From assembly GCA_937139605.1 (NCBI GenBank), contig CAKZQG010000038.1, positions 1 to 62,113 of the forward strand: a DNA stretch of 62,113 nt. The letters are read 5' to 3'. Shown piece after piece: positions 1 through 62,113 of this stretch. This DNA is from an uncultured bacterium (GTDB lineage Bacteria; DRYD01). The first letter of the stretch is position 1. Each line of letters starts with the position of its first letter. A program made the translations under genes and the position numbers. Under the pieces are notes generated by a model. It searched no databases. It was not told where the DNA came from and saw only the letters and a program-made list of their open reading frames with translations.

Positions 1-414
1 AGCTTTAATACTTATACCTGTAGAATTTTCTCCTCCACCAATAGTACGACTACTAATACTACCGAAATTTATATTAGATAATTTAAAATCTTTATCCTTA
101 GTTTGCTCCCTGACTTCATTTATAATTTTTTCAATATTTTTTAAAGTAATAGATATAAATCCTTGTTTTTGATCGGATACAGAAGATGCTTGTAAAACTT
201 TACTTAATTCTTCATATTTATTTAGAATATTTTGAACTTCATTAAATCGATCTTTTATATTTTTTACCTTATTTTGATAATCAATTAATTGTTTTTGAAT
301 ATTTTCCCATTTAGCTTTATTCTGAAGAACAGGAGCATAATTATATTGCCAACTAAAGAAAGCAGATAAAGCTACCACTATAACTAATACTAAAATCTTT
401 AAAGCTATATTCAT
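1..414 (-). CDS. pilO: Type IV pilus assembly protein PilO, C-terminus cut by window edge
   Basis: The first 138 codons are present and the rest lies beyond the window edge. The protein starts with one membrane helix (about residues 4-22, MNIALKILVLVIVVAL) followed by a long periplasmic coiled coil (about 28-75), the layout of PilO. PilO pairs with PilN in the inner-membrane alignment complex of type IV pili or type II secretion. The assignment rests mainly on position: it follows pilN and pilM in the standard pilM-pilN-pilO order. Sequence similarity alone would be weak. A GspM-like secretion protein is the alternative. Confidence 0.75.
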   Translation of the reverse strand, partial: MNIALKILVLVIVVALSAFFSWQYNYAPVLQNKAKWENIQKQLIDYQNKVKNIKDRFNEVQNILNKYEELSKVLQASSVSDQKQGFISITLKNIEKIINEVREQTKDKDFKLSNINFGSISSRTIGGGENSTGISIKA

Positions 415-446
415 TTATATCATACCCCCTATTAATTACTTCATTT

Positions 447-1046
447 CTATTTTAAATTTTTATAATACATTTCAAAAATATTTTGATTATAATCAAAAGA
501 TAAATCTACATTAAAATTAGCAACTGTTTCACCTTCTTTTTCAGTTAAACCAATAGCACTAACCTTAGGATCTTTAAATGCTACAGAATTACTCATATTA
601 TCTATTAACTTAGATACATTTTGAAGGACTTTTTCTCTTTCTCCTACAATATTTACTCCAAAATTCATAGTTTTAGAATCAAAATTAACACTTAAATTAT
701 TAATCCATGCTTCACTGGGTAAAATATGAGGAAACTCTACCAAAATAAATCTTTGCAATGTTACTTCATTTAATAAAGTTTTTAGATTATCTAACTGAGA
801 ATAAATAACTCTAATACGACTAATAGTATCACTAATTCTCTTAGGGTAATCTTGATAAGAAGTAATTTCCTTTTTTAAATCTTCTACAGAATTTTTAATG
901 TTATCAATTTTAGTTAATTCAGCATTAGCCATATAATATGGAATAAACCAAACTATAGCCCCTATTATCAAAGTAACAACTATAAATATAATATCTCCTA
1001 CATAACTTGGTTTCTTTTGTTCACCAACATCTACAACTATACCCAC
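447..1046 (-). CDS. pilN: Type IV pilus assembly protein PilN
   Basis: 199-residue bitopic protein: short cytoplasmic N-terminus, one membrane helix (about 17-40), a coiled coil (about 45-100) and a small alpha/beta periplasmic domain. The N-terminal segment of PilN normally docks into a groove of PilM, encoded just upstream. The start is a GTG nine bases after a strong Shine-Dalgarno (AGGAGGT); no ATG near it fits as well. The protein would form the PilM-PilN-PilO inner-membrane platform for pilus assembly, twitching or DNA uptake. Family sequence conservation is low, so the call leans on topology and gene order. Confidence 0.8.
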   Translation of the reverse strand: MGIVVDVGEQKKPSYVGDIIFIVVTLIIGAIVWFIPYYMANAELTKIDNIKNSVEDLKKEITSYQDYPKRISDTISRIRVIYSQLDNLKTLLNEVTLQRFILVEFPHILPSEAWINNLSVNFDSKTMNFGVNIVGEREKVLQNVSKLIDNMSNSVAFKDPKVSAIGLTEKEGETVANFNVDLSFDYNQNIFEMYYKNLK

Positions 1047-1082
1047 TTCTTTACCACCTCCTAAATTTTGATTATCTTTATT

Positions 1083-2165
1083 TTAAGTTTTTCTTTGCTG
1101 CCCATGACCTAAAGCTAAACCTAATGCGTTTACATATATAGCTATATTTTCTTTAAACTCATTTTCATATTTTTTTTCTACTTTTATAACATTTTTTAAA
1201 TATTCATAATTAATTTTTTCTACATTAAACTCTATTTCCCTTTTTAAATAATTATCAAGATTTTTAATTTTAGAAACTCCCCCAATAATATAAATTTCAT
1301 TAAAATCAACAGAATATCTACTCTTATAAGTACTAATAGTTCTCTTTATTTCTTTAATTATACTTTCAAAATGCTTAATAAATATATTTTGATACTTAGC
1401 ATCATCAATAGATAACTCTTCAAAACTGTTTAATAACTCTTCCTTAGAAACAGCTAAAACTTCTACCATTCTTTTAATTAAATCATCAGCACCAATTTTA
1501 AGGTTTCTTAATAATTTCATTTTACCTTCCTGAAAAACAGAGATTTTAGTAGAAACAGCTCCAAAATCTATTAACATATTAACAGTCGAATTGAAATTCC
1601 CTTTATAATTAATACCTTCTAATAATCTCCAAGCTCCTAATAAATCAAATTCTACTGCTACCTTCTGTAAATTAGAATTCTTAATTATATCTTCAACAAT
1701 AACTACTTCTTCTAATAACAAAGATATTAACAATAATTCCATTTTACTTTGATCATAAGGTAAAGATTGATTTAAAACTATTAAATCATATTTAGCTTTA
1801 TCAATACCATAAGGAATATATTTGCTAACTATTTCTTCTTTATCTTTTTCTAAATCCTTTTTAGATCTTTGTGTTTCTTCGATTGTTCTAACTATAACAT
1901 TAGGTCCAGAAATACAAGCAATAGTTTTAGTTAATGCTCTATCTATTTTGTTTTCATCTAAAAATTTAATTATAGTTTCCTGAATAACATTAGGATCATC
2001 TAAATTATCTATCCTAATATTTCCTACAAAATTAACTTTAGCGCTAGATAAAACTCTATCATTATCAGTCCATTTACTATCAGCTATAACAAATTTAATC
2101 AAATGATTCCCAATATCTAGACCCAAATTATTTTCTTTCTTTTTAAATATAAAATCTAAAAACAT
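1083..2165 (-). CDS. pilM: Type IV pilus assembly protein PilM (actin-like ATPase)
   Basis: 360-residue cytoplasmic protein of the FtsA/PilM actin-like fold. It opens with a phosphate-1 type motif, LGLDIGNHLIKFV (about 14-26), has a second DFGAVSTKISVF motif near 200 and an adenosine-type motif, IYIIGGVSKIKNL, near 292. These are the nucleotide-binding loops of this superfamily. PilM binds the N-terminus of PilN on the inner face of the membrane. It is the first gene of the pilMNO run here. FtsA itself is a separate, longer gene at 45571-46965, so the two are paralogues with different roles. Confidence 0.9.
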   Translation of the reverse strand: MFLDFIFKKKENNLGLDIGNHLIKFVIADSKWTDNDRVLSSAKVNFVGNIRIDNLDDPNVIQETIIKFLDENKIDRALTKTIACISGPNVIVRTIEETQRSKKDLEKDKEEIVSKYIPYGIDKAKYDLIVLNQSLPYDQSKMELLLISLLLEEVVIVEDIIKNSNLQKVAVEFDLLGAWRLLEGINYKGNFNSTVNMLIDFGAVSTKISVFQEGKMKLLRNLKIGADDLIKRMVEVLAVSKEELLNSFEELSIDDAKYQNIFIKHFESIIKEIKRTISTYKSRYSVDFNEIYIIGGVSKIKNLDNYLKREIEFNVEKINYEYLKNVIKVEKKYENEFKENIAIYVNALGLALGHGQQRKT

Positions 2166-2211
2166 ATTTTTTATTTAATTAATACAGCTTTATTATTTTT
2201 AACCTTATACA

Positions 2212-3348
2212 TTATTTTTTATTTTCTAAAAATAAAAAAAATCCTCCTAAAAAAATAGATAAAAAATTAGGCAACCATAACACAAAAATAACCCCTTTAT
2301 TGGCCAAAACCTGGCTTAACATTAACAATACATAATAAAAAAAAGCAACTAAAATAGCAAACGTAATTCCTACAAAATTACTCCCCCTTATAGGAACTAT
2401 AGAAAAATTAAAAACTAAAAAAAATAAAAAAAATGAACTTAACGGAAATATAAACTTTAAATTAATCTTAATCAATAAATCCTTAATTAATTCTCTTTTA
2501 ATTTCATCATCAACTTTGCTATTATTTTCTTTTATTTTTTTTAATTGATAATAAAGTTCAAATAAATTTAATTCTTCCCTATGCTTCTTTCTAGTTTTAT
2601 TATAAACAGTAAAAGAACTAAATAAATTATAGGTAATTTTATCTAAATAAATTTCCTTCTCTAAATTTCCATTATAATATCTTTTTATATGAACATTATA
2701 TAAAATCCATAAATCGTTAGAAATTAATTTTGCATTTTTAGCTTCAATATACTCTAATATATCCCTTGTTTTTTTGTTTATTTTCATTATAATAATATCA
2801 CTCATAAAATTTAAATCAACGACATATTTTAATGCGTAAATATATTGATAAAAGTCAATAAAATCAACTCTTATAGAAAAATTTTCTATACTCCCCCTAT
2901 ATTCCCCCCAATCATCCTTCTTTAAATTATAATAAATATCAAAACCTTTTTTAATCAATTTATAAGAAAAAAATTCATTAAAAATTAAATGAAATATAGA
3001 AATAAAAAAAACTAAAATCAATAACCTAAAAAATAAAAATAAATTAGATATCCCAAAACTGTTAAAAGCTATAATTTCAAAATTAGAGCTTAACCTACCT
3101 ATAAAACTAACAGTTCCAAAAACAATAGCTAAAGGAATAGTATAATTCAAATAAACAGGAGTTATATATACCATATACTCAATAACTCCTAAAAGAGTTA
3201 TCTTTCCATTAACTACCCACTTAACTACATCATACACCTGACTAACTAATATTATCAAAAAATTAAAAATAATAAACCCTAAAATTACATTATAAATAAA
3301 CCCTAAATATATATACCTATCAAATACCTTCATAAAACTAAATAACAT
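2212..3348 (-). CDS. LptF/LptG-family lipopolysaccharide export permease
   Basis: 378-residue membrane protein of the YjgP/YjgQ family. It has two or three N-terminal membrane helices (about 10-125), a periplasmic beta-jellyroll-like region (about 140-270) and a C-terminal helix cluster (about 295-375), the LptF/LptG layout. LptF and LptG form the membrane part of the LptB2FG transporter that extracts LPS from the inner membrane. Only one copy is in the window, so I cannot tell F from G. The start could also be the in-frame ATG five codons in (position 3333); neither has a clear Shine-Dalgarno. The gene ends 46 bp before pilM. Confidence 0.85.
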   Translation of the reverse strand: MLFSFMKVFDRYIYLGFIYNVILGFIIFNFLIILVSQVYDVVKWVVNGKITLLGVIEYMVYITPVYLNYTIPLAIVFGTVSFIGRLSSNFEIIAFNSFGISNLFLFFRLLILVFFISIFHLIFNEFFSYKLIKKGFDIYYNLKKDDWGEYRGSIENFSIRVDFIDFYQYIYALKYVVDLNFMSDIIIMKINKKTRDILEYIEAKNAKLISNDLWILYNVHIKRYYNGNLEKEIYLDKITYNLFSSFTVYNKTRKKHREELNLFELYYQLKKIKENNSKVDDEIKRELIKDLLIKINLKFIFPLSSFFLFFLVFNFSIVPIRGSNFVGITFAILVAFFYYVLLMLSQVLANKGVIFVLWLPNFLSIFLGGFFLFLENKK

Positions 3349-3357
3349 TAAAATTAA

Positions 3358-6300
3358 TTAAACCACATTATTAAAAAACAAATCAAAATTAGATAACTTA
3401 ATAAAAACTTTTTCATTTAATTCTTGGTATAATTCATTAACAAGTTCAATAGGATCTTTTAAACCCTCTTCAATTAAATCCATCTTTTTTTGTAAATCTC
3501 TTGTTCTTTCTTCGTTAACCAAATCAGAAAATTCATTATTTAATTTCTCATTAACTAAAATCCCTTTTCTCATAGGAATTATTTTATTATATTTTTCAAT
3601 AATATATCCTCTTAAAAACAATCTAGAAATTATATGAGCATAAGTAGAAGGTCTGCCAATTTCCCTTTCCTTCATTAATTTAATTATATCTGATTGAGAA
3701 TATAAAGTAACCGCAGGTTTCTTTATATTATTTACTTCCACTTTATAGACTCCTTCATCTATAATTTCATTTTTTTGAGAAATATATGGAAAAATATTAG
3801 GTCCTATAATATCAACTACTCTATCCTGATATAAAACACTTTCTTCATTATCATTAAATAAAGTGAATTTATAAGAATAAATGATTAACTTTGTGGGTTT
3901 AGCAAAAGCATTTAAAAACCTTTTATATATCATCTCATATAATCTAAAAGCTTGAAAAGGTAACTTATCTTGATAAAATATCTTTACATCTTCAACATTT
4001 AATGGCTTTGTTATTCTAATAGCTTCATGAGTATGAGAATCCTTATCAAAAGTCCTATAAACAAATTCAAAATTATTTTTAATTAAAATATCCTTAGCAA
4101 TCTCAATTCCTAAATTAGAAACAGAATAACTGTCAGTCCTATGATAAGTTATTAATCCATTTTCAAACAATTTTTGTAATAAATTCATAGTTTCATTAGA
4201 AGATAACTTCAAAACAGAATTAGCAAACGCTAAAATATCAGGAGTGTTAAAAGGAGGTAAAATTATATCTTTCTCAATCTTATTAATTATCTCAATTTTT
4301 AAATTAGCTTTCCCTTTAATATTACAGTCAATAAACTGAAGATTCCCAATATTAATATCATTAACTATAGCAAATTTTCTTTTATTAGTATATTCTTTGT
4401 ATCTATTAACAATCCAATTTAATACAGGAGACTGAACTCTACCCGCACTTAGATTTCTATCATCAAAATTATCTCTTAAAAAAGCACTTAAACTAAATCC
4501 AATCCATCTATCCTCAACTCTCCTAACTAATTGACTATTAACCATATTAATATTAATATTTTGTAAATTACTTAAAGCATTAACAACTGCGCGCTTAGTT
4601 ATCTCATTAAAAACTATTCTATAAAAATTTCGCGGATTTAATAATTTATAAATATCAAAGGAAATCTTTTCACCCTCACTATCAGGATCAGTAGCTAAAA
4701 TTACTCCATCTACTAAATAACTAATAACTTTCAATTTTTCTAAATACCTAAAACTACTATAAATATTATCACTTCCACAATAAATACATTTTTCTTGTTT
4801 AGAAGCAAAAGACTTATTACAAGTTCTACATCTCTTTATAGAACTATAAACTAAATTACACTTCCCTATTTTCTTATTACTACTATCAAACTCAATAACA
4901 ACATTATACAAATTTAAAATATTTTCAGATGTTTTAATGAAATCATTATTATCTATACTTAATTCAACAACATGCCCAACACTTGGAACAATAATTAAAA
5001 CTCCAATAGGGGAAAAAACTTCATAACCATTAAAAATATCAATCTTAATAACCGAAGGAATCCCAAACATATTAGCAATCTGTTTAGCTTTAGTGGGACT
5101 TTCTACTATCATTAAATAACTTTTAAAATCTATTTCTTGCTCATTATTAGATTCTTTACTCCTACTATCATCCACTTGCTTTTTTAAATCAATTAATAAA
5201 TATAATAAATTATTTTCAAAATTATGTTCTTTAACTTCAAAATTATTAAAATAAGCTACTTTCCTTAAGGATTCTAAGAAAATTTCATCATCAAATATAA
5301 AGCTAACTCCTTTAGTAATTCCATAAGGAGTTATCCGAGAACATCTACCAGAAGCTTGTAAATAAGTCTTTATATCAATACTATATAAAATTTTATTTAT
5401 AATAACAAAAGCTCCGATAACTAAATTATTATCCATCTTTTGAATATAATCTTTAATCCTATCTAAAGAAACCATCTTCTTCTTAAAAAACAAATTAGAC
5501 AAAAACTTTTGAATAGGATAAAGATTTCTATAATTATCTAAGTTATTTAAATCAATTTTTCTCTTAGGAATTCCCCAAAAAACTACATACCTTACTTTAT
5601 AAGGCAAATCTAATCCCCTAGTTAATATACTATAAGGAGAAGCTACACCTATTAAATAATTTACACTATCATCAATAGTTTTATCCATATTCTCTATAAA
5701 ACTAACTTCTATATCACTAATATTATTGTTATTAATATAATCTTCTACTAATTCATCTTGTAATTCATCCTGAAATAATTCATATAATTCATCTTCTTCA
5801 TTTTGTAAATTTTCAACATTATCCAAGTCATCATCAATTTCTTTAATACCATGTTCTTTATTATTATTTTCTTCATATAAATCTATTAATTTATCAATAT
5901 ATTTAGTTGTTTTAGAAGTAATAACTTTAGAATTAGGGATAATTTTTTCCAATTCCAAAGCTTCTTGTAAAGAATTAGTAAAAATAATAGCTCCAGGACC
6001 CATAGTTTCTAATATAAATAAAAGCTTATTTATATCTTTTTCTTTTATAAAAATATCATCTATATTCCTAACAAAATTAACACTACTACCAACATCAAAT
6101 TTTAATAATTTACTAAATAATATAGTATTTAATCCTTTTTTTAAAGTAGCAGAAGAAATAATTAAAATATTCTTTGGATACTTAGATATTTTTTCTTGTT
6201 GTTCATAAGTTAAATTAAAATCCCGATTTTTAACTTCCTTTATAAATTCTTCTTCAAAACCTAAAAGCATTAAAATTCTATCAGTATTCTTAGAACTTCT

Positions 6301-6849
6301 AGAAACACTATCTAAATCATCTACAAAAATCAAATTGAATACATTTTTTCTTAATAACTCAAAATTTCTCGCTAAAAAATTATTAGTAATAACTAAAAAA
6401 TTATAATCCAATTGCTGTATCTTAAAAATTATTTCATCTTTAATAGATTTTTTTTCATCAGATATAAAGAAAATCAACTTTTCTTGACGTAATTCCTTAT
6501 TATATTTATTTTGTAAATAATCCTTTATTTTAGGCAAATGATTTTGAAAAATATTAAAAGCCTGTTTAACTAATATCTGAGTAGGGAAAATTAATAAGCA
6601 TTTTTTATCTTTAACTAAAGAAAAATAAAGAGCTAAAAATATTCCTAAAATAGTTTTTCCAGTTCCAGTAGGAGCTTGAAAAGAAAAAGACATCCCTAAA
6701 AAAACTCTCTTAACATAACTCCTTTGAATCGATTTTAATTTATACCCAAAACAATTTTCGAAAAATTCCTCGAATTCCCTAACTTCTTGATCAATAATTT
6801 TAAAATCAACAAGATCTTTTAATTCCTCATTATATAAAACATCTACCAT
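3358..6849 (-). CDS. rgy: Reverse gyrase (helicase-topoisomerase IA fusion)
   Basis: 1163-residue fusion that introduces positive supercoils. Helicase-like half: Walker A APTGTGKT (59-66), VDDLD as the DEAD-box equivalent (176-180), ISSAT (231-235) and QASGRCSR (498-505). Topoisomerase half: TOPRIM ESPTKAK (583-589), DPDSEG (721-726), SAGRVQSP (801-808) and the active-site tyrosine in TYHRTDS (Tyr902). One zinc finger, CxxC (674/677) with CxxC (688/691), sits inside the TOPRIM region. The usual N-terminal zinc finger is missing: the first 30 residues contain no cysteine. A very acidic stretch (about 330-372) lies in the second helicase domain. Reverse gyrase is a marker of hyperthermophiles and some thermophiles. 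The start has AAGGGA upstream. Confidence 0.95.
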   Translation of the reverse strand: MVDVLYNEELKDLVDFKIIDQEVREFEEFFENCFGYKLKSIQRSYVKRVFLGMSFSFQAPTGTGKTILGIFLALYFSLVKDKKCLLIFPTQILVKQAFNIFQNHLPKIKDYLQNKYNKELRQEKLIFFISDEKKSIKDEIIFKIQQLDYNFLVITNNFLARNFELLRKNVFNLIFVDDLDSVSRSSKNTDRILMLLGFEEEFIKEVKNRDFNLTYEQQEKISKYPKNILIISSATLKKGLNTILFSKLLKFDVGSSVNFVRNIDDIFIKEKDINKLLFILETMGPGAIIFTNSLQEALELEKIIPNSKVITSKTTKYIDKLIDLYEENNNKEHGIKEIDDDLDNVENLQNEEDELYELFQDELQDELVEDYINNNNISDIEVSFIENMDKTIDDSVNYLIGVASPYSILTRGLDLPYKVRYVVFWGIPKRKIDLNNLDNYRNLYPIQKFLSNLFFKKKMVSLDRIKDYIQKMDNNLVIGAFVIINKILYSIDIKTYLQASGRCSRITPYGITKGVSFIFDDEIFLESLRKVAYFNNFEVKEHNFENNLLYLLIDLKKQVDDSRSKESNNEQEIDFKSYLMIVESPTKAKQIANMFGIPSVIKIDIFNGYEVFSPIGVLIIVPSVGHVVELSIDNNDFIKTSENILNLYNVVIEFDSSNKKIGKCNLVYSSIKRCRTCNKSFASKQEKCIYCGSDNIYSSFRYLEKLKVISYLVDGVILATDPDSEGEKISFDIYKLLNPRNFYRIVFNEITKRAVVNALSNLQNININMVNSQLVRRVEDRWIGFSLSAFLRDNFDDRNLSAGRVQSPVLNWIVNRYKEYTNKRKFAIVNDINIGNLQFIDCNIKGKANLKIEIINKIEKDIILPPFNTPDILAFANSVLKLSSNETMNLLQKLFENGLITYHRTDSYSVSNLGIEIAKDILIKNNFEFVYRTFDKDSHTHEAIRITKPLNVEDVKIFYQDKLPFQAFRLYEMIYKRFLNAFAKPTKLIIYSYKFTLFNDNEESVLYQDRVVDIIGPNIFPYISQKNEIIDEGVYKVEVNNIKKPAVTLYSQSDIIKLMKEREIGRPSTYAHIISRLFLRGYIIEKYNKIIPMRKGILVNEKLNNEFSDLVNEERTRDLQKKMDLIEEGLKDPIELVNELYQELNEKVFIKLSNFDLFFNNVV

Positions 6850-6881
6850 AAAATATCCCTTTTATTAATAATAATTAAACT

Positions 6882-8120
6882 TTAAGCAAAAAAATCTTTT
6901 TTAAATTTATCATAATTTTTATTAATTATACTTAACCTTATATTTTTCAATAATTCATTATAAAAATATAGATTATGAATAGTTAATAAAGTCATAGCAG
7001 AAATTTCATTAGCATTAAACAAATGATTGAGATAAGCTACACTATAATTCTTACAAGTATAACAAGAACAATTTTCATCTATTGGTAAATCATATTTTTT
7101 TACATCCTTACCTTTATAAACAGCAGCAGTTAAATCCAAAGTAAAATTATTTTTATAATTATCTTCATATTTAGTAAAAACAGTACCAGTTCTAGCATAT
7201 CTTGTAGGAATTATACAGTCAAAAGTATCAATCCCATGCTCTATAGCTACAAAAATTTCATTAATAGTGCCTATCCCTAAAAGATGTCTTGGCTTGTTTT
7301 TTGGAAAGCTTAACCAACTTAAAATCTCATATAAATCTTCTTTTGATCTTCCCAAAGACCCTCCTATAGCATATCCATCAAAATCTAAAGATAAAACGTT
7401 CTCTAAACTCCATTTCCTTAAATCATAATAATATCCTCCTTGAACAATCCCATATAAAAATCTCCTATAATCCTTAAAATTATTTTTATTTTTTATAAAA
7501 TATTCATAAGATCTTTTTGTCCAATAAAAAGATCTAATAGTAGATTCCTTAGTATATTCATAAGAAGCCAAAGGAGAAGTACATTCATCTAATGTTAATA
7601 ATATATCAGATCCCAATTTTAATTGAATATCAATAGAATCTTCAGGAGTTAATTTAAAGATCTTTCCATCTAAATGACTTTTAAATAAAATTCCATCTTT
7701 GTCCATTAAAGCTAATTTATCTTGTAGAATTTTTCGTGATTTTTTAAAATGATAATTAAATTTAGATTCATTAGGGAAAATATTAGCGATTTTTCCAACC
7801 CTATCAACTAAAGCTTGTCCTAAACTAAAAGCTTGAAATCCACCACTATCAGTTAAAATAACGCCACTATAATTCATAAACTTATGTAATCCCCCAAAAT
7901 AATATATAACATCTTCAGTTGGTTGTAAATGCAAGTGATAAGTATTACAAAAAATAGCTTGAATCCCTAAATTTTTAACACTAACACTATCTAAAGCTTT
8001 AATAGAACCTAAAGTGGCAACAGGAACAAAATTAGGAGTTTCAATAACCCCATGATCAGTTATTATCTTACCTACTCTCATTAAATTATTCTCATATTCT
8101 ATCTTAAAAAATACATCCAT
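6882..8120 (-). CDS. tgt: tRNA-guanine transglycosylase (queuine tRNA-ribosyltransferase)
   Basis: 412-residue TIM-barrel enzyme that swaps guanine for preQ1 at the wobble position of GUN-anticodon tRNAs, in queuosine synthesis. Visible are the catalytic Asp in TDSGGFQ (Asp91), the nucleophile in FDCIIPTRYAR (Asp301), the substrate loop YAIGGSLG (250-257) and the zinc site CSCYTC (351/353/356) with His382. It is longer than the bacterial norm of roughly 375 residues. Most of the extra length lies between the DSGGFQ motif and the DEC motif at about 178, where about 33 residues are inserted. The gene follows the O-antigen ligase gene by 5 bp, so the two are probably cotranscribed. Confidence 0.95.
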   Translation of the reverse strand: MDVFFKIEYENNLMRVGKIITDHGVIETPNFVPVATLGSIKALDSVSVKNLGIQAIFCNTYHLHLQPTEDVIYYFGGLHKFMNYSGVILTDSGGFQAFSLGQALVDRVGKIANIFPNESKFNYHFKKSRKILQDKLALMDKDGILFKSHLDGKIFKLTPEDSIDIQLKLGSDILLTLDECTSPLASYEYTKESTIRSFYWTKRSYEYFIKNKNNFKDYRRFLYGIVQGGYYYDLRKWSLENVLSLDFDGYAIGGSLGRSKEDLYEILSWLSFPKNKPRHLLGIGTINEIFVAIEHGIDTFDCIIPTRYARTGTVFTKYEDNYKNNFTLDLTAAVYKGKDVKKYDLPIDENCSCYTCKNYSVAYLNHLFNANEISAMTLLTIHNLYFYNELLKNIRLSIINKNYDKFKKDFFA

Positions 8121-8125
8121 AATCT

Positions 8126-10789
8126 TTATTTATTATATTTTTTGTAAAGATTATAATAATACCGAGAATAATCAGGATTATAATAAATGAATTTTTTAGT
8201 ATTATAAATTTGAGCTAAAACAGAATACATTTCAATTTTTACAAGCTTAAAATCTTCATCATCTTTTTTAGCTTTTGAAATATAATAAGCTATATTATAA
8301 GCAGAATTTAAATCATTTAAATAAAATAAAGACATAACAGTATAATAAACAGAAATAATATCTATTTTATCTACTTTACTAAATAAATCTACAGATTTCC
8401 TAAAATAAAACTGATTATTAACATCATTCTTTTTTAAATAATACTTACCCAATATATAACTAACAATCCCAGCTTTAATATAAATATCTTTATTTTCTTC
8501 AGAAGTAGTTAAATTATATAAAACTAAAGGCTTATACAAAATATTAAAGACTTTTTTACAATTAACTACATAACTTTGATTATCTTCAATAAGTAAGCAT
8601 TTAGTAAAATCAGGTTCTATATAATAATTATAAGATTCTAAGATAACATTATAAAAATTAGGTTTCCTTACATCCATAAGATAAGATAACTCATTCAATG
8701 GATAAATAACTTCAAAAATATTTCTAAATAACCTTAATGAATAAAGATTTTTATTATCAATTAATTGTTCATAATAATAACTTTTTGCTATTAATAAATA
8801 AATATCAGGATAATTATATTTATCATAAATAAGTCCTTGTTTCAAAACTATTCTTACATTTTTAAGTAAATCTAGCATTTGTTTTTTTTGGTTTTCTAAA
8901 TTAATATTAATGTTTTTATTATCTTTAATAGATTTATATATATTATATTTAATTTCAAAATCTTGTAAATAACAATAAGCTAAAGAAATATAAGCATTAA
9001 GATTATATTTAGATAATTTCAAAGCCAATTGATTATAAATTTCAGCATTAGTATAATCTCCTTTAGCTCTGTAAAATTCAGCTAAAGTAATATACTTAGA
9101 AGAAGATCTAAAAGAAGATTTTAAAATCTTATGATAATAAGAAATAGCTTCATCTAAAGTAGAAGCGTTATCAGCTAATTTATCTAAATAATAAGCTTTT
9201 AATTCCTTGTAAGAAAAAACAAGCCCTAAAACAATACCAATAACTCCAAATATAAAAATTCCTATTTTAGTAAAATTTTTAATTTCAAAAACAAAATTAT
9301 TTTTATAATTAAGCTGCTTATTAACAAAATCAACAGAACTTAAATTAATAGCTAATAAAACAAAAAATGTAATTAAAATAAAAGCGAACTTAAAATCAAC
9401 ATCAAACGCAATATGTATCATAGATTGTATTAACCCAATAGATAACCCTATACTCAAAATAACAATATTCAAATTCCTTAAATCTTTTATTTCTTCTTCA
9501 ATTTTATCCAATTTTGATTCTATTTTTGCTTCCTCTTCCTTATTATCTACATTATCATTTAGTAAATTTAATAACTTATCTATTTTAATTCTTATATTAT
9601 TAAAATCTATATTATTAAGGAAATTGGTATAAAAACTAGTAATTTTAATTAAAAAATAAGCAAAAATAAAAATTAATATACCAAACCCCAAAAACCCAAT
9701 TTCAGATAGTATTTTAAAATAATAATTATGAGGATCTTTAGAATAAAAATAAAAAGCAGATTGATAAAGAGGATAAGTTTTAGAAAAATTATATAATCCA
9801 CAACCAAAAGGGAAATCCTTAGCAATTGAAAAAGAAGCTAAATAAAAATCAATTCTAGCTAAAACAGTATTAGATAACATAGATAAAACATTACTAAAAG
9901 AATTAATTAAAGAATTTAAAATATTTTTATCTAAAATAATTTGTAAAAATAAAATAAAAATAACAAAAATAACACTAAAAACTATAAAAACTATAGTTCG
10001 TTTTTCCAATTTTATATCTTTTAAATTAAAATATATTTTTCTAAAAATTTTAATAAATCCCAAATAAAGGGGTAAGGAAATAACAAAAGAAAGAATAGAA
10101 GCTTTAGAGCCAGAAAAAAGTAAAGCAATCAAAGCAAACAAAAATGCTAAGAAAAACAAAGTCGCTTTATAATATTCCTTATAAATTAAAGATAAAACAG
10201 TTAAAGAGAATGGAATAGGTAATAAAATTAATAAGTATCCAGCAAAAGCATTCTTTTGATAAAAAAAAGACATCCAATAACTACCTGGCGGCATCCCTAA
10301 ATTTACAAATATCGCTATAAATATTAACAAAATTAATAATATAACTAAAAATAAATTAAAATTATAAAAAAACCCATCCTGATCCTTTAAAAAATTAAAA
10401 AGATTATATCCAAATAACATAAATAAAAAAACTAAAAATATAATAAAGAATTCCCTAATACTATCAAAAATCTCAACAGAGAAAAATAACGTAGATATAA
10501 ATGAAACAATAAGCAGCAAAAAGAATCCAAAAATACTTAAATCAATTTTTAATTTATAATCCAATAATAAATAAAATACCAAAGGAATAGCTAATAAAGA
10601 AATGATAAAAATATACAAATATTGTTCATAAGAATACAACCCAGCAGCTATAAAAAAATCCTGAAAAAACTTTATCCCAAAAAACTTAAATAAATCTAAA
10701 AACCATAAAATATATCCCAAACTTAACAAACCAATTAATGATCCAATAGAAATTTTTAATAAATTATCTTTTATTTTATTAAAATTCAT
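8126..10789 (-). CDS. O-antigen ligase/polymerase-like membrane protein with C-terminal TPRs
   Basis: 887-residue protein. The N-terminal ~530 residues carry about a dozen membrane helices. They include the family hallmark DPHNYYFKILSEIGFLG, matching the conserved HN..Y..L...G..G periplasmic loop of O-antigen ligases (WaaL/Wzy_C superfamily). The C-terminal ~350 residues are soluble helical TPR-like repeats (for example SKYITLAEFYRAKGDYTNAE). Such proteins join or polymerise surface polysaccharide, or glycosylate pilins (PglL/PilO-type). Substrate cannot be told from sequence. A mixed-charge helical insert near residue 400-440 separates two membrane blocks. LPS genes elsewhere in the window fit a role in the cell envelope. 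Confidence 0.8.
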   Translation of the reverse strand: MNFNKIKDNLLKISIGSLIGLLSLGYILWFLDLFKFFGIKFFQDFFIAAGLYSYEQYLYIFIISLLAIPLVFYLLLDYKLKIDLSIFGFFLLLIVSFISTLFFSVEIFDSIREFFIIFLVFLFMLFGYNLFNFLKDQDGFFYNFNLFLVILLILLIFIAIFVNLGMPPGSYWMSFFYQKNAFAGYLLILLPIPFSLTVLSLIYKEYYKATLFFLAFLFALIALLFSGSKASILSFVISLPLYLGFIKIFRKIYFNLKDIKLEKRTIVFIVFSVIFVIFILFLQIILDKNILNSLINSFSNVLSMLSNTVLARIDFYLASFSIAKDFPFGCGLYNFSKTYPLYQSAFYFYSKDPHNYYFKILSEIGFLGFGILIFIFAYFLIKITSFYTNFLNNIDFNNIRIKIDKLLNLLNDNVDNKEEEAKIESKLDKIEEEIKDLRNLNIVILSIGLSIGLIQSMIHIAFDVDFKFAFILITFFVLLAINLSSVDFVNKQLNYKNNFVFEIKNFTKIGIFIFGVIGIVLGLVFSYKELKAYYLDKLADNASTLDEAISYYHKILKSSFRSSSKYITLAEFYRAKGDYTNAEIYNQLALKLSKYNLNAYISLAYCYLQDFEIKYNIYKSIKDNKNININLENQKKQMLDLLKNVRIVLKQGLIYDKYNYPDIYLLIAKSYYYEQLIDNKNLYSLRLFRNIFEVIYPLNELSYLMDVRKPNFYNVILESYNYYIEPDFTKCLLIEDNQSYVVNCKKVFNILYKPLVLYNLTTSEENKDIYIKAGIVSYILGKYYLKKNDVNNQFYFRKSVDLFSKVDKIDIISVYYTVMSLFYLNDLNSAYNIAYYISKAKKDDEDFKLVKIEMYSVLAQIYNTKKFIYYNPDYSRYYYNLYKKYNK

Positions 10790-10800
10790 ATAAAAATAAT

Positions 10801-10817
10801 CTTAAATAAAATTTAAG
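10801..10817 (-). terminator. Possible weak hairpin terminator after the kamA pair
   Basis: A perfect 7-bp inverted repeat (CTTAAAT, 3-base loop, ATTTAAG) is followed on the minus strand by ATTATTTTTAT. It overlaps the stop codon of the small membrane protein gene. The stem is only A/T-rich with one G-C pair, so termination would be weak. In such an AT-rich genome it may also be chance. Confidence 0.25.
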
Positions 10818-10974
10818 TTTTAGATTGTTTAATAATTTTATCAGCTTCTTTAATTAGTTCTTTAATTTGAATAACTTCTTCATCTTCTTCTTGATCAAAA
10901 ACATATAACACAAAACCAACTAATGAAATAACTATACCAACTAGCATCAAAGTTTTCCCTAGTTTTTCCTTCAT
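10813..10974 (-). CDS. Small single-helix membrane protein of unknown function
   Basis: 53-codon gene encoding one N-terminal membrane helix (about residues 8-25, MLVGIVISLVGFVLYVF) followed by a highly charged cytoplasmic helix starting DQEEDEEV and ending KQSKT. It starts with ATG AAG, preceded by GAGGTGAGATT as a good Shine-Dalgarno region, and lies 48 bp downstream of kamA on the same strand. I do not recognise a family. Proper ribosome-binding site, membrane helix and in-frame length support a real gene; composition alone would not. Confidence 0.65.
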   Translation of the reverse strand: MKEKLGKTLMLVGIVISLVGFVLYVFDQEEDEEVIQIKELIKEADKIIKQSKT

Positions 10975-11022
10975 AATCTCACCTCTTATAAAACTATATA
11001 AAATTTATAAAAATAATAAAAC

Positions 11023-12339
11023 TTAAGAACAACTTGATCTGTGTTTCATTTCTTGAGCAATTTCTTCATATATTTTTTGTTTATTTTGTCTTCTTAAATC
11101 TCGTTTAGAAGGATAATCCAAATTAACTTTAGAATTATTGCCTTCCCAGAGTAAAGCAGCGACTCCATCTAATTGATCCTTCATTTCTTGACAATATATA
11201 CAAGTTTTATAATCATGAGGAGAATCAGAGTGCTTAGGCTCAGGATACATAAATATTTTACCTTCATAATTCCTTAAAACTACCCTACTATCAGACATAG
11301 AAATAACGTAATTAGGCATAACAGGAATCTTACCGCCTCCACCAGGAGCATCCACTACAAAATATGGATTAGCCAAGCCAGAAGTATGCCCCCTTAAAAA
11401 TTCCATTATTTCTATCCCTTTAGAAACTCTAGTTCTAAAATGTTCTAACCCTTCCGTTAAATCACATTGATAAATATAATAAGGCCTACATCTATTTTTT
11501 AATAACAATTGAAATAGTTTTTTCATAACAAAAGGACAATCATTAACTCCTCTTAATAAAACAGTTTGATTTCCTAAAACTACTCCTGCATCTGCTAACA
11601 TATTCAACGCTTTTGATGAATACTTAGTTATTTCCTTTGGATGATTAAAATGAGTATTTAAGAAAACAGGATGATATTTTTTAATAATATTAACAAGATT
11701 TTCAGTAATCCTCATTGGATTAGTAACAGGCATCCTTGAACCTAATCTTATAATTTCAACATGTGAAATACTTCTTAAACCTTGTAAAATTTTTTCAATT
11801 TTTTCATCACTTAAAGAAAGAGAATCCCCTCCAGAAACTACTATGTCTCTTATTTCTTTGTGTTTTCTTATATATTCCAAACCCATTTCAATTTGTGACC
11901 AAGGAGTTGGCCTATAACTAACCATCCTACTCCTTGTACAATGTCTACAATAAACAGAGCATCTATCAGTAACCAAAAATAAAACCCTATCAGGATACCT
12001 ATGAACAATTCCAGGCACAGGCATATCTATATCCTCTGCTAAAGGATCTTCTAAGTCAAAAGTAGATTTCTCTAATTCATACATAATAGGAACAGCTTGC
12101 CTTCTTATAGGATCATTAATATCATTAGGATCAATTAATAACGCATAATAAGGTGTAATTCCCATTGTAAATATTTCACCTAGTCCTTCTTTTATAGCTT
12201 TTTCTTCCTCTGGAGTTACATTAATTACTTTTTTTAATTTTTCTAAATTAGTTATTCTATTTTGAGTTTGCCAATGAAAATCCTCAAATTGTTCTTCGGT
12301 AACATCTTTCCACATTTCTATTTCAGTCCAATGTCTCAT
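11023..12339 (-). CDS. kamA: L-lysine 2,3-aminomutase (radical SAM, PLP)
   Basis: 438-residue enzyme converting lysine to beta-lysine. The radical-SAM cluster motif is CxxxCxxC (Cys127, 131, 134 in RCSVYCRHC). The PLP lysine falls in APGGGGK (Lys337). Asp293 and Asp330, which hold the substrate epsilon-amino group in the clostridial enzyme, are both present at the same numbers; this favours lysine over glutamate as substrate. Cys268 and a C-terminal CIYC (380/383) match the zinc site region. A strong Shine-Dalgarno (GGAGGGTAG) precedes ATG. No kamD/kamE or beta-lysine acetyltransferase gene is nearby, so a role in lysine fermentation or osmolyte synthesis is open; EpmB-like action is less likely at this length. 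Confidence 0.93.
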   Translation of the reverse strand: MRHWTEIEMWKDVTEEQFEDFHWQTQNRITNLEKLKKVINVTPEEEKAIKEGLGEIFTMGITPYYALLIDPNDINDPIRRQAVPIMYELEKSTFDLEDPLAEDIDMPVPGIVHRYPDRVLFLVTDRCSVYCRHCTRSRMVSYRPTPWSQIEMGLEYIRKHKEIRDIVVSGGDSLSLSDEKIEKILQGLRSISHVEIIRLGSRMPVTNPMRITENLVNIIKKYHPVFLNTHFNHPKEITKYSSKALNMLADAGVVLGNQTVLLRGVNDCPFVMKKLFQLLLKNRCRPYYIYQCDLTEGLEHFRTRVSKGIEIMEFLRGHTSGLANPYFVVDAPGGGGKIPVMPNYVISMSDSRVVLRNYEGKIFMYPEPKHSDSPHDYKTCIYCQEMKDQLDGVAALLWEGNNSKVNLDYPSKRDLRRQNKQKIYEEIAQEMKHRSSCS

Positions 12340-12371
12340 TTTTAACTACCCTCCTTTTTATTTTTTAATAT

Positions 12372-13970
12372 CTAATTACTACTTGAAATTAATTCTTTAA
12401 TTTTAGAATAATTAAAATCAAAATCAAAATCAAAATTATTAATAACTTTATTTAAGATTTTATAATTAATTAAAGATAAATCATGAAGAAGTAAATTAGG
12501 TTCAAAAAATAGACTATTTTCAATTATTTTTAATGCTCTATCATAATCTCCAATTAGAACACTACTAGCATAGAAATATAATCTACCCTCAGTAAACCCA
12601 GGATTAGAAGTAATAGAACCTCTAAAATAGTTATAAGCTAAATCAAAACGATTAATAGCAAAATAATATAGCCCAGCCAAAAACCAATAAAATCCATTAT
12701 TAGGTTCATCTTCTATCAATTTATTAACTTTTTTAATATTCTCTTCAAAATTTATATCATTTGAAAAAAATAAAATATCTCTATATCTAATATATTCTAA
12801 AAAATTAAGTACAATTTTATTTAAAGGAATAAAGCTCAAGCTTTTAATAAAATTTTCATAATTTTTATCCCCTAAGCTCCATAAAATTACTTTATATAAA
12901 ACATTCTTAGTATAAATTAAATCACAAATCTTAAAAACATTATACTCATTAAATTCTTCATAATCATTTATATTAATACTACTATTATCCCCAAGATGAT
13001 ATAATATTTTTTCATATAAATAAAATATTTCATTTTTAATAATTTCAAATATATTTAATCTATAATTTTTAACAGAAATTAATAATTGTAAAATATAATG
13101 CAAAGCCTCTTTATTATTTTGAATAATTATATCAACAATAGAAACAAGCCTAGGAATAAAATCTAAAATAAAGTAATTTTCTTTAGCATTAAAAACTAAA
13201 GATAAAGCTAAAATCAATAAAATGAGAGAGAATTTCTGAAAAAAATACCCTTCATAAGAAGAAAAAATCTTATCCAAACACTTGATAAATGATTCATAAT
13301 CATTAGAATAAAAGCTAATCACTAAACCATCAAACAAAACAATTTTATATAAAACATCCAAATCAGATACAAAAGATTTAACTAAAACCTTAAAATCTAT
13401 ACTATCTTTTTCAAAATTAGAAGGATCTAATAAATCTATAATCAAAAATATATCTTCTTTAGCTTTATCTAAATTATTCAATAAAAAAGAAAAAATAGCT
13501 CTTAAATAATAAAATTCAAAATCATTAATATTTTCTAATTTATCAAAATAATTTATAGCATTAATAAAATCATTTTTAAAAAGTAAATCAAGTATTTTTT
13601 TAAAATCATTGGAAAAATTAATAAAATCAAAAATTTGATACTCTTTCAAAATTTCTAAATTTTTTTCATTATTATTAATATCATAATTAGGATTAATAAA
13701 TTTCTCATAAATAGCATCTATCAATTTAGGATAAAACCAAAAAAATAACAAGGGATTAATAATAAAAACCGGAAAATAAGCCCTTACACTTAAAGGAAGA
13801 TAAACCTTAAATAAATTATCCATTTTAAAAATACCTCTACAAACTTTACATTTACAATCTTTATTATGTTCAATATTATTAGATATTTCCATTATCCTCT
13901 GAGAATCTATTTCAATTAAATTAGCTTTTAAATTATTAAATACTTTGATATTATTAATAATACTATTCAT
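12372..13970 (-). CDS. Hypothetical TPR-containing protein
   Basis: 532-residue protein of unknown function. A short cysteine cluster, CKCKVC (39-44), is followed by a hydrophobic segment (about 54-85) and then several hundred residues of helical repeats. The clearest TPR is near the C-terminus, with FYWFLAGLYYFAINRFDLAY and GRLYFYASSVLIGDYDRALK. It starts 9 bases after a GGAGG Shine-Dalgarno and sits between hslU and kamA on the same strand. The CxCxxC could bind a metal, but there is no matching partner motif. A scaffold role is all that can be proposed. Confidence 0.6.
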   Translation of the reverse strand: MNSIINNIKVFNNLKANLIEIDSQRIMEISNNIEHNKDCKCKVCRGIFKMDNLFKVYLPLSVRAYFPVFIINPLLFFWFYPKLIDAIYEKFINPNYDINNNEKNLEILKEYQIFDFINFSNDFKKILDLLFKNDFINAINYFDKLENINDFEFYYLRAIFSFLLNNLDKAKEDIFLIIDLLDPSNFEKDSIDFKVLVKSFVSDLDVLYKIVLFDGLVISFYSNDYESFIKCLDKIFSSYEGYFFQKFSLILLILALSLVFNAKENYFILDFIPRLVSIVDIIIQNNKEALHYILQLLISVKNYRLNIFEIIKNEIFYLYEKILYHLGDNSSININDYEEFNEYNVFKICDLIYTKNVLYKVILWSLGDKNYENFIKSLSFIPLNKIVLNFLEYIRYRDILFFSNDINFEENIKKVNKLIEDEPNNGFYWFLAGLYYFAINRFDLAYNYFRGSITSNPGFTEGRLYFYASSVLIGDYDRALKIIENSLFFEPNLLLHDLSLINYKILNKVINNFDFDFDFNYSKIKELISSSN

Positions 13971-13998
13971 AAAACAGCCTCCTATATAATCATATATA

Positions 13999-15423
13999 TT
14001 ATATTATATAAACACTACTCTTATCTTCAACATTCATTATATCCCTAACCTTTTCTTCTACAAAATTTGAATCAATTGTAATAGTTTTATACTTATATTT
14101 ATCAACATCAAAAGAGATATCTTCAATAATTTTTTCTACAACAGCATGTAATCTCCTTGCTCCAATATTTTCAGTATAAGTATTAAGCTTTTCAGCAATA
14201 TCAGCTATCTTATATATAGCATCGTCAGTAAATTCTAAATTTATTTCATCAGCTTTTAATAATAAAACATATTGCTTTATTAAGCTACTTTCTGAATTCT
14301 TTAAAATATTATAAAAATCCTCTTTAGTAAGATTTTTTAATTTAACTCTAATGGGGAATCTTCCTTGAAGCTCAGGAATCAAATCAGTAGGCTTAGATAT
14401 ATGAAAAGCCCCAGCAGCAATAAATAAAATATGGTCAGTTTTAATAGGTCCATATTTAGTTAACACTACACTACCTTCTATAATTGGCAGTAAATCTCTT
14501 TGAACTCCTTCCCTAGATACATCAGGGCCTCTACCTGTTTCTCCTTTTGATACAATCTTATCTATCTCATCAATAAAAATAATCCCTAAATTTTCAGCTT
14601 TTAGGATAGCTTCTTTTTTAACTTCATCTAAATCTATTAATTTCTTTGCTTCTTCTAATTTCAGAATTTCTATTGCTTCCTTTATTTTTACTTTCTTTTT
14701 CTTTATCCTCCTTGGGGCTAACGTAGAAAATAACTCATTCATATCTATTCCATATTGATCAAAAGTTTGATTAGTACCAGGGATAAAATACGCTTCAACA
14801 ACTGGTTTAGACTCTATATCTATTTCAACAAACATATTATCATCTATAAGTCCATTTTTAAATTTCTCAATAAATTCTTTTCTTTTGGAATCTATTTCTA
14901 ATTTCACTTCCTCAGGAATATTCACATTTGAAGAAGATACATTAAATAAATTAAACAATGGATTATTACTAGCAGAAGAAGGATAAGGATAAATAATTTC
15001 ACTTAATCTTTTAAGTGCCTCTTCATAAGCTTTATCTTGAACAGCTTTTATTTTTTCTTCTTGAACATTTCTAAAAGCAACTTCAACTAAATCTCTAACC
15101 ATACTTTCAACATCTCTACCAACATATCCAACCTCAGTATATTTAGTTGCTTCAACTTTAACAAACGGAGCACCTATAATTTTAGCTACTCTTCTCGCTA
15201 TTTCTGTTTTTCCAACCCCAGTTGGCCCTATCATTAAAATATTCTTTGGAATGATTTCCTCTTGATAATCCTTGGGAACTTTTAAACGTCTATACCTATT
15301 TCTTATAGCAATTGCTATACTCTTTTTAGCTTCATCTTGCCCTATTATATATTTATCTAATAATTCTACTATTTTTGTAGGCTTTAAATCCATCATAAAA
15401 TTCTCTATTAAATTAATATCCAT
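13999..15423 (-). CDS. hslU: HslU (ClpY) ATPase/unfoldase subunit of HslUV protease
   Basis: 474-residue AAA+ unfoldase. Visible are the N-terminal IVELLDKYIIGQDEAKK, Walker A GPTGVGKT (66-73), the pore loop GYVG (99-102), Walker B IIFIDEIDKI, LQGRFPIRV and the sensor-2 region GARRLHAVVE. The variable I-domain lies at about 110-245. The C-terminus ends SSVYII, near to the consensus tail that inserts into HslV to activate it. No hslV is next to it, although hslVU are normally adjacent. ATG is preceded by GAAGG at close spacing; two internal Met codons (10, 11) also fit but are less well placed. Confidence 0.95.
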   Translation of the reverse strand: MDINLIENFMMDLKPTKIVELLDKYIIGQDEAKKSIAIAIRNRYRRLKVPKDYQEEIIPKNILMIGPTGVGKTEIARRVAKIIGAPFVKVEATKYTEVGYVGRDVESMVRDLVEVAFRNVQEEKIKAVQDKAYEEALKRLSEIIYPYPSSASNNPLFNLFNVSSSNVNIPEEVKLEIDSKRKEFIEKFKNGLIDDNMFVEIDIESKPVVEAYFIPGTNQTFDQYGIDMNELFSTLAPRRIKKKKVKIKEAIEILKLEEAKKLIDLDEVKKEAILKAENLGIIFIDEIDKIVSKGETGRGPDVSREGVQRDLLPIIEGSVVLTKYGPIKTDHILFIAAGAFHISKPTDLIPELQGRFPIRVKLKNLTKEDFYNILKNSESSLIKQYVLLLKADEINLEFTDDAIYKIADIAEKLNTYTENIGARRLHAVVEKIIEDISFDVDKYKYKTITIDSNFVEEKVRDIMNVEDKSSVYII

Positions 15424-15477
15424 AAACCTTCTACTCCCTACCCTTTATAATAATTTTTCAACTATTAATTTTAAATT

Positions 15478-16719
15478 TCAAAAAATTAAATCCAAAAAAC
15501 TTTTACCATCTATTAGATCCTTAAATTCAGGTTTTAAATAACTTTTAAAATAATCAAAAATAGTTTTAGCAACATCACTAAAAGATTCCCTAAACCCCAA
15601 ATTGATATCTCTTTTAAAATTTCTGGCTTTTGAATAAACAATTAATGGAGTATGCTCTCTAGTATGATCAGTAGAATCATCTGTAGGATCATTTCCATGA
15701 TCCGCTACAATAAATAAAATATCATCATCATTTAATTTATTAACTAAATTCATAATATTTTTATCAAATTCAATTAAAGCATTAACCATCCCAATTGGAT
15801 CCTGTCTATGTCCATATAAAGTATCAAAATCAACCAAATTAGAAAAAACTAAACCATTAAAATCTTGTTCAATTATTTCAATAGTTTTATTTAAAATATT
15901 TAAATTTCCAGAAACTTTATAAGATTTAGTAATAGATTTATTAGCAAATATATCAGAAACTTTACCAACAGCTATAACTTCTAAACCAGATTCATAAAAA
16001 ATATCTAATAAGGTAGTTTTAGGAGGCAATACAGAAAAATCTTTTCTTTTATCATTTAATCTATAATAATTTCCATTATTACCAGCAAAAGGCCTAGCAA
16101 TAACTCTGGAAGTTAAATAAATTCCGTTTTTATAACTTTTAAGTAAATCAAAAGCTATTTCACATATATTATATAGTTCTTTTAAGCTAATAACATCAAC
16201 ATGAGCAGCTATCTGAAATACACTATCAGCAGAAGTATAAACAATAGGGTAACCAGTTTTTACATGTAAATCCCCGAGTTCTTTTATTATTTCAGTTCCA
16301 GAAGCTACTTTATTCCCTAATACTTTTCTATTTATCCTTTTTTCAAATTCAGAAATCAAATCCTGTGGAAATCCATTAGGAAAAGTAGGGAATCCTTTAT
16401 CAGATATTATCCCAGCTAATTCCCAATGTCCTGTTATAGTATCCTTAGCTTTAGATCTTTCTGTTAATACCCCATAAGAAGCTAAGATATTTACATTATC
16501 AAGAAAACCGTAATCCTTATAATTTACTCCTTCCTTAAAACTAATAATTTTTCCCAAGCCTAAACTAGATAAGTTTTCAAAATAATAAATAGAATTAGTT
16601 TGTAAATATTTTTTTAATGAATTAAGCAAAGTATTACAAGTTTTAGGATCATTAAATAAATGAGAATCTTCTTGTGCTCCTATGCCTAAACCATCTAATA
16701 CCAATATAACTGCTTTCAT
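15478..16719 (-). CDS. deoB: Phosphopentomutase
   Basis: 413-residue alkaline-phosphatase-superfamily enzyme that interconverts (deoxy)ribose 1-phosphate and 5-phosphate, feeding nucleoside salvage. The metal-binding signatures are VLDGLGIGA at the N-terminus, KDTITGHWELAG (phosphorylation site region), VDFDTLYGHRQD and VADHGNDP with DHTREHTPL near the C-terminus. Length and motif order are those of DeoB. No other deo genes are adjacent. It starts 18 bp after etfA ends, on the same strand. Confidence 0.95.
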   Translation of the reverse strand: MKAVILVLDGLGIGAQEDSHLFNDPKTCNTLLNSLKKYLQTNSIYYFENLSSLGLGKIISFKEGVNYKDYGFLDNVNILASYGVLTERSKAKDTITGHWELAGIISDKGFPTFPNGFPQDLISEFEKRINRKVLGNKVASGTEIIKELGDLHVKTGYPIVYTSADSVFQIAAHVDVISLKELYNICEIAFDLLKSYKNGIYLTSRVIARPFAGNNGNYYRLNDKRKDFSVLPPKTTLLDIFYESGLEVIAVGKVSDIFANKSITKSYKVSGNLNILNKTIEIIEQDFNGLVFSNLVDFDTLYGHRQDPIGMVNALIEFDKNIMNLVNKLNDDDILFIVADHGNDPTDDSTDHTREHTPLIVYSKARNFKRDINLGFRESFSDVAKTIFDYFKSYLKPEFKDLIDGKSFLDLIF

Positions 16720-16737
16720 AAATTTATTTTTTATAAA

Positions 16738-17739
16738 TTACGTTTTTAATTTTTTAATTTCATTAATAATAGCAGGTAAAATTACTTTATAATCTTCAAC
16801 AATCCCTATATGAGAGTATTTAAAAATAGGTGCTTCTTTATCATTATTAATAGCGACTATAACTTTAGATTTATTCATTCCTGCTATATGTTGAGTAGCT
16901 CCAGAGATTCCGACAGCTATATATAAATCAGGGCTAACCGTTTTACCTGTTTGTCCTATTTGTAGATTAGGTTCAATCCAGTTAGCATCTACAGCAGCCC
17001 TTGAAGCCCCGACTGCACCACCTAATAAGTTAGCTAACTCTCTTAATAATGCAAATCCTTCCTTAGAACCTAAACCTCTACCCCCACTAACTATAATCCT
17101 AGCTTCTTCTAATTTAGGTCCTATTTTCTCTACTTTATTAATATTATAAACTTTAATTTTATTAAATTTTTCCTCATAGTTAATATCTATTTCCTCAAAA
17201 ATAGGAGAACTATAATTAATATCTTCAGAAAATTCAAAATAATTAGGCTTAAAAGTTAATAAAATTTTACTATTTTTAAGAATAAAGCTGCTAATACTTT
17301 TTGAACCATATGAAAAAGATTTAAATAACACATTATCATTTATTAAATCTATATCGATTAAATTAGTAGCAATTCCATAATTTAAAAAGGAGGCAATAAA
17401 AGGAGCAACTTCATTAGTAATGTCATTAGCCTGTAAAGAAATATAACTAAACTCGTCATATTTAATAATACTTGAAAAAATATTAATTAAAATATTAACA
17501 ATAGCAACTGGTAAATATAATTGATTTAAATTTTTTACATTAAAAAAATATATTTTATTTAAGTTTTTAGAGTATCTTAAAATGTTGTCTTTATAACCAT
17601 CTGAAATATCAGTTAAATTAATAACTCCTAAATAACTTTTTTCTAAATTTAGTTTGTATTTAATTTTATTTAAAAAAGCTAAATCATTTAAAAAATCAAT
17701 TTTATTATCTTTATTAAAAACAAACCCAATTACACTCAT
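16738..17739 (-). CDS. etfA: Electron transfer flavoprotein alpha subunit
   Basis: 333-residue EtfA/FixB protein. The C-terminal FAD-binding domain is clear: VSGGRGLGS, GAVGASRAAVDANW, QIGQTGKTVSPDLYIAVGISG, TQHIAGM and the end of the domain at PIFKYSHIGIVED. The N-terminal half is diverged. EtfA carries electrons from acyl-CoA dehydrogenases or similar flavoenzymes. EtfB, its obligate partner, is not adjacent in this window, which is unusual. The EtfD-like gene at 39492-41426 is a plausible membrane acceptor. An AT-only palindrome lies directly upstream of the start. Confidence 0.93.
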   Translation of the reverse strand: MSVIGFVFNKDNKIDFLNDLAFLNKIKYKLNLEKSYLGVINLTDISDGYKDNILRYSKNLNKIYFFNVKNLNQLYLPVAIVNILINIFSSIIKYDEFSYISLQANDITNEVAPFIASFLNYGIATNLIDIDLINDNVLFKSFSYGSKSISSFILKNSKILLTFKPNYFEFSEDINYSSPIFEEIDINYEEKFNKIKVYNINKVEKIGPKLEEARIIVSGGRGLGSKEGFALLRELANLLGGAVGASRAAVDANWIEPNLQIGQTGKTVSPDLYIAVGISGATQHIAGMNKSKVIVAINNDKEAPIFKYSHIGIVEDYKVILPAIINEIKKLKT

Positions 17740-17872
17740 ATATATAATATTTTTTTTAAAAAATATTATTCCTTTATAAAACTAAATTGATAATTAAAAT
17801 AATTACTAAAAAGTTAATTTTTAATATTATGTTAGCTTATTAAGCACTATTTAAATATTTACCTTATATTCT

Positions 17873-18412
17873 TTAAGATTTATTAATTTCAACAGAAGCT
17901 TGAGAACTACTTAAATTATCAGGCATTCTAAAGAAAGCAATAATAGCTATTATCCAACCAATAATAGATAAGACTAATAAAACACTACCAACTAAAACTC
18001 CTATACCAGCGTATCTAAATAAATCTTCTTTTGTATATTCATAAAAAATATCAAAATATTTTTTAGTAAAAAAAGCAGATAAAATACTAAATAACCAGAA
18101 TATAAAAAGAGAAAAAATTAATAAACCAAAAGACAAGTTACCAGCAGATTGTGAGCCAGTAAATAATGGGATTAAAGAGGAACCAGCTAAAATAAAAAAC
18201 ACAACCACTCCTACTATTAATACCAAAATACTATATATAAAGTTTTTGAATATATCCCCATTATTAAATTTCTTAGAAAAATTATAAATTCCAAGAGCAT
18301 AAGCAATAAATCCACCTAATGAAACAACACTCCCTATAAACGGAATTAAATTCCCTAAAAGGCTAAACAACAATCCAAAGGATGTTAATCTTTTTTCATT
18401 ACTAATATCCAT
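17873..18412 (-). CDS. Membrane protein, possibly DUF996-like
   Basis: 179-residue protein with about five membrane helices and no large soluble domain. It begins MDISNEKRLTSFGLL and shows small-residue-rich helices (LIPFIGSVVSLGGFIAYALG). The pattern recalls DUF996, but this is a weak match by eye. The ATG is chosen over an upstream in-frame GTG at 18424 because AGGGGGTG lies nine bases before it. It stands alone between ybeY and etfA; no function can be given. Confidence 0.7.
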   Translation of the reverse strand: MDISNEKRLTSFGLLFSLLGNLIPFIGSVVSLGGFIAYALGIYNFSKKFNNGDIFKNFIYSILVLIVGVVVFFILAGSSLIPLFTGSQSAGNLSFGLLIFSLFIFWLFSILSAFFTKKYFDIFYEYTKEDLFRYAGIGVLVGSVLLVLSIIGWIIAIIAFFRMPDNLSSSQASVEINKS

Positions 18413-18515
18413 TTTTACATACACCCCCTATAATATAAATTCAAATATAAAAAATTAAAATTAAATGCTCATAAATTATAGTTAAACATTTTTAAAAAAA
18501 ACCTTTTTAAAATTT

Positions 18516-18950
18516 TTAAATATAATATCTTAAAAAAATTTTTAAAAAATCTTGTAGCATTTCTTCTTGAAGTTTAATTATTTCATTTGATTCTGGGAAA
18601 TTAGCTGCATGTAAAAGAGAATGAATTAAAACTCTTATTAACTCTTGCTTGTAATCTGTGCCATATTTTTTAGAATTATTATAAATAACATTTAAACAAA
18701 TAAAAATAAAAATAGAATCTTCATAAACTAAGGTAATAGTATCAGTATAAATATCTAAATTAAAATACTTTCTTTTTAATTCTTTAATCTTATCTTTAGA
18801 TAAAGTTTCTATATAAATAGATTTATTTTGAATTTCTTTAAAAATATGAAAAAAATCTTTTTTCAAAAATAATAGAATTTTATAAACTAATTCCAAAATT
18901 TTTTTATTATTAGAATAAATTAAAAAATCTTTATTAGCTTTTTTAAACAT
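18516..18950 (-). CDS. ybeY: YbeY-like protein with altered active site
   Basis: 144-residue protein matching YbeY, a metal-dependent endoribonuclease of 16S rRNA maturation and ribosome quality control. The metal motif HGxLHxxGYDH is reduced here to HSLLHAANFPE: His110 and His114 remain, but the third His is Glu120. The strand LKRKYFNLDIYTDTITL aligns with the usual LNxxYRxxDxPTDVLSF, with Phe63 where the essential Arg should be. Gene order supports the call: pgpH (7TM-HD) lies directly upstream, as in many bacteria. It may be inactive as a nuclease or kept for a binding role; Glu could still bind metal. Confidence 0.7.
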   Translation of the reverse strand: MFKKANKDFLIYSNNKKILELVYKILLFLKKDFFHIFKEIQNKSIYIETLSKDKIKELKRKYFNLDIYTDTITLVYEDSIFIFICLNVIYNNSKKYGTDYKQELIRVLIHSLLHAANFPESNEIIKLQEEMLQDFLKIFLRYYI

Positions 18951-18971
18951 AAAATAGTTAAATTATAAAGA

Positions 18972-21113
18972 TTAGGTTTTTTTAAAAGCAGGATAAGAAA
19001 CCCTTTTATGAAAACTTATAAGCAAATACTTAATTACCTCTTGTTTAATAGTATTTATATCATTAATTGTTATATCAGCATTAGAGAATTGCTCTTCATT
19101 AAATAATCTATTAATAATGTTTTCAGTTAATTTATATATGGAGTTAAAGGATATGTTATTAAGGGATCTAGAAGCAGCTTCAATACTATCACAAATCATA
19201 AGGATAACCATTTCCTTAGTATAAGGCTTAGGTCCATCATATTTATAATCTTGAATATCAACTTCATATTTTTTATCTTCTTTAGTTTTTTGAAGAGCTT
19301 TAGTATAAAAATACCAGATAGTAGTAGTCCCATGATGAGTTCTAATAAAATCAATTAATTTTTTAGGTAATCTATATTTTTCAGCGATTTCAACACCTTT
19401 TTTAACATGATTCTTAATAATAATAGCACTTAAATGAGGGTCAATTTTATCATGTGGATTTTCTTCATTTTCATCAAGGTTTTCAGCAAAATATTTTGGG
19501 TTATAAATTTTACCGATATCATGATATAAAGCTCCCAACTTAACTAATAAAGGATTAGCATTAATAGCTTTAGCACAATTTTCACATAACTCGGAAACCC
19601 TAACACTATGATTAAAAGTTCCAGGGGCTTTTTCCCTTAACATAGTTAATAACTCATTATTTAAATCCATTAACTCTTTAACTTTATAATAAGATATTCC
19701 CCCTAAACCCTTACCTAAATACCCAATCATAAAATTCGTTAAAACATATACAAAAATAACAGAAAATACCCAATATAAAACATTATTACTATTATTTAAA
19801 TTGAATAAAAAGAATACAATAACAGATAGAATAAAAAATAAGAAATATTGATTAAACAAACTATAAGTTAAAACATCTTCATCATAATTATTACTAAAAA
19901 TTACAAATAACAAAATCGCACTAATAATAAATGGAACAAGAAAAGAAATATCAACAAAATTCTGATAATATAAATAATTTAATACTTGCAAAATAATTAA
20001 AATAATACCAAAATATATCCAAGCTAATCTAATACCAATAATATAATAAATAATAAAACTAAAGATTAAAAAAGGAAAAAGAAAATATATAAAATCAAAA
20101 TAAAATTTAATAACTACTACAAAATTAATAAGAATTATCATTAACCAATAAAAAATAAGATTAAAATTAAATAAATAATTATAATCTTCATTATTAGTAA
20201 TTAATTTATTAGAAAAAGTAGCTAAAAAAATAGCTAATCCTAAAATAACAAACAAATAAATAGATAAATAATACCATTGAGTTTTATAAATTTTTTTATC
20301 TAATTCCATTTTTTTAATGATATTAAAAGTTTCATTATTAACAACTGAATTTTTATAAACAATTACTTCTCCCTTTTTTATCTCAAAATGCTTAGGAATA
20401 TTTTTTAAGTACTCTCTCTGTAGTTCTAATGTTTTTTGAATATCAAAAATCTTATTGAATTCTATTAATTTAGGTAATTTAGTTAATATTATTTTTTTAT
20501 AAGCAATTAATTTCTGAATTTCCTTAGGATTACTAGATAACTTATTAATATCTAAAACATCATTAATCTCTTTAACAACATCAGGAATATCTTCTAATTC
20601 TATCCCATTTTCCAATTTTACAGTCAAATACCCCTTAATTACATTATAAAAATATTCTACATATTCATTTTTTAAAGATAAAATTAAACTAATTTCAAGT
20701 TCATTAAAATAATATTTCAATTTGTTAGTATCTTTAGATAACTGAGGTAAAAATAGTTGATCAAGATTATAAAGAGTTTTTTGAGTTTTTTTAATATCAA
20801 TAGAATACTCTTTTATTTCCGAAATTTTCTTTAATTTTTCCAGAGTTTCATAAGTATATCCAGTAATAAACAAATCCTTATCAGCAACAATATCAAATCT
20901 TGCAACCTTCTTTATATCATATACAACAAATAATAAATAATAATTAACCCAAAACAAAAATAAAGAAACAAATAAAAACAATAAATAATACAAATAATAA
21001 TATTTTGATCCTTTAAAGATATTATTTACTTTAAAAGAAATATTTTTAAAAAATTTATGAAAAATTTTGGAATATTTAGTAAAGAAAGTTTTTATAGAAA
21101 AATTAGAAAACAT
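18972..21113 (-). CDS. 7TM-HD phosphodiesterase, PgpH/YqfF family (c-di-AMP hydrolase)
   Basis: 713-residue protein: one N-terminal membrane helix (about 40-62), an extracytoplasmic helical domain (about 70-285), a block of membrane helices (about 285-460) and a cytoplasmic HD domain with LGALYHDIGKIYNP and FIRTHHGTT. This is the 7TMR-HDED/HD layout of PgpH, which hydrolyses cyclic di-AMP. It implies c-di-AMP signalling, though no diadenylate cyclase gene is in the window. It lies 21 bp upstream of ybeY, the usual neighbour. Confidence 0.92.
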   Translation of the reverse strand: MFSNFSIKTFFTKYSKIFHKFFKNISFKVNNIFKGSKYYYLYYLLFLFVSLFLFWVNYYLLFVVYDIKKVARFDIVADKDLFITGYTYETLEKLKKISEIKEYSIDIKKTQKTLYNLDQLFLPQLSKDTNKLKYYFNELEISLILSLKNEYVEYFYNVIKGYLTVKLENGIELEDIPDVVKEINDVLDINKLSSNPKEIQKLIAYKKIILTKLPKLIEFNKIFDIQKTLELQREYLKNIPKHFEIKKGEVIVYKNSVVNNETFNIIKKMELDKKIYKTQWYYLSIYLFVILGLAIFLATFSNKLITNNEDYNYLFNFNLIFYWLMIILINFVVVIKFYFDFIYFLFPFLIFSFIIYYIIGIRLAWIYFGIILIILQVLNYLYYQNFVDISFLVPFIISAILLFVIFSNNYDEDVLTYSLFNQYFLFFILSVIVFFLFNLNNSNNVLYWVFSVIFVYVLTNFMIGYLGKGLGGISYYKVKELMDLNNELLTMLREKAPGTFNHSVRVSELCENCAKAINANPLLVKLGALYHDIGKIYNPKYFAENLDENEENPHDKIDPHLSAIIIKNHVKKGVEIAEKYRLPKKLIDFIRTHHGTTTIWYFYTKALQKTKEDKKYEVDIQDYKYDGPKPYTKEMVILMICDSIEAASRSLNNISFNSIYKLTENIINRLFNEEQFSNADITINDINTIKQEVIKYLLISFHKRVSYPAFKKT

Positions 21114-21118
21114 ATAGA

Positions 21119-22003
21119 TTATTTAAGAGCTTCAACACCTGCAACAATTTCAAGTAACTCTTTAGTAATAGCTTCCTGTCTTTTCTTAAAGAATAATAAT
21201 TTTAAATCTTTTATCAAGTTTTCAGCATTATCAGTAGCAGTATTCATAGCCATTAATCTTGCACTAAATTCAGACAACTTACTTTCTAATATTAACTGAT
21301 AAATCAAAGAACTCACGTAAATTTCAAAAATTTCTTGGCCAATATCTTCTAAAAAAGGTTCAAAAATAAAATGATCTACATTATCTAAAGTAACTTTATC
21401 ATCTCTTTTTATATCAACTAAATTAATATCAAAAGGTAATAGCTTAACAGAAACAGGAATAAATTTAGAAGCACTATAATATCTAGCATAAATTACTTCA
21501 ACTTTAGAAACATTTTTATATAAATCAAAAACCTGATCCCTAAGTTTTTTAATAAACTCAAAAGAAGGGATATCTCCAACTTTATCAAAAGTAGCAAATA
21601 AATTATATTTTCTTGTATTAAAATAGCTAACAGCCTTTTTACCTACAGCAACAATAACTAAATTATCCCTTAAATTTATATAATTCTTTTCAAAATAATT
21701 AAATATATTAGTATTAAAAGCCCCACATAATCCCTTATCAGAGGTAATAACAACCAATCCAATCTTATTACCTTCTTTTTGTTTAAGAATATCCAAATCT
21801 TTTAAACTAAGCTTAAAATCAGTATTACTTAATAAAACAGAAACTATTTCCTGTAGGTTTTTAAAGTATTCTTTAAAAGGTAAAAAAGCTCTTTGAATTT
21901 TTTTAATTTTAACACTTGCAATAAGCTTCATAGCCCTAGTTATCTGCTTTATATTATCAGCAGCTTTTATCCTATTTTTTAACTCCTTTAAAGCCATTGA
22001 CAT
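21119..22003 (-). CDS. atpG: F-type ATP synthase gamma subunit
   Basis: 294-residue central-stalk subunit of F1. N-terminal helix ALKELKNRIKAADNIKQITRA, the SDKGLCGAFN motif near 90 and the C-terminal helix with MNTATDNAENLI are family hallmarks. The start is ATG at MSMALKEL: the Shine-Dalgarno AGGTGA overlaps the stop codon of def, so the two are translationally linked. A GTG three codons upstream directly abuts the def stop and is less likely. atpA and atpD are not adjacent, so gamma has left the ATP operon. Confidence 0.96.
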   Translation of the reverse strand: MSMALKELKNRIKAADNIKQITRAMKLIASVKIKKIQRAFLPFKEYFKNLQEIVSVLLSNTDFKLSLKDLDILKQKEGNKIGLVVITSDKGLCGAFNTNIFNYFEKNYINLRDNLVIVAVGKKAVSYFNTRKYNLFATFDKVGDIPSFEFIKKLRDQVFDLYKNVSKVEVIYARYYSASKFIPVSVKLLPFDINLVDIKRDDKVTLDNVDHFIFEPFLEDIGQEIFEIYVSSLIYQLILESKLSEFSARLMAMNTATDNAENLIKDLKLLFFKKRQEAITKELLEIVAGVEALK

Positions 22004-22012
22004 AAAAATCAC

Positions 22013-22585
22013 CTACTCTTTCTCTATTTTTATAGCTTTATCTAAAATTAAAACCCCATTTAAATGATCATATTCATGTTGTATAACCCTTGCTTTAAAT
22101 CCTTGATAACTATTTAATACTTCATTCCCATTTAAATCAATAAACTTAACTTTTATACTATTGCTTCTTTTAATTAAAGCAGAAACATTAGGAACACTCA
22201 AACATCCTTCCCAATCCTCATTAACTTCTTTTGAATATTCCATTATCTCAGGATTAATAAAAATCTCTATATCATCAATAGAGTTTATTTCTTTTCGTTC
22301 TTTTTGAATTTCTTCTCTACTATCCAAGTCTTTTCTAATTATAAACAATCTCATATCAAAACCAACTTGGATAGCTGATAATCCCACCCCATCATAATAA
22401 TCCATCGTCTTAATTAAAGATAAAATAAAATCTAAAAACTCTTCTTTCTTTATTAAATTAATATTAACTTTTTTAGATTTTTTTCTTAATAACTTATTAG
22501 GAACAGTAATTACATCAAAAATAACAACTTTCTTATTATTAATAATCATATTATTTTGTTTTTCAATATCTAAATAATTTTCCAT
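22013..22585 (-). CDS. def: Peptide deformylase
   Basis: 190-residue metalloenzyme removing the N-formyl group from nascent proteins. All three motifs are visible: GVGLSAIQVG (motif 1), EGCLSVPN (motif 2, with the metal Cys) and QHEYDHLNG (HExxH, motif 3). Motif 1 reads GLSAIQ rather than the common GLAAxQ, a mild change. The stop codon is embedded in the ribosome-binding site of atpG. It follows the GH3 gene's upstream side by 7 bp spacing on the same strand. Confidence 0.96.
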   Translation of the reverse strand: MENYLDIEKQNNMIINNKKVVIFDVITVPNKLLRKKSKKVNINLIKKEEFLDFILSLIKTMDYYDGVGLSAIQVGFDMRLFIIRKDLDSREEIQKERKEINSIDDIEIFINPEIMEYSKEVNEDWEGCLSVPNVSALIKRSNSIKVKFIDLNGNEVLNSYQGFKARVIQHEYDHLNGVLILDKAIKIEKE

Positions 22586-22592
22586 AAAATTT

Positions 22593-24038
22593 CTATTTTA
22601 TAAGATTTTGAAATTTTTTTAAATGAATATTAGAAAACCCAAAAATATCTAATTTAAAATCTACATTTAAATTATAAAAAAATGGATTAGCAAAAGTAAT
22701 TAAATTAATATTTCTTATTCCTTTAGTTCTTAATATATTTATAAATTCTATAAAATTTCTATCTTTATAAATAGGTAAATAAAATAAATTAACAGTATTA
22801 GTTTTATTTAAATTCTGATCTAAATATTTTTTTATAAAATGAATATCAAAATTATTCATATTAACAAAATAAACTTGGCTCTTATTAATAAAATTCTTTA
22901 TATTATCTACAATTCCTATTTCACTTAAATAAGAATTAGCAAAAATAAAATTAAAAGAATCTTTGTTAAAGTTAAATTTAAATTTACCTAAATCCCCTTG
23001 GATTTTAATTTTAAAATCAAATTCATTATAAAACCAATCTCTTAACCTTATATAATCATTATATAAATTATCATTCAAATTATCATTAAAATAATTAATA
23101 AAATTATTTACTTTATTATATTTATCTAATAAAACATCAAAAAATGATTCATTATTAATAACATAATCAGAAATTATATTAATGGCTTCTTCTTTTAATT
23201 CATCTTTACCCAAAACTAATAAAATATCTATACCAGAAATTAAAGAATTAATAAGAACATCTTTAAAATCAAATTCTTTTAAAGCTAACATATTTAAAGC
23301 ATCACTAAAAATAATACCATTATAAAGCTTCCCATTACTATTAATTAAATTTAAAGTCTTTTTGGATAAAGTAGCTGGCAAATTATCGATATCCTTATAA
23401 ACAACGTGAGCAGTCATAACAGAATCCAAATAATCTAAATTACTCAAAAAAACATTTAATTCATTAACATTTAAAGTAGTTTCAGGTAAAGACAAATGAC
23501 TATCAACAAAAGTAGAACCATGCCCAGGAAAATGTTTTCCACAATTTAAAATCCCTACTTTTTTATATCCATCAATAAAAGGTTTTGATAATTTTAAAAC
23601 TTTATTATAATCATTAGAAAAGCTCCTAACCCCTATTATAGGATTCTCAAAATTAGAATTAACATCCAAAACGGGAGAAAAATTTAAATTAAATCCTGCA
23701 ATCCTTAAAATTAAGCCATTAAAATAAGCTAATTTAAAAGAATCTTGCTCATTATCTATAACCCATTGACTACAAATAGCAGGATAATCATAAAAATCAA
23801 ACCTGAAAACAACCCCACCCTCTTGATCTATACTTCTTATTAAATTCATCCTAAATTTCTTATAATATAAATCTTTATAATAATTATTTAACTCCTGGAT
23901 TTGACTAAAGCTTAAATTCTTCAAATCCTTATAAAATAAAATATAACCTGCAAAAGGATACTTTAAAATAAAATCCTTATTATCTATATCTATTAAAATT
24001 AATCTCGAAACTATTTCCTTTATTTTCCCTTTATCCAT
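22593..24038 (-). CDS. Glycoside hydrolase family 3 beta-N-acetylhexosaminidase (NagZ-like)
   Basis: 481-residue protein. The GH3 domain spans about residues 1-310 with SIDQEGGVVFRFD, FSPVLDVN, GVRSFS, GKHFPGHG followed by DSHLSLP (the KHFPGH(G/.)..DSH signature of NagZ-type enzymes) and the nucleophile segment IIFSDALNM. It would trim N-acetylglucosamine from peptidoglycan fragments. The last ~170 residues form an extra alpha/beta domain. The ATG is preferred over a TTG 14 codons upstream, which would overlap the preceding gene. There is no Shine-Dalgarno; translation is probably coupled to the upstream stop codon one base away. Confidence 0.88.
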   Translation of the reverse strand: MDKGKIKEIVSRLILIDIDNKDFILKYPFAGYILFYKDLKNLSFSQIQELNNYYKDLYYKKFRMNLIRSIDQEGGVVFRFDFYDYPAICSQWVIDNEQDSFKLAYFNGLILRIAGFNLNFSPVLDVNSNFENPIIGVRSFSNDYNKVLKLSKPFIDGYKKVGILNCGKHFPGHGSTFVDSHLSLPETTLNVNELNVFLSNLDYLDSVMTAHVVYKDIDNLPATLSKKTLNLINSNGKLYNGIIFSDALNMLALKEFDFKDVLINSLISGIDILLVLGKDELKEEAINIISDYVINNESFFDVLLDKYNKVNNFINYFNDNLNDNLYNDYIRLRDWFYNEFDFKIKIQGDLGKFKFNFNKDSFNFIFANSYLSEIGIVDNIKNFINKSQVYFVNMNNFDIHFIKKYLDQNLNKTNTVNLFYLPIYKDRNFIEFINILRTKGIRNINLITFANPFFYNLNVDFKLDIFGFSNIHLKKFQNLIK

Positions 24039-24039
24039 T

Positions 24040-24480
24040 TTAATTATTATTAGCTTTATTTTTATTAGATCTTTTAACAATATTATTTCTTATTTTATTT
24101 AAAATTAATTTAAAATAATTAGAATAACCAATATTTTTTAGTAATTCCTTATCATGCTTTTTATTGAATATAAACTTATTTTTTGAATCTAGAGAATTAT
24201 TTTTCTTAGGAACATCATTTAATATAATAATTTCCTTAATTATATGATTAACATTATTAGAAACTAAATACCTATTTAAATAATTCAATAATTTTTGTTT
24301 ATTTTGTATAGCTAAAAGATAAGATTGATAATCATTAAAAACTAAAACCAACTTAGAATCTTTTAATGATTTAATTTTAGCATTCTTAAAAAATTTACTA
24401 TTTTTTAATAAAAAAATAACTTTAAAAATAGGAGAGTAATTACTAATTAAATTTGTAAAAACATTACCAATATTATCCAT
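24040..24480 (-). CDS. DUF721/DciA-like small basic protein
   Basis: 146-residue Lys/Asn-rich protein. The core (about 25-95) shows the DUF721 pattern: KSLKDSKLVLVFNDYQSYL resembles the edge strand and helix of DciA, followed by LLNYLNRYLV and a final strand IIKEIIIL. DciA helps load the replicative helicase. The match is by shape of motif only. The ATG 10 bp after secD ends is chosen over a TTG that would overlap secD. Confidence 0.4.
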   Translation of the reverse strand: MDNIGNVFTNLISNYSPIFKVIFLLKNSKFFKNAKIKSLKDSKLVLVFNDYQSYLLAIQNKQKLLNYLNRYLVSNNVNHIIKEIIILNDVPKKNNSLDSKNKFIFNKKHDKELLKNIGYSNYFKLILNKIRNNIVKRSNKNKANNN

Positions 24481-24490
24481 AACTATAAAA

Positions 24491-25756
24491 TTATCTAATC
24501 TCAATTAATTTAGGGTTATAATAAAAAGCTAAATACATAAAAGATTTAGTTATATAAATAGCTGTAAAAAAACTAATAACATTTCCCCAAAGTAAAGCAA
24601 ACCCAAACCCCTGAATAACAGATGTACCAAAAATCATAAGAATAAGCGCCGCAATTATAGTAGTTAAATGACTATCTAAAATAGTATCAAAAGATCTTTT
24701 AAAAGCTAAATCTATAGCAGTATTTAAAGGTTTATTATCTCTTATTTCTTCTTTTAATCTTTCAAAGATAATGATATTAGCATCGACAGCCATCCCAATA
24801 GATAAAATAATCCCCGCAATAGACCCCAAAGTTAAAACTGTATTACTAACAGAAATAATTGTTAAAAACAAAGCAGTATAACTTACCAAAGCAAAATCAG
24901 CCAATAACCCCGGAAATTTATAAAAAATAACCATAAATATACAAACTACAAATAATGCAATAATCCCAGCTATTAAACTTTTTTTAAGATGTTTTTCTCC
25001 TAAAGAAGGTCCAATAGTATAAGCTTCCAAAACTTTAGGAGGATACTGTAATTTCCCTGCATTTAAATAAATAGCTAAATCCTTTGCTTCCTTTAAAACT
25101 TTTTCTTTATCTTGATCATATCCTAACTCAATTATTCCACTACCACCAGTTATGACAGATCTAACAACAGGAGCCGAAATCTCTTTGTTATCAAAATAAA
25201 TATAAATAGGCTTATCTAAATATTGTCTAGTAATATCTTCAAAAATTTTAGCCCCTTTAGGATCTAAACTAAAAGATACATAAGGCTGCCCACTATTAGG
25301 AGAAAATTCTACACTCGCTCTTATAATACTATCACCGGTTAATACCGTTTTCTTATAAACACTCCCAGTAGTAGGATCATATTCTTCTACTTTAAATTCT
25401 AGTTTCCCAACTTTAGTTACTTTTTCAATAGCATCATTAGTATCAACTACCTCGGGTATCTCTACAATAATCCTATTATTTCCTGCTTGTTGAACAACAA
25501 TCTCTTGAGTTCCTGTAGGATTTAATCTCTTTTCTAATATATTAATAATTTGCTGCATTTCAGTAGATGAGAGTTGCTTTAATTTAGGATCATATACTTC
25601 AAGCATTAAATGAATCCCATACCTTAAATCCAATCCTAACTTTATAGGAATTGTTCCTTTTTTAAATAAAACAGGATAAAATAAATAAAAAATCATAAAT
25701 AATGTCCCTAAAAATATTAAAACACTATAAATAATACTAAATTCCTTTTTTAACAT
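24491..25756 (-). CDS. secD: Protein translocase subunit SecD
   Basis: 421-residue RND-type membrane protein that uses the proton gradient to drive late steps of Sec export. The N-terminal helix (10-30) is followed by GLDLRYG (canonical GLDLRGG), a periplasmic P1 domain, and five C-terminal helices (about 255-415) with GMAVDANIIIFERLKEE, the SecD transmembrane signature. secF, normally next to secD, is absent on both sides. The upstream 384 bp hold the pseudoknot element described separately. No Shine-Dalgarno is seen before the ATG; a short hairpin (25776-25793) ends 19 bp upstream. Confidence 0.94.
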   Translation of the reverse strand: MLKKEFSIIYSVLIFLGTLFMIFYLFYPVLFKKGTIPIKLGLDLRYGIHLMLEVYDPKLKQLSSTEMQQIINILEKRLNPTGTQEIVVQQAGNNRIIVEIPEVVDTNDAIEKVTKVGKLEFKVEEYDPTTGSVYKKTVLTGDSIIRASVEFSPNSGQPYVSFSLDPKGAKIFEDITRQYLDKPIYIYFDNKEISAPVVRSVITGGSGIIELGYDQDKEKVLKEAKDLAIYLNAGKLQYPPKVLEAYTIGPSLGEKHLKKSLIAGIIALFVVCIFMVIFYKFPGLLADFALVSYTALFLTIISVSNTVLTLGSIAGIILSIGMAVDANIIIFERLKEEIRDNKPLNTAIDLAFKRSFDTILDSHLTTIIAALILMIFGTSVIQGFGFALLWGNVISFFTAIYITKSFMYLAFYYNPKLIEIR

Positions 25757-25775
25757 ACTAACTTGTTTAACAAAA

Positions 25776-25793
25776 GTGTATAATCTTATACAC
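25776..25793 (-). promoter_or_regulatory. Perfect hairpin just before secD
   Basis: GTGTATAA and TTATACAC form a perfect 8-bp inverted repeat with a 2-base spacer. It lies between the pseudoknot element and the secD start codon, and no ribosome-binding site is visible between it and the ATG. It could be an operator for a dimeric protein or a leader hairpin controlling secD translation. There is no run of T after it, so a terminator is unlikely. Confidence 0.4.
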
Positions 25794-25798
25794 CCTTA

Positions 25799-25867
25799 GC
25801 AGACCTATTTTTATCCCGCCAACTAATCAAGTTAGCCTTATAGTCTGCAGGCGGTATTAGGCTAACT
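25799..25867 (-). ncRNA. Candidate pseudoknot RNA, copy C (secD leader)
   Basis: Read on minus: CCGCC (25854-25850), T, GCAGAC (25848-25843), a 22-nt insert, GGCGG (25820-25816), an A-rich linker GATAAAAATAG, then GTCTGC (25804-25799). CCGCC pairs GGCGG, and GCAGAC pairs GTCTGC, in crossing order. An extra arm AGTTAGCCT (25867-25859) pairs perfectly with AGGCTAACT (25838-25830) inside the insert, again crossing. The same core occurs at 42935-42971 and 44317-44355. The surrounding 150 bp (25791-25930) have 62 G/C by my count, about 41 percent, well above the neighbourhood, which fits a structured RNA. The outer boundaries are unknown. Confidence 0.6.
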
Positions 25868-26140
25868 ACAAACCTTACACCAAGCACAAGACCTAACATC
25901 CTTTCTATCCTATTCCAATCCCCTAAAATTTTCCTTAGCATAGTTAATTTAAAAAACTTAATAAGAATACCTACAATTCCCTTAACAACTGTCTAAATAG
26001 TATCTTTATATATTTCCATATTTTTTTGTATCTTCTTTAATTAACGGATGTTATTGCGTTAAACCTTTTTAATAATTTTTATCAACTGTTTTAATCGTCT
26101 AAAATATAATATATTTCACTTTAAAAGTCATTAAAAAAAT
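25868..26140. other. Gene-free part of the metE-secD spacer
   Basis: Together with the secD-side elements this makes a 384-bp spacer, the longest in the window. The portion nearest the pseudoknot (to about 25940) is GC-richer and purine-rich on minus, and could be part of the same RNA. Further upstream it is AT-rich again, with an inverted repeat TTAACG (26041-26046) and CGTTAA (26057-26062). An open frame of 51 codons runs across the pseudoknot (25786-25941 on minus) but has no Shine-Dalgarno. I could not place a convincing promoter. Confidence 0.5.
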
Positions 26141-27286
26141 TTAAAAATACTTAGATTTAATTTCGTTAACAGCTTCAACCATATTAACTAGCTTTCTAAA
26201 AGAGATATCCCAAGTCCTAGTTCTTAATCCACAATCAGGTGCAATATATAATCTATAAGGATCACCAACAAAATCTAATGCATATAATATTCTTTCTTTA
26301 ATGAGCTCCTTAGGTTCAATAAAATCAGTATGAACATCAATAACCCCTAAACCAGCAATAAACTTAGAATCCTTAAAATGCTTTAAAATCTCAAATCCTT
26401 TTCTATTACTCTTCCCTAATTCAATACTATCTCTATTTGCATATTCAAAATGAAACTCATCTATAATCCCTTCTAATTCATATAAATAAGGAAATAATAA
26501 AGAATAATCAGAAAAACAAATATGAATAGAAAAAAATAAATTAGAATTATATTGTTCTTTTAAAGGATAAATAGTTTTCTTAATAGTGGTAATAAATAAG
26601 TCAATTTCATTTTTTTTAGTAGTAGCAGCAGGTTCATCTATCTGTATATATTTAACCCCTAAATCTATCAAAGATTTTATATTTTCCTTAACAATAGAAG
26701 ATATGTCTGTTAAAAAATTTAATCTACTATCTTTAATAGCTGAGACATTCTGTCCAATAGAAACGTTTTTAAAATAAAATTCATCAAACGACCAATCAAC
26801 TAAAGTATAAGGTCCTGTTAAAGGAATCTTTACATTCTTATTAGCAATACTTAAAATACTTTTAGCCTCTTGTAAGTGATAATAATTCTTTAACTTAGGT
26901 TTATCAATAACAGCAGCTTTTCTATAATATTTATAATCAAAACTAACTACATGATCCCTAAATTCAAACCCATCAATATTCTTAATAGGATATTCATACA
27001 TTTCAACTCTATGTTGCTCACCATCATATACTAAATCTAAACCAGCTTTTTCTAATAATCTAATAGCATACAATGAAGAATAATAAATTATCTTATTTTT
27101 ATCATCTTCAGAAAATTCGACTTTATTAGAAAGCAAATTAATTAACCCTTCATATTCATTTATATTCAAAACTTTAGCCCACTTTTTAGCTTCTAAAATA
27201 TCATTTTCATCAATAGGTAAGTTCCTAAAAGGTTTAACCCTCCAAGATGGCTTAGCTAAAGACCCTATTTCATGAGTTAGTAACAT
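26141..27286 (-). CDS. Core-type cobalamin-independent methionine synthase (MetE C-terminal family)
   Basis: 381-residue protein with only the catalytic barrel of MetE, as in core-MetE (Mes) enzymes of archaea and some bacteria. Motifs: THEIGSLAKP at the N-terminus, YDGEQHRVEM, LTGPYT, the substrate loop YIQIDEPA, zinc ligands in FSIHICFSD (His and Cys) and the last Cys in IAPDCGLRTR. Such enzymes transfer a methyl group to homocysteine from a corrinoid protein or an unidentified donor rather than methyl-tetrahydrofolate. A strong GGAGGTAAT precedes ATG. It is the last gene downstream of rpsM-ruvX. Confidence 0.87.
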   Translation of the reverse strand: MLLTHEIGSLAKPSWRVKPFRNLPIDENDILEAKKWAKVLNINEYEGLINLLSNKVEFSEDDKNKIIYYSSLYAIRLLEKAGLDLVYDGEQHRVEMYEYPIKNIDGFEFRDHVVSFDYKYYRKAAVIDKPKLKNYYHLQEAKSILSIANKNVKIPLTGPYTLVDWSFDEFYFKNVSIGQNVSAIKDSRLNFLTDISSIVKENIKSLIDLGVKYIQIDEPAATTKKNEIDLFITTIKKTIYPLKEQYNSNLFFSIHICFSDYSLLFPYLYELEGIIDEFHFEYANRDSIELGKSNRKGFEILKHFKDSKFIAGLGVIDVHTDFIEPKELIKERILYALDFVGDPYRLYIAPDCGLRTRTWDISFRKLVNMVEAVNEIKSKYF

Positions 27287-27318
27287 TTTAATATTACCTC
27301 CAAAAATTAATACAATTT

Positions 27319-27756
27319 TTAATAAATACTAATATAAGATTTTAAAATCCAAACTGCGGATAAACTATCTATGTTATTTTTTAATTTTTTTTTCACTTTA
27401 TTTTTCTTATTTTTAAAAGTAGAATATTTTATCAGGTTGTTAGCTAAAAAAGTAGTATATTCTTCTTCTATATAGTCAATTTCAATAGATATGTTATTTT
27501 CCATTAAAAAACCTTGTAAATTTTGAGCAAAATCTTGGATTTGATAAAAAATAGGGCTTTCTTCATAAGTTTTAGTAAAAACAGGTTTCCCTATAATTAT
27601 TTTTTTTACATTATAATTTAAAACAATCTGCTTAATTTTATAAAATATATTTTTATTATTAGAAAATACACCAATAGGGGTTATATTTTTAGAAATAGAA
27701 TTAGCAATAGCTATCCCGATTTTTTTAGTACCCCAATCTATACCTAATATTCTCAT
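27319..27756 (-). CDS. ruvX: Putative pre-16S rRNA nuclease / Holliday junction resolvase, YqgF family
   Basis: 145-residue RNase H-fold nuclease. It starts [17 protein letters not shown] (the DxGxKxxG catalytic strand), has IIIGKP in the middle and EEYTTFLAN, matching the E.xTS..A segment, then [12 protein letters not shown] with the final acidic residue. The family processes the 16S 5' end. Its ATG overlaps the rpsM stop codon (ATGA), so it is translated with the ribosomal operon. Confidence 0.92.
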
Positions 27757-28124
27757 TTCTTTTTAGTTCCAATTCTATTAGGTCTAGGGCCTTTACGTGT
27801 TCTTGCATTAGTTCTAGTTCTTTGCCCTCTTACAGGTAATCCCTTTTGATGACGAATTCCCCTATAGCATCTTATTTCAATTAATCTTCTTATATTTTGA
27901 TTTATTTCTCTTCTTAAATCCCCTTCAACAACATAATTATTATCAATAAATTGTTGAATTTTAGTGACTTCTTCAGGTGTTAAATCTTTTGCCTTCTTAT
28001 AAGGATCAATATTACAAGCTTTAAGTATTTCCATTGCTCTTGTTTTCCCTATTCCATAGATATACCTTAAAGATATCCATAATTGTTTATTTTCTGGAAT
28101 ATTAACCCCTGATATACGAGGCAT
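27753..28124 (-). CDS. rpsM: Ribosomal protein S13 (uS13)
   Basis: 123-residue small-subunit head protein that contacts tRNA in the P site and bridges to the 50S. It starts [10 protein letters not shown] with YIYGIG, and ends in the basic tail [20 protein letters not shown]. The genes that normally follow it (rpsK, rpsD, rpoA, rplQ) are replaced by ruvX, so the alpha operon is broken here. Confidence 0.98.
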
Positions 28125-28159
28125 AAAAAATCCCCCTTCTAATTTTTAATTTTTATTTT

Positions 28160-28273
28160 TTATCCTTGTACTTGCTTATGTTTTTTATTTTTACAAATAA
28201 CTCTAATTTTTCCTTTTCTTTTTATAACTTTACAATATGCACATATTTTTTTAACACTAGCTCTTACTTTCAT
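28160..28273 (-). CDS. rpmJ: Ribosomal protein L36 (bL36)
   Basis: 37-residue protein, [20 protein letters not shown] followed by [13 protein letters not shown]. The zinc-ribbon ligands CxxC, C and H are all present. A Shine-Dalgarno GGAGGG precedes ATG. It sits between rplF and rpsM; infA, which usually comes just before it, is absent. Confidence 0.97.
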
Positions 28274-28320
28274 AAAATTTTCCCTCCTAAAAAATATAAA
28301 AATTAATTAAATTAATAAAA

Positions 28321-28890
28321 TTACTTACCTTTTGCACCTTTCTTACTTTCTTTTAAAACTAATTCTTCATCAGCATACCTAATTCCTTTACCTTTATAGG
28401 AATCAGGTTTTCTAAAACTTCTTATATTAGCAGCCACTTGACCTACTAATTCCTTATCTATTCCCTCTACAATTATTTTTTGATTTCCTTCTACCTTCAA
28501 AGCTATACCTTCTGGAGGGTAATAAATAACAGGATGAGAATACCCAACTAAAAGCTCAATTCCTTTATCTTTTTGATTAACTTTCCAACCTAAACCAACA
28601 ACCAATAACTCCTTTCTAAATCCTTCATTCACTCCCTTAACCATAGAATTAATAATACTCCAAACAGTACCTAATAATTTATTAACAAATCTATCTATTT
28701 TTTTATTAGGAATACTTTCATTTTTCTTAGAAATATAAACGTTATTTTCTTTAATTTCTACATTAATATAATTTAGATTTAGTTTTTTAGATATTTTTCC
28801 TTTAGGTCCATTAACAATAACTTCATTATCTTTTATTTCTAAAGTAGTATTTTTAGGTAATAAGATGGGTTTTTTAATAAGTTTAGACAT
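28321..28890 (-). CDS. rplF: Ribosomal protein L6 (uL6)
   Basis: 189-residue two-domain protein near the GTPase centre of the 50S subunit. It ends with the conserved C-terminal motif IRSFRKPDSYKGKGIRY, and has VNGPKGK near the N-terminus. The next gene downstream is rpmJ 47 bp away. rplR, rpsE, rpmD, rplO, secY, adk, map and infA, which normally lie here, are missing. Confidence 0.98.
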   Translation of the reverse strand: MSKLIKKPILLPKNTTLEIKDNEVIVNGPKGKISKKLNLNYINVEIKENNVYISKKNESIPNKKIDRFVNKLLGTVWSIINSMVKGVNEGFRKELLVVGLGWKVNQKDKGIELLVGYSHPVIYYPPEGIALKVEGNQKIIVEGIDKELVGQVAANIRSFRKPDSYKGKGIRYADEELVLKESKKGAKGK

Positions 28891-28921
28891 AATTAACCCT
28901 CCTTAATTAATAAATAAAAAA

Positions 28922-29317
28922 TTAATAAATATAACCAATAACTTCCCCACCTAATTTTTGTTTATAAGCATCTTTATGGGATAAAACTCCCTTAGAAGTG
29001 GAAAGAATACTAATTCCTATACCTTTAAAAACAAGTGGAATATTATCATAAGGAGCATAAATCCTTCTTCCCGGCTTACTTATTCTGATCAAATCATTTA
29101 TAACAGATTTTCCTTTATAATATTTCAAATAAACTACAAAATCATACATATAATCGTTAACAGGTTCAATTTTATAATCTAGAATATATCCTTCTTTTTT
29201 AAGTACATCTAATATTCTTCTTTTGAAATTAGATCCCGGGATTTTAACGAATTCTTTTTTTCTAGTAACAGCATTTTTAATTCTAGCAAACATATCAGCA
29301 ATAGGATCAGTAAGCAT
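28922..29317 (-). CDS. rpsH: Ribosomal protein S8 (uS8)
   Basis: 131-residue central-domain protein of the 30S subunit. It begins MLTDPIADMFARIKNA and ends with STSKGVLSHKDAYKQKLGGEV, the typical STS.G...d.eAr....GGe. The start is decided by AAAGGAGGG eleven bases upstream; a longer in-frame reading would overlap rpsN and has no better site. Confidence 0.98.
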   Translation of the reverse strand: MLTDPIADMFARIKNAVTRKKEFVKIPGSNFKRRILDVLKKEGYILDYKIEPVNDYMYDFVVYLKYYKGKSVINDLIRISKPGRRIYAPYDNIPLVFKGIGISILSTSKGVLSHKDAYKQKLGGEVIGYIY

Positions 29318-29337
29318 TTTACATACCCTCCTTTTAA

Positions 29338-29523
29338 TTACCAACTTGCTTTTTTAACACCAGGAAGTAATCCATTATAAGCCATTTTTCTAAGACACAT
29401 TCTACAAATCCCAAAAAACCTGAAATATCCTCTAGGCCTTCCACAAACTTGACATCTATTTCTAAATCTTACTTTAAATTTAGGTTCTCTTTTCCATTTT
29501 TCTAATTGTCCTTTTCTTGGCAT
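29338..29523 (-). CDS. rpsN: Ribosomal protein S14, zinc-binding type (uS14)
   Basis: 61-residue short form. The zinc ligands are CQVCGRPRG and CRMC, and the protein ends [11 protein letters not shown], as in type Z S14. It lies between rplE and rpsH in the usual spc order. A Shine-Dalgarno GAAGGGGG precedes ATG. Confidence 0.98.
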
Positions 29524-29573
29524 ACAAACCCCCTTCTTCTTATCTATTTATTTTCTATTTTTTATATAAAAAA

Positions 29574-30125
29574 CTATTTTTGAAAAGGAAAACCTAATAA
29601 TCTAAGTAATTCATAAGCTTCCTTATCAGTTTTAGCAGTAGTAACTACTGTTATATCCATTCCCCTAACTTTATCAATATCATCATAAGATAATTCAGGA
29701 AATATTAATTGTTCTTTAATTCCAAGAGTATAATTCCCTTTACCGTCAAATTTCTTTGAAATCCCTTTAAAGTCTCTTATTCTAGGTAATACTATAGAAA
29801 TTAATTTATCCAAAAATGCCCACATTCTAGCTTTCCTTAGAGTAACTTTTAATCCTATTTTCATACCTTTTCTTAATTTAAAATTAGAAATAGATTTCCT
29901 AGCAGAAATAACTAATGGAGTTTGGCCAGTTATTATTTGTAATTGTTTTTGTACCTTTTTTATTATATCTTGATTTTGAGTAGCATCACCTACTCCCATA
30001 TTAACTACTACCTTCTCTATCCTAGGAATCTCCATTACATTCTTATAATTAAATATATTTTGTAACTCTTTAACTACTTCATCTTTATATTTTCTATACA
30101 ATCTTAATTCATTTTGCTTAATCAT
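29574..30125 (-). CDS. rplE: Ribosomal protein L5 (uL5)
   Basis: 183-residue protein of the 50S central protuberance that binds 5S rRNA. It contains [31 protein letters not shown], the RDFKGIS segment and a C-terminal [18 protein letters not shown]. Length is normal. It lies in standard order between rplX and rpsN. Confidence 0.98.
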
Positions 30126-30162
30126 ATAAAATCTCCTCCAGTATTTAATTTATTTAATTTAT

Positions 30163-30507
30163 TTATTTTTCTTGATTTTTTATTTCCTGATTACATTTTT
30201 TACAGATTCTAATTTTCTTAGTTTTTCCTTGATCTTGAATTATTTTAAAACCGACTCTAGTAGGCTTAGTACAGTTAGGACAAATAAGCATAACCTTAGA
30301 AACATCAATAGGCCTTTCTATTTTAACAATTTTTGGTTCCTTTTTAGGAGTATCTTCTAATGTAGGCACTTTTACATGCTTTTTAACAATATTAATCCCT
30401 TGTAATAAAACTGAATTATCTTTTCTAAAAACTTTAATAACCTTAGATACTTCTCCTTTATATTTTCCTTTAATAACAACTACTTTATCTCCCTTATGAA
30501 TTTTCAT
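30163..30507 (-). CDS. rplX: Ribosomal protein L24 (uL24)
   Basis: 114-residue protein that starts 50S assembly. The KOW motif is in KIHKGDKVVVIKGKYKGEV. The C-terminal half carries a four-cysteine zinc ribbon, LICPNCTKPTRVGF and ICKKCNQ. That is present in part of the family and may add heat stability. It is in the usual position after rplN. Confidence 0.97.
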   Translation of the reverse strand: MKIHKGDKVVVIKGKYKGEVSKVIKVFRKDNSVLLQGINIVKKHVKVPTLEDTPKKEPKIVKIERPIDVSKVMLICPNCTKPTRVGFKIIQDQGKTKKIRICKKCNQEIKNQEK

Positions 30508-30528
30508 AATTTATCACCTACCTTAAAA

Positions 30529-30897
30529 CTATACTACTTCAGTAGCTAAGGATAAAATTTTAGTAAATCCTTTTTCTTTTAATTCCCTAGGGATAGGTCC
30601 AAAGATACGAGTTCCTTTCGGGTTCCCTTGTTCATCTATTAAAACAACTGCATTATCATCAAACCTAACATAACTTCCATCATTCCTTCTATATTTTCTT
30701 TTCATTCTAACAATAACTGCAGTAACGACATCTCCCTTTTCTACATTAGAATGAGGAATAGCATCTTTAACAGAAACTTTAACAATATCCCCAATATATG
30801 CATATTTTCTATACCAATTGTTATACATCCCAATAAGCTGTACAACTTTAGCTCCCGAATTATCTGCTACAACTAATTTAGTCATTCTTGGCAACAT
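30529..30897 (-). CDS. rplN: Ribosomal protein L14 (uL14)
   Basis: 122-residue protein at the 30S-50S interface. [11 protein letters not shown] near the start, [18 protein letters not shown] and [22 protein letters not shown] near the end are the family signatures. It lies in standard order. An AAGGGGGAATATATT region precedes the start. Confidence 0.98.
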
Positions 30898-30943
30898 AAT
30901 ATATTCCCCCTTTATTATTTAATCTAATTTTTCTTATTAATTT

Positions 30944-31201
30944 TTAAATTTTTTGAGCTTTTTCTAATATCTTTATTACAACCCATCTCTTTAATTTACT
31001 TAAAGGCCTACTTTCCAATATCAAAACCTTATCACCTTCTTGACATTCATTGTTCTCATCATGAGCATAATATTTTTTATAAGTTTTAACAATCTTTTTA
31101 TAAATAGGATGTTTTTTTAAATATTCCACTTTAACTACTACAGTTTTATCCATTTTATTACTAACTACAATACCTTCTAATTTCTTTTTATTAGTTCTCA
31201 T
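30944..31201 (-). CDS. rpsQ: Ribosomal protein S17 (uS17)
   Basis: 85-residue primary 16S rRNA-binding protein with the OB fold. It reads [20 protein letters not shown] at the N-terminus and [18 protein letters not shown] further on, the S17 signature. It lies between rpmC and rplN. Confidence 0.98.
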
Positions 31202-31210
31202 ACTTCAAAA

Positions 31211-31426
31211 TCACTCCTTAACTTCTTTATTTTTTTTAATAGATAAGAAATACTTTATTCTTGCTATTTTTTTTCTTAATAATGAAAGTAAATGAGGCTT
31301 AAAATCTGGGGAAATATTCATTTTTAACTTATTATCAAAATACTCTTTTTTAGTTTTCCTTAATTCATTAACTAAATCCTGATATTCTAAAGATCTAAGG
31401 AATTCCAATTCTTTTTTAGATTTCAT
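31211..31426 (-). CDS. rpmC: Ribosomal protein L29 (uL29)
   Basis: 71-residue helical protein at the peptide exit tunnel rim, a docking point for trigger factor and SRP. It starts MKSKKELEFLRSLEYQDL and ends KKNKEVKE. The ATG lies close after AAAGGAGGT; a GTG four codons upstream overlaps this site and is unlikely to be used. Confidence 0.94.
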   Translation of the reverse strand: MKSKKELEFLRSLEYQDLVNELRKTKKEYFDNKLKMNISPDFKPHLLSLLRKKIARIKYFLSIKKNKEVKE

Positions 31427-31452
31427 TATAAAATACACCTCCTTTGTAAAAT

Positions 31453-31860
31453 CTATTCTTTTTCAACGATTTTTGTTTTAACTGGTAATTTATAAGAAGC
31501 TTGGGTTAATACTTCATAAGCATCTTCTCTTTTTAATCCAGTTAATTCAAACATAACAGTTCCTGGTCTAACTACTGCAACATATTTTTCAACATCAGCT
31601 TTTCCTCCACCCATCCTAGTTTCTGCAGGCTTTTTAGTAACTGGTTTATGTGGGAATATTCTAATCCATAATTTTCCACCCTTTTTAAGATTTTTAGAAA
31701 TAACAATCCTTGCAGCCTCTATTTGATTAGCTGTAATCCAATTAGGTTCCAATGCCATTAATCCATAATCTCCAAATGCTACATAATTACACTTAGTAGC
31801 TTTTCTTTTCATTCTACCTCTTCTCTCTTTCCTAAATTTTCTTTTCTTTGGTGCTAACAT
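31453..31860 (-). CDS. rplP: Ribosomal protein L16 (uL16)
   Basis: 135-residue protein contacting the A-site tRNA on the 50S. It starts [18 protein letters not shown] and has [23 protein letters not shown] and [19 protein letters not shown], the family signatures. The arginine hydroxylated in some bacteria would lie in the RMGGGK loop. It lies between rpsC and rpmC. Confidence 0.98.
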
Positions 31861-31919
31861 ATTTTATAACACCCCTTTTATTTAAAATTAAATTTTAGTT
31901 TAAATTAAATTACAAAAAA

Positions 31920-32687
31920 CTAAATTTCTTTAGGCATAGACGCTAATTTAAGTTTTTCTAATACTTCAAATTGCTTTTTAGTTTCTTCATCCTTAAATGT
32001 CATTCCTTTATATATCCATACTTTAACTCCAATTACTCCCCATTTAGTCATTGCTTCATCTAAAGCATAATCTATATCAGCCATTAAAGTTTGTAAAGGT
32101 ACCTTACCTAAGATTATTCTCTCTCTTCTAGCTAATTCAGCACCATCTAACCTACCTGCAACTTCTACTCTAACCCCTTGAGCACCTACTCTTATAACCC
32201 TTATAGCAGCAGCTCTCATAGCTCTCCTAAAACTAACTCTTTGTTCTAATTGTCTTGCTATACTATGAGCAACTAATTTTGCACTTAAATCAGGATGCTC
32301 TACTTCCTTAACTTCAATAACAACTTCTTTATTAAACTCTTTAAAAATAGCTTGCTTTAAAGCTTCTATATCACTACCCCTTTTTCCTATAACTATAGCA
32401 GGCTTAGATGTATATATAGTTATATGTAAATTATTAGATTTCCGTCCTATAATTATTTTTTCAATAGAAGCAGGATTAGGATCCTTAAATTTAGCACTAC
32501 CTTCTTTTATTTTCAATCCCATCTTCTTTATTATACTTTTTCTAATATAAGTAAATATAAATTTTCTTATTTTATTATCTTCAATAACAGCAGCTTGATA
32601 ATCTTTCTTTTTTGGGAAAAACCAAATACTATCCCAATATTTATTTATTCCTAATCTTAGAGCCTTAGGATGTACTTTCTGACCCAA
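31920..32687 (-). CDS. rpsC: Ribosomal protein S3 (uS3), TTG start
   Basis: 255-residue mRNA-entry protein with a KH domain. The family start MGQKVHPKALRLG is matched if the TTG at 32687 initiates: it lies 9 bases after AAGGAGGTG, whereas the longer reading would begin with a GTG inside that site. The KH motif reads VIGKRGSDIEALKQAI, and the C-terminal domain has GAQGVRVEVAGRLDGAE. A TTG start on so highly expressed a gene is notable. Confidence 0.95.
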   Translation of the reverse strand: MGQKVHPKALRLGINKYWDSIWFFPKKKDYQAAVIEDNKIRKFIFTYIRKSIIKKMGLKIKEGSAKFKDPNPASIEKIIIGRKSNNLHITIYTSKPAIVIGKRGSDIEALKQAIFKEFNKEVVIEVKEVEHPDLSAKLVAHSIARQLEQRVSFRRAMRAAAIRVIRVGAQGVRVEVAGRLDGAELARRERIILGKVPLQTLMADIDYALDEAMTKWGVIGVKVWIYKGMTFKDEETKKQFEVLEKLKLASMPKEI

Positions 32688-32711
32688 AAAAAACACCTCC
32701 TTATTTAATTT

Positions 32712-33275
32712 TTATTTTGTTTTTACTTTCTTAGATTCTTTAGTTTCTTTAGGTTCTTTAATTTTCTTTTTTTTAATTTTTGTTCGCTCAGATACCTTAA
32801 GTGTAATATGAGAAATATGCTTTAAAATTCTAGTTCCACTTCCTCTAGCTTTAGTATCCCATCTTTTTATATATGGTCCCTTATTAGCAAATACCTCATA
32901 TACAAATAAATTATTAATATCAACATCTTTATACTTATCAGATAAATATTCTGCATTAGCTTTAACAGATAGCAATAATTTTTCTATCATTCTAGCAGCT
33001 TTCCTTGGTATAAATGCTACTATATTAATAGCTTCATCTAAGCTTTTATTTCTTATTAAATCCAAAATAGGCTTCAATTTTTTATAAGAAGTTCTTAAAT
33101 ATCTTGCAAATCCATTAAAAGTGAAAGGAGAAACTTTAAAAGATTTCCATTTATTATCCCAAAATTTTTGGTGTGCAATCCTTCTAGCTTCTTTTAAATC
33201 CTTAGCTTTAATTAATTCGAAATTCTCATTATCATCTTTATCCTTATAAACTACTTTATAGGTATATAAATACAT
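32712..33275 (-). CDS. rplV: Ribosomal protein L22 (uL22) with N-terminal extension
   Basis: 187 residues, against about 110-120 usually. The L22 core begins near residue 55 (YLRTSYKKLKPILDLIRNKS), includes PRKAARMIEKLLLSVKANAE and ends at GSGTRILKHISHITLKVSER. In front is a ~54-residue extension (start MYLYTYKVVYKDKDDN) that looks like a small folded unit, and behind is a lysine-rich tail. There is no internal Met near the core start, and AAGGGGGC precedes the ATG, so the extension appears genuine. Confidence 0.94.
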   Translation of the reverse strand: MYLYTYKVVYKDKDDNENFELIKAKDLKEARRIAHQKFWDNKWKSFKVSPFTFNGFARYLRTSYKKLKPILDLIRNKSLDEAINIVAFIPRKAARMIEKLLLSVKANAEYLSDKYKDVDINNLFVYEVFANKGPYIKRWDTKARGSGTRILKHISHITLKVSERTKIKKKKIKEPKETKESKKVKTK

Positions 33276-33317
33276 AATATAAGCCCCCTTTAGTAATTAT
33301 TTTTTATCTTTTATTTT

Positions 33318-33596
33318 TTATTTTTTCTCTTTAGCTCCTTTCTTTTCAGGATGGCCTTTAAAAGTTCTAGTAGGAGCAAACTCACCAAGTTTATGACCTA
33401 TCATTTGTTCAGTAACATATACAGGCACATGCCCTTTCCCATTATGAACTAAAAAAGTAAGCCCTACCATCTCAGGTATAATGGTACTCCTTCTAGACCA
33501 AGTTTTAATAGTTTTTTCTCCGGCTTGAATAGCTTTTAAAACTTTTTTATATAATTTTTCATCAACAAATGGCCCTTTTTTAGAACTTCTACCCAT
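33318..33596 (-). CDS. rpsS: Ribosomal protein S19 (uS19)
   Basis: 92-residue protein of the 30S head. It starts [15 protein letters not shown] and contains [23 protein letters not shown] and [18 protein letters not shown], the complete signature. It lies between rplB and rplV as usual. Confidence 0.98.
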
Positions 33597-33607
33597 AAAT
33601 CCCCTCC

Positions 33608-34444
33608 TTATTTATTCTTAGGTCTCCTGCTTATTATAAATCTAGTAGAGCTTTTCTTTTCTTTTCTGGTTTTATAACCAACAGTAGGTTTACCCCAAGG
33701 AGTAACACTAGGCCTACCCGGGTGAGTTCTACCTTCTCCACCACCATGTGGATGATCTACAACATTCATACAACTACCCCTAACATGAGGTCGTCTATCA
33801 AGATACCTCATTCTCCCAGCTTTACCAATAACTAGATTATGATGTTCTTGATTAGAAACTCTACCAATAGTAGCCCTACATTTTGAATTTATTTTTCTTA
33901 TTTCCCCAGAAGGGAGCCTAACTATAACATAATCTTCTTCTTTACCTATTAATTGAGCTACACTTCCAGCTGATCTAGCTAATTGGCCACCTTTACCAGG
34001 ATATAATTCAACATTATGTATAAAAGTACCAACTGGTATATTCTTTAAAGGCAAACAATTGCCTACTTTTATTTCAACATTCTCTCCCGATTCAATAACA
34101 TCCCCAACTTTTAATCCTTCAGGAGTAATAATATATCTTTTTTCTCCATCTTCATATTCTACTAAAGATATCCAAGAACTTCTATTAGGATCATATTCTA
34201 TAGTTTTAACTACTGCTTTGATATTATCTTTATTTCTTTTAAAATCAATTATTCTTATTCTTCTTTTATGTCCCCCACCTCTAAAGCGAATAGTAACCTT
34301 CCCTTGATTATTCCTTCCACCTTTTTTCTTTTTTATAATAGTTAATGGTTTATAAGGGGTATCTGTAGTTAATTCATTTTTAAAATCATAATAAACTACA
34401 AATCTTCTACCTGGAGAAGTTGGATTAACTTTTTTTAATCCCAT
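33608..34444 (-). CDS. rplB: Ribosomal protein L2 (uL2)
   Basis: 278-residue core protein next to the peptidyl-transferase centre. PTSPGRRF near the start, [20 protein letters not shown], and [20 protein letters not shown] with the conserved histidine are all present. Length is normal. It lies in standard order. Confidence 0.98.
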
Positions 34445-34469
34445 AATTTTTCCTCCTTAATTTCATAAT

Positions 34470-34841
34470 TTATTTTTTTTCTAATAAGTTCTCAACAAAA
34501 TCTATTTTATATCCTTCTTTTAAGGTTATAATAGCTTTTTTATATGATTTAGTTTTATGTCTATAATATATATTTCTATTTGATTGAAATTTATACCTAC
34601 TTCTATAATAAGTAGTTTTCTCTGGAATGTTAATTATATTGACTTTTTCAACCTTAACATTAAATAATTTTTCAACAGCATTTTTAACATCAACTTTAGA
34701 AGCATCTCTATTTATTTCAAATACATACTTTTTTTTATTATTTTGATTTAATAAAGCTAGCGCTTTTTCAGTTAATATTGGTCTTTTTAAAACTTGATAG
34801 ATTGATAAATTAGGTTTTAAACTATTTGGATTAACTCTCAT
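34470..34841 (-). CDS. rplW: Ribosomal protein L23 (uL23)
   Basis: 123-residue tunnel-rim protein that binds trigger factor and SRP. The core YQVLKRPILTEKALALL and YVFEINRDASKVDVKNAVEKLFNVKVEKVN is typical. A short extra N-terminus (about 15 residues) makes it longer than the usual 95-100. It lies between rplD and rplB. Confidence 0.97.
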   Translation of the reverse strand: MRVNPNSLKPNLSIYQVLKRPILTEKALALLNQNNKKKYVFEINRDASKVDVKNAVEKLFNVKVEKVNIINIPEKTTYYRSRYKFQSNRNIYYRHKTKSYKKAIITLKEGYKIDFVENLLEKK

Positions 34842-34860
34842 AAAAAATTACCTCCTTAAA

Positions 34861-35541
34861 TTAACTCTCCACTTTTTCTTTAACTAAATTGTTATTAACA
34901 TAACTAATAAATAATTCATTTAATCTATCCCAAGCTTTTTTATCTAAAATAACCTTTTTAGCACTTAGAATATCTTCAACATTTATATTATCAGCCTTAA
35001 GGACTTTCCTAGTGGATTTGTGATTCTTTACACTTTTTATCATATTTAATACTTTATCATCTTTTTCAGCATATAAATAAACTATCTTATCTAAATCTAC
35101 ATTTAAAGATTTCGCTAATTTTTCTACATTTTTTGTTTTAATTTCATCAAATGGATATTCCTCTAAGATAACAAAATCGTCTAACTTAATATTAATAAGA
35201 GAATATAAAGCTAATTTTCGTTGTTTTTTATTCATTTTAATAGAAAAATCTCTAGGTTGCGGTCCAAAAACAATCCCACCTTTTCTCCAAATAGGAGATC
35301 TAATACTACCGTGTCTAGCTCTACCAGTATGTTTTTGAGCCCAAGGTTTTCTACCTCCACCTCTTACTTCTCCTCTTCTTTTAGTTTTAACTGTACCTAA
35401 CCTTCTATTAGCCCATTGCCTTACTAAATGCATATGAATTAATTCTTTTATAGGTTCCCTTTTAAAATCAACTTTTAATTCATAAGTTCCTTGATTATTA
35501 AAATTGCTATCAACTTTATAAACTTTTATTATTTTTTCCAT
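34861..35541 (-). CDS. rplD: Ribosomal protein L4 (uL4)
   Basis: 226-residue protein lining the exit tunnel. The extended loop has KTKRRGEVRGGGRKPWAQKH followed by TGRARHGSIRSPIWRKGGI, the family signature; this loop interacts with macrolides in other bacteria. The C-terminal globular part is more diverged. It lies between rplC and rplW. Confidence 0.97.
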   Translation of the reverse strand: MEKIIKVYKVDSNFNNQGTYELKVDFKREPIKELIHMHLVRQWANRRLGTVKTKRRGEVRGGGRKPWAQKHTGRARHGSIRSPIWRKGGIVFGPQPRDFSIKMNKKQRKLALYSLINIKLDDFVILEEYPFDEIKTKNVEKLAKSLNVDLDKIVYLYAEKDDKVLNMIKSVKNHKSTRKVLKADNINVEDILSAKKVILDKKAWDRLNELFISYVNNNLVKEKVES

Positions 35542-35566
35542 AAATTCCCCACTCCTTTTTAATTAA

Positions 35567-36193
35567 TTAGTTAGATAATTTGATTATTTTTAGTAAAGAA
35601 TTATTAGCACCTGGTACTCCACCTTTTATAAGTAATAAATTTTTATCTTTAATAATATCAACTATTTCAAGGTTTCTAATAGTAACAGTTTCATCGCCAT
35701 ATTTTCCGGGTCTTCTTTTACCAGGTCTAGTAGGACCTATTCTAGAGGTAGCATTACTTCCAGCTTTTCTATGATGCTTACTACCATGAGACATAGGTCC
35801 TCTTGAAGCATTCCATCTTTTAATCATACCACTAAAACCTCTACCTTTTGTTCTACCTGTAACCTTAATTAAATCCCCAGCTTTAAAAATATCTATATCT
35901 ATAACATCTCCTACTTTATATTTTTTAGCTAATTCTTCATTAACCCTAATTTCTCCAATTATTTTATAATATTCTTTTAATCCAGTTTTTTCAAAAACCC
36001 CCCTTAATGGTTTATTTAATTTTTTAGAATCAGTTTGAATAAATCCTAATTTTAAAGAATAATACCCATCTTTATCTTTATTTTTAATTTGTAATACTTT
36101 ACAAGGCCCAGCTAAAACAACACTAACAGGTATCAATTTATCTCCTTTATATATTTCAGTCATACCTACTTTTAATCCAAATAATCCTAACAT
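35567..36193 (-). CDS. rplC: Ribosomal protein L3 (uL3)
   Basis: 208-residue early-assembly protein. It has LGLFGLKVGMTEIY at the start, and GRTKGRGFSGMIKRW, SHGSKHHRKAGS, GPTRPGKRRPGKYG as the conserved central loop reaching the peptidyl-transferase centre. Directly upstream is not rpsJ but an MFS transporter gene. Confidence 0.98.
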   Translation of the reverse strand: MLGLFGLKVGMTEIYKGDKLIPVSVVLAGPCKVLQIKNKDKDGYYSLKLGFIQTDSKKLNKPLRGVFEKTGLKEYYKIIGEIRVNEELAKKYKVGDVIDIDIFKAGDLIKVTGRTKGRGFSGMIKRWNASRGPMSHGSKHHRKAGSNATSRIGPTRPGKRRPGKYGDETVTIRNLEIVDIIKDKNLLLIKGGVPGANNSLLKIIKLSN

Positions 36194-36210
36194 ATTAACT
36201 ACCTCCTTCT

Positions 36211-37488
36211 TTAAATTTTATATAATGTTAGTTTTCTATAATATAAAAAACTAAAAATAGCAAATAAAACAATTAATAAAGAAAATAGTTTATAAATAAA
36301 AATTAATCCAGTAAAATAAGCGATATTACCTAATATAAAAGCTCCTAAAAAACCTAAGGATATATTTAATAAAGAATATAAAGATATAACTCTGGCAACA
36401 TAAAGAGAGTCTGTTACAATCTGAACCCTATTATTAGATATCCCAAAGACTAAAGATTGTAAAAGCCCAATAAAAGGCATTAAATAATAAATATATTTAG
36501 GGAAAAAAGAAATAATTAAAAATAAAACTCCATATAAAAATATAATAACTTCTTCAGAGAAATAAACAACAAAATTAGAACTAAGAGAGGCAACAAAAAT
36601 AGCTCCAATAATTGCCCCTATACCCAATAAAGAAAGAATTAGAGAAAAATTAGAGATAGTTCCCTTTAAAATATCCTTAGTAAAAACTTGCAATAAAGCC
36701 AATAAAGATAACCCTAAGAAATTAATAGCAGCTATATTCATAAAACTTTTTAAAATTAATTTATTATCATATATATATTTTAAAACTTCTTTTATTTCTT
36801 TTATTATATTATTATTTTTAATTTGATTATTTTTATCAGAGTAAAAATCTGGGATATTTTTAGAAAAAATTAATAAAAAAATAAGGGGTAAAAAAGAAAA
36901 ACAATTAAAAAGAAAACCAGCATAGATTCCATATTTTTTAGCTAAGAAAGCAGCAATAATAGGGCCAACTACCCTTGATAAATTGAAAGTCAATCCTTGT
37001 AAGCTAAAAGCACTTGTTAAATCTTTTTCTTTTATTATATTTTTTATTAATGCACTCCTAGCAGGGAAATAAAAACTCATAGTAATCCCACCAATAAACC
37101 CTAATATCAACAAATAAAAACCATTTATTTTATTAGCATATACTAAATAAGTTATTAAGCAAGCATTAAGAAAATCAATAATTTGAATAAAAATTAATAC
37201 TTTTTTATAACCCCATCTATCAATAATACTTCCACTAATAAAAGAAAAAAACAAAGAAGGTAAAAATCTAATCAAATTAAAATTACCAGTAAATTGAGAA
37301 GCAACATTAGGATTAGAAAATATAATATTAATAATCCATTGTCTTAATGTATAATCAACCCAATTACCTATTAAAGATACTCCTTGAAAAAACCAAAAAT
37401 AAAAATAAAACTGGTTTTTTAAAGCCCTAAACGGATTTAAAAAATTATTACCTTTATTATTTATTTCCATAACTACTTGATTAACCAT
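36211..37488 (-). CDS. MFS transporter inserted in the S10 ribosomal operon
   Basis: 425-residue integral membrane protein with about twelve helices. N-terminal features FWFFQGVSLIGNWVDYTLRQW and the loop DRWGYKKVLI (MFS motif A) match the MFS_3/enterobactin exporter (EntS)-like family, as do FPARSALIKNII and LSRVVGPIIAAFLAKKYG. The substrate is unknown. It lies between rpsJ (18 bp) and rplC (17 bp), all on the same strand, so it is almost certainly cotranscribed with ribosomal genes. Base composition looks like its neighbours, giving no sign of recent transfer. Start is ATG; a second Met six codons in is possible. Confidence 0.88.
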   Translation of the reverse strand: MVNQVVMEINNKGNNFLNPFRALKNQFYFYFWFFQGVSLIGNWVDYTLRQWIINIIFSNPNVASQFTGNFNLIRFLPSLFFSFISGSIIDRWGYKKVLIFIQIIDFLNACLITYLVYANKINGFYLLILGFIGGITMSFYFPARSALIKNIIKEKDLTSAFSLQGLTFNLSRVVGPIIAAFLAKKYGIYAGFLFNCFSFLPLIFLLIFSKNIPDFYSDKNNQIKNNNIIKEIKEVLKYIYDNKLILKSFMNIAAINFLGLSLLALLQVFTKDILKGTISNFSLILSLLGIGAIIGAIFVASLSSNFVVYFSEEVIIFLYGVLFLIISFFPKYIYYLMPFIGLLQSLVFGISNNRVQIVTDSLYVARVISLYSLLNISLGFLGAFILGNIAYFTGLIFIYKLFSLLIVLFAIFSFLYYRKLTLYKI

Positions 37489-37506
37489 AATAAATTAGCA
37501 TTAAAA

Positions 37507-37821
37507 TCATATTGTTTTAATAATAACTTCAACGCCTTCAGGTAAATCTATTTTTTTAATTTCTTCAATAGTTTTAGGAGTATAATCAGCTATTTCAAGT
37601 AATCTTTTATGAATCTTAATTTCAAAATGTTCTCCAGATCTTTTATCAACATGGGGTGATCTTGTAATACAAAATACTCTACGTTTAATAGGTAAATACA
37701 CTGGCCCAATTACTTTAGCACCTGTACCCAAAGCCATATCTATTATCCTATTAACAGATTTATCTAATAACTTATGATCCCAACTAACTAACTTTATTCT
37801 TATCTTTGGTAATTTACTCAT
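37507..37821 (-). CDS. rpsJ: Ribosomal protein S10 (uS10)
   Basis: 104-residue protein, also the transcription factor NusE. IRIKLVSWDHKLLDKSVNRI, GPVYLPIKRRVFCITRSPHVDKRSGEHFEI and the ending LPEGVEVIIK are typical. It heads the ribosomal cluster; GGGGGT precedes ATG. fusA/tuf, often upstream, are not here. Confidence 0.98.
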   Translation of the reverse strand: MSKLPKIRIKLVSWDHKLLDKSVNRIIDMALGTGAKVIGPVYLPIKRRVFCITRSPHVDKRSGEHFEIKIHKRLLEIADYTPKTIEEIKKIDLPEGVEVIIKTI

Positions 37822-37845
37822 AAAAAATTAACCCCCATTCTTATT

Positions 37846-37873
37846 TTTATACTCTTGTAATTATTTTATTCAA
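37846..37873 (-). promoter_or_regulatory. Candidate promoter of the S10 operon
   Basis: On the minus strand TTGAAT (37873-37868), a 16-base spacer and TATAAA (37851-37846) resemble a sigma-70 type promoter. Start of transcription would fall near 37838, giving a short leader before the GGGGGT ribosome-binding site of rpsJ. In AT-rich DNA such boxes arise by chance, so this is only a best candidate. Confidence 0.4.
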
Positions 37874-37943
37874 TATAAATCCATTTTTCCCTTTTTATAA
37901 CTATAAAAAAAATATATATTAAATAAAAAAACTTTAATAAAAG

Positions 37944-39005
37944 CTACATAACTATATTTTTCCCCAATATTATCAATAAATTTCTTTTAATTTCATTTAA
38001 ATTAATACTTTCTATTTTTTCTACATTATTATCTATAACTTTAAAATCTATTATATTTAAATTTATTTTATATAAATTATCTAAAAAGAAAGTATAAAAA
38101 AATAAATTATTGTCATCAGTAGTATAATAATTTAACACAGGATCATATAAAAAATTCTCTAAATTAAGATCATCTAAAAACACTTCTTCCTTACTAACAC
38201 TGATTTTTAGTCTTAAATTTAAAGGAATCTCGTGTTTAGTTTCATTCTTATTTTTATCTTTGATAAAACTAACTAAATTTACATATACACTTTTATCTTC
38301 TATTTTTTCTATTTTTTCTATTTTTTCAATATTAATTTCATAGATCTCTTTAGAATTATCGATATATCTTTGTTGATTTAAATTAGATGCTATTAATTCT
38401 ATCAGTTGAATATCTTGAATATTCCTTATTTTATTTTTGTAATATTTATAAAATAATTGGGATAATTTTTTATTATTTTTAGCTAAGTCAATTGGAGACA
38501 AATTAGAAATATTAGTAATATAAGGAGAAGCTCCTTTAGATAATAAGTAATTAGTTATAATTAAATTTTGGTTCATACAAGCATAATGTAAAGGAGTATT
38601 ACCAAAATTATCTATAGAATTTATATCATAAAAATTTACCAATAACTTTAAAGCATTAAAATTATTTAATTTAGAAGCCCAATGTAAAGGAGTCAAATTA
38701 TTATCATCCCTTAAATTTAAAGATATAAAATAATCACTCATAATTTTTAAAACATCTATCTTATTATACATTATAGCCCACATAACAGGAGTAAATCCAT
38801 TATAATCCTTTCTAATTAAAATAAAATAATCATTTTCTAAGATATTCTTTATTTTTTCTATATCGTTGTTTAATATTAATTTCTTAAAATTTTTTAAATA
38901 CTCATCTTCATAATAAGCAAATAAATTAATCTTGAAAATTAATAAAAAAGTAATTAAAAATAGCAGTATTTTTTTTATTTTTATTATTGTTATTTTCCTA
39001 ATCAT
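37944..39005 (-). CDS. Exported ankyrin-repeat protein
   Basis: 353-residue protein with an N-terminal signal peptide or anchor (about 9-30, KIKKILLFLITFLLIF). Four or so ankyrin repeats follow (about 65-185), for example NGFTPVMWAIMYNKIDVLKI, NLTPLHWASKLNNFNALKLL and GNTPLHYACMNQNLIITNYL. The last ~150 residues are not repeat-like and are not recognised. A 9-bp tandem repeat in the DNA (38301-38327) encodes repeated IEK triplets. It probably mediates protein contacts in the periplasm. GGAGGTGA precedes the start. Confidence 0.8.
   Translation of the reverse strand: MIRKITIIKIKKILLFLITFLLIFKINLFAYYEDEYLKNFKKLILNNDIEKIKNILENDYFILIRKDYNGFTPVMWAIMYNKIDVLKIMSDYFISLNLRDDNNLTPLHWASKLNNFNALKLLVNFYDINSIDNFGNTPLHYACMNQNLIITNYLLSKGASPYITNISNLSPIDLAKNNKKLSQLFYKYYKNKIRNIQDIQLIELIASNLNQQRYIDNSKEIYEINIEKIEKIEKIEDKSVYVNLVSFIKDKNKNETKHEIPLNLRLKISVSKEEVFLDDLNLENFLYDPVLNYYTTDDNNLFFYTFFLDNLYKINLNIIDFKVIDNNVEKIESINLNEIKRNLLIILGKNIVM
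38301..38327. repeat. Short 9-bp tandem repeat inside the ankyrin gene
   Basis: Three exact copies of TATTTTTTC lie head to tail and keep frame, encoding IEK units on the minus strand. It could vary in copy number by slippage without breaking the reading frame. Confidence 0.8.
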
Positions 39006-39041
39006 AACTTATTCACCTCCAAAAAATTCATTTAAAATCAA

Positions 39042-39461
39042 TTATAAAAAATAATTTAATTTAAAAAAAACAGTAAAAATAAAAAAAGAAAAAACCAAGA
39101 AATACTCAAAAACTGAGCCTGTTTTTAATAATTTAAAAGAAATTCTAGGATAATAAGAAAAAAATAAAGGAACCCCATTTATTGTTAATAAATCAGCTAA
39201 TAAATGTGAAAAATACCCTACACTTATAGGTAATAATATAAAGCTAAGGTTTTTATAAACAATAGATAAAATTAATAAAATAAGAGGTATAATAAAATGA
39301 TGTGTAAATCCCCTATGAGAAAGCCAAAAATTATTCTTAAAATACTTACCCCATATTATATCTAAATCAGGAATCAATGCTCCAATTATACTCAATATAG
39401 GATTAACATTAAAAATTAAACCAAAACAAAAACCCACTAAAATATGAGATTTCTTTGTCAT
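39042..39461 (-). CDS. DUF457/YdjM-family membrane-bound metal-dependent hydrolase
   Basis: 139-residue protein with about four membrane helices. The family motifs are present: SHILVGF at the start, GALIPDLD, SHRGFTHHF and the HLLADLLTINGVPLFF segment. His and Asp residues of these motifs would form the metal site. The family is widespread; in E. coli YdjM is SOS-regulated, but the reaction is unknown. Confidence 0.87.
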   Translation of the reverse strand: MTKKSHILVGFCFGLIFNVNPILSIIGALIPDLDIIWGKYFKNNFWLSHRGFTHHFIIPLILLILSIVYKNLSFILLPISVGYFSHLLADLLTINGVPLFFSYYPRISFKLLKTGSVFEYFLVFSFFIFTVFFKLNYFL

Positions 39462-39491
39462 ATTAACTGATTTACTTATTTATTTTTTATC

Positions 39492-41426
39492 CTAATCGAT
39501 TTCTATAAATTCCACGATATCTTTAGCAAATATTTGATTTTTTAATCCTTTTGAATTAATAGCATCTTCAAACATCATTAAACAATATGGGCAAGAAGTA
39601 GCCACTACTTTAGCGTTTATATTTAAAACTTCTTCTAATCTTTCATGATTTATTTTTTTAGTAGTTTTATCTTCTTTAAAGTACATCCCCCCACCAGCCC
39701 CACAACAAAAAGAGTTATCCCTATTTCTTAATAACTCCCTATATTTTGATACATTCTTAACAACATCCCTAGGAAAATCATAAATATCATTATGCCTGCC
39801 TAAATAGCACGCATCATGATAAGTAACTAAATCACTTTCTTTGTTTATTTTTAATTTATTTTCTTTTAATAAATTACTTAATAAAATAGAATGATGAATA
39901 ACTTGATAATTAAAATCTTTATCAACAAGATGATATTCATTTTTAAAAGTATTAAAACAATGAGCACAATTAACTAAAATTTTATTAAATTTATATTGCT
40001 TAAAATTATTAATATTATTGGTTGCTTGTAATTGAAAGAGGTATTCATTTCCAGTTCTTCTAGCGATATCGCCAGTACAAGTTTCACCAGAAAAAATAGC
40101 AAAATCTATATCTAATTTTTTTAAAATTTTTATTAATTTAATAGCAACATTTTGAGCTCTTTCATTATATATACTAGCACAGCCTATAAAATATAGATAT
40201 TCCGCTTGCTTGACATCTTCTATAAAATTAACATTTAAATCTTCTTTTAATTTATTAAAAAATTGTTTTTTAGATATATTAGTACCTTTAAAAGGATGTT
40301 CTCTTGATTCAATAGAATTAAATATTTCTTGAATAGGAAGAGGAATCTCAGCTTTTTCCATAACTAAATTTTGCCTAAATCTTATTATCTTATCTAAGGG
40401 ATTTATAAAAACAGGGCAAGCATTAACACAAGCAGCACAAGTAGTACAACTCCAAATAGCATCAAAAGAAATCGAATGATTTATAATACCGCTATTATTT
40501 TTATTTTGATAATGTTCTAAAAGGTTAACAATAATAGATTTGGGAGATAATGGTTTAGAAGTTAAAAAAGCAGGACATGCATCCTGACATCTCCCACATT
40601 CAGTACAACTAAAAACCTCTAATAAATCTCTGGTATTTAAATCTTTAATATTATCTATTCCAAATTTCTCAGTTTTTTCTAAATCAATTAATTCTATTTT
40701 ATTAGTAGTTTTATAACCATAGGCATCATCTGAAGTAAAAACACTAACAGGTGCTAGAATCATATGAATCATCTTTGTTTTACTTAAACTATAAATAAAG
40801 CCAAAAATTAATAGATTATTAATAAACCATAAAAAATTATACAAAAATTTATAAATTATCAAATTCCCATTTATAACGTAATTTAAAATTGAATAAGATA
40901 AATCAGAAGTTAAATAAATATTAGTAAAAAATTCATTATTAAATAAAACGAACTTAGTCCCTTGAATAAAAAAAGAATTAATAGCTATAAAAAATAACAA
41001 AATTAAACTAATAAAATAATTATCTTTTATAGAATTTTTTATAATTCTTTCTACTTTTAGCAAGTACCTTCTAGCTAATGCTAAAATTACCCCAATTAGT
41101 AAAAATAAAATAAATATATCTAAAAGCAAATTATAAATTCTAAGATTAATAAAGAAAAAAATAATACTAAATAAAGAACCTAATACTCCAAAGAATACAC
41201 TAGAATGCATTAACTTCGTCCTAAAATTAGAAATCCTTTTTTGATAAATAACATTTAAGAATAAATTTTTTATTAATCTAAAATATCCATATTTTTTAAT
41301 ATAACTTATAATCTGATTTTTTAAATCAGATATAACTAAAAATTTTTCTTTTGATTTCAAAAATAAAATATAAATAGAAATACATAATACAAATAAAATA
41401 ATTAGAAATTTAAAACCAACAGCCAT
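39492..41426 (-). CDS. EtfD-like membrane Fe-S oxidoreductase (HdrBC/GlpC type)
   Basis: 644-residue fusion. Residues 1-215 hold about six membrane helices of NarI-like type with candidate haem ligands His74 (RTKLMHSSVFFG) and His221 (KMIHMILAP). Two 4Fe-4S motifs follow: CTECGRCQDACP (274/277/280/284) and CTTCAACVNACP (327/330/333/337). Two CCG-type domains come last, with CAHCFNTF, CYLGRHN, FCCGAGGGMYF and SCPYC. This is the architecture of EtfD, which passes electrons from reduced ETF to menaquinone. EtfA is encoded at 16738-17739. The upstream region has a duplicated 12-bp motif shared with fabH. A heterodisulfide-reductase-like role is the alternative. Confidence 0.85.
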   Translation of the reverse strand: MAVGFKFLIILFVLCISIYILFLKSKEKFLVISDLKNQIISYIKKYGYFRLIKNLFLNVIYQKRISNFRTKLMHSSVFFGVLGSLFSIIFFFINLRIYNLLLDIFILFLLIGVILALARRYLLKVERIIKNSIKDNYFISLILLFFIAINSFFIQGTKFVLFNNEFFTNIYLTSDLSYSILNYVINGNLIIYKFLYNFLWFINNLLIFGFIYSLSKTKMIHMILAPVSVFTSDDAYGYKTTNKIELIDLEKTEKFGIDNIKDLNTRDLLEVFSCTECGRCQDACPAFLTSKPLSPKSIIVNLLEHYQNKNNSGIINHSISFDAIWSCTTCAACVNACPVFINPLDKIIRFRQNLVMEKAEIPLPIQEIFNSIESREHPFKGTNISKKQFFNKLKEDLNVNFIEDVKQAEYLYFIGCASIYNERAQNVAIKLIKILKKLDIDFAIFSGETCTGDIARRTGNEYLFQLQATNNINNFKQYKFNKILVNCAHCFNTFKNEYHLVDKDFNYQVIHHSILLSNLLKENKLKINKESDLVTYHDACYLGRHNDIYDFPRDVVKNVSKYRELLRNRDNSFCCGAGGGMYFKEDKTTKKINHERLEEVLNINAKVVATSCPYCLMMFEDAINSKGLKNQIFAKDIVEFIEID

Positions 41427-41441
41427 AAAATAAATCCTTTC

Positions 41442-41474
41442 TTAATAAACTACTTCACTTCCTTAATAAACTAC
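41442..41474 (-). promoter_or_regulatory. Tandem 12-bp motif upstream of the EtfD-like gene
   Basis: TTAATAAACTAC occurs twice, at 41442-41453 and 41463-41474, an exact 21-bp period, or two turns of the helix; a C precedes both. On the minus strand it reads GTAGTTTATTAA. The nearer copy ends 15 bp from the start codon and abuts the ribosome-binding region (AAAGGA). The same motif lies at 45407 before fabH. It could be a regulator binding on one DNA face, perhaps responding to acyl-CoA. Confidence 0.5.
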
Positions 41475-41611
41475 CCACCTAATAGTATTTTTAGCTTCTT
41501 GTTTTATATTAGATAATCAGCCTTTTAATAATGTTAAAACTGTTCTATTTTTGGTACTTTTTCATTTAGAAATATCTTTAAATACTATATTTTTCTACTA
41601 ATATTTTATAA

Positions 41612-41653
41612 AGATAAATTTATTTTCATCTTGCAGCAAATAGAAATTTATCT
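41612..41653 (-). terminator. Inverted repeat downstream of the nucleotidyltransferase gene
   Basis: AGATAAATTT (41612-41621) and AAATTTATCT (41644-41653) are perfect 10-bp complements around a 22-base loop. It begins 10 bp after the stop codon of the upstream gene on the minus strand. It is followed by TTATAAAA rather than a clean T-tract, so it may be a weak terminator or a 3'-end stabilising hairpin. The rest of the 237-bp spacer is AT-rich with no gene. Confidence 0.4.
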
Positions 41654-41663
41654 CTTTATTTTA

Positions 41664-42512
41664 TTAAATTTTTGTTAATAAAGAATTATTATAATAAAAT
41701 TCTAAATCTTGTTTTTTATCTATATTAAAAGCTAATTCAGGATAATTAGTTAATATAGCATGCGCTTTTATGTTAAATAAATCGCTAATTTTTTGTTCTA
41801 ATTCTAAAACAGTTAAATTTTTGAAAATTAATTTAATAAAAATATCATATCCAAAAATTTCGGCTAATTTTAAAGGTTTTTTTCTATTTTCTAAGATAGT
41901 TTCTAATAAATTCATAAACTTAGGAGTAATATTTTTTTTAATAACAAACAAGGAAGCCGCACAAAAAGAATCGTTTTTAAACTTAACAAAAGTCCTTAAT
42001 TTAGAAGCTTTACTAGAAAATTTAACTTCATAAACCTCTTTACTAACAATTGGTAAAAATACATCCCCATCTATATAATCTAATCTGAATAAAATATCGT
42101 TTATGCTTTCATAGGAAATAAAAGGTACATCAGTAGCTACAAATAAAAAATACTCATCATCTTCATTATTAATATTTCTCTTATCTTCATTTAACAACTT
42201 ATTTAAAACATTTTTTATAGTATCTACTAATCTTTCCCCACTAAATACTATCTCATAATCTATTAAATATTTTTTTATATTCTCAAAATTACTAACTGGT
42301 AAATTATTTACATAATTTAAGTAATTTTCAGGTAAAGTGATAATTTTTTTTATTATTTTAGAATTATCATATTTAGAGAATATTTCGAATATTTTTTCAA
42401 TAATGGTTAATTCAGAATCTTTTAATTTAAGTAGTGATTTTAATTGATCTTCTAAGATTCCACCACTAAGTAATACCAAATGATATCTTTTAGGATACAA
42501 AGGATTAAACAT
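41664..42512 (-). CDS. GT-A fold nucleotidyltransferase (MobA/NTP_transf_3-like)
   Basis: 282-residue protein. The nucleotide-binding start is degenerate (HLVLLSGGILEDQ instead of the usual AGGxSxRMG). The metal-binding strand reads FLFVATDVPFIS, equivalent to the ATDMPF of MobA-type proteins, and the end ELAFNIDKKQDLEFY matches the common D(I/V)DTPEDLE. Such enzymes move nucleotide groups to sugars or cofactors. No molybdenum cofactor genes are in the window, so substrate is unknown. It lies downstream of cutA. Confidence 0.7.
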   Translation of the reverse strand: MFNPLYPKRYHLVLLSGGILEDQLKSLLKLKDSELTIIEKIFEIFSKYDNSKIIKKIITLPENYLNYVNNLPVSNFENIKKYLIDYEIVFSGERLVDTIKNVLNKLLNEDKRNINNEDDEYFLFVATDVPFISYESINDILFRLDYIDGDVFLPIVSKEVYEVKFSSKASKLRTFVKFKNDSFCAASLFVIKKNITPKFMNLLETILENRKKPLKLAEIFGYDIFIKLIFKNLTVLELEQKISDLFNIKAHAILTNYPELAFNIDKKQDLEFYYNNSLLTKI

Positions 42513-42571
42513 AAACTTTAAAATTTAATTTTCTAATATTTAAAAATTTTGATAATAAAATATATAAAAAA

Positions 42572-42913
42572 TCAGGTAGTAACTTCTACCATCCATTTAA
42601 GATAATCCAAATTACCTGCTTTAATATCCATTACAATTACTTCTGGAACAGTATAAGAGTGATATTTTTTTATAGTTTCTTCTAATTGATCTAATCTTTC
42701 TTCAGTAGTTTTTATAATTAATAAAGATTCTTCATAAATTTCAACATTTTCTTTCCAGGTAAATATGGATTTTAAATTATTAATAATATTAACACAAGCA
42801 GCAAGTTTATTATTAATCAATATTCTCGCAATATTTTCAGCTTCAATAGTATTAGGACAAGTTACAAAAACTACTTTAAAAGGAGAACTTTGTAAATTAT
42901 CCAATTTTTTCAT
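42572..42913 (-). CDS. cutA: CutA divalent-cation tolerance family protein
   Basis: 113-residue trimeric ferredoxin-like protein. VFVTCPNTIEAENIARILINNKLAACVNI, the family signature, runs over positions about 15-43, followed by FTWKENVEIYEESLLIIKT and YTVPEVIVMDI. CutA homologues bind copper and other divalent metals, but physiological role is unclear. The ATG at 42913 is preferred over a TTG two codons upstream. No Shine-Dalgarno is visible; instead a pseudoknot element ends 21 bp before the start, which may matter for translation. Confidence 0.94.
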   Translation of the reverse strand: MKKLDNLQSSPFKVVFVTCPNTIEAENIARILINNKLAACVNIINNLKSIFTWKENVEIYEESLLIIKTTEERLDQLEETIKKYHSYTVPEVIVMDIKAGNLDYLKWMVEVTT

Positions 42914-42934
42914 AGTCAAATATAATCTAGATAA

Positions 42935-42971
42935 GCTGGGATATTTATATTCCGCTTAACCCAGCAAGCGG
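42935..42971 (-). ncRNA. Candidate pseudoknot RNA, copy A (cutA leader)
   Basis: Read on minus: CCGCTT (42971-42966), GCTGGG (42965-42960), TT, AAGCGG (42957-42952), linker AATATAAATAT, CCCAGC (42940-42935). CCGCTT pairs AAGCGG and GCTGGG pairs CCCAGC, in crossing order, forming an H-type pseudoknot. Pairing only CCGCT/AGCGG leaves a one-base T spacer, as in copy C. The 3' arm is not followed by T-rich sequence, so it is not a normal terminator. It starts 23 bp after the upstream stop codon and ends 21 bp before cutA. Confidence 0.65.
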
Positions 42972-42993
42972 TATTTACATATAATTAATATTC

Positions 42994-43509
42994 TTATTTT
43001 AAATCTGGTAGATTCTGAATAAGGTTCTCTAATTTTTTAGCCATTTCTATTAATTCTTGCTTCATTACTCCTTTTAATTTATAATATTGATAAACTTTAT
43101 TAGATAACTCAGAAATAAAATTTAATGTAGATAAAAACAATTGTTCTTCATTATCATCCCAAACCCTCTTAAAACTTTCCTTAGATAAACTTAACTCTAA
43201 ATTAATATTAGATAATTTCACTAAATAATTATCTATTTCATTTAATAAATTTTCATCTTTAGTATTTATAAATTCTTTTAATTTTAAAAGAATAGCATTA
43301 ACTTGAAGTTTATATTCATTAAATTTTGGATTATCTATATTTAGATTTTTAATATCATAATCTAATGCCAATAAATAACTTAATATTAATTGATTTAAAG
43401 AATGTACGTAAGAAGATATTAAATTAAAATTTTTAGCTTTAACAGCTTGTTGTAAGCTGGTAATAGTTTTCTGAATTTCCTGATTTACTTTATTTAATTC
43501 TTGTTCCAT
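42994..43509 (-). CDS. Hypothetical helical protein
   Basis: 171-residue protein predicted to be almost all helix, with heptad-like patterns at both ends (KVNQEIQKTITSLQQAV and ELIEMAKKLENLIQNL). There are no cysteines, no membrane segment and no signal peptide. I do not recognise a family. It lies 48 bp downstream of pdo; the two genes are bracketed by pseudoknot copies B (upstream) and A (downstream). Confidence 0.6.
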   Translation of the reverse strand: MEQELNKVNQEIQKTITSLQQAVKAKNFNLISSYVHSLNQLILSYLLALDYDIKNLNIDNPKFNEYKLQVNAILLKLKEFINTKDENLLNEIDNYLVKLSNINLELSLSKESFKRVWDDNEEQLFLSTLNFISELSNKVYQYYKLKGVMKQELIEMAKKLENLIQNLPDLK

Positions 43510-43557
43510 ATTTTTTTCATTTGATTTTCATCTTTTTTATTTTTTTTATTTTAATAA

Positions 43558-44271
43558 TTAATGTTTATGAAGGGGATTTAATTGATGATCAACAAAATGC
43601 TTAATAACTTCAACAAATTTATTTTCTGGTAAAGCACCTTCTATATCTTCCTCAAATACTTTATTATCCCTTGTTACTAATTTTAAAATAGTCTTAGGTA
43701 CTCCCATTATATTATATTTAATAGCATAATCTTGAAACTCAGAAACTTCCACATTAACAGCTTTTATATTATCACTGACAATAGAAAAAGCAGTGGAATT
43801 AATTGTCATAATAGGACAATATGGACAAGTAGGAGTAACAAATACCCATAATTCTAATACTGCTTGATTATTTTTTAACATATTATCTACTTCTTTTAAA
43901 GTATCAACAGTTTTTTGACTTATTGGTAATTGATTATTAGATACCATAACAATAGAATTCAATAACCAAGTGAATTCATAACCAGCAGGGATCCCTAAAA
44001 ATTTAAAATTATAATCTTTATCAGTTCTTAAAGTTATAGCAGGTAACTCCTTATTTACTCCATACTTATTAGCTAAATCAACATCAATTAACGGATTATA
44101 AATAACTAATTTAAGATTATCTAAAGTTTCTGTCAATTCTTTTAAGAGTTGTTCAGTATCAGTACAATATTCACAACCTATTTTTTGAGAAAATAAAACT
44201 AATTCAGTAGGTTTTAATAGATTTCCAACTTGTTTTTTTATTTCTTGTTTATCTTGCTCATTAATAAACAT
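43558..44271 (-). CDS. Protein disulfide oxidoreductase (two-thioredoxin-fold PDO)
   Basis: 237-residue protein with two thioredoxin-like folds. The N-terminal half has CEYC (Cys33/Cys36), the C-terminal half CPYC (Cys149/Cys152, in TPTCPYCPIM) and the cis-proline GVPKTIL. This is the glutaredoxin-like PDO of thermophiles, which makes and rearranges disulfides in cytoplasmic proteins. Many have the same CPYC in the second unit. A clear AAAGGAGG precedes ATG. Pseudoknot copy B lies 45 bp upstream in the leader. Confidence 0.93.
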   Translation of the reverse strand: MFINEQDKQEIKKQVGNLLKPTELVLFSQKIGCEYCTDTEQLLKELTETLDNLKLVIYNPLIDVDLANKYGVNKELPAITLRTDKDYNFKFLGIPAGYEFTWLLNSIVMVSNNQLPISQKTVDTLKEVDNMLKNNQAVLELWVFVTPTCPYCPIMTINSTAFSIVSDNIKAVNVEVSEFQDYAIKYNIMGVPKTILKLVTRDNKVFEEDIEGALPENKFVEVIKHFVDHQLNPLHKH

Positions 44272-44316
44272 AATAAACCTCCTTTTAATGTTTTTTTAAT
44301 AATTTAATATTAACAT

Positions 44317-44355
44317 GCTGTAATTATTTATATTCCGCTATTACAGCAAAAGCGG
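44317..44355 (-). ncRNA. Candidate pseudoknot RNA, copy B (pdo leader)
   Basis: Read on minus: CCGCT (44355-44351), TTT, GCTGTAAT (44347-44340), AGCGG (44339-44335), linker AATATAAATA, ATTACAGC (44324-44317). The second stem is 8 bp perfect (9 bp with a closing T-A) and differs from copies A and C, yet complementarity is kept. The first stem and linker are the conserved parts. It lies between the fabH stop (35 bp before) and pdo. No T-tract follows. Confidence 0.65.
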
Positions 44356-44390
44356 ATATTATTTTTATAATTATATTACTTTTATAATTA

Positions 44391-45386
44391 TTAAAGTCTC
44401 CATATTACATTAGCCCAAGTAAATCCCGCACCAAATGCAGAAAATAATATCAAATCTCCTTCCTTAACTAATTTTTCTTTTAAAGCCTCATAAAAAGCAA
44501 TAGGTACAGAAGCCGCAGAAGTATTAGCATATTTATCTATATTATTATAAACCCTATTAGGATCTATTTTTAGATTTTCTATAATTCCATTTATTATCCT
44601 GATATTAGCTTGATGGAAAATATATAATTTTATATCATCAGGATTTAAATTATTTTTCTCTAATAATTCTTTTATTTTAGAAGGTACTAAAGTGATAGCA
44701 ATTTTAAATACCTCCCTACCTACCATTTTCAGATACCTATCAGAAAGGTTTTCACAAGTAGGAGGCTCTTTAACTCCACCAACAGGAACATATATTAAAT
44801 CAAATTTAGTTCCATCACTACCAACATTAGCATCAATTATCCCTTTATCAATAGAGTTATCAGCAGATAAAATAAAACTACCTGCTCCATCACCTAATAA
44901 AATACATACAGTTCTATCTGTCCAATCAACTAACTTAGAAATAGATTCAGCACCAACTAATAATATGTTTTTATATATCCCAGCTTTAATTAAAGAACTT
45001 GCAGTAATTAAAGCATAAACAAAAGCAGTACATCCAGAAAATACATCCATTGAACCTGTATTATCAGTAATCAGATTAGTTTTAGTTTTTAATTTTCCAT
45101 GTAATACAGAAGCAGTAGCAGGGATTATATAATCTGGGGAATTCGTTGCCAATACTATTAAATCAATTTTATCTATCTCATTATTTAAATTATTTATAGC
45201 ATTTAAAGAAGCATATAAAGCTAAATCTGAAGTAGTAATAGAATCCTCAACAATATACCTATATTTTATACCTGTTCTTTGAGTAATCCACTCATCCGTA
45301 GTATCAATAATTTTTTCTAAATCGTAATTAGATACTCTTTTAGAAGGCAAATATATTCCTATTGAAGATATCTTAACTCCAAACAT
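44391..45386 (-). CDS. fabH: 3-oxoacyl-ACP synthase III
   Basis: 331-residue thiolase-fold enzyme that starts fatty-acid synthesis by condensing an acyl-CoA with malonyl-ACP. The catalytic triad is visible: Cys119 (DVFSGCTAF), His258 (IFHQAN) and Asn288 (YANTSAAS). The N-terminal DEWITQRTGIKYR and C-terminal GAGFTWANVIWR are also typical. No other fab genes are adjacent. The leader holds the motif TTAATAAACTAC and a nested inverted repeat; no strong Shine-Dalgarno is seen. Confidence 0.95.
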   Translation of the reverse strand: MFGVKISSIGIYLPSKRVSNYDLEKIIDTTDEWITQRTGIKYRYIVEDSITTSDLALYASLNAINNLNNEIDKIDLIVLATNSPDYIIPATASVLHGKLKTKTNLITDNTGSMDVFSGCTAFVYALITASSLIKAGIYKNILLVGAESISKLVDWTDRTVCILLGDGAGSFILSADNSIDKGIIDANVGSDGTKFDLIYVPVGGVKEPPTCENLSDRYLKMVGREVFKIAITLVPSKIKELLEKNNLNPDDIKLYIFHQANIRIINGIIENLKIDPNRVYNNIDKYANTSAASVPIAFYEALKEKLVKEGDLILFSAFGAGFTWANVIWRL

Positions 45387-45406
45387 AATATTTTATTTAA
45401 ACTTTA

Positions 45407-45439
45407 TTAATAAACTACCCCTTACTTTTAATAAGTATG
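45407..45439 (-). promoter_or_regulatory. Motif shared with the EtfD-like gene, upstream of fabH
   Basis: TTAATAAACTAC at 45407-45418 is identical to the tandem copies at 41442 and 41463. A degenerate copy, TTAATAAGTATG, follows exactly 21 bp away (45428-45439), the same period as there. The motif starts 20 bp before the fabH start codon. It could be a shared operator for lipid-related genes. Confidence 0.45.
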
Positions 45440-45487
45440 TTCCCTACTCAGAATCCAGCTTTATAGAATCTAGATTTAAACTTTCTC

Positions 45488-45531
45488 ATTGTTAATACTA
45501 ATAAATTGTTCAAGTATTATTTTCTAACAAT
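45488..45531. repeat. Nested inverted repeat in the ftsA-fabH spacer
   Basis: Outer arms ATTGTTA (45488-45494) and TAACAAT (45525-45531) enclose inner arms AATACT (45494-45499) and AGTATT (45513-45518). It could be a terminator after ftsA, or a leader structure of fabH; no T-run is evident. The spacer is otherwise AT-rich without a gene. Confidence 0.35.
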
Positions 45532-45570
45532 TCATGTTATATAAGTATATATAATTCTTGTTGCAGTTTT

Positions 45571-46965
45571 TTAAAAGAAGTTTTTAAAAAATTCTGAGAT
45601 TTTTTCAACTATTCCTTTAACTTTATTAGATTTAACTATACTTATTTCATATTTACTTCGTTTATAATCTTGATAAATTTTATCAACAAAAATTTCAATC
45701 ATACCATATAAACTAGTTAATCTATAATCATCAAAATATTTTTTATTAACTTTAAAAGTATTTGTTCTAATTTCAAAGGTATTATATATTAGTTTATCAA
45801 TTCCTTTAATATTAGCGCCGCCACCAATAAGAAGGATATTAGAAATTAAAGAATAACTAAAAGAGTTAGCTAACGCTGATTTAAGTAGTTTAAGAATTTC
45901 TTCTAATCTAGGGATTATAACAGTATCAATAATTGATTGAATCTGAACTTTTTCCTTTTGAATTACATTTGAATTATTATAAAAAACTGGATTAATTTCT
46001 ATATATTCATCTTCTTTATGAATTTTAGAGATATCTATACCTAATAAAATATTATCTGCTTCTTCTAAATTTATACCCAAAGCAAAAGATATATCTTTTA
46101 ATATATTTTTAAGTCCTCTTTTTATATACACTTTAACATAAGGAGTACCTTCTAATATTACAACTACTTCAGTTATACTATATCCTAAATCAATGATAGC
46201 TAAAGGTGGTAAATCTCTTATCTTTCTCAAATTATTACTATTACTAATAGCCTTATTATAGGACAAAACATTAGGTATAAAAAATAAAGAATTTTTAGAA
46301 TTAAAATTAATATTATCATTTACTTCAAAACCTAATTTCTCAAAGGGTTTAGTTATATTTTTTTTATGATCAGATTTTATAGCAGAAATAAAAAGTTCTA
46401 TTTCCAAACTATTTTTAGCAGTTAATCCAATAGGATTATAAGTTTTATCAACAGAATCAATAATAAACAATCTTGGTAAAATAGAAATAATATTTTCAAA
46501 ATCTTCAGGTAAGGCTACTATAGTATCAGCATGTATTTTCCCTATCTTTGTTTTTTTAGATAAATAATCATCTAAAAAACTATGAGTTATTTCTTGATTA
46601 TTAACTTCAATTTTGAGATTACTAACAATAGAATACAAATTAGGTCCACCAATTGACAATAGAATAATATCTATATTTTTGTTTGTTTCTTTTTTTATAT
46701 CATTAACCAAAGAAGTAATAAACTCTTCATAAAGTGAGTAATCTACAACTCGTTGATAATTAATTCCTTCAGTATCGGCTAAACCTAATGCTAATATTTC
46801 GTAAAAACTATTTTTTTCAGAATTAATATTTCCATTATCTTGAATATTATTATTTTTTTCTTCTTTATAATTAATAGTCGGATTTTTAAAAAAATTCTCT
46901 AATAATTGAATGAGGCAGTACTTAGTAAATCTACTACCTATATCCAAAAACAAAACGTTAGCCAT
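45571..46965 (-). CDS. ftsA: FtsA-like cell division protein
   Basis: 464-residue actin-like protein. FLDIGSRFTKYCLI (phosphate 1), LAIIDLGYSITEVVVI (phosphate 2) and ILLIGGGANIKGID (adenosine motif) mark the ATPase; an SHS2 region lies at about 85-175. The C-terminal VEKISEFFKNFF is an amphipathic helix like the FtsA membrane anchor. It would tether FtsZ to the membrane. ftsZ is not adjacent, which is unusual. A PilM-like role is possible, but the C-terminal anchor favours FtsA. Confidence 0.75.
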   Translation of the reverse strand: MANVLFLDIGSRFTKYCLIQLLENFFKNPTINYKEEKNNNIQDNGNINSEKNSFYEILALGLADTEGINYQRVVDYSLYEEFITSLVNDIKKETNKNIDIILLSIGGPNLYSIVSNLKIEVNNQEITHSFLDDYLSKKTKIGKIHADTIVALPEDFENIISILPRLFIIDSVDKTYNPIGLTAKNSLEIELFISAIKSDHKKNITKPFEKLGFEVNDNINFNSKNSLFFIPNVLSYNKAISNSNNLRKIRDLPPLAIIDLGYSITEVVVILEGTPYVKVYIKRGLKNILKDISFALGINLEEADNILLGIDISKIHKEDEYIEINPVFYNNSNVIQKEKVQIQSIIDTVIIPRLEEILKLLKSALANSFSYSLISNILLIGGGANIKGIDKLIYNTFEIRTNTFKVNKKYFDDYRLTSLYGMIEIFVDKIYQDYKRSKYEISIVKSNKVKGIVEKISEFFKNFF

Positions 46966-47060
46966 AAAAAATTTAATTTTTACTATTTACTAATATAAAA
47001 TTATACTATTAATAAACAATTTCCTTTTTTTATAATTTAAATTTTAAAATTTTTATAATT

Positions 47061-49670
47061 TTAAATAGATACATATTGAATAGGTTCTTCAACAGTAGCT
47101 AATTCTATTAATTTTAATCCTTTAGAAATCAAAGCATTAGTAGTGGCAGAGTCATCTGGAAATGAAACTATAGATTCTAAAATAGTACCATAATCAAGTA
47201 AATTATTATACAATCTATTAGCTACAATAATAGCTTTGGATTTATCAGTATGAGGTAACATTAAAATAAATAATTTATTAGTTTTATCAAAAGTAGCTAA
47301 ATCTATACCAAACCTTATATTTCTCCGTATATCAGCCCCTAATTTTGAAACAATACTATTTATAATATCACTATCAACAGCTTGAGTTAATATAATAGCT
47401 TTTAGAAAAATTAAAGACATAGGTAAAGAATATCTTCTACATCTTTTGATTTCTTTTTCTAAATCAAAAGTAAAATCATTATAAGTATATAAATTAGTAA
47501 TAGGATCGATTCTAAGTTCCCTAGAAGAATCAGTGGATTTAGTTTCAGATTTAATTTCAGATTCTTCTATAGTAGCAATAGTTACTCTGTTTTTGCCATT
47601 TTTCTTAGAAATATAAGCAGCTTCGTCAGCTTTCTTAAATAGATCGTTTTTAGTTTTAGCATGAATAGGATAAGTAGCTAATCCAAAAGAAGCAGTTATT
47701 ATATAATTTTCTGGTAATCCTGGATATTTATGACTAGAAATATTAGCTCTAATTCTTTCAGCGATTTTATAAGCGCCATCTACATCAGTAAAAGGTAAAA
47801 CAATAACAAACTCTTCTCCTCCCCATCTCGCAGCAACATCTATTCCATCCCTTATATTATTTTTAATTATTTTAGCAGTTTCTCTTAAAACTTTATCACC
47901 TGTCAAGTGTCCAAACGTATCATTTATTTTCTTAAAATTATCCAAATCACAAACTATCAAAGATAAAGGTTGAGAATATCTTTCTGATCTCTTTAATTCA
48001 TTTACAATAGTATTTTCAAAATATTTTCTATTATAAAGCATAGTTGTTTCATCAACTATACTAGATTCGTGGAAAATAAATGAATCAATATGATTAATTA
48101 TCCTTGGAACTATCACACCTATTTTTTGATTAACCTCTATTAATTTAAGAAAATTTAAAGAATATGGGAATTTCATCAAAATAATTCCTTTTAAAATTTT
48201 TTTATCAATTATAGGAATAATATAATTAACTCCCTCTTTTAAAATTCTTTCTAAAAGACTAGGAAATATTTCATTAAACATATTTTGTAATCTAACTGAT
48301 AAACTTTTAATAGGAATCAACTCAGTAGATATCAATTTTCTTTCAATTATTTCCCGAGAATCATAATTAACTAATATTTGAATTTTTTTTAATTCTTCAG
48401 GAACATTTCCATAATTAGAAATAGTATATAAAACATTAGAAGTAGAATTATATAGAAGAAAAGAAATGAATTCTGTATTAGGAATTAGCTTAGATAAATT
48501 ACCAATTAAAAGGGAACATAAGTATTCTAAATTATCAGCTTCTTCTGCTGCTTTATCTATCTGTCTTTGCATCAATATTAATTCCCTTTGAGAATTATAT
48601 AAATAAACTAGTACAGACAAAGCAGATACAAAAATTAATATTAATAATAAAAATATAATTTTTAATATAAAATCTTTTAACTCATTTTTCATTTTTTCTT
48701 TTACCTTATATTCTAAGATCTCTAAATTTTGATTATATTTTATTTTTTTAGCTTGATCTATATATTTTAAAGAATTTTTTAAATCATCATTGATATAATA
48801 AATATTAGCCAAATAGTAATACCCTTCAAATTTCACATTATCATCAGTATTAGAAATTAATTTTTGATTAATAATTTGTTTAGCTTGTTCATAATCCTTT
48901 AACTTAATAAGTACTTCAACAAACCTTGCGTAATTTAAATACAAATTAGGTTGTAATTTTATCATTTTTTCTAAAACCTCTTTTGCTTTTTCATATTGCT
49001 CAGCCTTATAGTATGCATTATATAATTGGTAAAGGTAATACCCTGAATTAGGTAATAAATTAACTATCTCTTGGTATTGCCGTATCCCATCATTATATCT
49101 TCTTAAATCTACATAGATTTGAGCTAAAACTCTTCTACCTATTACAAAAGTAGGTTCTATTTTAACACATTCTTCTAGATATTCTATTGCTTTATTATTA
49201 TCCCCTAAAGTAAAATATAAATTACCTAAAATATAATAACTTATATAATTTTTATGGTTTTTGGATATACTTAACTCTAGATATTTTTTAGAATTTTCCA
49301 TATCAGAAATATTGAAATAACAATATCCTAACAACATATAATAATCTGAAATTAATTTATCATCATTAGTAGCTAAATAATAATCTTCAAATTCCTTTAA
49401 TTTATCGATAGCTTCATTATATTTTAATTTCAATATTAATTCATTATAAATTTTTGTTAAAGTAATATCTTTATTTAAAAAATTCAGATCAACGAATTTA
49501 GCTTCGTAAGTACCAATCAATGGATAATTACCAGCAATTATCGTTTCAAATATAAAACTATAACTTAACTTATAAAATACTAAAATAAAAAAAATTTTAA
49601 AAATAATTATTTTAATAAAATTACTTAAAAGACTAAAAATCTTTAATTTAACGGATTTAAAAGATACCAT
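47061..49670 (-). CDS. Membrane TPR protein with GGDEF and degenerate second GGDEF domain
   Basis: 869-residue protein: N-terminal membrane helix (about 15-40), TPR repeats (about 60-330, e.g. YYMLLGYCYFNISDMENSKK and YYILGNLYFTLGDNNKAIEY), a second helix (about 335-357), a GAF-like region, then a GGDEF domain with ARWGGEEFVIVLPF and TMLYNRKYFE, likely an active diguanylate cyclase. A second GGDEF-like domain at the C-terminus has DPITNLYTYNDFTF but TFDKTNKLFILML in place of the signature, so it is probably inactive. The N-terminal TPRs would lie outside the cytoplasm. Confidence 0.85.
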   Translation of the reverse strand: MVSFKSVKLKIFSLLSNFIKIIIFKIFFILVFYKLSYSFIFETIIAGNYPLIGTYEAKFVDLNFLNKDITLTKIYNELILKLKYNEAIDKLKEFEDYYLATNDDKLISDYYMLLGYCYFNISDMENSKKYLELSISKNHKNYISYYILGNLYFTLGDNNKAIEYLEECVKIEPTFVIGRRVLAQIYVDLRRYNDGIRQYQEIVNLLPNSGYYLYQLYNAYYKAEQYEKAKEVLEKMIKLQPNLYLNYARFVEVLIKLKDYEQAKQIINQKLISNTDDNVKFEGYYYLANIYYINDDLKNSLKYIDQAKKIKYNQNLEILEYKVKEKMKNELKDFILKIIFLLLILIFVSALSVLVYLYNSQRELILMQRQIDKAAEEADNLEYLCSLLIGNLSKLIPNTEFISFLLYNSTSNVLYTISNYGNVPEELKKIQILVNYDSREIIERKLISTELIPIKSLSVRLQNMFNEIFPSLLERILKEGVNYIIPIIDKKILKGIILMKFPYSLNFLKLIEVNQKIGVIVPRIINHIDSFIFHESSIVDETTMLYNRKYFENTIVNELKRSERYSQPLSLIVCDLDNFKKINDTFGHLTGDKVLRETAKIIKNNIRDGIDVAARWGGEEFVIVLPFTDVDGAYKIAERIRANISSHKYPGLPENYIITASFGLATYPIHAKTKNDLFKKADEAAYISKKNGKNRVTIATIEESEIKSETKSTDSSRELRIDPITNLYTYNDFTFDLEKEIKRCRRYSLPMSLIFLKAIILTQAVDSDIINSIVSKLGADIRRNIRFGIDLATFDKTNKLFILMLPHTDKSKAIIVANRLYNNLLDYGTILESIVSFPDDSATTNALISKGLKLIELATVEEPIQYVSI

Positions 49671-50379
49671 ATTTATTTAATAATTTCCTAAATTCATAAT
49701 AATATTCATTACTTGCTAAATGAAAATCATTAATATCTAAAGAAGAAATTTCTTCAAATAATTCTATAAATATTTCTAAAATATATTCTTTTTTTTCAAA
49801 TTTATTTATATTCTCAAGTAGGATCTTTAAAATTTCATTGTAAGAAATATTATTTATTTCTTTTAGAAAATATAATTCTAAGATAAATAGGTTTTCACTT
49901 TTAGGAAATATTGATTTTAAAGTATAAATTAAATTGAATAAACTAAATTTATCAAAACTATTATAATATTTTAATAATGCATACTCTAATAAAACAATAT
50001 CATCTAAAATTTTAGAAACAATACTAATAAATTTATCTTTAGCTAATTCTTTGTTTAGTTTTAATGTTTCGTTAATATCAATTAAAATTAGGACTAAATT
50101 AGCGGTATTTTTAAAACCTTTTACATAACTTAAATTAGCAAAATACCTTGCTTTGTTATAATTACCTTTCCTAAACTCTATTATTGAATATAAAAAATCC
50201 AGAATCCCTTTAAAGTACAAATCCTTATTTTCAAAAACTAAATTACTATAATTACTACAAATTTTTTCTAATACTAAATCAAAAGATTCATCATATTTTA
50301 GTAAAATATCTAATAAAAAATCGATATCATTTTTATCAATAGCTTTTTCAATAGCTCTTGTTAAAATCTGGAGCTCCAT
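49657..50379 (-). CDS. Hypothetical helical protein upstream of the TPR-GGDEF gene
   Basis: 240-residue protein of mostly helices with weak repeat character (LDFLYSIIEFRKGNYNKARY resembles a TPR helix pair). It overlaps the start of the TPR-GGDEF gene by 14 bp, so the two are translationally coupled and likely act together. I do not recognise a named family. Confidence 0.6.
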   Translation of the reverse strand: MELQILTRAIEKAIDKNDIDFLLDILLKYDESFDLVLEKICSNYSNLVFENKDLYFKGILDFLYSIIEFRKGNYNKARYFANLSYVKGFKNTANLVLILIDINETLKLNKELAKDKFISIVSKILDDIVLLEYALLKYYNSFDKFSLFNLIYTLKSIFPKSENLFILELYFLKEINNISYNEILKILLENINKFEKKEYILEIFIELFEEISSLDINDFHLASNEYYYEFRKLLNKYGIF

Positions 50380-50484
50380 ATTACTTTTTTATTTTTAAAA
50401 ATTTTCTAAATAGATAACCCATATTAAATTATTCTATTATTAAATTATATAAAAATAAAAAAAAATCCTTTGATTTAATAATAT

Positions 50485-51573
50485 TTAAATGTTTTTTAAG
50501 AGATAATCAATATACTTTTTTACTCCTTTATAAATCGTAGTAAATCTAAAGTTAATATTATATTTCTTAAAAATTTCAATTAAATTTTTATTATTTGCTT
50601 TAGTAAAGAATTGATATTTATTTTTAAGTTCATTTGGGAAAGGGATCTCTAATATATTTATATCCTTTTTATTTAATTTTTGTTGCATATAATTTTTTAC
50701 TATATTAGCAACAGTTATAAAAGAGACAGGCTTAGATGTTCCACAATCGTATATTCCACTTAAGTTATCTAATTTTTCATTTTCCATTATAATTTTAAAT
50801 AAAAATAAATTAATATGAACAATATCATCAATAAAAATGAAATCTCTAAAAAAATTTTGACTACCTTCAAAAACTTTAATAATATTTTCTTTTATAGCTT
50901 GATTAAAGAAATGGAAAACAACAGAAGCCATAAACCCTTTATGCTCTTCATAAAAACCATATACATTAAAATACCTTAATCCTATAACAATATTCCTTAA
51001 TTCATTAGCATTTAAAGAATTAATTACATAATTATCAAATAAAAATTTAGATAAAGCATAGTAATTAAGCGGATTATATTCAATTCTTTTTCTATTTTTA
51101 AGGTTTCCATAAACAGAAGCAGAAGAAGCAAAAATTAATGGGATATTAAAAATTTTAGAAAAATTTAAAATTTCTTTACTATATTCAAAATTATTTTGTA
51201 ATAAATAATTCAAATCTTGTTCTAAGGTATTAGTACAAGCTCCTTGATGAAAAATAAATCCTATCTTATTTAAATCATATTTACTTATCAATTTTTGATC
51301 TTTAATTAATTCTAGAAATTTTTCCTTCTGAAAATAATTTATAAATTTAATTTCTGATAATCTTTTTAACTTTATCTGATTAAGGAAATTATAATTATCA
51401 TTATGATTAAAAATATTATCAACAATTATTAAATTAGTAAATCCAATAGAATTTAAAATTAAAGCTAAATTAAAACCAATAAACCCCAACCCTCCCGTTA
51501 ATAATATATATTTATTTTTATTAAAATTATTAATAAAATCTTTATTAAGATTAAGATTATTTGTTTTTTTCAT
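50485..51573 (-). CDS. hldD: ADP-L-glycero-D-manno-heptose 6-epimerase
   Basis: 362-residue short-chain dehydrogenase-fold epimerase that completes the heptose donor of the LPS inner core. NAD(P) site LTGGLGFIGFNLA (near 25), IFHQGACTNT, SSASVYG, the YALSK catalytic pair (YxxxK), LRYFNVYGFYEEHKGFMASV and FFRDFIFIDDIV are the HldD-specific signatures. It implies heptose-containing LPS. It lies 21 bp downstream of rny, in a cluster with lpxD. Confidence 0.95.
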   Translation of the reverse strand: MKKTNNLNLNKDFINNFNKNKYILLTGGLGFIGFNLALILNSIGFTNLIIVDNIFNHNDNYNFLNQIKLKRLSEIKFINYFQKEKFLELIKDQKLISKYDLNKIGFIFHQGACTNTLEQDLNYLLQNNFEYSKEILNFSKIFNIPLIFASSASVYGNLKNRKRIEYNPLNYYALSKFLFDNYVINSLNANELRNIVIGLRYFNVYGFYEEHKGFMASVVFHFFNQAIKENIIKVFEGSQNFFRDFIFIDDIVHINLFLFKIIMENEKLDNLSGIYDCGTSKPVSFITVANIVKNYMQQKLNKKDINILEIPFPNELKNKYQFFTKANNKNLIEIFKKYNINFRFTTIYKGVKKYIDYLLKNI

Positions 51574-51594
51574 ATGATTTGTTAATTATTTAAA

Positions 51595-53421
51595 TTATTT
51601 AGCAGTTTGTACAGCGATTATTTTTCGTATAACAGTTACTCTAATTAAGCCTGGATATTTAAGATTATTTTCGATAGCTTTAGCAATATCCTTAGCTAAT
51701 TTATATACTTCATTATCTAAGACCATATCGGGTTTAACAAAAACAATAACTTCCTTACCTCCTTGAAGCACATAAGCTTTTTCAACCCCATTAAAAGACA
51801 TCGCTATTTCTTCCAGCTTTTGTAGTCTCTGAATATATAATTGATAAGTTTCTTTACGAGCACCAGGTCTAGAAGCAGAAATAGCATCAGCTATCTGAAC
51901 TATCAAATCTTCTAAAGTTTCTTGTGGTACTTCATTATGATGGCTTGCAATTGCTCTAACTACTTCTTCTTTTTCCCCGTATATTTTAGCTATTTTAGCA
52001 CCTGCTATAGCATGGGGCTCCCCATTAGTTTCTTCTAAAACCTTACCTATATCATGTAATAAAGCAGCTCTTCTACAAACTTCCACATCTGCTCCTAATT
52101 CTGTTGCTAATAACGTTGCTATCTGAGAAACTTGGATACTATGTTTTAATAAATTTTGTCCGTAGCTTGTTCTGTATTTCATCTTTCCCAATATAGTAAT
52201 CAAATCAGGGTGTAAATCATAGACCTTAGCTTGGATAGCGGCATTCTCTCCTTCTTCTTGAATCTTTAGGTTTATTTCTTTCTCTATTTGATCATATACT
52301 TCTTGTATAGCAATTGGGTTTATTTTACCTATACTTATGAGTTTTTCTAAAGTTAATCTAGCTTTTTCTCTCCTTATAGGATCAAACGAAGAAACTAAAA
52401 CAACCTCTGAATTATCATCTATAATTAAATCAACACCAGTTATTTCTTCAAAAGCTTTAATATTTCTTCCTTCTTTTCCTATTATTCTACCTTTTAGTTC
52501 TTCAGAAGGTAAAACGACAGAAGAAGTAGTATTTTCAGCTACACTATCAACAGTAATCCTACTTAAAGCATTTAAAAGAATTCTCTTAGCTTTAGCTTCT
52601 GCATTTTTTATATATTCTTGTTCTATTTTTTGAGATACTATAAGTAACTCGGTTTTCATATTTTCTTCTGTTTTTTTAATAACTATTTCCTTAGCAGCTT
52701 CAGGAGTTAGATTAGATATCTTTAATAATTCTTCCTCTGCCTTAGCTTTTAATTGATTAACATAATTCATTTTTTCTTCTATTTCCTTTTCTTTAGTTAA
52801 TATTTCTTGTTGTTTTTGAGCTAATTCTTCCTTTTTAATATCTATTTCTTTTAGTTTAACAGATAGTTGTTTCTCTTTTTCCCAGAGTTCTAATTTAATA
52901 GCATCTATTTTATCCCATTCTTTATTAATTAATTCAAATTTTTCCATAGCTTTTTTAGTGATTTCTTCTGCATCTTTTTTAGCTTTCTCTATTAATTTCT
53001 CATTATCTGAAATTATTTTGTCTTTTTCATTTTGCAGCTTTTCTATTTCCTTATTAATTTTTTGTATCTCATTATTCAATTTTTCTATTTCTTTATTTTT
53101 AATATTTATCTCATTTTCTAAAGAATTTAATTGATTACTTAGTAATTCTCTTTGATTATTTAAATTAACGATAATATTTTTTAAGTTTTTTTCTTGATCA
53201 ATTAATTCTTGGATTTTTTGTTTTAAATCTTTATACTCTTTTAAATCTTGAGATAATGAAATATCTTGATTATTTTTTGAATTTAAATTATTTTCTTCTT
53301 TAGGTAATTGTTGATAAGTATTATTTTTTTCTAACTTAGATAATTTATAAAAAATAAATCCTAATAAAACAAGTGATATTATTATAAAAATTATTAATAA
53401 GATTATTAATAAATTATACAT
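51595..53421 (-). CDS. rny: Ribonuclease Y
   Basis: 608-residue membrane-anchored endoribonuclease that starts mRNA decay. N-terminal helix (about 4-27), long coiled coil (about 45-250), KH domain with LKGRIIGKEGRNIKAFE, and HD domain with RRAALLHDIGKVLEE and AIASHHNE. Length is somewhat over the usual ~520 because of a longer coiled coil. ATG at 53421 is chosen: AAGGAGG lies ten bases before it, and a longer reading would overlap lpxD. Confidence 0.96.
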   Translation of the reverse strand: MYNLLIILLIIFIIISLVLLGFIFYKLSKLEKNNTYQQLPKEENNLNSKNNQDISLSQDLKEYKDLKQKIQELIDQEKNLKNIIVNLNNQRELLSNQLNSLENEINIKNKEIEKLNNEIQKINKEIEKLQNEKDKIISDNEKLIEKAKKDAEEITKKAMEKFELINKEWDKIDAIKLELWEKEKQLSVKLKEIDIKKEELAQKQQEILTKEKEIEEKMNYVNQLKAKAEEELLKISNLTPEAAKEIVIKKTEENMKTELLIVSQKIEQEYIKNAEAKAKRILLNALSRITVDSVAENTTSSVVLPSEELKGRIIGKEGRNIKAFEEITGVDLIIDDNSEVVLVSSFDPIRREKARLTLEKLISIGKINPIAIQEVYDQIEKEINLKIQEEGENAAIQAKVYDLHPDLITILGKMKYRTSYGQNLLKHSIQVSQIATLLATELGADVEVCRRAALLHDIGKVLEETNGEPHAIAGAKIAKIYGEKEEVVRAIASHHNEVPQETLEDLIVQIADAISASRPGARKETYQLYIQRLQKLEEIAMSFNGVEKAYVLQGGKEVIVFVKPDMVLDNEVYKLAKDIAKAIENNLKYPGLIRVTVIRKIIAVQTAK

Positions 53422-53425
53422 AAAA

Positions 53426-54526
53426 TTAAGCCTCCTTCTTATAAGATTCAATAATTTTTTGAATAATAGCTAAGTCTTTAAAGTGTTGAGAGAATTCCTT
53501 TGCAGGGTATCCCGCGTAGATTTTATTAGGTTCTAAGTTTTTAGTAGCCATAGTATTACCTGCTAAAATAGTATTAGGTCCTATTTTGATTCCATCTTTT
53601 ATTCCACTCATAGCAGCTAAAATGCAATTATCATATATCCTAGCGCTTCCCGCTATCCCTACTTTGCTAACTATCCTACAGTTTCTCCCTATTTTAACAT
53701 TATGTCCTATTTGTACTTGATTATCTATTTTTGTATTTTCAGATATAAAAGTATATCCTATAGTTGCTCTATCTATACTAACATTTGATCCTATTTCTAC
53801 ATTATTTTTTATTACCACTCCTCCTATCTGATATATTTTTTCTAATTTATTAGTATATCCAAACCCATCAGAACCTATCGTAGTATTTGAATGTATAATA
53901 ACATTATCACCTATATACACATTATCGTATATACTAACATTTGGATAAATTTTAACATTATTACCTATATATACATTATTACCTATATAAACAAACGGAT
54001 ATATTTTAACGTTATTTCCAATTATTGTGCTATTTCCTAAAAAGTAATAATTAGTTCTTACATTTTTATTGGATACTTCTTGATTATTATTATAGAGAAA
54101 ATCATTAAAAGTATTTAAAATTTTAACAAAAAATTCCTCAAAATTTAAATCCAAATTAGATTCTAATATTATTTCATTGTTATTTATTTTTTCTTTTAAT
54201 AAATTAAATTTAGATATTTTATCAATAAACCAGTTATATAAGTCTTTTTGAATTATAAATAAGTTAGGATATGTATCGTTTGGTTCTAATAATTCATTAT
54301 CTTCAAAAAAAATTCTTTTTTTAAAAACAAGTGATAAAAATAAATTTCTATTATTTAATAATTCTTCTTTATTTGAATAATAAAAAGATGATATTCCTTC
54401 AGGAGGAATTATTGTAAATTTATCATAAGATTTCAAAAATCCCAAAAAGCTATCAATTTTATTATTATTTATATTATTTTTTATGATACTAGTTAGTATA
54501 TCAATATTCAAAAAATGTAGCTTCAT
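53426..54526 (-). CDS. lpxD: UDP-3-O-acylglucosamine N-acyltransferase
   Basis: 366-residue left-handed beta-helix enzyme, third step of lipid A synthesis. Hexapeptide repeats run from about residue 160 (IGNNVKIYPFVYIGNNVYIG), with the catalytic-loop segment IGSDGFGY and the QIGHNVKIG histidine. SIDRATIG is also typical. The N-terminal domain is diverged. The next gene rny begins 4 bp after its stop. lpxA, lpxB and fabZ are not in this window. Confidence 0.95.
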   Translation of the reverse strand: MKLHFLNIDILTSIIKNNINNNKIDSFLGFLKSYDKFTIIPPEGISSFYYSNKEELLNNRNLFLSLVFKKRIFFEDNELLEPNDTYPNLFIIQKDLYNWFIDKISKFNLLKEKINNNEIILESNLDLNFEEFFVKILNTFNDFLYNNNQEVSNKNVRTNYYFLGNSTIIGNNVKIYPFVYIGNNVYIGNNVKIYPNVSIYDNVYIGDNVIIHSNTTIGSDGFGYTNKLEKIYQIGGVVIKNNVEIGSNVSIDRATIGYTFISENTKIDNQVQIGHNVKIGRNCRIVSKVGIAGSARIYDNCILAAMSGIKDGIKIGPNTILAGNTMATKNLEPNKIYAGYPAKEFSQHFKDLAIIQKIIESYKKEA

Positions 54527-54581
54527 AATTCTTAAGTTAATATTTCAACTAAGTTTTTAATTAATTATTGTTTTTAATTAA

Positions 54582-55904
54582 TTATTTATGAGTTTTAATT
54601 TTTTTAATAAGTATTTTAGTTAAATCTATAACATTTTTTTTGTCATAGCTAACATAATTAGTAAAAACATAATCAACATTATATAATTCTGCTATCTCTT
54701 TTACATAAGGCTCTATATTCTTTAAAAATTGATAATTTAAATTATCTAATTTATCATTAAGTTTAGATAATCTATCATTTAAAGTAGTCAATTTATTAGT
54801 ATATATTTGGGTATATTTTTTAGCTAATTTTTGTTGATATTGTTTAATTTTTTGATTAGCTATCTCTAATTCTTTATTGTAATTAGTGTATAATTCTTTT
54901 AAAGCTTCTTGATTTTGGGATTTCATGATAATATTTAAATTCTTATTATAATCCTGTTCTAATTTATTAACAAAACTATTATATTCTTCTATTATTTGTT
55001 GTTTTTTTACATTATATTCTTTGTGATATTTCTCTAAAATAGATTGAACTTCTTTTTTATATTCTTGTTCGTATTTATTAGTTATTTCTTGTTGCTTTTG
55101 ATATAATTCATTTTCTATTTCTTTAGTTTTATTTTTATATAGTTCTTCTTGTTTAGCTTTTATTTGTTCTAATTTATTTAGTAATTCTTCTCTTTTTGGA
55201 TCATATATTGAAGTATTAATTAATTTTAGATTTAAGTTAGTTATCTCATTTTTATAAATTTCATTCAATGAAATTTTATATTTGTCTAATTCATTTTTAT
55301 ATTTTTTATATAGATTATCTATTTCAGATTTTATTTTTTGATGGTAATTTTGCTGGATTTTAGAAACAGTTTGATTTAATTGAGAATATAATTCTTTTTC
55401 ATACTGGTATATTATATTTTGAGTTTGATTCCTTTTCTTTAAAATTTCATTTTCAATTTTTTGTTTTAAACTAATTATTTTATTTTTTATTTCTTGGTTT
55501 AGATTTTGATTTTTAAGTAAATTTTCGGTTAGCTCCTTTTGTAATTCTTTTTGTTTAGCTAATATATTATTTGAATATATTTCCATTTCTTTTATAAATT
55601 GTAATTCTAAACTTTTATCTAAATTAGCTAATTCTTTATAAGTATCTTGAATATCTTTTTTAGTTTTAGTTAATTCAGAATATATATCCTTAAAAGAATA
55701 AATTACTTTGGAAATATCAATAATAGCATATTTTGGATTATTATTTAAATTAGTATTATTTGTTTTATCTTCTTTAGCTATATTATATAAAGAGAAAGTA
55801 TATAAAAAAACAGTTATTAATAAAAAAAATGATAAAATAGTATATTTAAAAAAATCACTTAGACTTTGTCTTGGGATTTTTGGATATATATTTATTAATT
55901 TCAT
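54582..55904 (-). CDS. Long coiled-coil Skp/OmpH-like envelope protein
   Basis: 440-residue protein with a membrane helix or signal (about 18-42) and then a nearly uninterrupted, Lys/Glu/Gln-rich coiled coil (about 65-400). The Skp/OmpH-like signs are a start at YAIIDISKVIYSF after the signal, and an end LYNVDYVFTNYVSYDKKNVIDLT, the same ending as OmpH. It is far longer than Skp (~160). Its start overlaps the end of the preceding OmpH-like gene by 50 bp. It could be a periplasmic chaperone or spacer. Confidence 0.7.
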   Translation of the reverse strand: MKLINIYPKIPRQSLSDFFKYTILSFFLLITVFLYTFSLYNIAKEDKTNNTNLNNNPKYAIIDISKVIYSFKDIYSELTKTKKDIQDTYKELANLDKSLELQFIKEMEIYSNNILAKQKELQKELTENLLKNQNLNQEIKNKIISLKQKIENEILKKRNQTQNIIYQYEKELYSQLNQTVSKIQQNYHQKIKSEIDNLYKKYKNELDKYKISLNEIYKNEITNLNLKLINTSIYDPKREELLNKLEQIKAKQEELYKNKTKEIENELYQKQQEITNKYEQEYKKEVQSILEKYHKEYNVKKQQIIEEYNSFVNKLEQDYNKNLNIIMKSQNQEALKELYTNYNKELEIANQKIKQYQQKLAKKYTQIYTNKLTTLNDRLSKLNDKLDNLNYQFLKNIEPYVKEIAELYNVDYVFTNYVSYDKKNVIDLTKILIKKIKTHK

Positions 55905-56574
55905 CAGTTAAATCTATACCTCCTAATAATACATTAGGTTTATCAAAAATGATGAGGATATCATTATTTTTATCTTTATATAATTTTTCAAAATCTATAG
56001 GATTTTTTAGTTTATTTAAATCCAAATATGCTATTTTAAGAGAGTAAGTTAAATCAGGATTAATATCTAAATTACTGGAATTAGAGTCTATTGTTTGTAA
56101 TACTTGATTAGTAATATCTTTGTATCCATATAGTATAACATCACTATTTAAAACAATTCCTATTTTTTCTTTATTAGCAACAGTTATTATAGCTCTATTT
56201 AGTTTATTAAAAAACTCATCAAAATATTCTTGTTTCTTTTGCTCTAAAACATATGTTAATTTATTAGTAGTTTCTTTTAATTTTGTTTCATCTTTATAAA
56301 AAGATATTTTTTTTAATTGATTTTTATATTCCATTTCTATGTTATAAATTTTATTTTGAAGCTGCTTATAAGATTGGCTATCCTTTAACTTCCTTAAATC
56401 AATTCTCCCTATAACTACCTTTTCATTAACAGTATTAACATCATTTTTATTATTAGAAATTTTACAAGAATATAATAAAAAACTAAAAGAAAATAAATAT
56501 AATGCCATTAAAATAAAATTAAATTCTTTAAAAGTGTAATCTCTTATGTTATTTTTAAAATTAATTTTAATCAT
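55855..56574 (-). CDS. OmpH/Skp-like lipoprotein
   Basis: 239-residue protein with a lipoprotein signal (SFSFLLYSC, lipobox cysteine near residue 37) following a 22-residue N-terminal extension; a start at the internal Met23 is possible. The mature part is OmpH-like: VVIGRIDLRKLKDSQSYKQL, a coiled coil, and IGIVLNSDVILYGYKDIT. A second strand-helix unit, LKIAYLDLNKLKNP, follows. It heads the ompH-ompH-lpxD-rny-hldD cluster, likely a chaperone for outer-membrane proteins. Confidence 0.72.
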   Translation of the reverse strand: MIKINFKNNIRDYTFKEFNFILMALYLFSFSFLLYSCKISNNKNDVNTVNEKVVIGRIDLRKLKDSQSYKQLQNKIYNIEMEYKNQLKKISFYKDETKLKETTNKLTYVLEQKKQEYFDEFFNKLNRAIITVANKEKIGIVLNSDVILYGYKDITNQVLQTIDSNSSNLDINPDLTYSLKIAYLDLNKLKNPIDFEKLYKDKNNDILIIFDKPNVLLGGIDLTDEINKYISKNPKTKSK

Positions 56575-56698
56575 ACTTACTTTATATTATAATATTTCTT
56601 CATTTTAAACATCCTTACCTTTTGTAAAATAACCTAATATAAAATACCCCATAAGATTATAACAAGGAATTTTATAATAAATTAATAATAAAAATAAT

Positions 56699-57508
56699 AT
56701 GATAGGATTAATTTTATTAGGGTATGGAAAATCCGAAAGATTCCTAAAATCTTTAAAAGATAGTAATCTTTTAAATAGCTCTCTTATAATTAACACCAAA
56801 ATATACAACTATTTACTTAATTCTTTAAAAAGTAATTTCAATAAAATATTACTTAAAATTACCGATGATAAAAATATAATGGATTTATCTATTGAAGTAT
56901 TTAAAAGGATTAATAATTTAATAAAAACGGTAGTTTTTGTTATTGATTTAAATGTAGATATAAAGAAATATGAAGGGTATTTTAATGAAGTTTTAGTAAC
57001 AGAAGGGGGTATATTAAGGCAAACAAGCTCTTATAAAGGGTTACAAAAATTAAAAGAATCCAAGTATTTTAACGAAATAGAATACGTAATTATCCACGAT
57101 TTAGCTAGACCATTAATAAATTTAAAAATGATAAATAATATAATTGATTGTATAAAAGAATACGATGGTTGTACTTTATATATAAATCCCACAGATTCTA
57201 TTGCGTTTGAATTTGATAGAAATTTAAGCTATGTTAATAGGGAGAAAACTTTACTAATCCAAACTCCACAGATCTTTAAAAAAGAAGCAATATTTAATGT
57301 TCATGAGTTATCTAAATCTGAAAAAGATGTTTTTACCGATGATTTATCATTACTTGAATTTTATACAACTTACAAAATAAATTACATCCAAGGACACAAA
57401 TTTAATATTAAAATAACAGATCTTAATGACTATCTTATTGTATTTAATTTAGTTAATTTTTTAATTGAAAATAACTTGTATCAACATTATTTAGAAGGGA
57501 ATATTTAA
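56699..57508 (+). CDS. ispD: 2-C-methyl-D-erythritol 4-phosphate cytidylyltransferase
   Basis: 269-residue GT-A-fold enzyme of the non-mevalonate isoprenoid pathway. Recognisable are VIIHDLARPLI (canonical HDAARP), PTDSIAFE, TLLIQTPQIFKKEAI (QTPQ.F), FTDDLSLLE (TDD.S..E) and FNIKITDLNDYLI (NIKIT...D). The CTP-binding loop is degenerate: LLGYGKSERFLK replaces A.G.G.RM. Longer than the usual ~230 residues. It is divergent from the ompH-like cluster; the 124 bp between them must hold both promoters, but I see no strong boxes. Confidence 0.82.
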   Translation: MIGLILLGYGKSERFLKSLKDSNLLNSSLIINTKIYNYLLNSLKSNFNKILLKITDDKNIMDLSIEVFKRINNLIKTVVFVIDLNVDIKKYEGYFNEVLVTEGGILRQTSSYKGLQKLKESKYFNEIEYVIIHDLARPLINLKMINNIIDCIKEYDGCTLYINPTDSIAFEFDRNLSYVNREKTLLIQTPQIFKKEAIFNVHELSKSEKDVFTDDLSLLEFYTTYKINYIQGHKFNIKITDLNDYLIVFNLVNFLIENNLYQHYLEGNI

Positions 57509-57692
57509 ATATTAATAAATATTAAATAAAATTTAAAACTAATAACATTTTTTAATCTTTTTTTTACAAATTTAAAACAAAAATAACACTATTAAATTTA
57601 TATTATAATAGCAAACAATATTAATATATTTAAATATATTTTAGTTTTTTTCATTAAAAATATTATCAAAAGCATAGAAAGGAAGATTAAAT

Positions 57693-58655
57693 ATGAAATT
57701 AATATCTTTAATCTTAGTTACAGTTATTATTGTACTATTAGTTTTTATTTTGATTAAGAAATATAAAAAAGACAAAAATAAAAATGAATTAAAAAGTGAT
57801 AAAATAAACAAAGATGAAAAAAGCTTAGAAAAAGATCCATCAAAAGTAAAGAAAATTGGTAATTATGAGGTAATAAAATTTCTAGGGGAAGGAGCAACAA
57901 GCAAAGTTTTCTTAGTAAAAAAAGGGGATTCTTTATTTGCTTTAAAACAACTTAATATAGTAGATGATGAATTTAAAAAGCGCTTTCAAAGAGAAATAGC
58001 TATATTAAAAGAATTAAAGCATAAGAATATAGTTAGTATAATAGATAACGGGATATATGAGGAAAAGCCATTTATAGTTATAGATTATGTAGATGGGGAT
58101 TCCCTAGATAGAATAGCAACTAAATTAAATATGATGCAAAAACTAGATATAGTTATCTCAGCAGCTAATGGTATAGCTTATCTACATTCTAAAGGAGTAA
58201 TTCATAGAGATATAAAACCTGAAAATATATTAGTTAGTAAAGATTTAAATGTAGTAAAAATAGCGGATTTAGGTATTTCAAAGGTAGTATATTGGAGATC
58301 AATAACCCAAGAAGGTCAAATCTTAGGAACCCCTGCATATATGGCTCCCGAATTATTTGAAGGGAAATCAGATGACCCTAGGATAGATATCTACGCTTTT
58401 GGGATAACAATGTATGAAGTTTTTACTCATACAGTTCCTTTTGATGGAAAACCTTCAGAAATTATCTTAAAACATATCAAAGAAGAACCTAAGTATCCTT
58501 CTTTAATAAATCCATCCATCCCACAAGCTCTAGATAAAATCATAATGAAATGTATAGAAAAAAAACCAGAAAAAAGATATAAATCAATGATACTATTAAT
58601 TGAAGATCTTATTAATATTAGAAAAAATTTTAAAAATTTAGATGTTAAACATTAA
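57693..58655 (+). CDS. Membrane-anchored Ser/Thr protein kinase
   Basis: 320-residue Hanks-type kinase with an N-terminal membrane helix (about 2-21) and a charged linker. Kinase motifs: GEGATSKVFLV (P-loop), FALKQ (catalytic Lys), HRDIKPENIL (catalytic loop), DLG in place of DFG, GTPAYMAPELF (APE) and DIYAFGITMYE. All catalytic residues are present, so activity is likely. No extracytoplasmic PASTA domain is present. AAAGGAAG precedes ATG. Its end overlaps the M16 peptidase gene by 14 bp. Confidence 0.94.
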   Translation: MKLISLILVTVIIVLLVFILIKKYKKDKNKNELKSDKINKDEKSLEKDPSKVKKIGNYEVIKFLGEGATSKVFLVKKGDSLFALKQLNIVDDEFKKRFQREIAILKELKHKNIVSIIDNGIYEEKPFIVIDYVDGDSLDRIATKLNMMQKLDIVISAANGIAYLHSKGVIHRDIKPENILVSKDLNVVKIADLGISKVVYWRSITQEGQILGTPAYMAPELFEGKSDDPRIDIYAFGITMYEVFTHTVPFDGKPSEIILKHIKEEPKYPSLINPSIPQALDKIIMKCIEKKPEKRYKSMILLIEDLINIRKNFKNLDVKH

Positions 58656-59889
58656 AATCATTAAAAAATCTAATATATCAAAGTTATTTATTTTATTAGT
58701 TATTTTATTTATTACTTTTTATAAAAATTTACAAGCTTTTGAAAATGATCTTAAAGAAATAACATATGATATTTATCAGATAAATGATACAAAAATTTAC
58801 TATATAAGAAGTTATAATAAATTATTAAGTTCAGTAGGTATAATAAATAAAATTGGGGCATATTATGATGAATTAAGTGGTCAAGCCCATTTATGCGAAC
58901 ACATATTTTTTAAAAATAAATATAATGGGAAATATATAAAATATATTTTATCAAATTTTGGGGCATCTTATAATGCTGCAACTTTTAACGATTTTATTGT
59001 TTTTTATTTCACATCTAATAATTATACTATTTTAAAAAACATAAATATCTTTTTATATTCTGTTTTTAATCCATCATTTGATAATATTGATGTAGATACA
59101 GAAAAAAATGTGGTTATTACTGAGTTAAATACAACTTACCAAGATGAGAATATCTATAAAATTTTTTCAAAATACTATAAACCAACTGGCGGCACAATAA
59201 ATGATGTCAAAAAAATAGATTATAATATTTTATATAACTACTGGAAAAAAAATTATACCCCTCAAAACCTAACTATAATTATTTACTCATCTTTACCTTT
59301 TAACTACTTTAAAGATTCCATTTTAAGTTATTTTAAAGGAAATCTAATATACATAAAATCCAATTCAATTAATCTAAAAGATTATAAACAAATTGAAAAT
59401 AACCTAAAAACTAATTATGATAAATTTATTAATTTTATTAAAGATAGAAATTCTAATTTATTGAATTTTGAAATTTTAGAAAGTAAAGATTATATTTATT
59501 TTTATACAGAGGTCAAGGATAATATAATTTACTACGATTTACTCAGTGAAATTATTAATAAGAAATCTTCTGACTTAAATAAAAATAATGATAATAATAA
59601 AGATTTTACAATTGAATTATCTTCAAGTTTAATACCTACAAAATTATCCAATTTCTTTATTATTAAAATAAAAAAAATTAATAAAAAAGATAATGATTTT
59701 TACAAAAATTATATATCTAATCTCATAAACACTATTAACTATGAAGATTTTAAGTATGGATATCTAAAGGTTTATTCAGATTATGTTAGTTATTTTTCAG
59801 GGAATTTTGATTTTATACAATTTTTTTCTTTTTTAGTTGCATTAAATTTATTAGACATTATAAAAGATTTCTTTAATATATATTTTTAA
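58642..59889 (+). CDS. Exported M16-family peptidase, half-size
   Basis: 415-residue protein with an N-terminal signal or anchor (about 13-32, LFILLVILFITFY). The inverted zinc motif HxxEH is present as HLCEH (83-87), and the distal Glu lies 74 residues later in EKNVVITELN (Glu161), as in M16 peptidases. KIGAYYDE and FGASYNAATFNDFIVFYF fit the fold. M16 proteins work as two halves, and only one is encoded here; it ends after what looks like a reduced second domain. It is translationally coupled to the kinase gene, suggesting a shared process. Confidence 0.83.
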   Translation: MLNIKIIKKSNISKLFILLVILFITFYKNLQAFENDLKEITYDIYQINDTKIYYIRSYNKLLSSVGIINKIGAYYDELSGQAHLCEHIFFKNKYNGKYIKYILSNFGASYNAATFNDFIVFYFTSNNYTILKNINIFLYSVFNPSFDNIDVDTEKNVVITELNTTYQDENIYKIFSKYYKPTGGTINDVKKIDYNILYNYWKKNYTPQNLTIIIYSSLPFNYFKDSILSYFKGNLIYIKSNSINLKDYKQIENNLKTNYDKFINFIKDRNSNLLNFEILESKDYIYFYTEVKDNIIYYDLLSEIINKKSSDLNKNNDNNKDFTIELSSSLIPTKLSNFFIIKIKKINKKDNDFYKNYISNLINTINYEDFKYGYLKVYSDYVSYFSGNFDFIQFFSFLVALNLLDIIKDFFNIYF

Positions 59890-60644
59890 TCTATTATTTT
59901 GTTAAATCCGTTAGACATTTTCTTTTCTATAGATAATCTTTGAAGGATTAGATTAGTTGTATCGTTAAATTCCTGAAAGATTTCATAAGATTTCTGACTA
60001 CTTGGCTTAATCAATTTTGATATACAAGAAATATTTAAAATAAAATTTAAACTATTTATGGAGTATTTATATATATTATTTTTTATTCTATTAATTATTT
60101 TTAGTGCCTTTTCTTTATCAACATCAATTAAAGCTAAAATAAATATATCCTGATAAAATCTTCCAACTATATCAATATTACTTCTAATAGAAGAATAAAT
60201 TATATCTCCTACTTTTTTGGTTATAAACAATAACTCATTATAATTTAAATTCTTTATCAAATTATAAAAATTATCTACTTCAATTAATGATAATATAATA
60301 TTCTTCTTAGTTCTATATAAATAAGAGTATATCTGTTCAAATTTTAGATAAAATCCATTTACATTTAATAGTCCTGTTTCATTATCAACATACCCTTCGG
60401 TTTTTATGGATAAAATCAAAACTAAAGAATCATTTATTTCTATTGTTCTTACTTGATAAATCCTGTTATCCAATATACAATTATCTTTATATACTAATTC
60501 TGTAAAATCTATTTTTATTTTTTTTAATAATTCTTCTACTACATTATTATAATATATGTACTCTTTCGTTCTCTTATCAAGTATAACAACCAAATCATTT
60601 ATATTATTCAATATCTCTACATATATCTCGCTTAAATTAGTCAT
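59886..60644 (-). CDS. PAS-like plus degenerate GGDEF domain protein
   Basis: 252-residue protein. The first ~75 residues look PAS-like (VVILDKRTKEYIYYNNVVEEL). Then comes a GGDEF-fold domain with DNETGLLNVNGFYLKFEQIY, but the active-site signature reads GRFYQDIFIL instead of RxGGDEF, so no diguanylate cyclase activity is expected. It may bind a nucleotide or partner. Its stop overlaps the stop of the convergent peptidase gene by 4 bp. Confidence 0.75.
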   Translation of the reverse strand: MTNLSEIYVEILNNINDLVVILDKRTKEYIYYNNVVEELLKKIKIDFTELVYKDNCILDNRIYQVRTIEINDSLVLILSIKTEGYVDNETGLLNVNGFYLKFEQIYSYLYRTKKNIILSLIEVDNFYNLIKNLNYNELLFITKKVGDIIYSSIRSNIDIVGRFYQDIFILALIDVDKEKALKIINRIKNNIYKYSINSLNFILNISCISKLIKPSSQKSYEIFQEFNDTTNLILQRLSIEKKMSNGFNKIID

Positions 60645-60667
60645 ATTTTTTATAATATTAAATAATT

Positions 60668-61147
60668 TTATTTATTTGATTTTTCATTTAATAAAAAGAA
60701 TGCTAAATTAGTATCATCAATAGTTTTAATTTTATCTATAAGGTTTTTAAATTGAGCTTCTTCTTCTACTTGTTCTTCTAAAAACCAACTTAAAAATTGA
60801 GCAGTAAGATAATCTTTCTTTTGAAGAGATAAATCATAAATATATGATATTTTTTTAGTTACCTCTTTTTCTGAATTTAAAGCAAATTCTATAGGTTCAA
60901 TTAGGCTTTCAAAATTAGTTTTAGCAGGTTTTATTTCCATTAGTTCAATAGTTTGATCCCTATCTATTAAGTAGTTTTTGATTTTAATAGCATGTTCGTG
61001 TTCTTCTAAAGATTGCTCATAAAATAGCTTAGAAAAATAATCTAAGGATTTAGATTGATAATACACAGAAACACCTAAATAATTATAAAAAGCTTGTAAT
61101 TCATTATTTACTTGCTTTTCTAATAATTCCTTTATTTCTTTATCCAT
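60668..61147 (-). CDS. Ferritin
   Basis: 159-residue four-helix iron-storage protein of the non-haem FtnA type. Ferroxidase-site residues are present: Glu16 (in NNELQAFYNYL), Glu49 and His52 (LEEHEHAIK), Glu93/95 and Gln126 (WFLEEQVEEE). It stores iron as ferric mineral and limits oxidative damage. AAGGGGAGAG precedes ATG. It is divergent from the macro-domain gene, with 209 bp between. Confidence 0.93.
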   Translation of the reverse strand: MDKEIKELLEKQVNNELQAFYNYLGVSVYYQSKSLDYFSKLFYEQSLEEHEHAIKIKNYLIDRDQTIELMEIKPAKTNFESLIEPIEFALNSEKEVTKKISYIYDLSLQKKDYLTAQFLSWFLEEQVEEEAQFKNLIDKIKTIDDTNLAFFLLNEKSNK

Positions 61148-61356
61148 AAAAACTCTCCCCTTAATATTTAATAATTTTATTACATTTTATTCCCTTAACT
61201 ATATTTATTATTTTTAATTAAACCTTCTTATCCTTCTTTAAAATGATATACTTTAAAAATTAAAAAATAAAAAAATAAAAGGGTTTTTAAAAAAAATTTC
61301 TAATAATTATGATGTAAAAGCACAAATTAGCTATTTTACATTTACAATATCATTTT
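61148..61356. other. Divergent spacer between ferritin and macro-domain genes
   Basis: 209 AT-rich bp with poly-A and poly-T stretches in the middle. The only clear signal is the inverted repeat at 61312-61341. No Fur-box or other known iron operator could be made out by eye. Confidence 0.5.
61312..61341. promoter_or_regulatory. Inverted repeat upstream of the macro-domain gene
   Basis: ATGTAAAA (61312-61319) and TTTTACAT (61334-61341) are perfect 8-bp complements with a 14-base spacer. They lie 15 bp before the macro-domain start. A TACAAT box (61343-61348) follows directly, which would start transcription at or next to the ATG. The repeat may be an operator bound by a dimer. Confidence 0.45.
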
Positions 61357-61911
61357 ATGTTATCTAAGATAATAAATAACAAAGAAATACAGATAATAAA
61401 AGGGGATATAACAGAACAAGAGGATATTGAAGTAATAGTCAATTCAGCAAATGCATATTTAAGAGCAGGTGGTGGAGTTTCTGGAGCTATTCATAAGAAA
61501 GCTGGTTCTGATTTAGAAATAGAAGCAATTAATAACGCTAAAAACCTTAACAAATACCCCCTAAAAGTTTCCGAATGTATCATAACTAACGCTTATAATC
61601 TACCCAATAAAAAAGTTATTCACGTCTTAGGCCCAGTTTATAATCAAGATAAACCAGAAGAATTCTACTTACAACAAGCTTATATTAATTGTTTAAATTT
61701 AGCAGACAAAAACGGGTTAAAATCTATAGCATTTCCTTCAATATCTACAGGCATTTTCGGATACCCTGTAAATCAAGCATCTGAAATAGCTATTAAAGCT
61801 ATCATAAAAACCCTTCCTAACTTAAAAAACATAGTTTTAATAAGATTTGTTCTATTTTCAGATACCGATTTTAATACCTACAAAGAATCCTTGACTAACA
61901 TCCTAAAATAG
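61357..61911 (+). CDS. Macro-domain protein (ADP-ribose binding/hydrolase)
   Basis: 184-residue single macro domain. It shows KGDITEQEDIEVIVNSANAYL, the RAGGGVSGAIHKKAG loop (GGGV.GAI..AG), HVLGPVYN and FPSISTGIFGYPVNQAS, all of the MacroD/AF1521 type. Such proteins remove O-acetyl-ADP-ribose or mono-ADP-ribose from proteins. No Shine-Dalgarno is visible before the ATG and the TACAAT box is very close, so the mRNA may be leaderless. Confidence 0.93.
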   Translation: MLSKIINNKEIQIIKGDITEQEDIEVIVNSANAYLRAGGGVSGAIHKKAGSDLEIEAINNAKNLNKYPLKVSECIITNAYNLPNKKVIHVLGPVYNQDKPEEFYLQQAYINCLNLADKNGLKSIAFPSISTGIFGYPVNQASEIAIKAIIKTLPNLKNIVLIRFVLFSDTDFNTYKESLTNILK

Positions 61912-61972
61912 AAAATACAAATAAAAATAAATATAAATTTCAAAAAGACTAATTAACAATAGAAAAAACTAT

Positions 61973-62113
61973 CTATACTCCAACTGCTCTATTACTAATA
62001 ATATCAATAATGTTAAGCTTATCAATAATTTCCTGTAATTCAGGAGGCTCTTCAGGAATAATAAATCCTCCTGGTGGAGTAGTTGGTGGAGGTGGAGGTG
62101 GAGGTGGAGGTGG
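61973..62113 (-). CDS. C-terminus of an unknown proline-rich protein (cut by window edge)
   Basis: Only the last 46 codons are inside the window. The stretch begins with ten prolines encoded by GGTGGA-type hexamer repeats, then TTPPGGFIIPEEPPELQEII and ends SNRAVGV. The proline run suggests a linker before a short helical C-terminal tail. The main body lies beyond the edge, so the protein cannot be identified. Confidence 0.7.
   Translation of the reverse strand, partial: PPPPPPPPPPTTPPGGFIIPEEPPELQEIIDKLNIIDIISNRAVGV

Follow-up and report, generated by a model that had tools for sequence, protein, structure and literature searches.

Three short pseudoknots were annotated on the minus strand of the 62,113-nt stretch of DNA from a heat-loving bacterium analysed here (the window), each in front of a gene, and the question is whether they belong to one RNA family and where such a family comes from. 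When the minus-strand sequences were re-read, the three pseudoknots, their crossing pairings and their perfectly paired variable stems were found as described in the initial annotation. Copy A reads CCGCC T GCAGAC ... GGCGG GATAAAAATA G GTCTGC, copy B reads CCGCT T GCTGGG TTA AGCGG AATATAAATA T CCCAGC, and copy C reads CCGCT TTT GCTGTAAT AGCGG AATATAAATA ATTACAGC. The same-strand genes downstream are indeed secD, cutA and pdo (Table 1). The secD start codon lies 49 nt past the copy A linker and the cutA ATG 28 nt past the copy B linker; no Shine-Dalgarno sequence was found for cutA. One pair of the constant stem does vary as claimed: the fifth pair is C-G in copy A (secD) and T-A in copies B and C. 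We concluded that the three sites are members of one RNA family, whose core is a pseudoknot of stems b and c with an A-rich linker, and that they are probably guide-RNA scaffolds domesticated as mRNA leaders.

Table 1. RNA copies, their parts and the genes behind them in the window.
Feature	Position	Strand	Remarks
Copy A core	25799..25854	-	Sequence read; stem c covariation tested
Copy A stem b	25850-25854 / 25816-25820	-	CCGCC / GGCGG
Copy A stem c	25843-25848 / 25799-25804	-	GCAGAC / GTCTGC
Copy A A-rich linker	25806-25815	-	GATAAAAATA
Copy A helix a	25831..25866	-	GTTAGCC (25860-25866) / GGCTAAC (25831-25837); crosses stems b and c
Copy A hairpin d	25772..25797	-	AAGGGTGTATAA/TTATACACTTTT; adjoins transposon right end (..TTTTGTTAA)
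Left-end-like sequence of copy A element	26064..26096	-	GATTAAAACAGTTGATAAAAATTATTAAAAAGG; resembles G342/G330 IS607 left ends (TTAAAAACAGTTAACAGAAACTATTAAA)
Putative IS607-derived non-autonomous element holding copy A	about 25770-26096		~0.3 kb
secD	24491..25756	-	Downstream of copy A; TIGR01129, 334.8 bits over cut-off
Copy B, short form	42935..42971	-	b CCGCT/AGCGG, c GCTGGG/CCCAGC, linker AATATAAATA
cutA	42572..42913	-	Downstream of copy B; NF041095, score below cut-off
Copy C, short form	44317..44355	-	b CCGCT/AGCGG, c GCTGTAAT/ATTACAGC, linker AATATAAATA
pdo (protein disulfide oxidoreductase)	43558..44271	-	Downstream of copy C; TIGR02187, 192.9 bits over cut-off

The exact core pattern gave five matches in the 1.88-Mb genome and the reversed pattern none; a looser core pattern gave 21 matches and its control none, so the matches do not arise by chance. 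Among 75 non-redundant copies the mean pairing of stem c was 6.60, compared with 3.78 (sd 0.14) when the 3' arms were exchanged between copies, and the maximum among 500 such shuffles was 4.16. Under a tree-based null the stem c pairs were the top four of 780 column pairs (E 0, 0.03, 0.12, and 0.25), in agreement with the covarying structured RNA of the initial annotation. Stem b was fixed by the search pattern and was tested separately: SSSSDATANAAATA occurred in this genome with GCGG ∼27 times and with other sequences ∼9 times (reversed control, 12), and natural compensatory variants of the stem were found as CCGCG/CGCGG (L339) and GCGCC/GGCGC (L369, L383). Long forms, copy A included, have an extra third crossing helix (a) and a 3' hairpin (d). 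With three helices that cross, the long form is not a simple H-type pseudoknot. In 45 long copies the pairing of helix a was 8.19 vs. 4.33 (sd 0.17) in a permutation test; helix a was also tested in the short forms and is absent there. Pairing is kept among orthologous leaders as well. The fba-like leaders have different paired stems (TTCCCG/CGGGAA vs. CCTTGG/CCAAGG), the cutA leaders carry GCTGGG vs. GTTGGGT, the frr leaders likewise remain paired, and in 11 Aquificota the htpX leaders have unlike helix a sequences with the pairing intact. Self-pairing was better than cross-pairing in 17 of 82 ortholog pairs, the rest being mostly ties between near-identical stems.

The search for further copies recovered ∼27 in this genome, among them ∼16 near-identical long copies besides copy A, and additional ones in five related genomes; 46 of 121 sampled Aquificota carry the family. 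Several carriers are apparently isolates with complete genomes. Many contig matches to the pattern, e.g., a Janthinobacterium/Massilia set, had no stem c and were discarded as chance matches or sequences of another kind. The family is a family of gene leaders: in 134 of 138 copies a same-strand start codon (ORF of at least 60 aa) is located 8-75 nt downstream, compared with 8 on the opposite strand and 18% at random window positions. The leader-bearing genes (including rpsB, recA, frr, atpH, hfq, htpX, and secD) are diverse, share no common pathway and indicate no single signal. Some solitary leaders also have conserved partners, namely htpX (in 11 genomes), acpP, and hsp20. In 48 solitary leaders, hexamers resembling TATAAT are most frequent 20-34 nt upstream of CCGC (33 matches over three 5-nt bins vs. 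∼3 per bin elsewhere), and the predicted transcription start of solitary Aquificota leaders falls at helix a. A function of the pseudoknot as Shine-Dalgarno replacement was not clearly supported, as Shine-Dalgarno sequences were counted in 21/59 leaders vs. 21/42 in the comparison set. An Rfam 15 scan of the window and 21 loci gave no relevant match at gathering cut-offs, and seven loci gave none at E up to 1, RAGATH-18 included, which fits the initial annotation, where the family was not recognised as a described class. No description of it was found in the main texts of Lechner 2014 (PMC4227106) or Brewer 2021 (PMC8632094). A riboswitch class (preQ1-I, SAM-II, or another in Rfam) was rejected, given that no model matched and the genes have no common pathway.

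The origin of the family is suggested by its position in relatives. IS607-family transposons of Aquificota and others carry this RNA either across the 3' end of tnpB or immediately behind it, and the transposon-borne core ends at the right end (ACCAGG; TTAACCAGG). Intact tnpB ORFs (542-560 aa) terminate within the core in genomes G342 and G330. This TnpB protein family is also present in G323, G334, G349, G042, and G044, and copies at the tnpB end that reach the right end were found in G342, G330, G323, G334, and G044. In G044 the core is placed after the tnpB stop codon, and in G334, with a 50% identical tnpB, it has the compensatory stem b GCGCC/GGCGC; core inside the ORF in some genomes and past the stop in another, together with this compensatory change, argues that the RNA and not the coding sequence is conserved. 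The tnpA beside tnpB in G330 is of the IS607 family (NF033518, 223.7 bits; cut-off 110); an IS607-family tnpA was not found beside tnpB in G342, nor anywhere in the present genome. A reading as IS200/IS605 TnpB, taken from a Y1 tnpA in L100, was dropped because the serine-recombinase tnpA, the GG ends and the protein families point to IS607. No core was seen at the TnpBs of G302 (46% identity), and other TnpB genes in G002, G040, G041, and G044 do not carry it. Its position and conservation suggest that the core serves as a TnpB guide-RNA (reRNA/omegaRNA) scaffold. The initial annotation was right in proposing a structured, covarying RNA family in gene leaders and missed this origin; because relatives carry it as the right-end/guide-scaffold region of IS607 tnpB transposons, the family does not stand alone as a riboswitch-like class without a known source.

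IS607 elements target a GG dinucleotide (PMC6188088), and the TAM of IS607 TnpB is AGGAG/GAGGG (PMC11061315). The left ends found here are preceded by an AGGAGG-like sequence, and the right ends (CCAGG) are mostly 5-9 nt ahead of an ATG. The AGGAG motif is a Shine-Dalgarno sequence, which accounts for the copies in front of same-strand start codons. Judged by its two ends, the ∼0.3-kb element with copy A is a non-autonomous remnant of IS607: it has IS607-like left and right ends, no transposase and a worn junction GG, and the secD leader of the sister species (G001) is empty (GGAGGGGTATATG). Copies B and C are stripped-down pseudoknots and older, retained leaders. Hairpin d and the right-end sequence have been lost from the short forms. 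The cutA leader is kept in G001, G003, and G005, and the G004 copy has most of stem c lost or weak. Copy C is also found before pdo in G001; the pdo leaders of G002-G005 have no pseudoknot and carry an AGGAGG-type Shine-Dalgarno sequence directly ahead of the ATG.

We propose that the full-length relatives are guide-RNA scaffolds of IS607-family TnpB transposons from one clade of thermophiles, with the core as their 3' portion. GG joining and AGGAG recognition would make the element land in Shine-Dalgarno sequences in one orientation; the scaffold would then serve the host gene as its 5' leader, the beginning of that gene would take the place of the guide, and tnpA and tnpB would be deleted afterwards. 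Copies B and C would be further streamlined than the copy A remnant. Since their pairing is kept and no TnpB was found in the genome, they would now be structured mRNA leaders in cis. Most likely the structure protects or defines the 5' end of the mRNA and tunes the expression of the gene behind it, as the predicted start at helix a in solitary Aquificota leaders suggests. The wider claim, that scaffolds have repeatedly been domesticated without the nuclease as structured 5' leaders for the mRNAs of dozens of housekeeping genes in several thermophilic phyla because the transposon aims at Shine-Dalgarno sequences, is somewhat favoured.

The direction from transposon to leader is the likelier one; evidence against it comes from solitary leaders with full a/b/c/d structure before conserved genes (htpX) in Aquificota without TnpB, which would also fit a transposon that captured an older leader. 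It is possible, if doubtful, that the family is an old cis-regulatory leader class of thermophiles (riboswitch-like or protein-binding) that IS607 took up as its right end, making upstream insertions tolerable. The promoter-like sequences and conserved partners of such full-architecture leaders, in several genomes without TnpB, agree with this, as does the pattern of a binding core (invariant stem b and linkers, freely varying stems a and c). However, the long copies of this genome bear IS607-like left ends, the core sits exactly at the TnpB guide-scaffold position, and the leader genes lack a shared pathway. That the leaders are neutral debris, i.e., remnants of MITEs that are decaying and have no role today, is improbable for the family; it may apply to copy A, which with its near-identical long copies looks like a fairly recent IS607 remnant. 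In the short forms, by contrast, which have lost their flanks and helix a, wholesale compensatory changes from genus to genus keep stem c paired, and the covariation of stem c exceeds the tree-based null.

The TldR precedent (PMC13418256) and a guide position at the downstream gene start, beside an AGGAG target motif, make it conceivable that solitary copies are still guide RNAs in trans for TnpB or a nuclease-dead TldR-like protein that binds or cuts leaderless alleles. We consider this very unlikely. TnpB of the core-bearing family was not found in G000 (this genome) to G005, G304, G321, or G301, and the short forms are without hairpin d and right-end sequence. Neither a TnpB of this family nor a PF00239 serine recombinase was detected in G000, G001, and the four Aquificota genomes G304, G321, G301, and G298; PF07282 and PF01797 had no match in G000 and G001, nor PF07282 in G003 and G004. 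No relative of this TnpB was found in G000-G006, a search that very divergent proteins or genome gaps could escape. A TldR system was rejected on these results. A DNA element, be it a promoter, a recombination site or a palindrome, would explain a core at a transposon end and the promoter-like linker AATATAAATA. Against it stand three helices that all cross one another and that always lie in mRNA sense, past the predicted start point. A serine recombinase end needs no such pairing, and a DNA element is extremely improbable.

TnpB and IS607 are relatives of the ancestors of Cas12, and an uncatalogued, strongly covarying RNA family is now tied to them. The GG target and the AGGAG motif, being a Shine-Dalgarno sequence, give a simple reason for finding such elements at gene starts, and with domestication the RNA partner of an RNA-guided nuclease would have outlasted its protein by living on in mRNA leaders (on genes such as rpsB, recA, frr, atpH, hfq, htpX, secD). 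The nearest known system is the IS607 TnpB reRNA (RAGATH-18-derived; PMC11061315), with the same transposon family, an RNA 3' of tnpB up to the right end, scaffold pseudoknots, an AG-rich left-end motif (AGGAG) and a flank-derived guide. The family here differs in matching no Rfam 15 model, in a TnpB of ∼540-560 aa vs. ∼390 aa for known IS607 TnpB, in a core that usually overlaps the tnpB ORF, and in its many solitary copies as gene leaders. TldR guide RNAs (PMC13418256) are likewise of TnpB origin and used by the host for gene control, but need a nuclease-dead TnpB in trans, whereas no such protein turned up here and the RNA would itself be a segment of the mRNA. The comparison with preQ1-I and SAM-II made in the initial annotation holds for the general fold type (short stem 1, A-rich third loop alongside, gene-leader position) and for nothing beyond it: in the long form a third helix crosses the other two, the genes have no common pathway and Rfam has no match. 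Copy A and its near-identical relatives resemble MITE/PATE elements in having both ends without tnpA/tnpB; unlike these, copy A-type elements appear to be aimed at Shine-Dalgarno sites in a single orientation, with a conserved RNA structure left behind.

The three pseudoknot sites described by the initial annotation on the minus strand of the window were re-read in the sequence, and gene searches placed them, as claimed, upstream of secD (copy A, the long form), cutA (copy B) and pdo (copy C; B and C are short forms). The search for further copies that it had proposed gave five exact matches to the core (crossing stems b and c with an A-rich linker) in the window's genome, G000, against none in a reversed control. 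A looser pattern found 21 copies in this genome, and an unbiased stem-b pattern added six to seven GCGG-linker sites, three of three inspected being real. The close relatives G001-G005 carry 5-10 core copies per genome. At one G000 locus (L012/L214, G000:C5:48642-48688) stem b and the linker are retained and stem c has no pairing (TGTAAAC vs AGTAGGA).

Element carrying copy A in the window
Feature	Size	Left end	Right end	Strand	Remarks
Copy A element	~0.3 kb	26064-26096 (IS607-like)	near 25770	minus	holds copy A, before secD

The secD leader of the sister species G001, whose SecD is 89% identical, is GGAGGGGTATATG, with no element there. Copy C also precedes pdo in G001; the pdo leaders of G002-G005 lack it and have a plain Shine-Dalgarno ahead of the ATG. 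Copy B lies upstream of cutA in G000, G001, G003 and G005, and in a damaged version in G004. Copies B and C look to be inside an operon, so the leader may work at an internal gene boundary there.

Stem c is free in sequence and keeps its pairing: among 75 non-redundant copies the mean best pairing was 6.60, compared to 3.78 (sd 0.14) with swapped 3' arms. The covariation that the initial annotation wished to see tested was found, with four stem-c pairs ranking top among all 780 column pairs against a custom-written, R-scape-like null built on a tree. Stem b is almost invariant; it was fixed by the original search pattern, and its invariance was confirmed separately by the unbiased stem-b search. 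Rare compensatory variants are CCGCG/CGCGG upstream of rplL and GCGCC/GGCGC in two tnpB-linked copies. Long copies additionally contain hairpin d and helix a (pairing 8.19 vs 4.33, sd 0.17), the 5' arm of helix a lying ahead of an AAATA linker and its 3' arm between c and b'. With the arms arranged as a b c a' b' c', every helix crosses the other two, a three-helix form predicted from comparative evidence. Helix a is absent from the short copies B and C. The H-type description falls short for the long copies.

The proposed gene-leader position was borne out in 134 of 138 copies, which have a same-strand start codon 8-75 nt downstream (opposite-strand control, 8; random positions, 18%), counting only ORFs of 60 aa or longer. 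The downstream genes form a mixed set. The window's lineage has cutA, pdo, secD, rpsB, asnS, atpH, recA, frr, tig, gap, rpsO and ppdK, and the Aquificota have hfq, glyA, ndk, porB, thiG, guaB, leuC, metE, rpsM, rho, hpf, acpP, hsp20, lon and htpX (names read from N-terminal sequences; only secD, pdo and cutA are backed by searches). The htpX leader carries the core RNA in 11 Aquificota genomes (L277-L287), with helix a rewritten yet paired, and G304 has two hfq-like genes (L288, L294), each with a leader. The core was matched in 46 of 121 Aquificota genomes (controls, 0); the phylum of locus L118 gave convincing single copies in 5 of 247 genomes, and other carriers include MAGs labelled Tepidanaerobacteraceae, Desulfobacterales and Desulfurellales.

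In 48 solitary long leaders, TATAAT-like hexamers peak 20-34 nt upstream of CCGC, so transcripts are predicted to start at helix a and the core would form the mRNA 5' end. For this reason we favor a role in which it would shield that end or set expression. TnpB of the core-linked family and serine recombinases had no match in G000-G006 or in Aquificota G304, G321, G301 and G298; as G000 is 88.5% complete, absence of TnpA and TnpB there is likely, not certain. Despite this, orthologous leaders stay paired through different stem sequences. Among 82 ortholog pairs, self-pairing was the stronger in 17 when set against cross-pairing; nearly identical stems gave ties in most of the rest.

In G342, G330, G349 and G323, where tnpB is intact or nearly so, its 3' end overlaps the core, and the same TnpB family occurs in G042, G044, G043 and G334. 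The G330 transposase belongs to the IS607 family (NF033518, 223.7 bits; cut-off 110), and its TnpB exceeds the cut-offs of TIGR01765 and TIGR01766. In G044 the core lies downstream of the tnpB stop codon and is thus kept as RNA. On L247:1-4001 (G042:C105) two element copies lie on opposite strands at most about 1.4 kb apart, one directly 3' of a truncated IS607-type serine recombinase and the other following the decayed tail of a tnpB. At L100:647-1048 (L246) a Y1 (IS200-type) tnpA is upstream of a core-bearing decayed tnpB tail, possibly a nested or chimeric element. A multi-copy TnpB subfamily in G302 (L371, L382; about 44-52% identical) has a 3' region that differs, being GC-rich and lacking the CCGC/GCGG core.

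Left ends begin after an AGGAGG-like sequence; right ends are ACCAGG, mostly 5-9 nt ahead of the ATG. The leaders probably derive from the transposon. IS607 elements insert at GG, with (G)GG preferred (PMC6188088), and IS607 TnpBs with RAGATH-18 reRNAs have the target motif AGGAG or GAGGG (PMC11061315); the Shine-Dalgarno would therefore be a natural IS607 target, and the non-palindromic GG would set the orientation of insertion. The RAGATH-18 reRNA is located 3' of tnpB, its guide being derived from the flank (PMC11061315).
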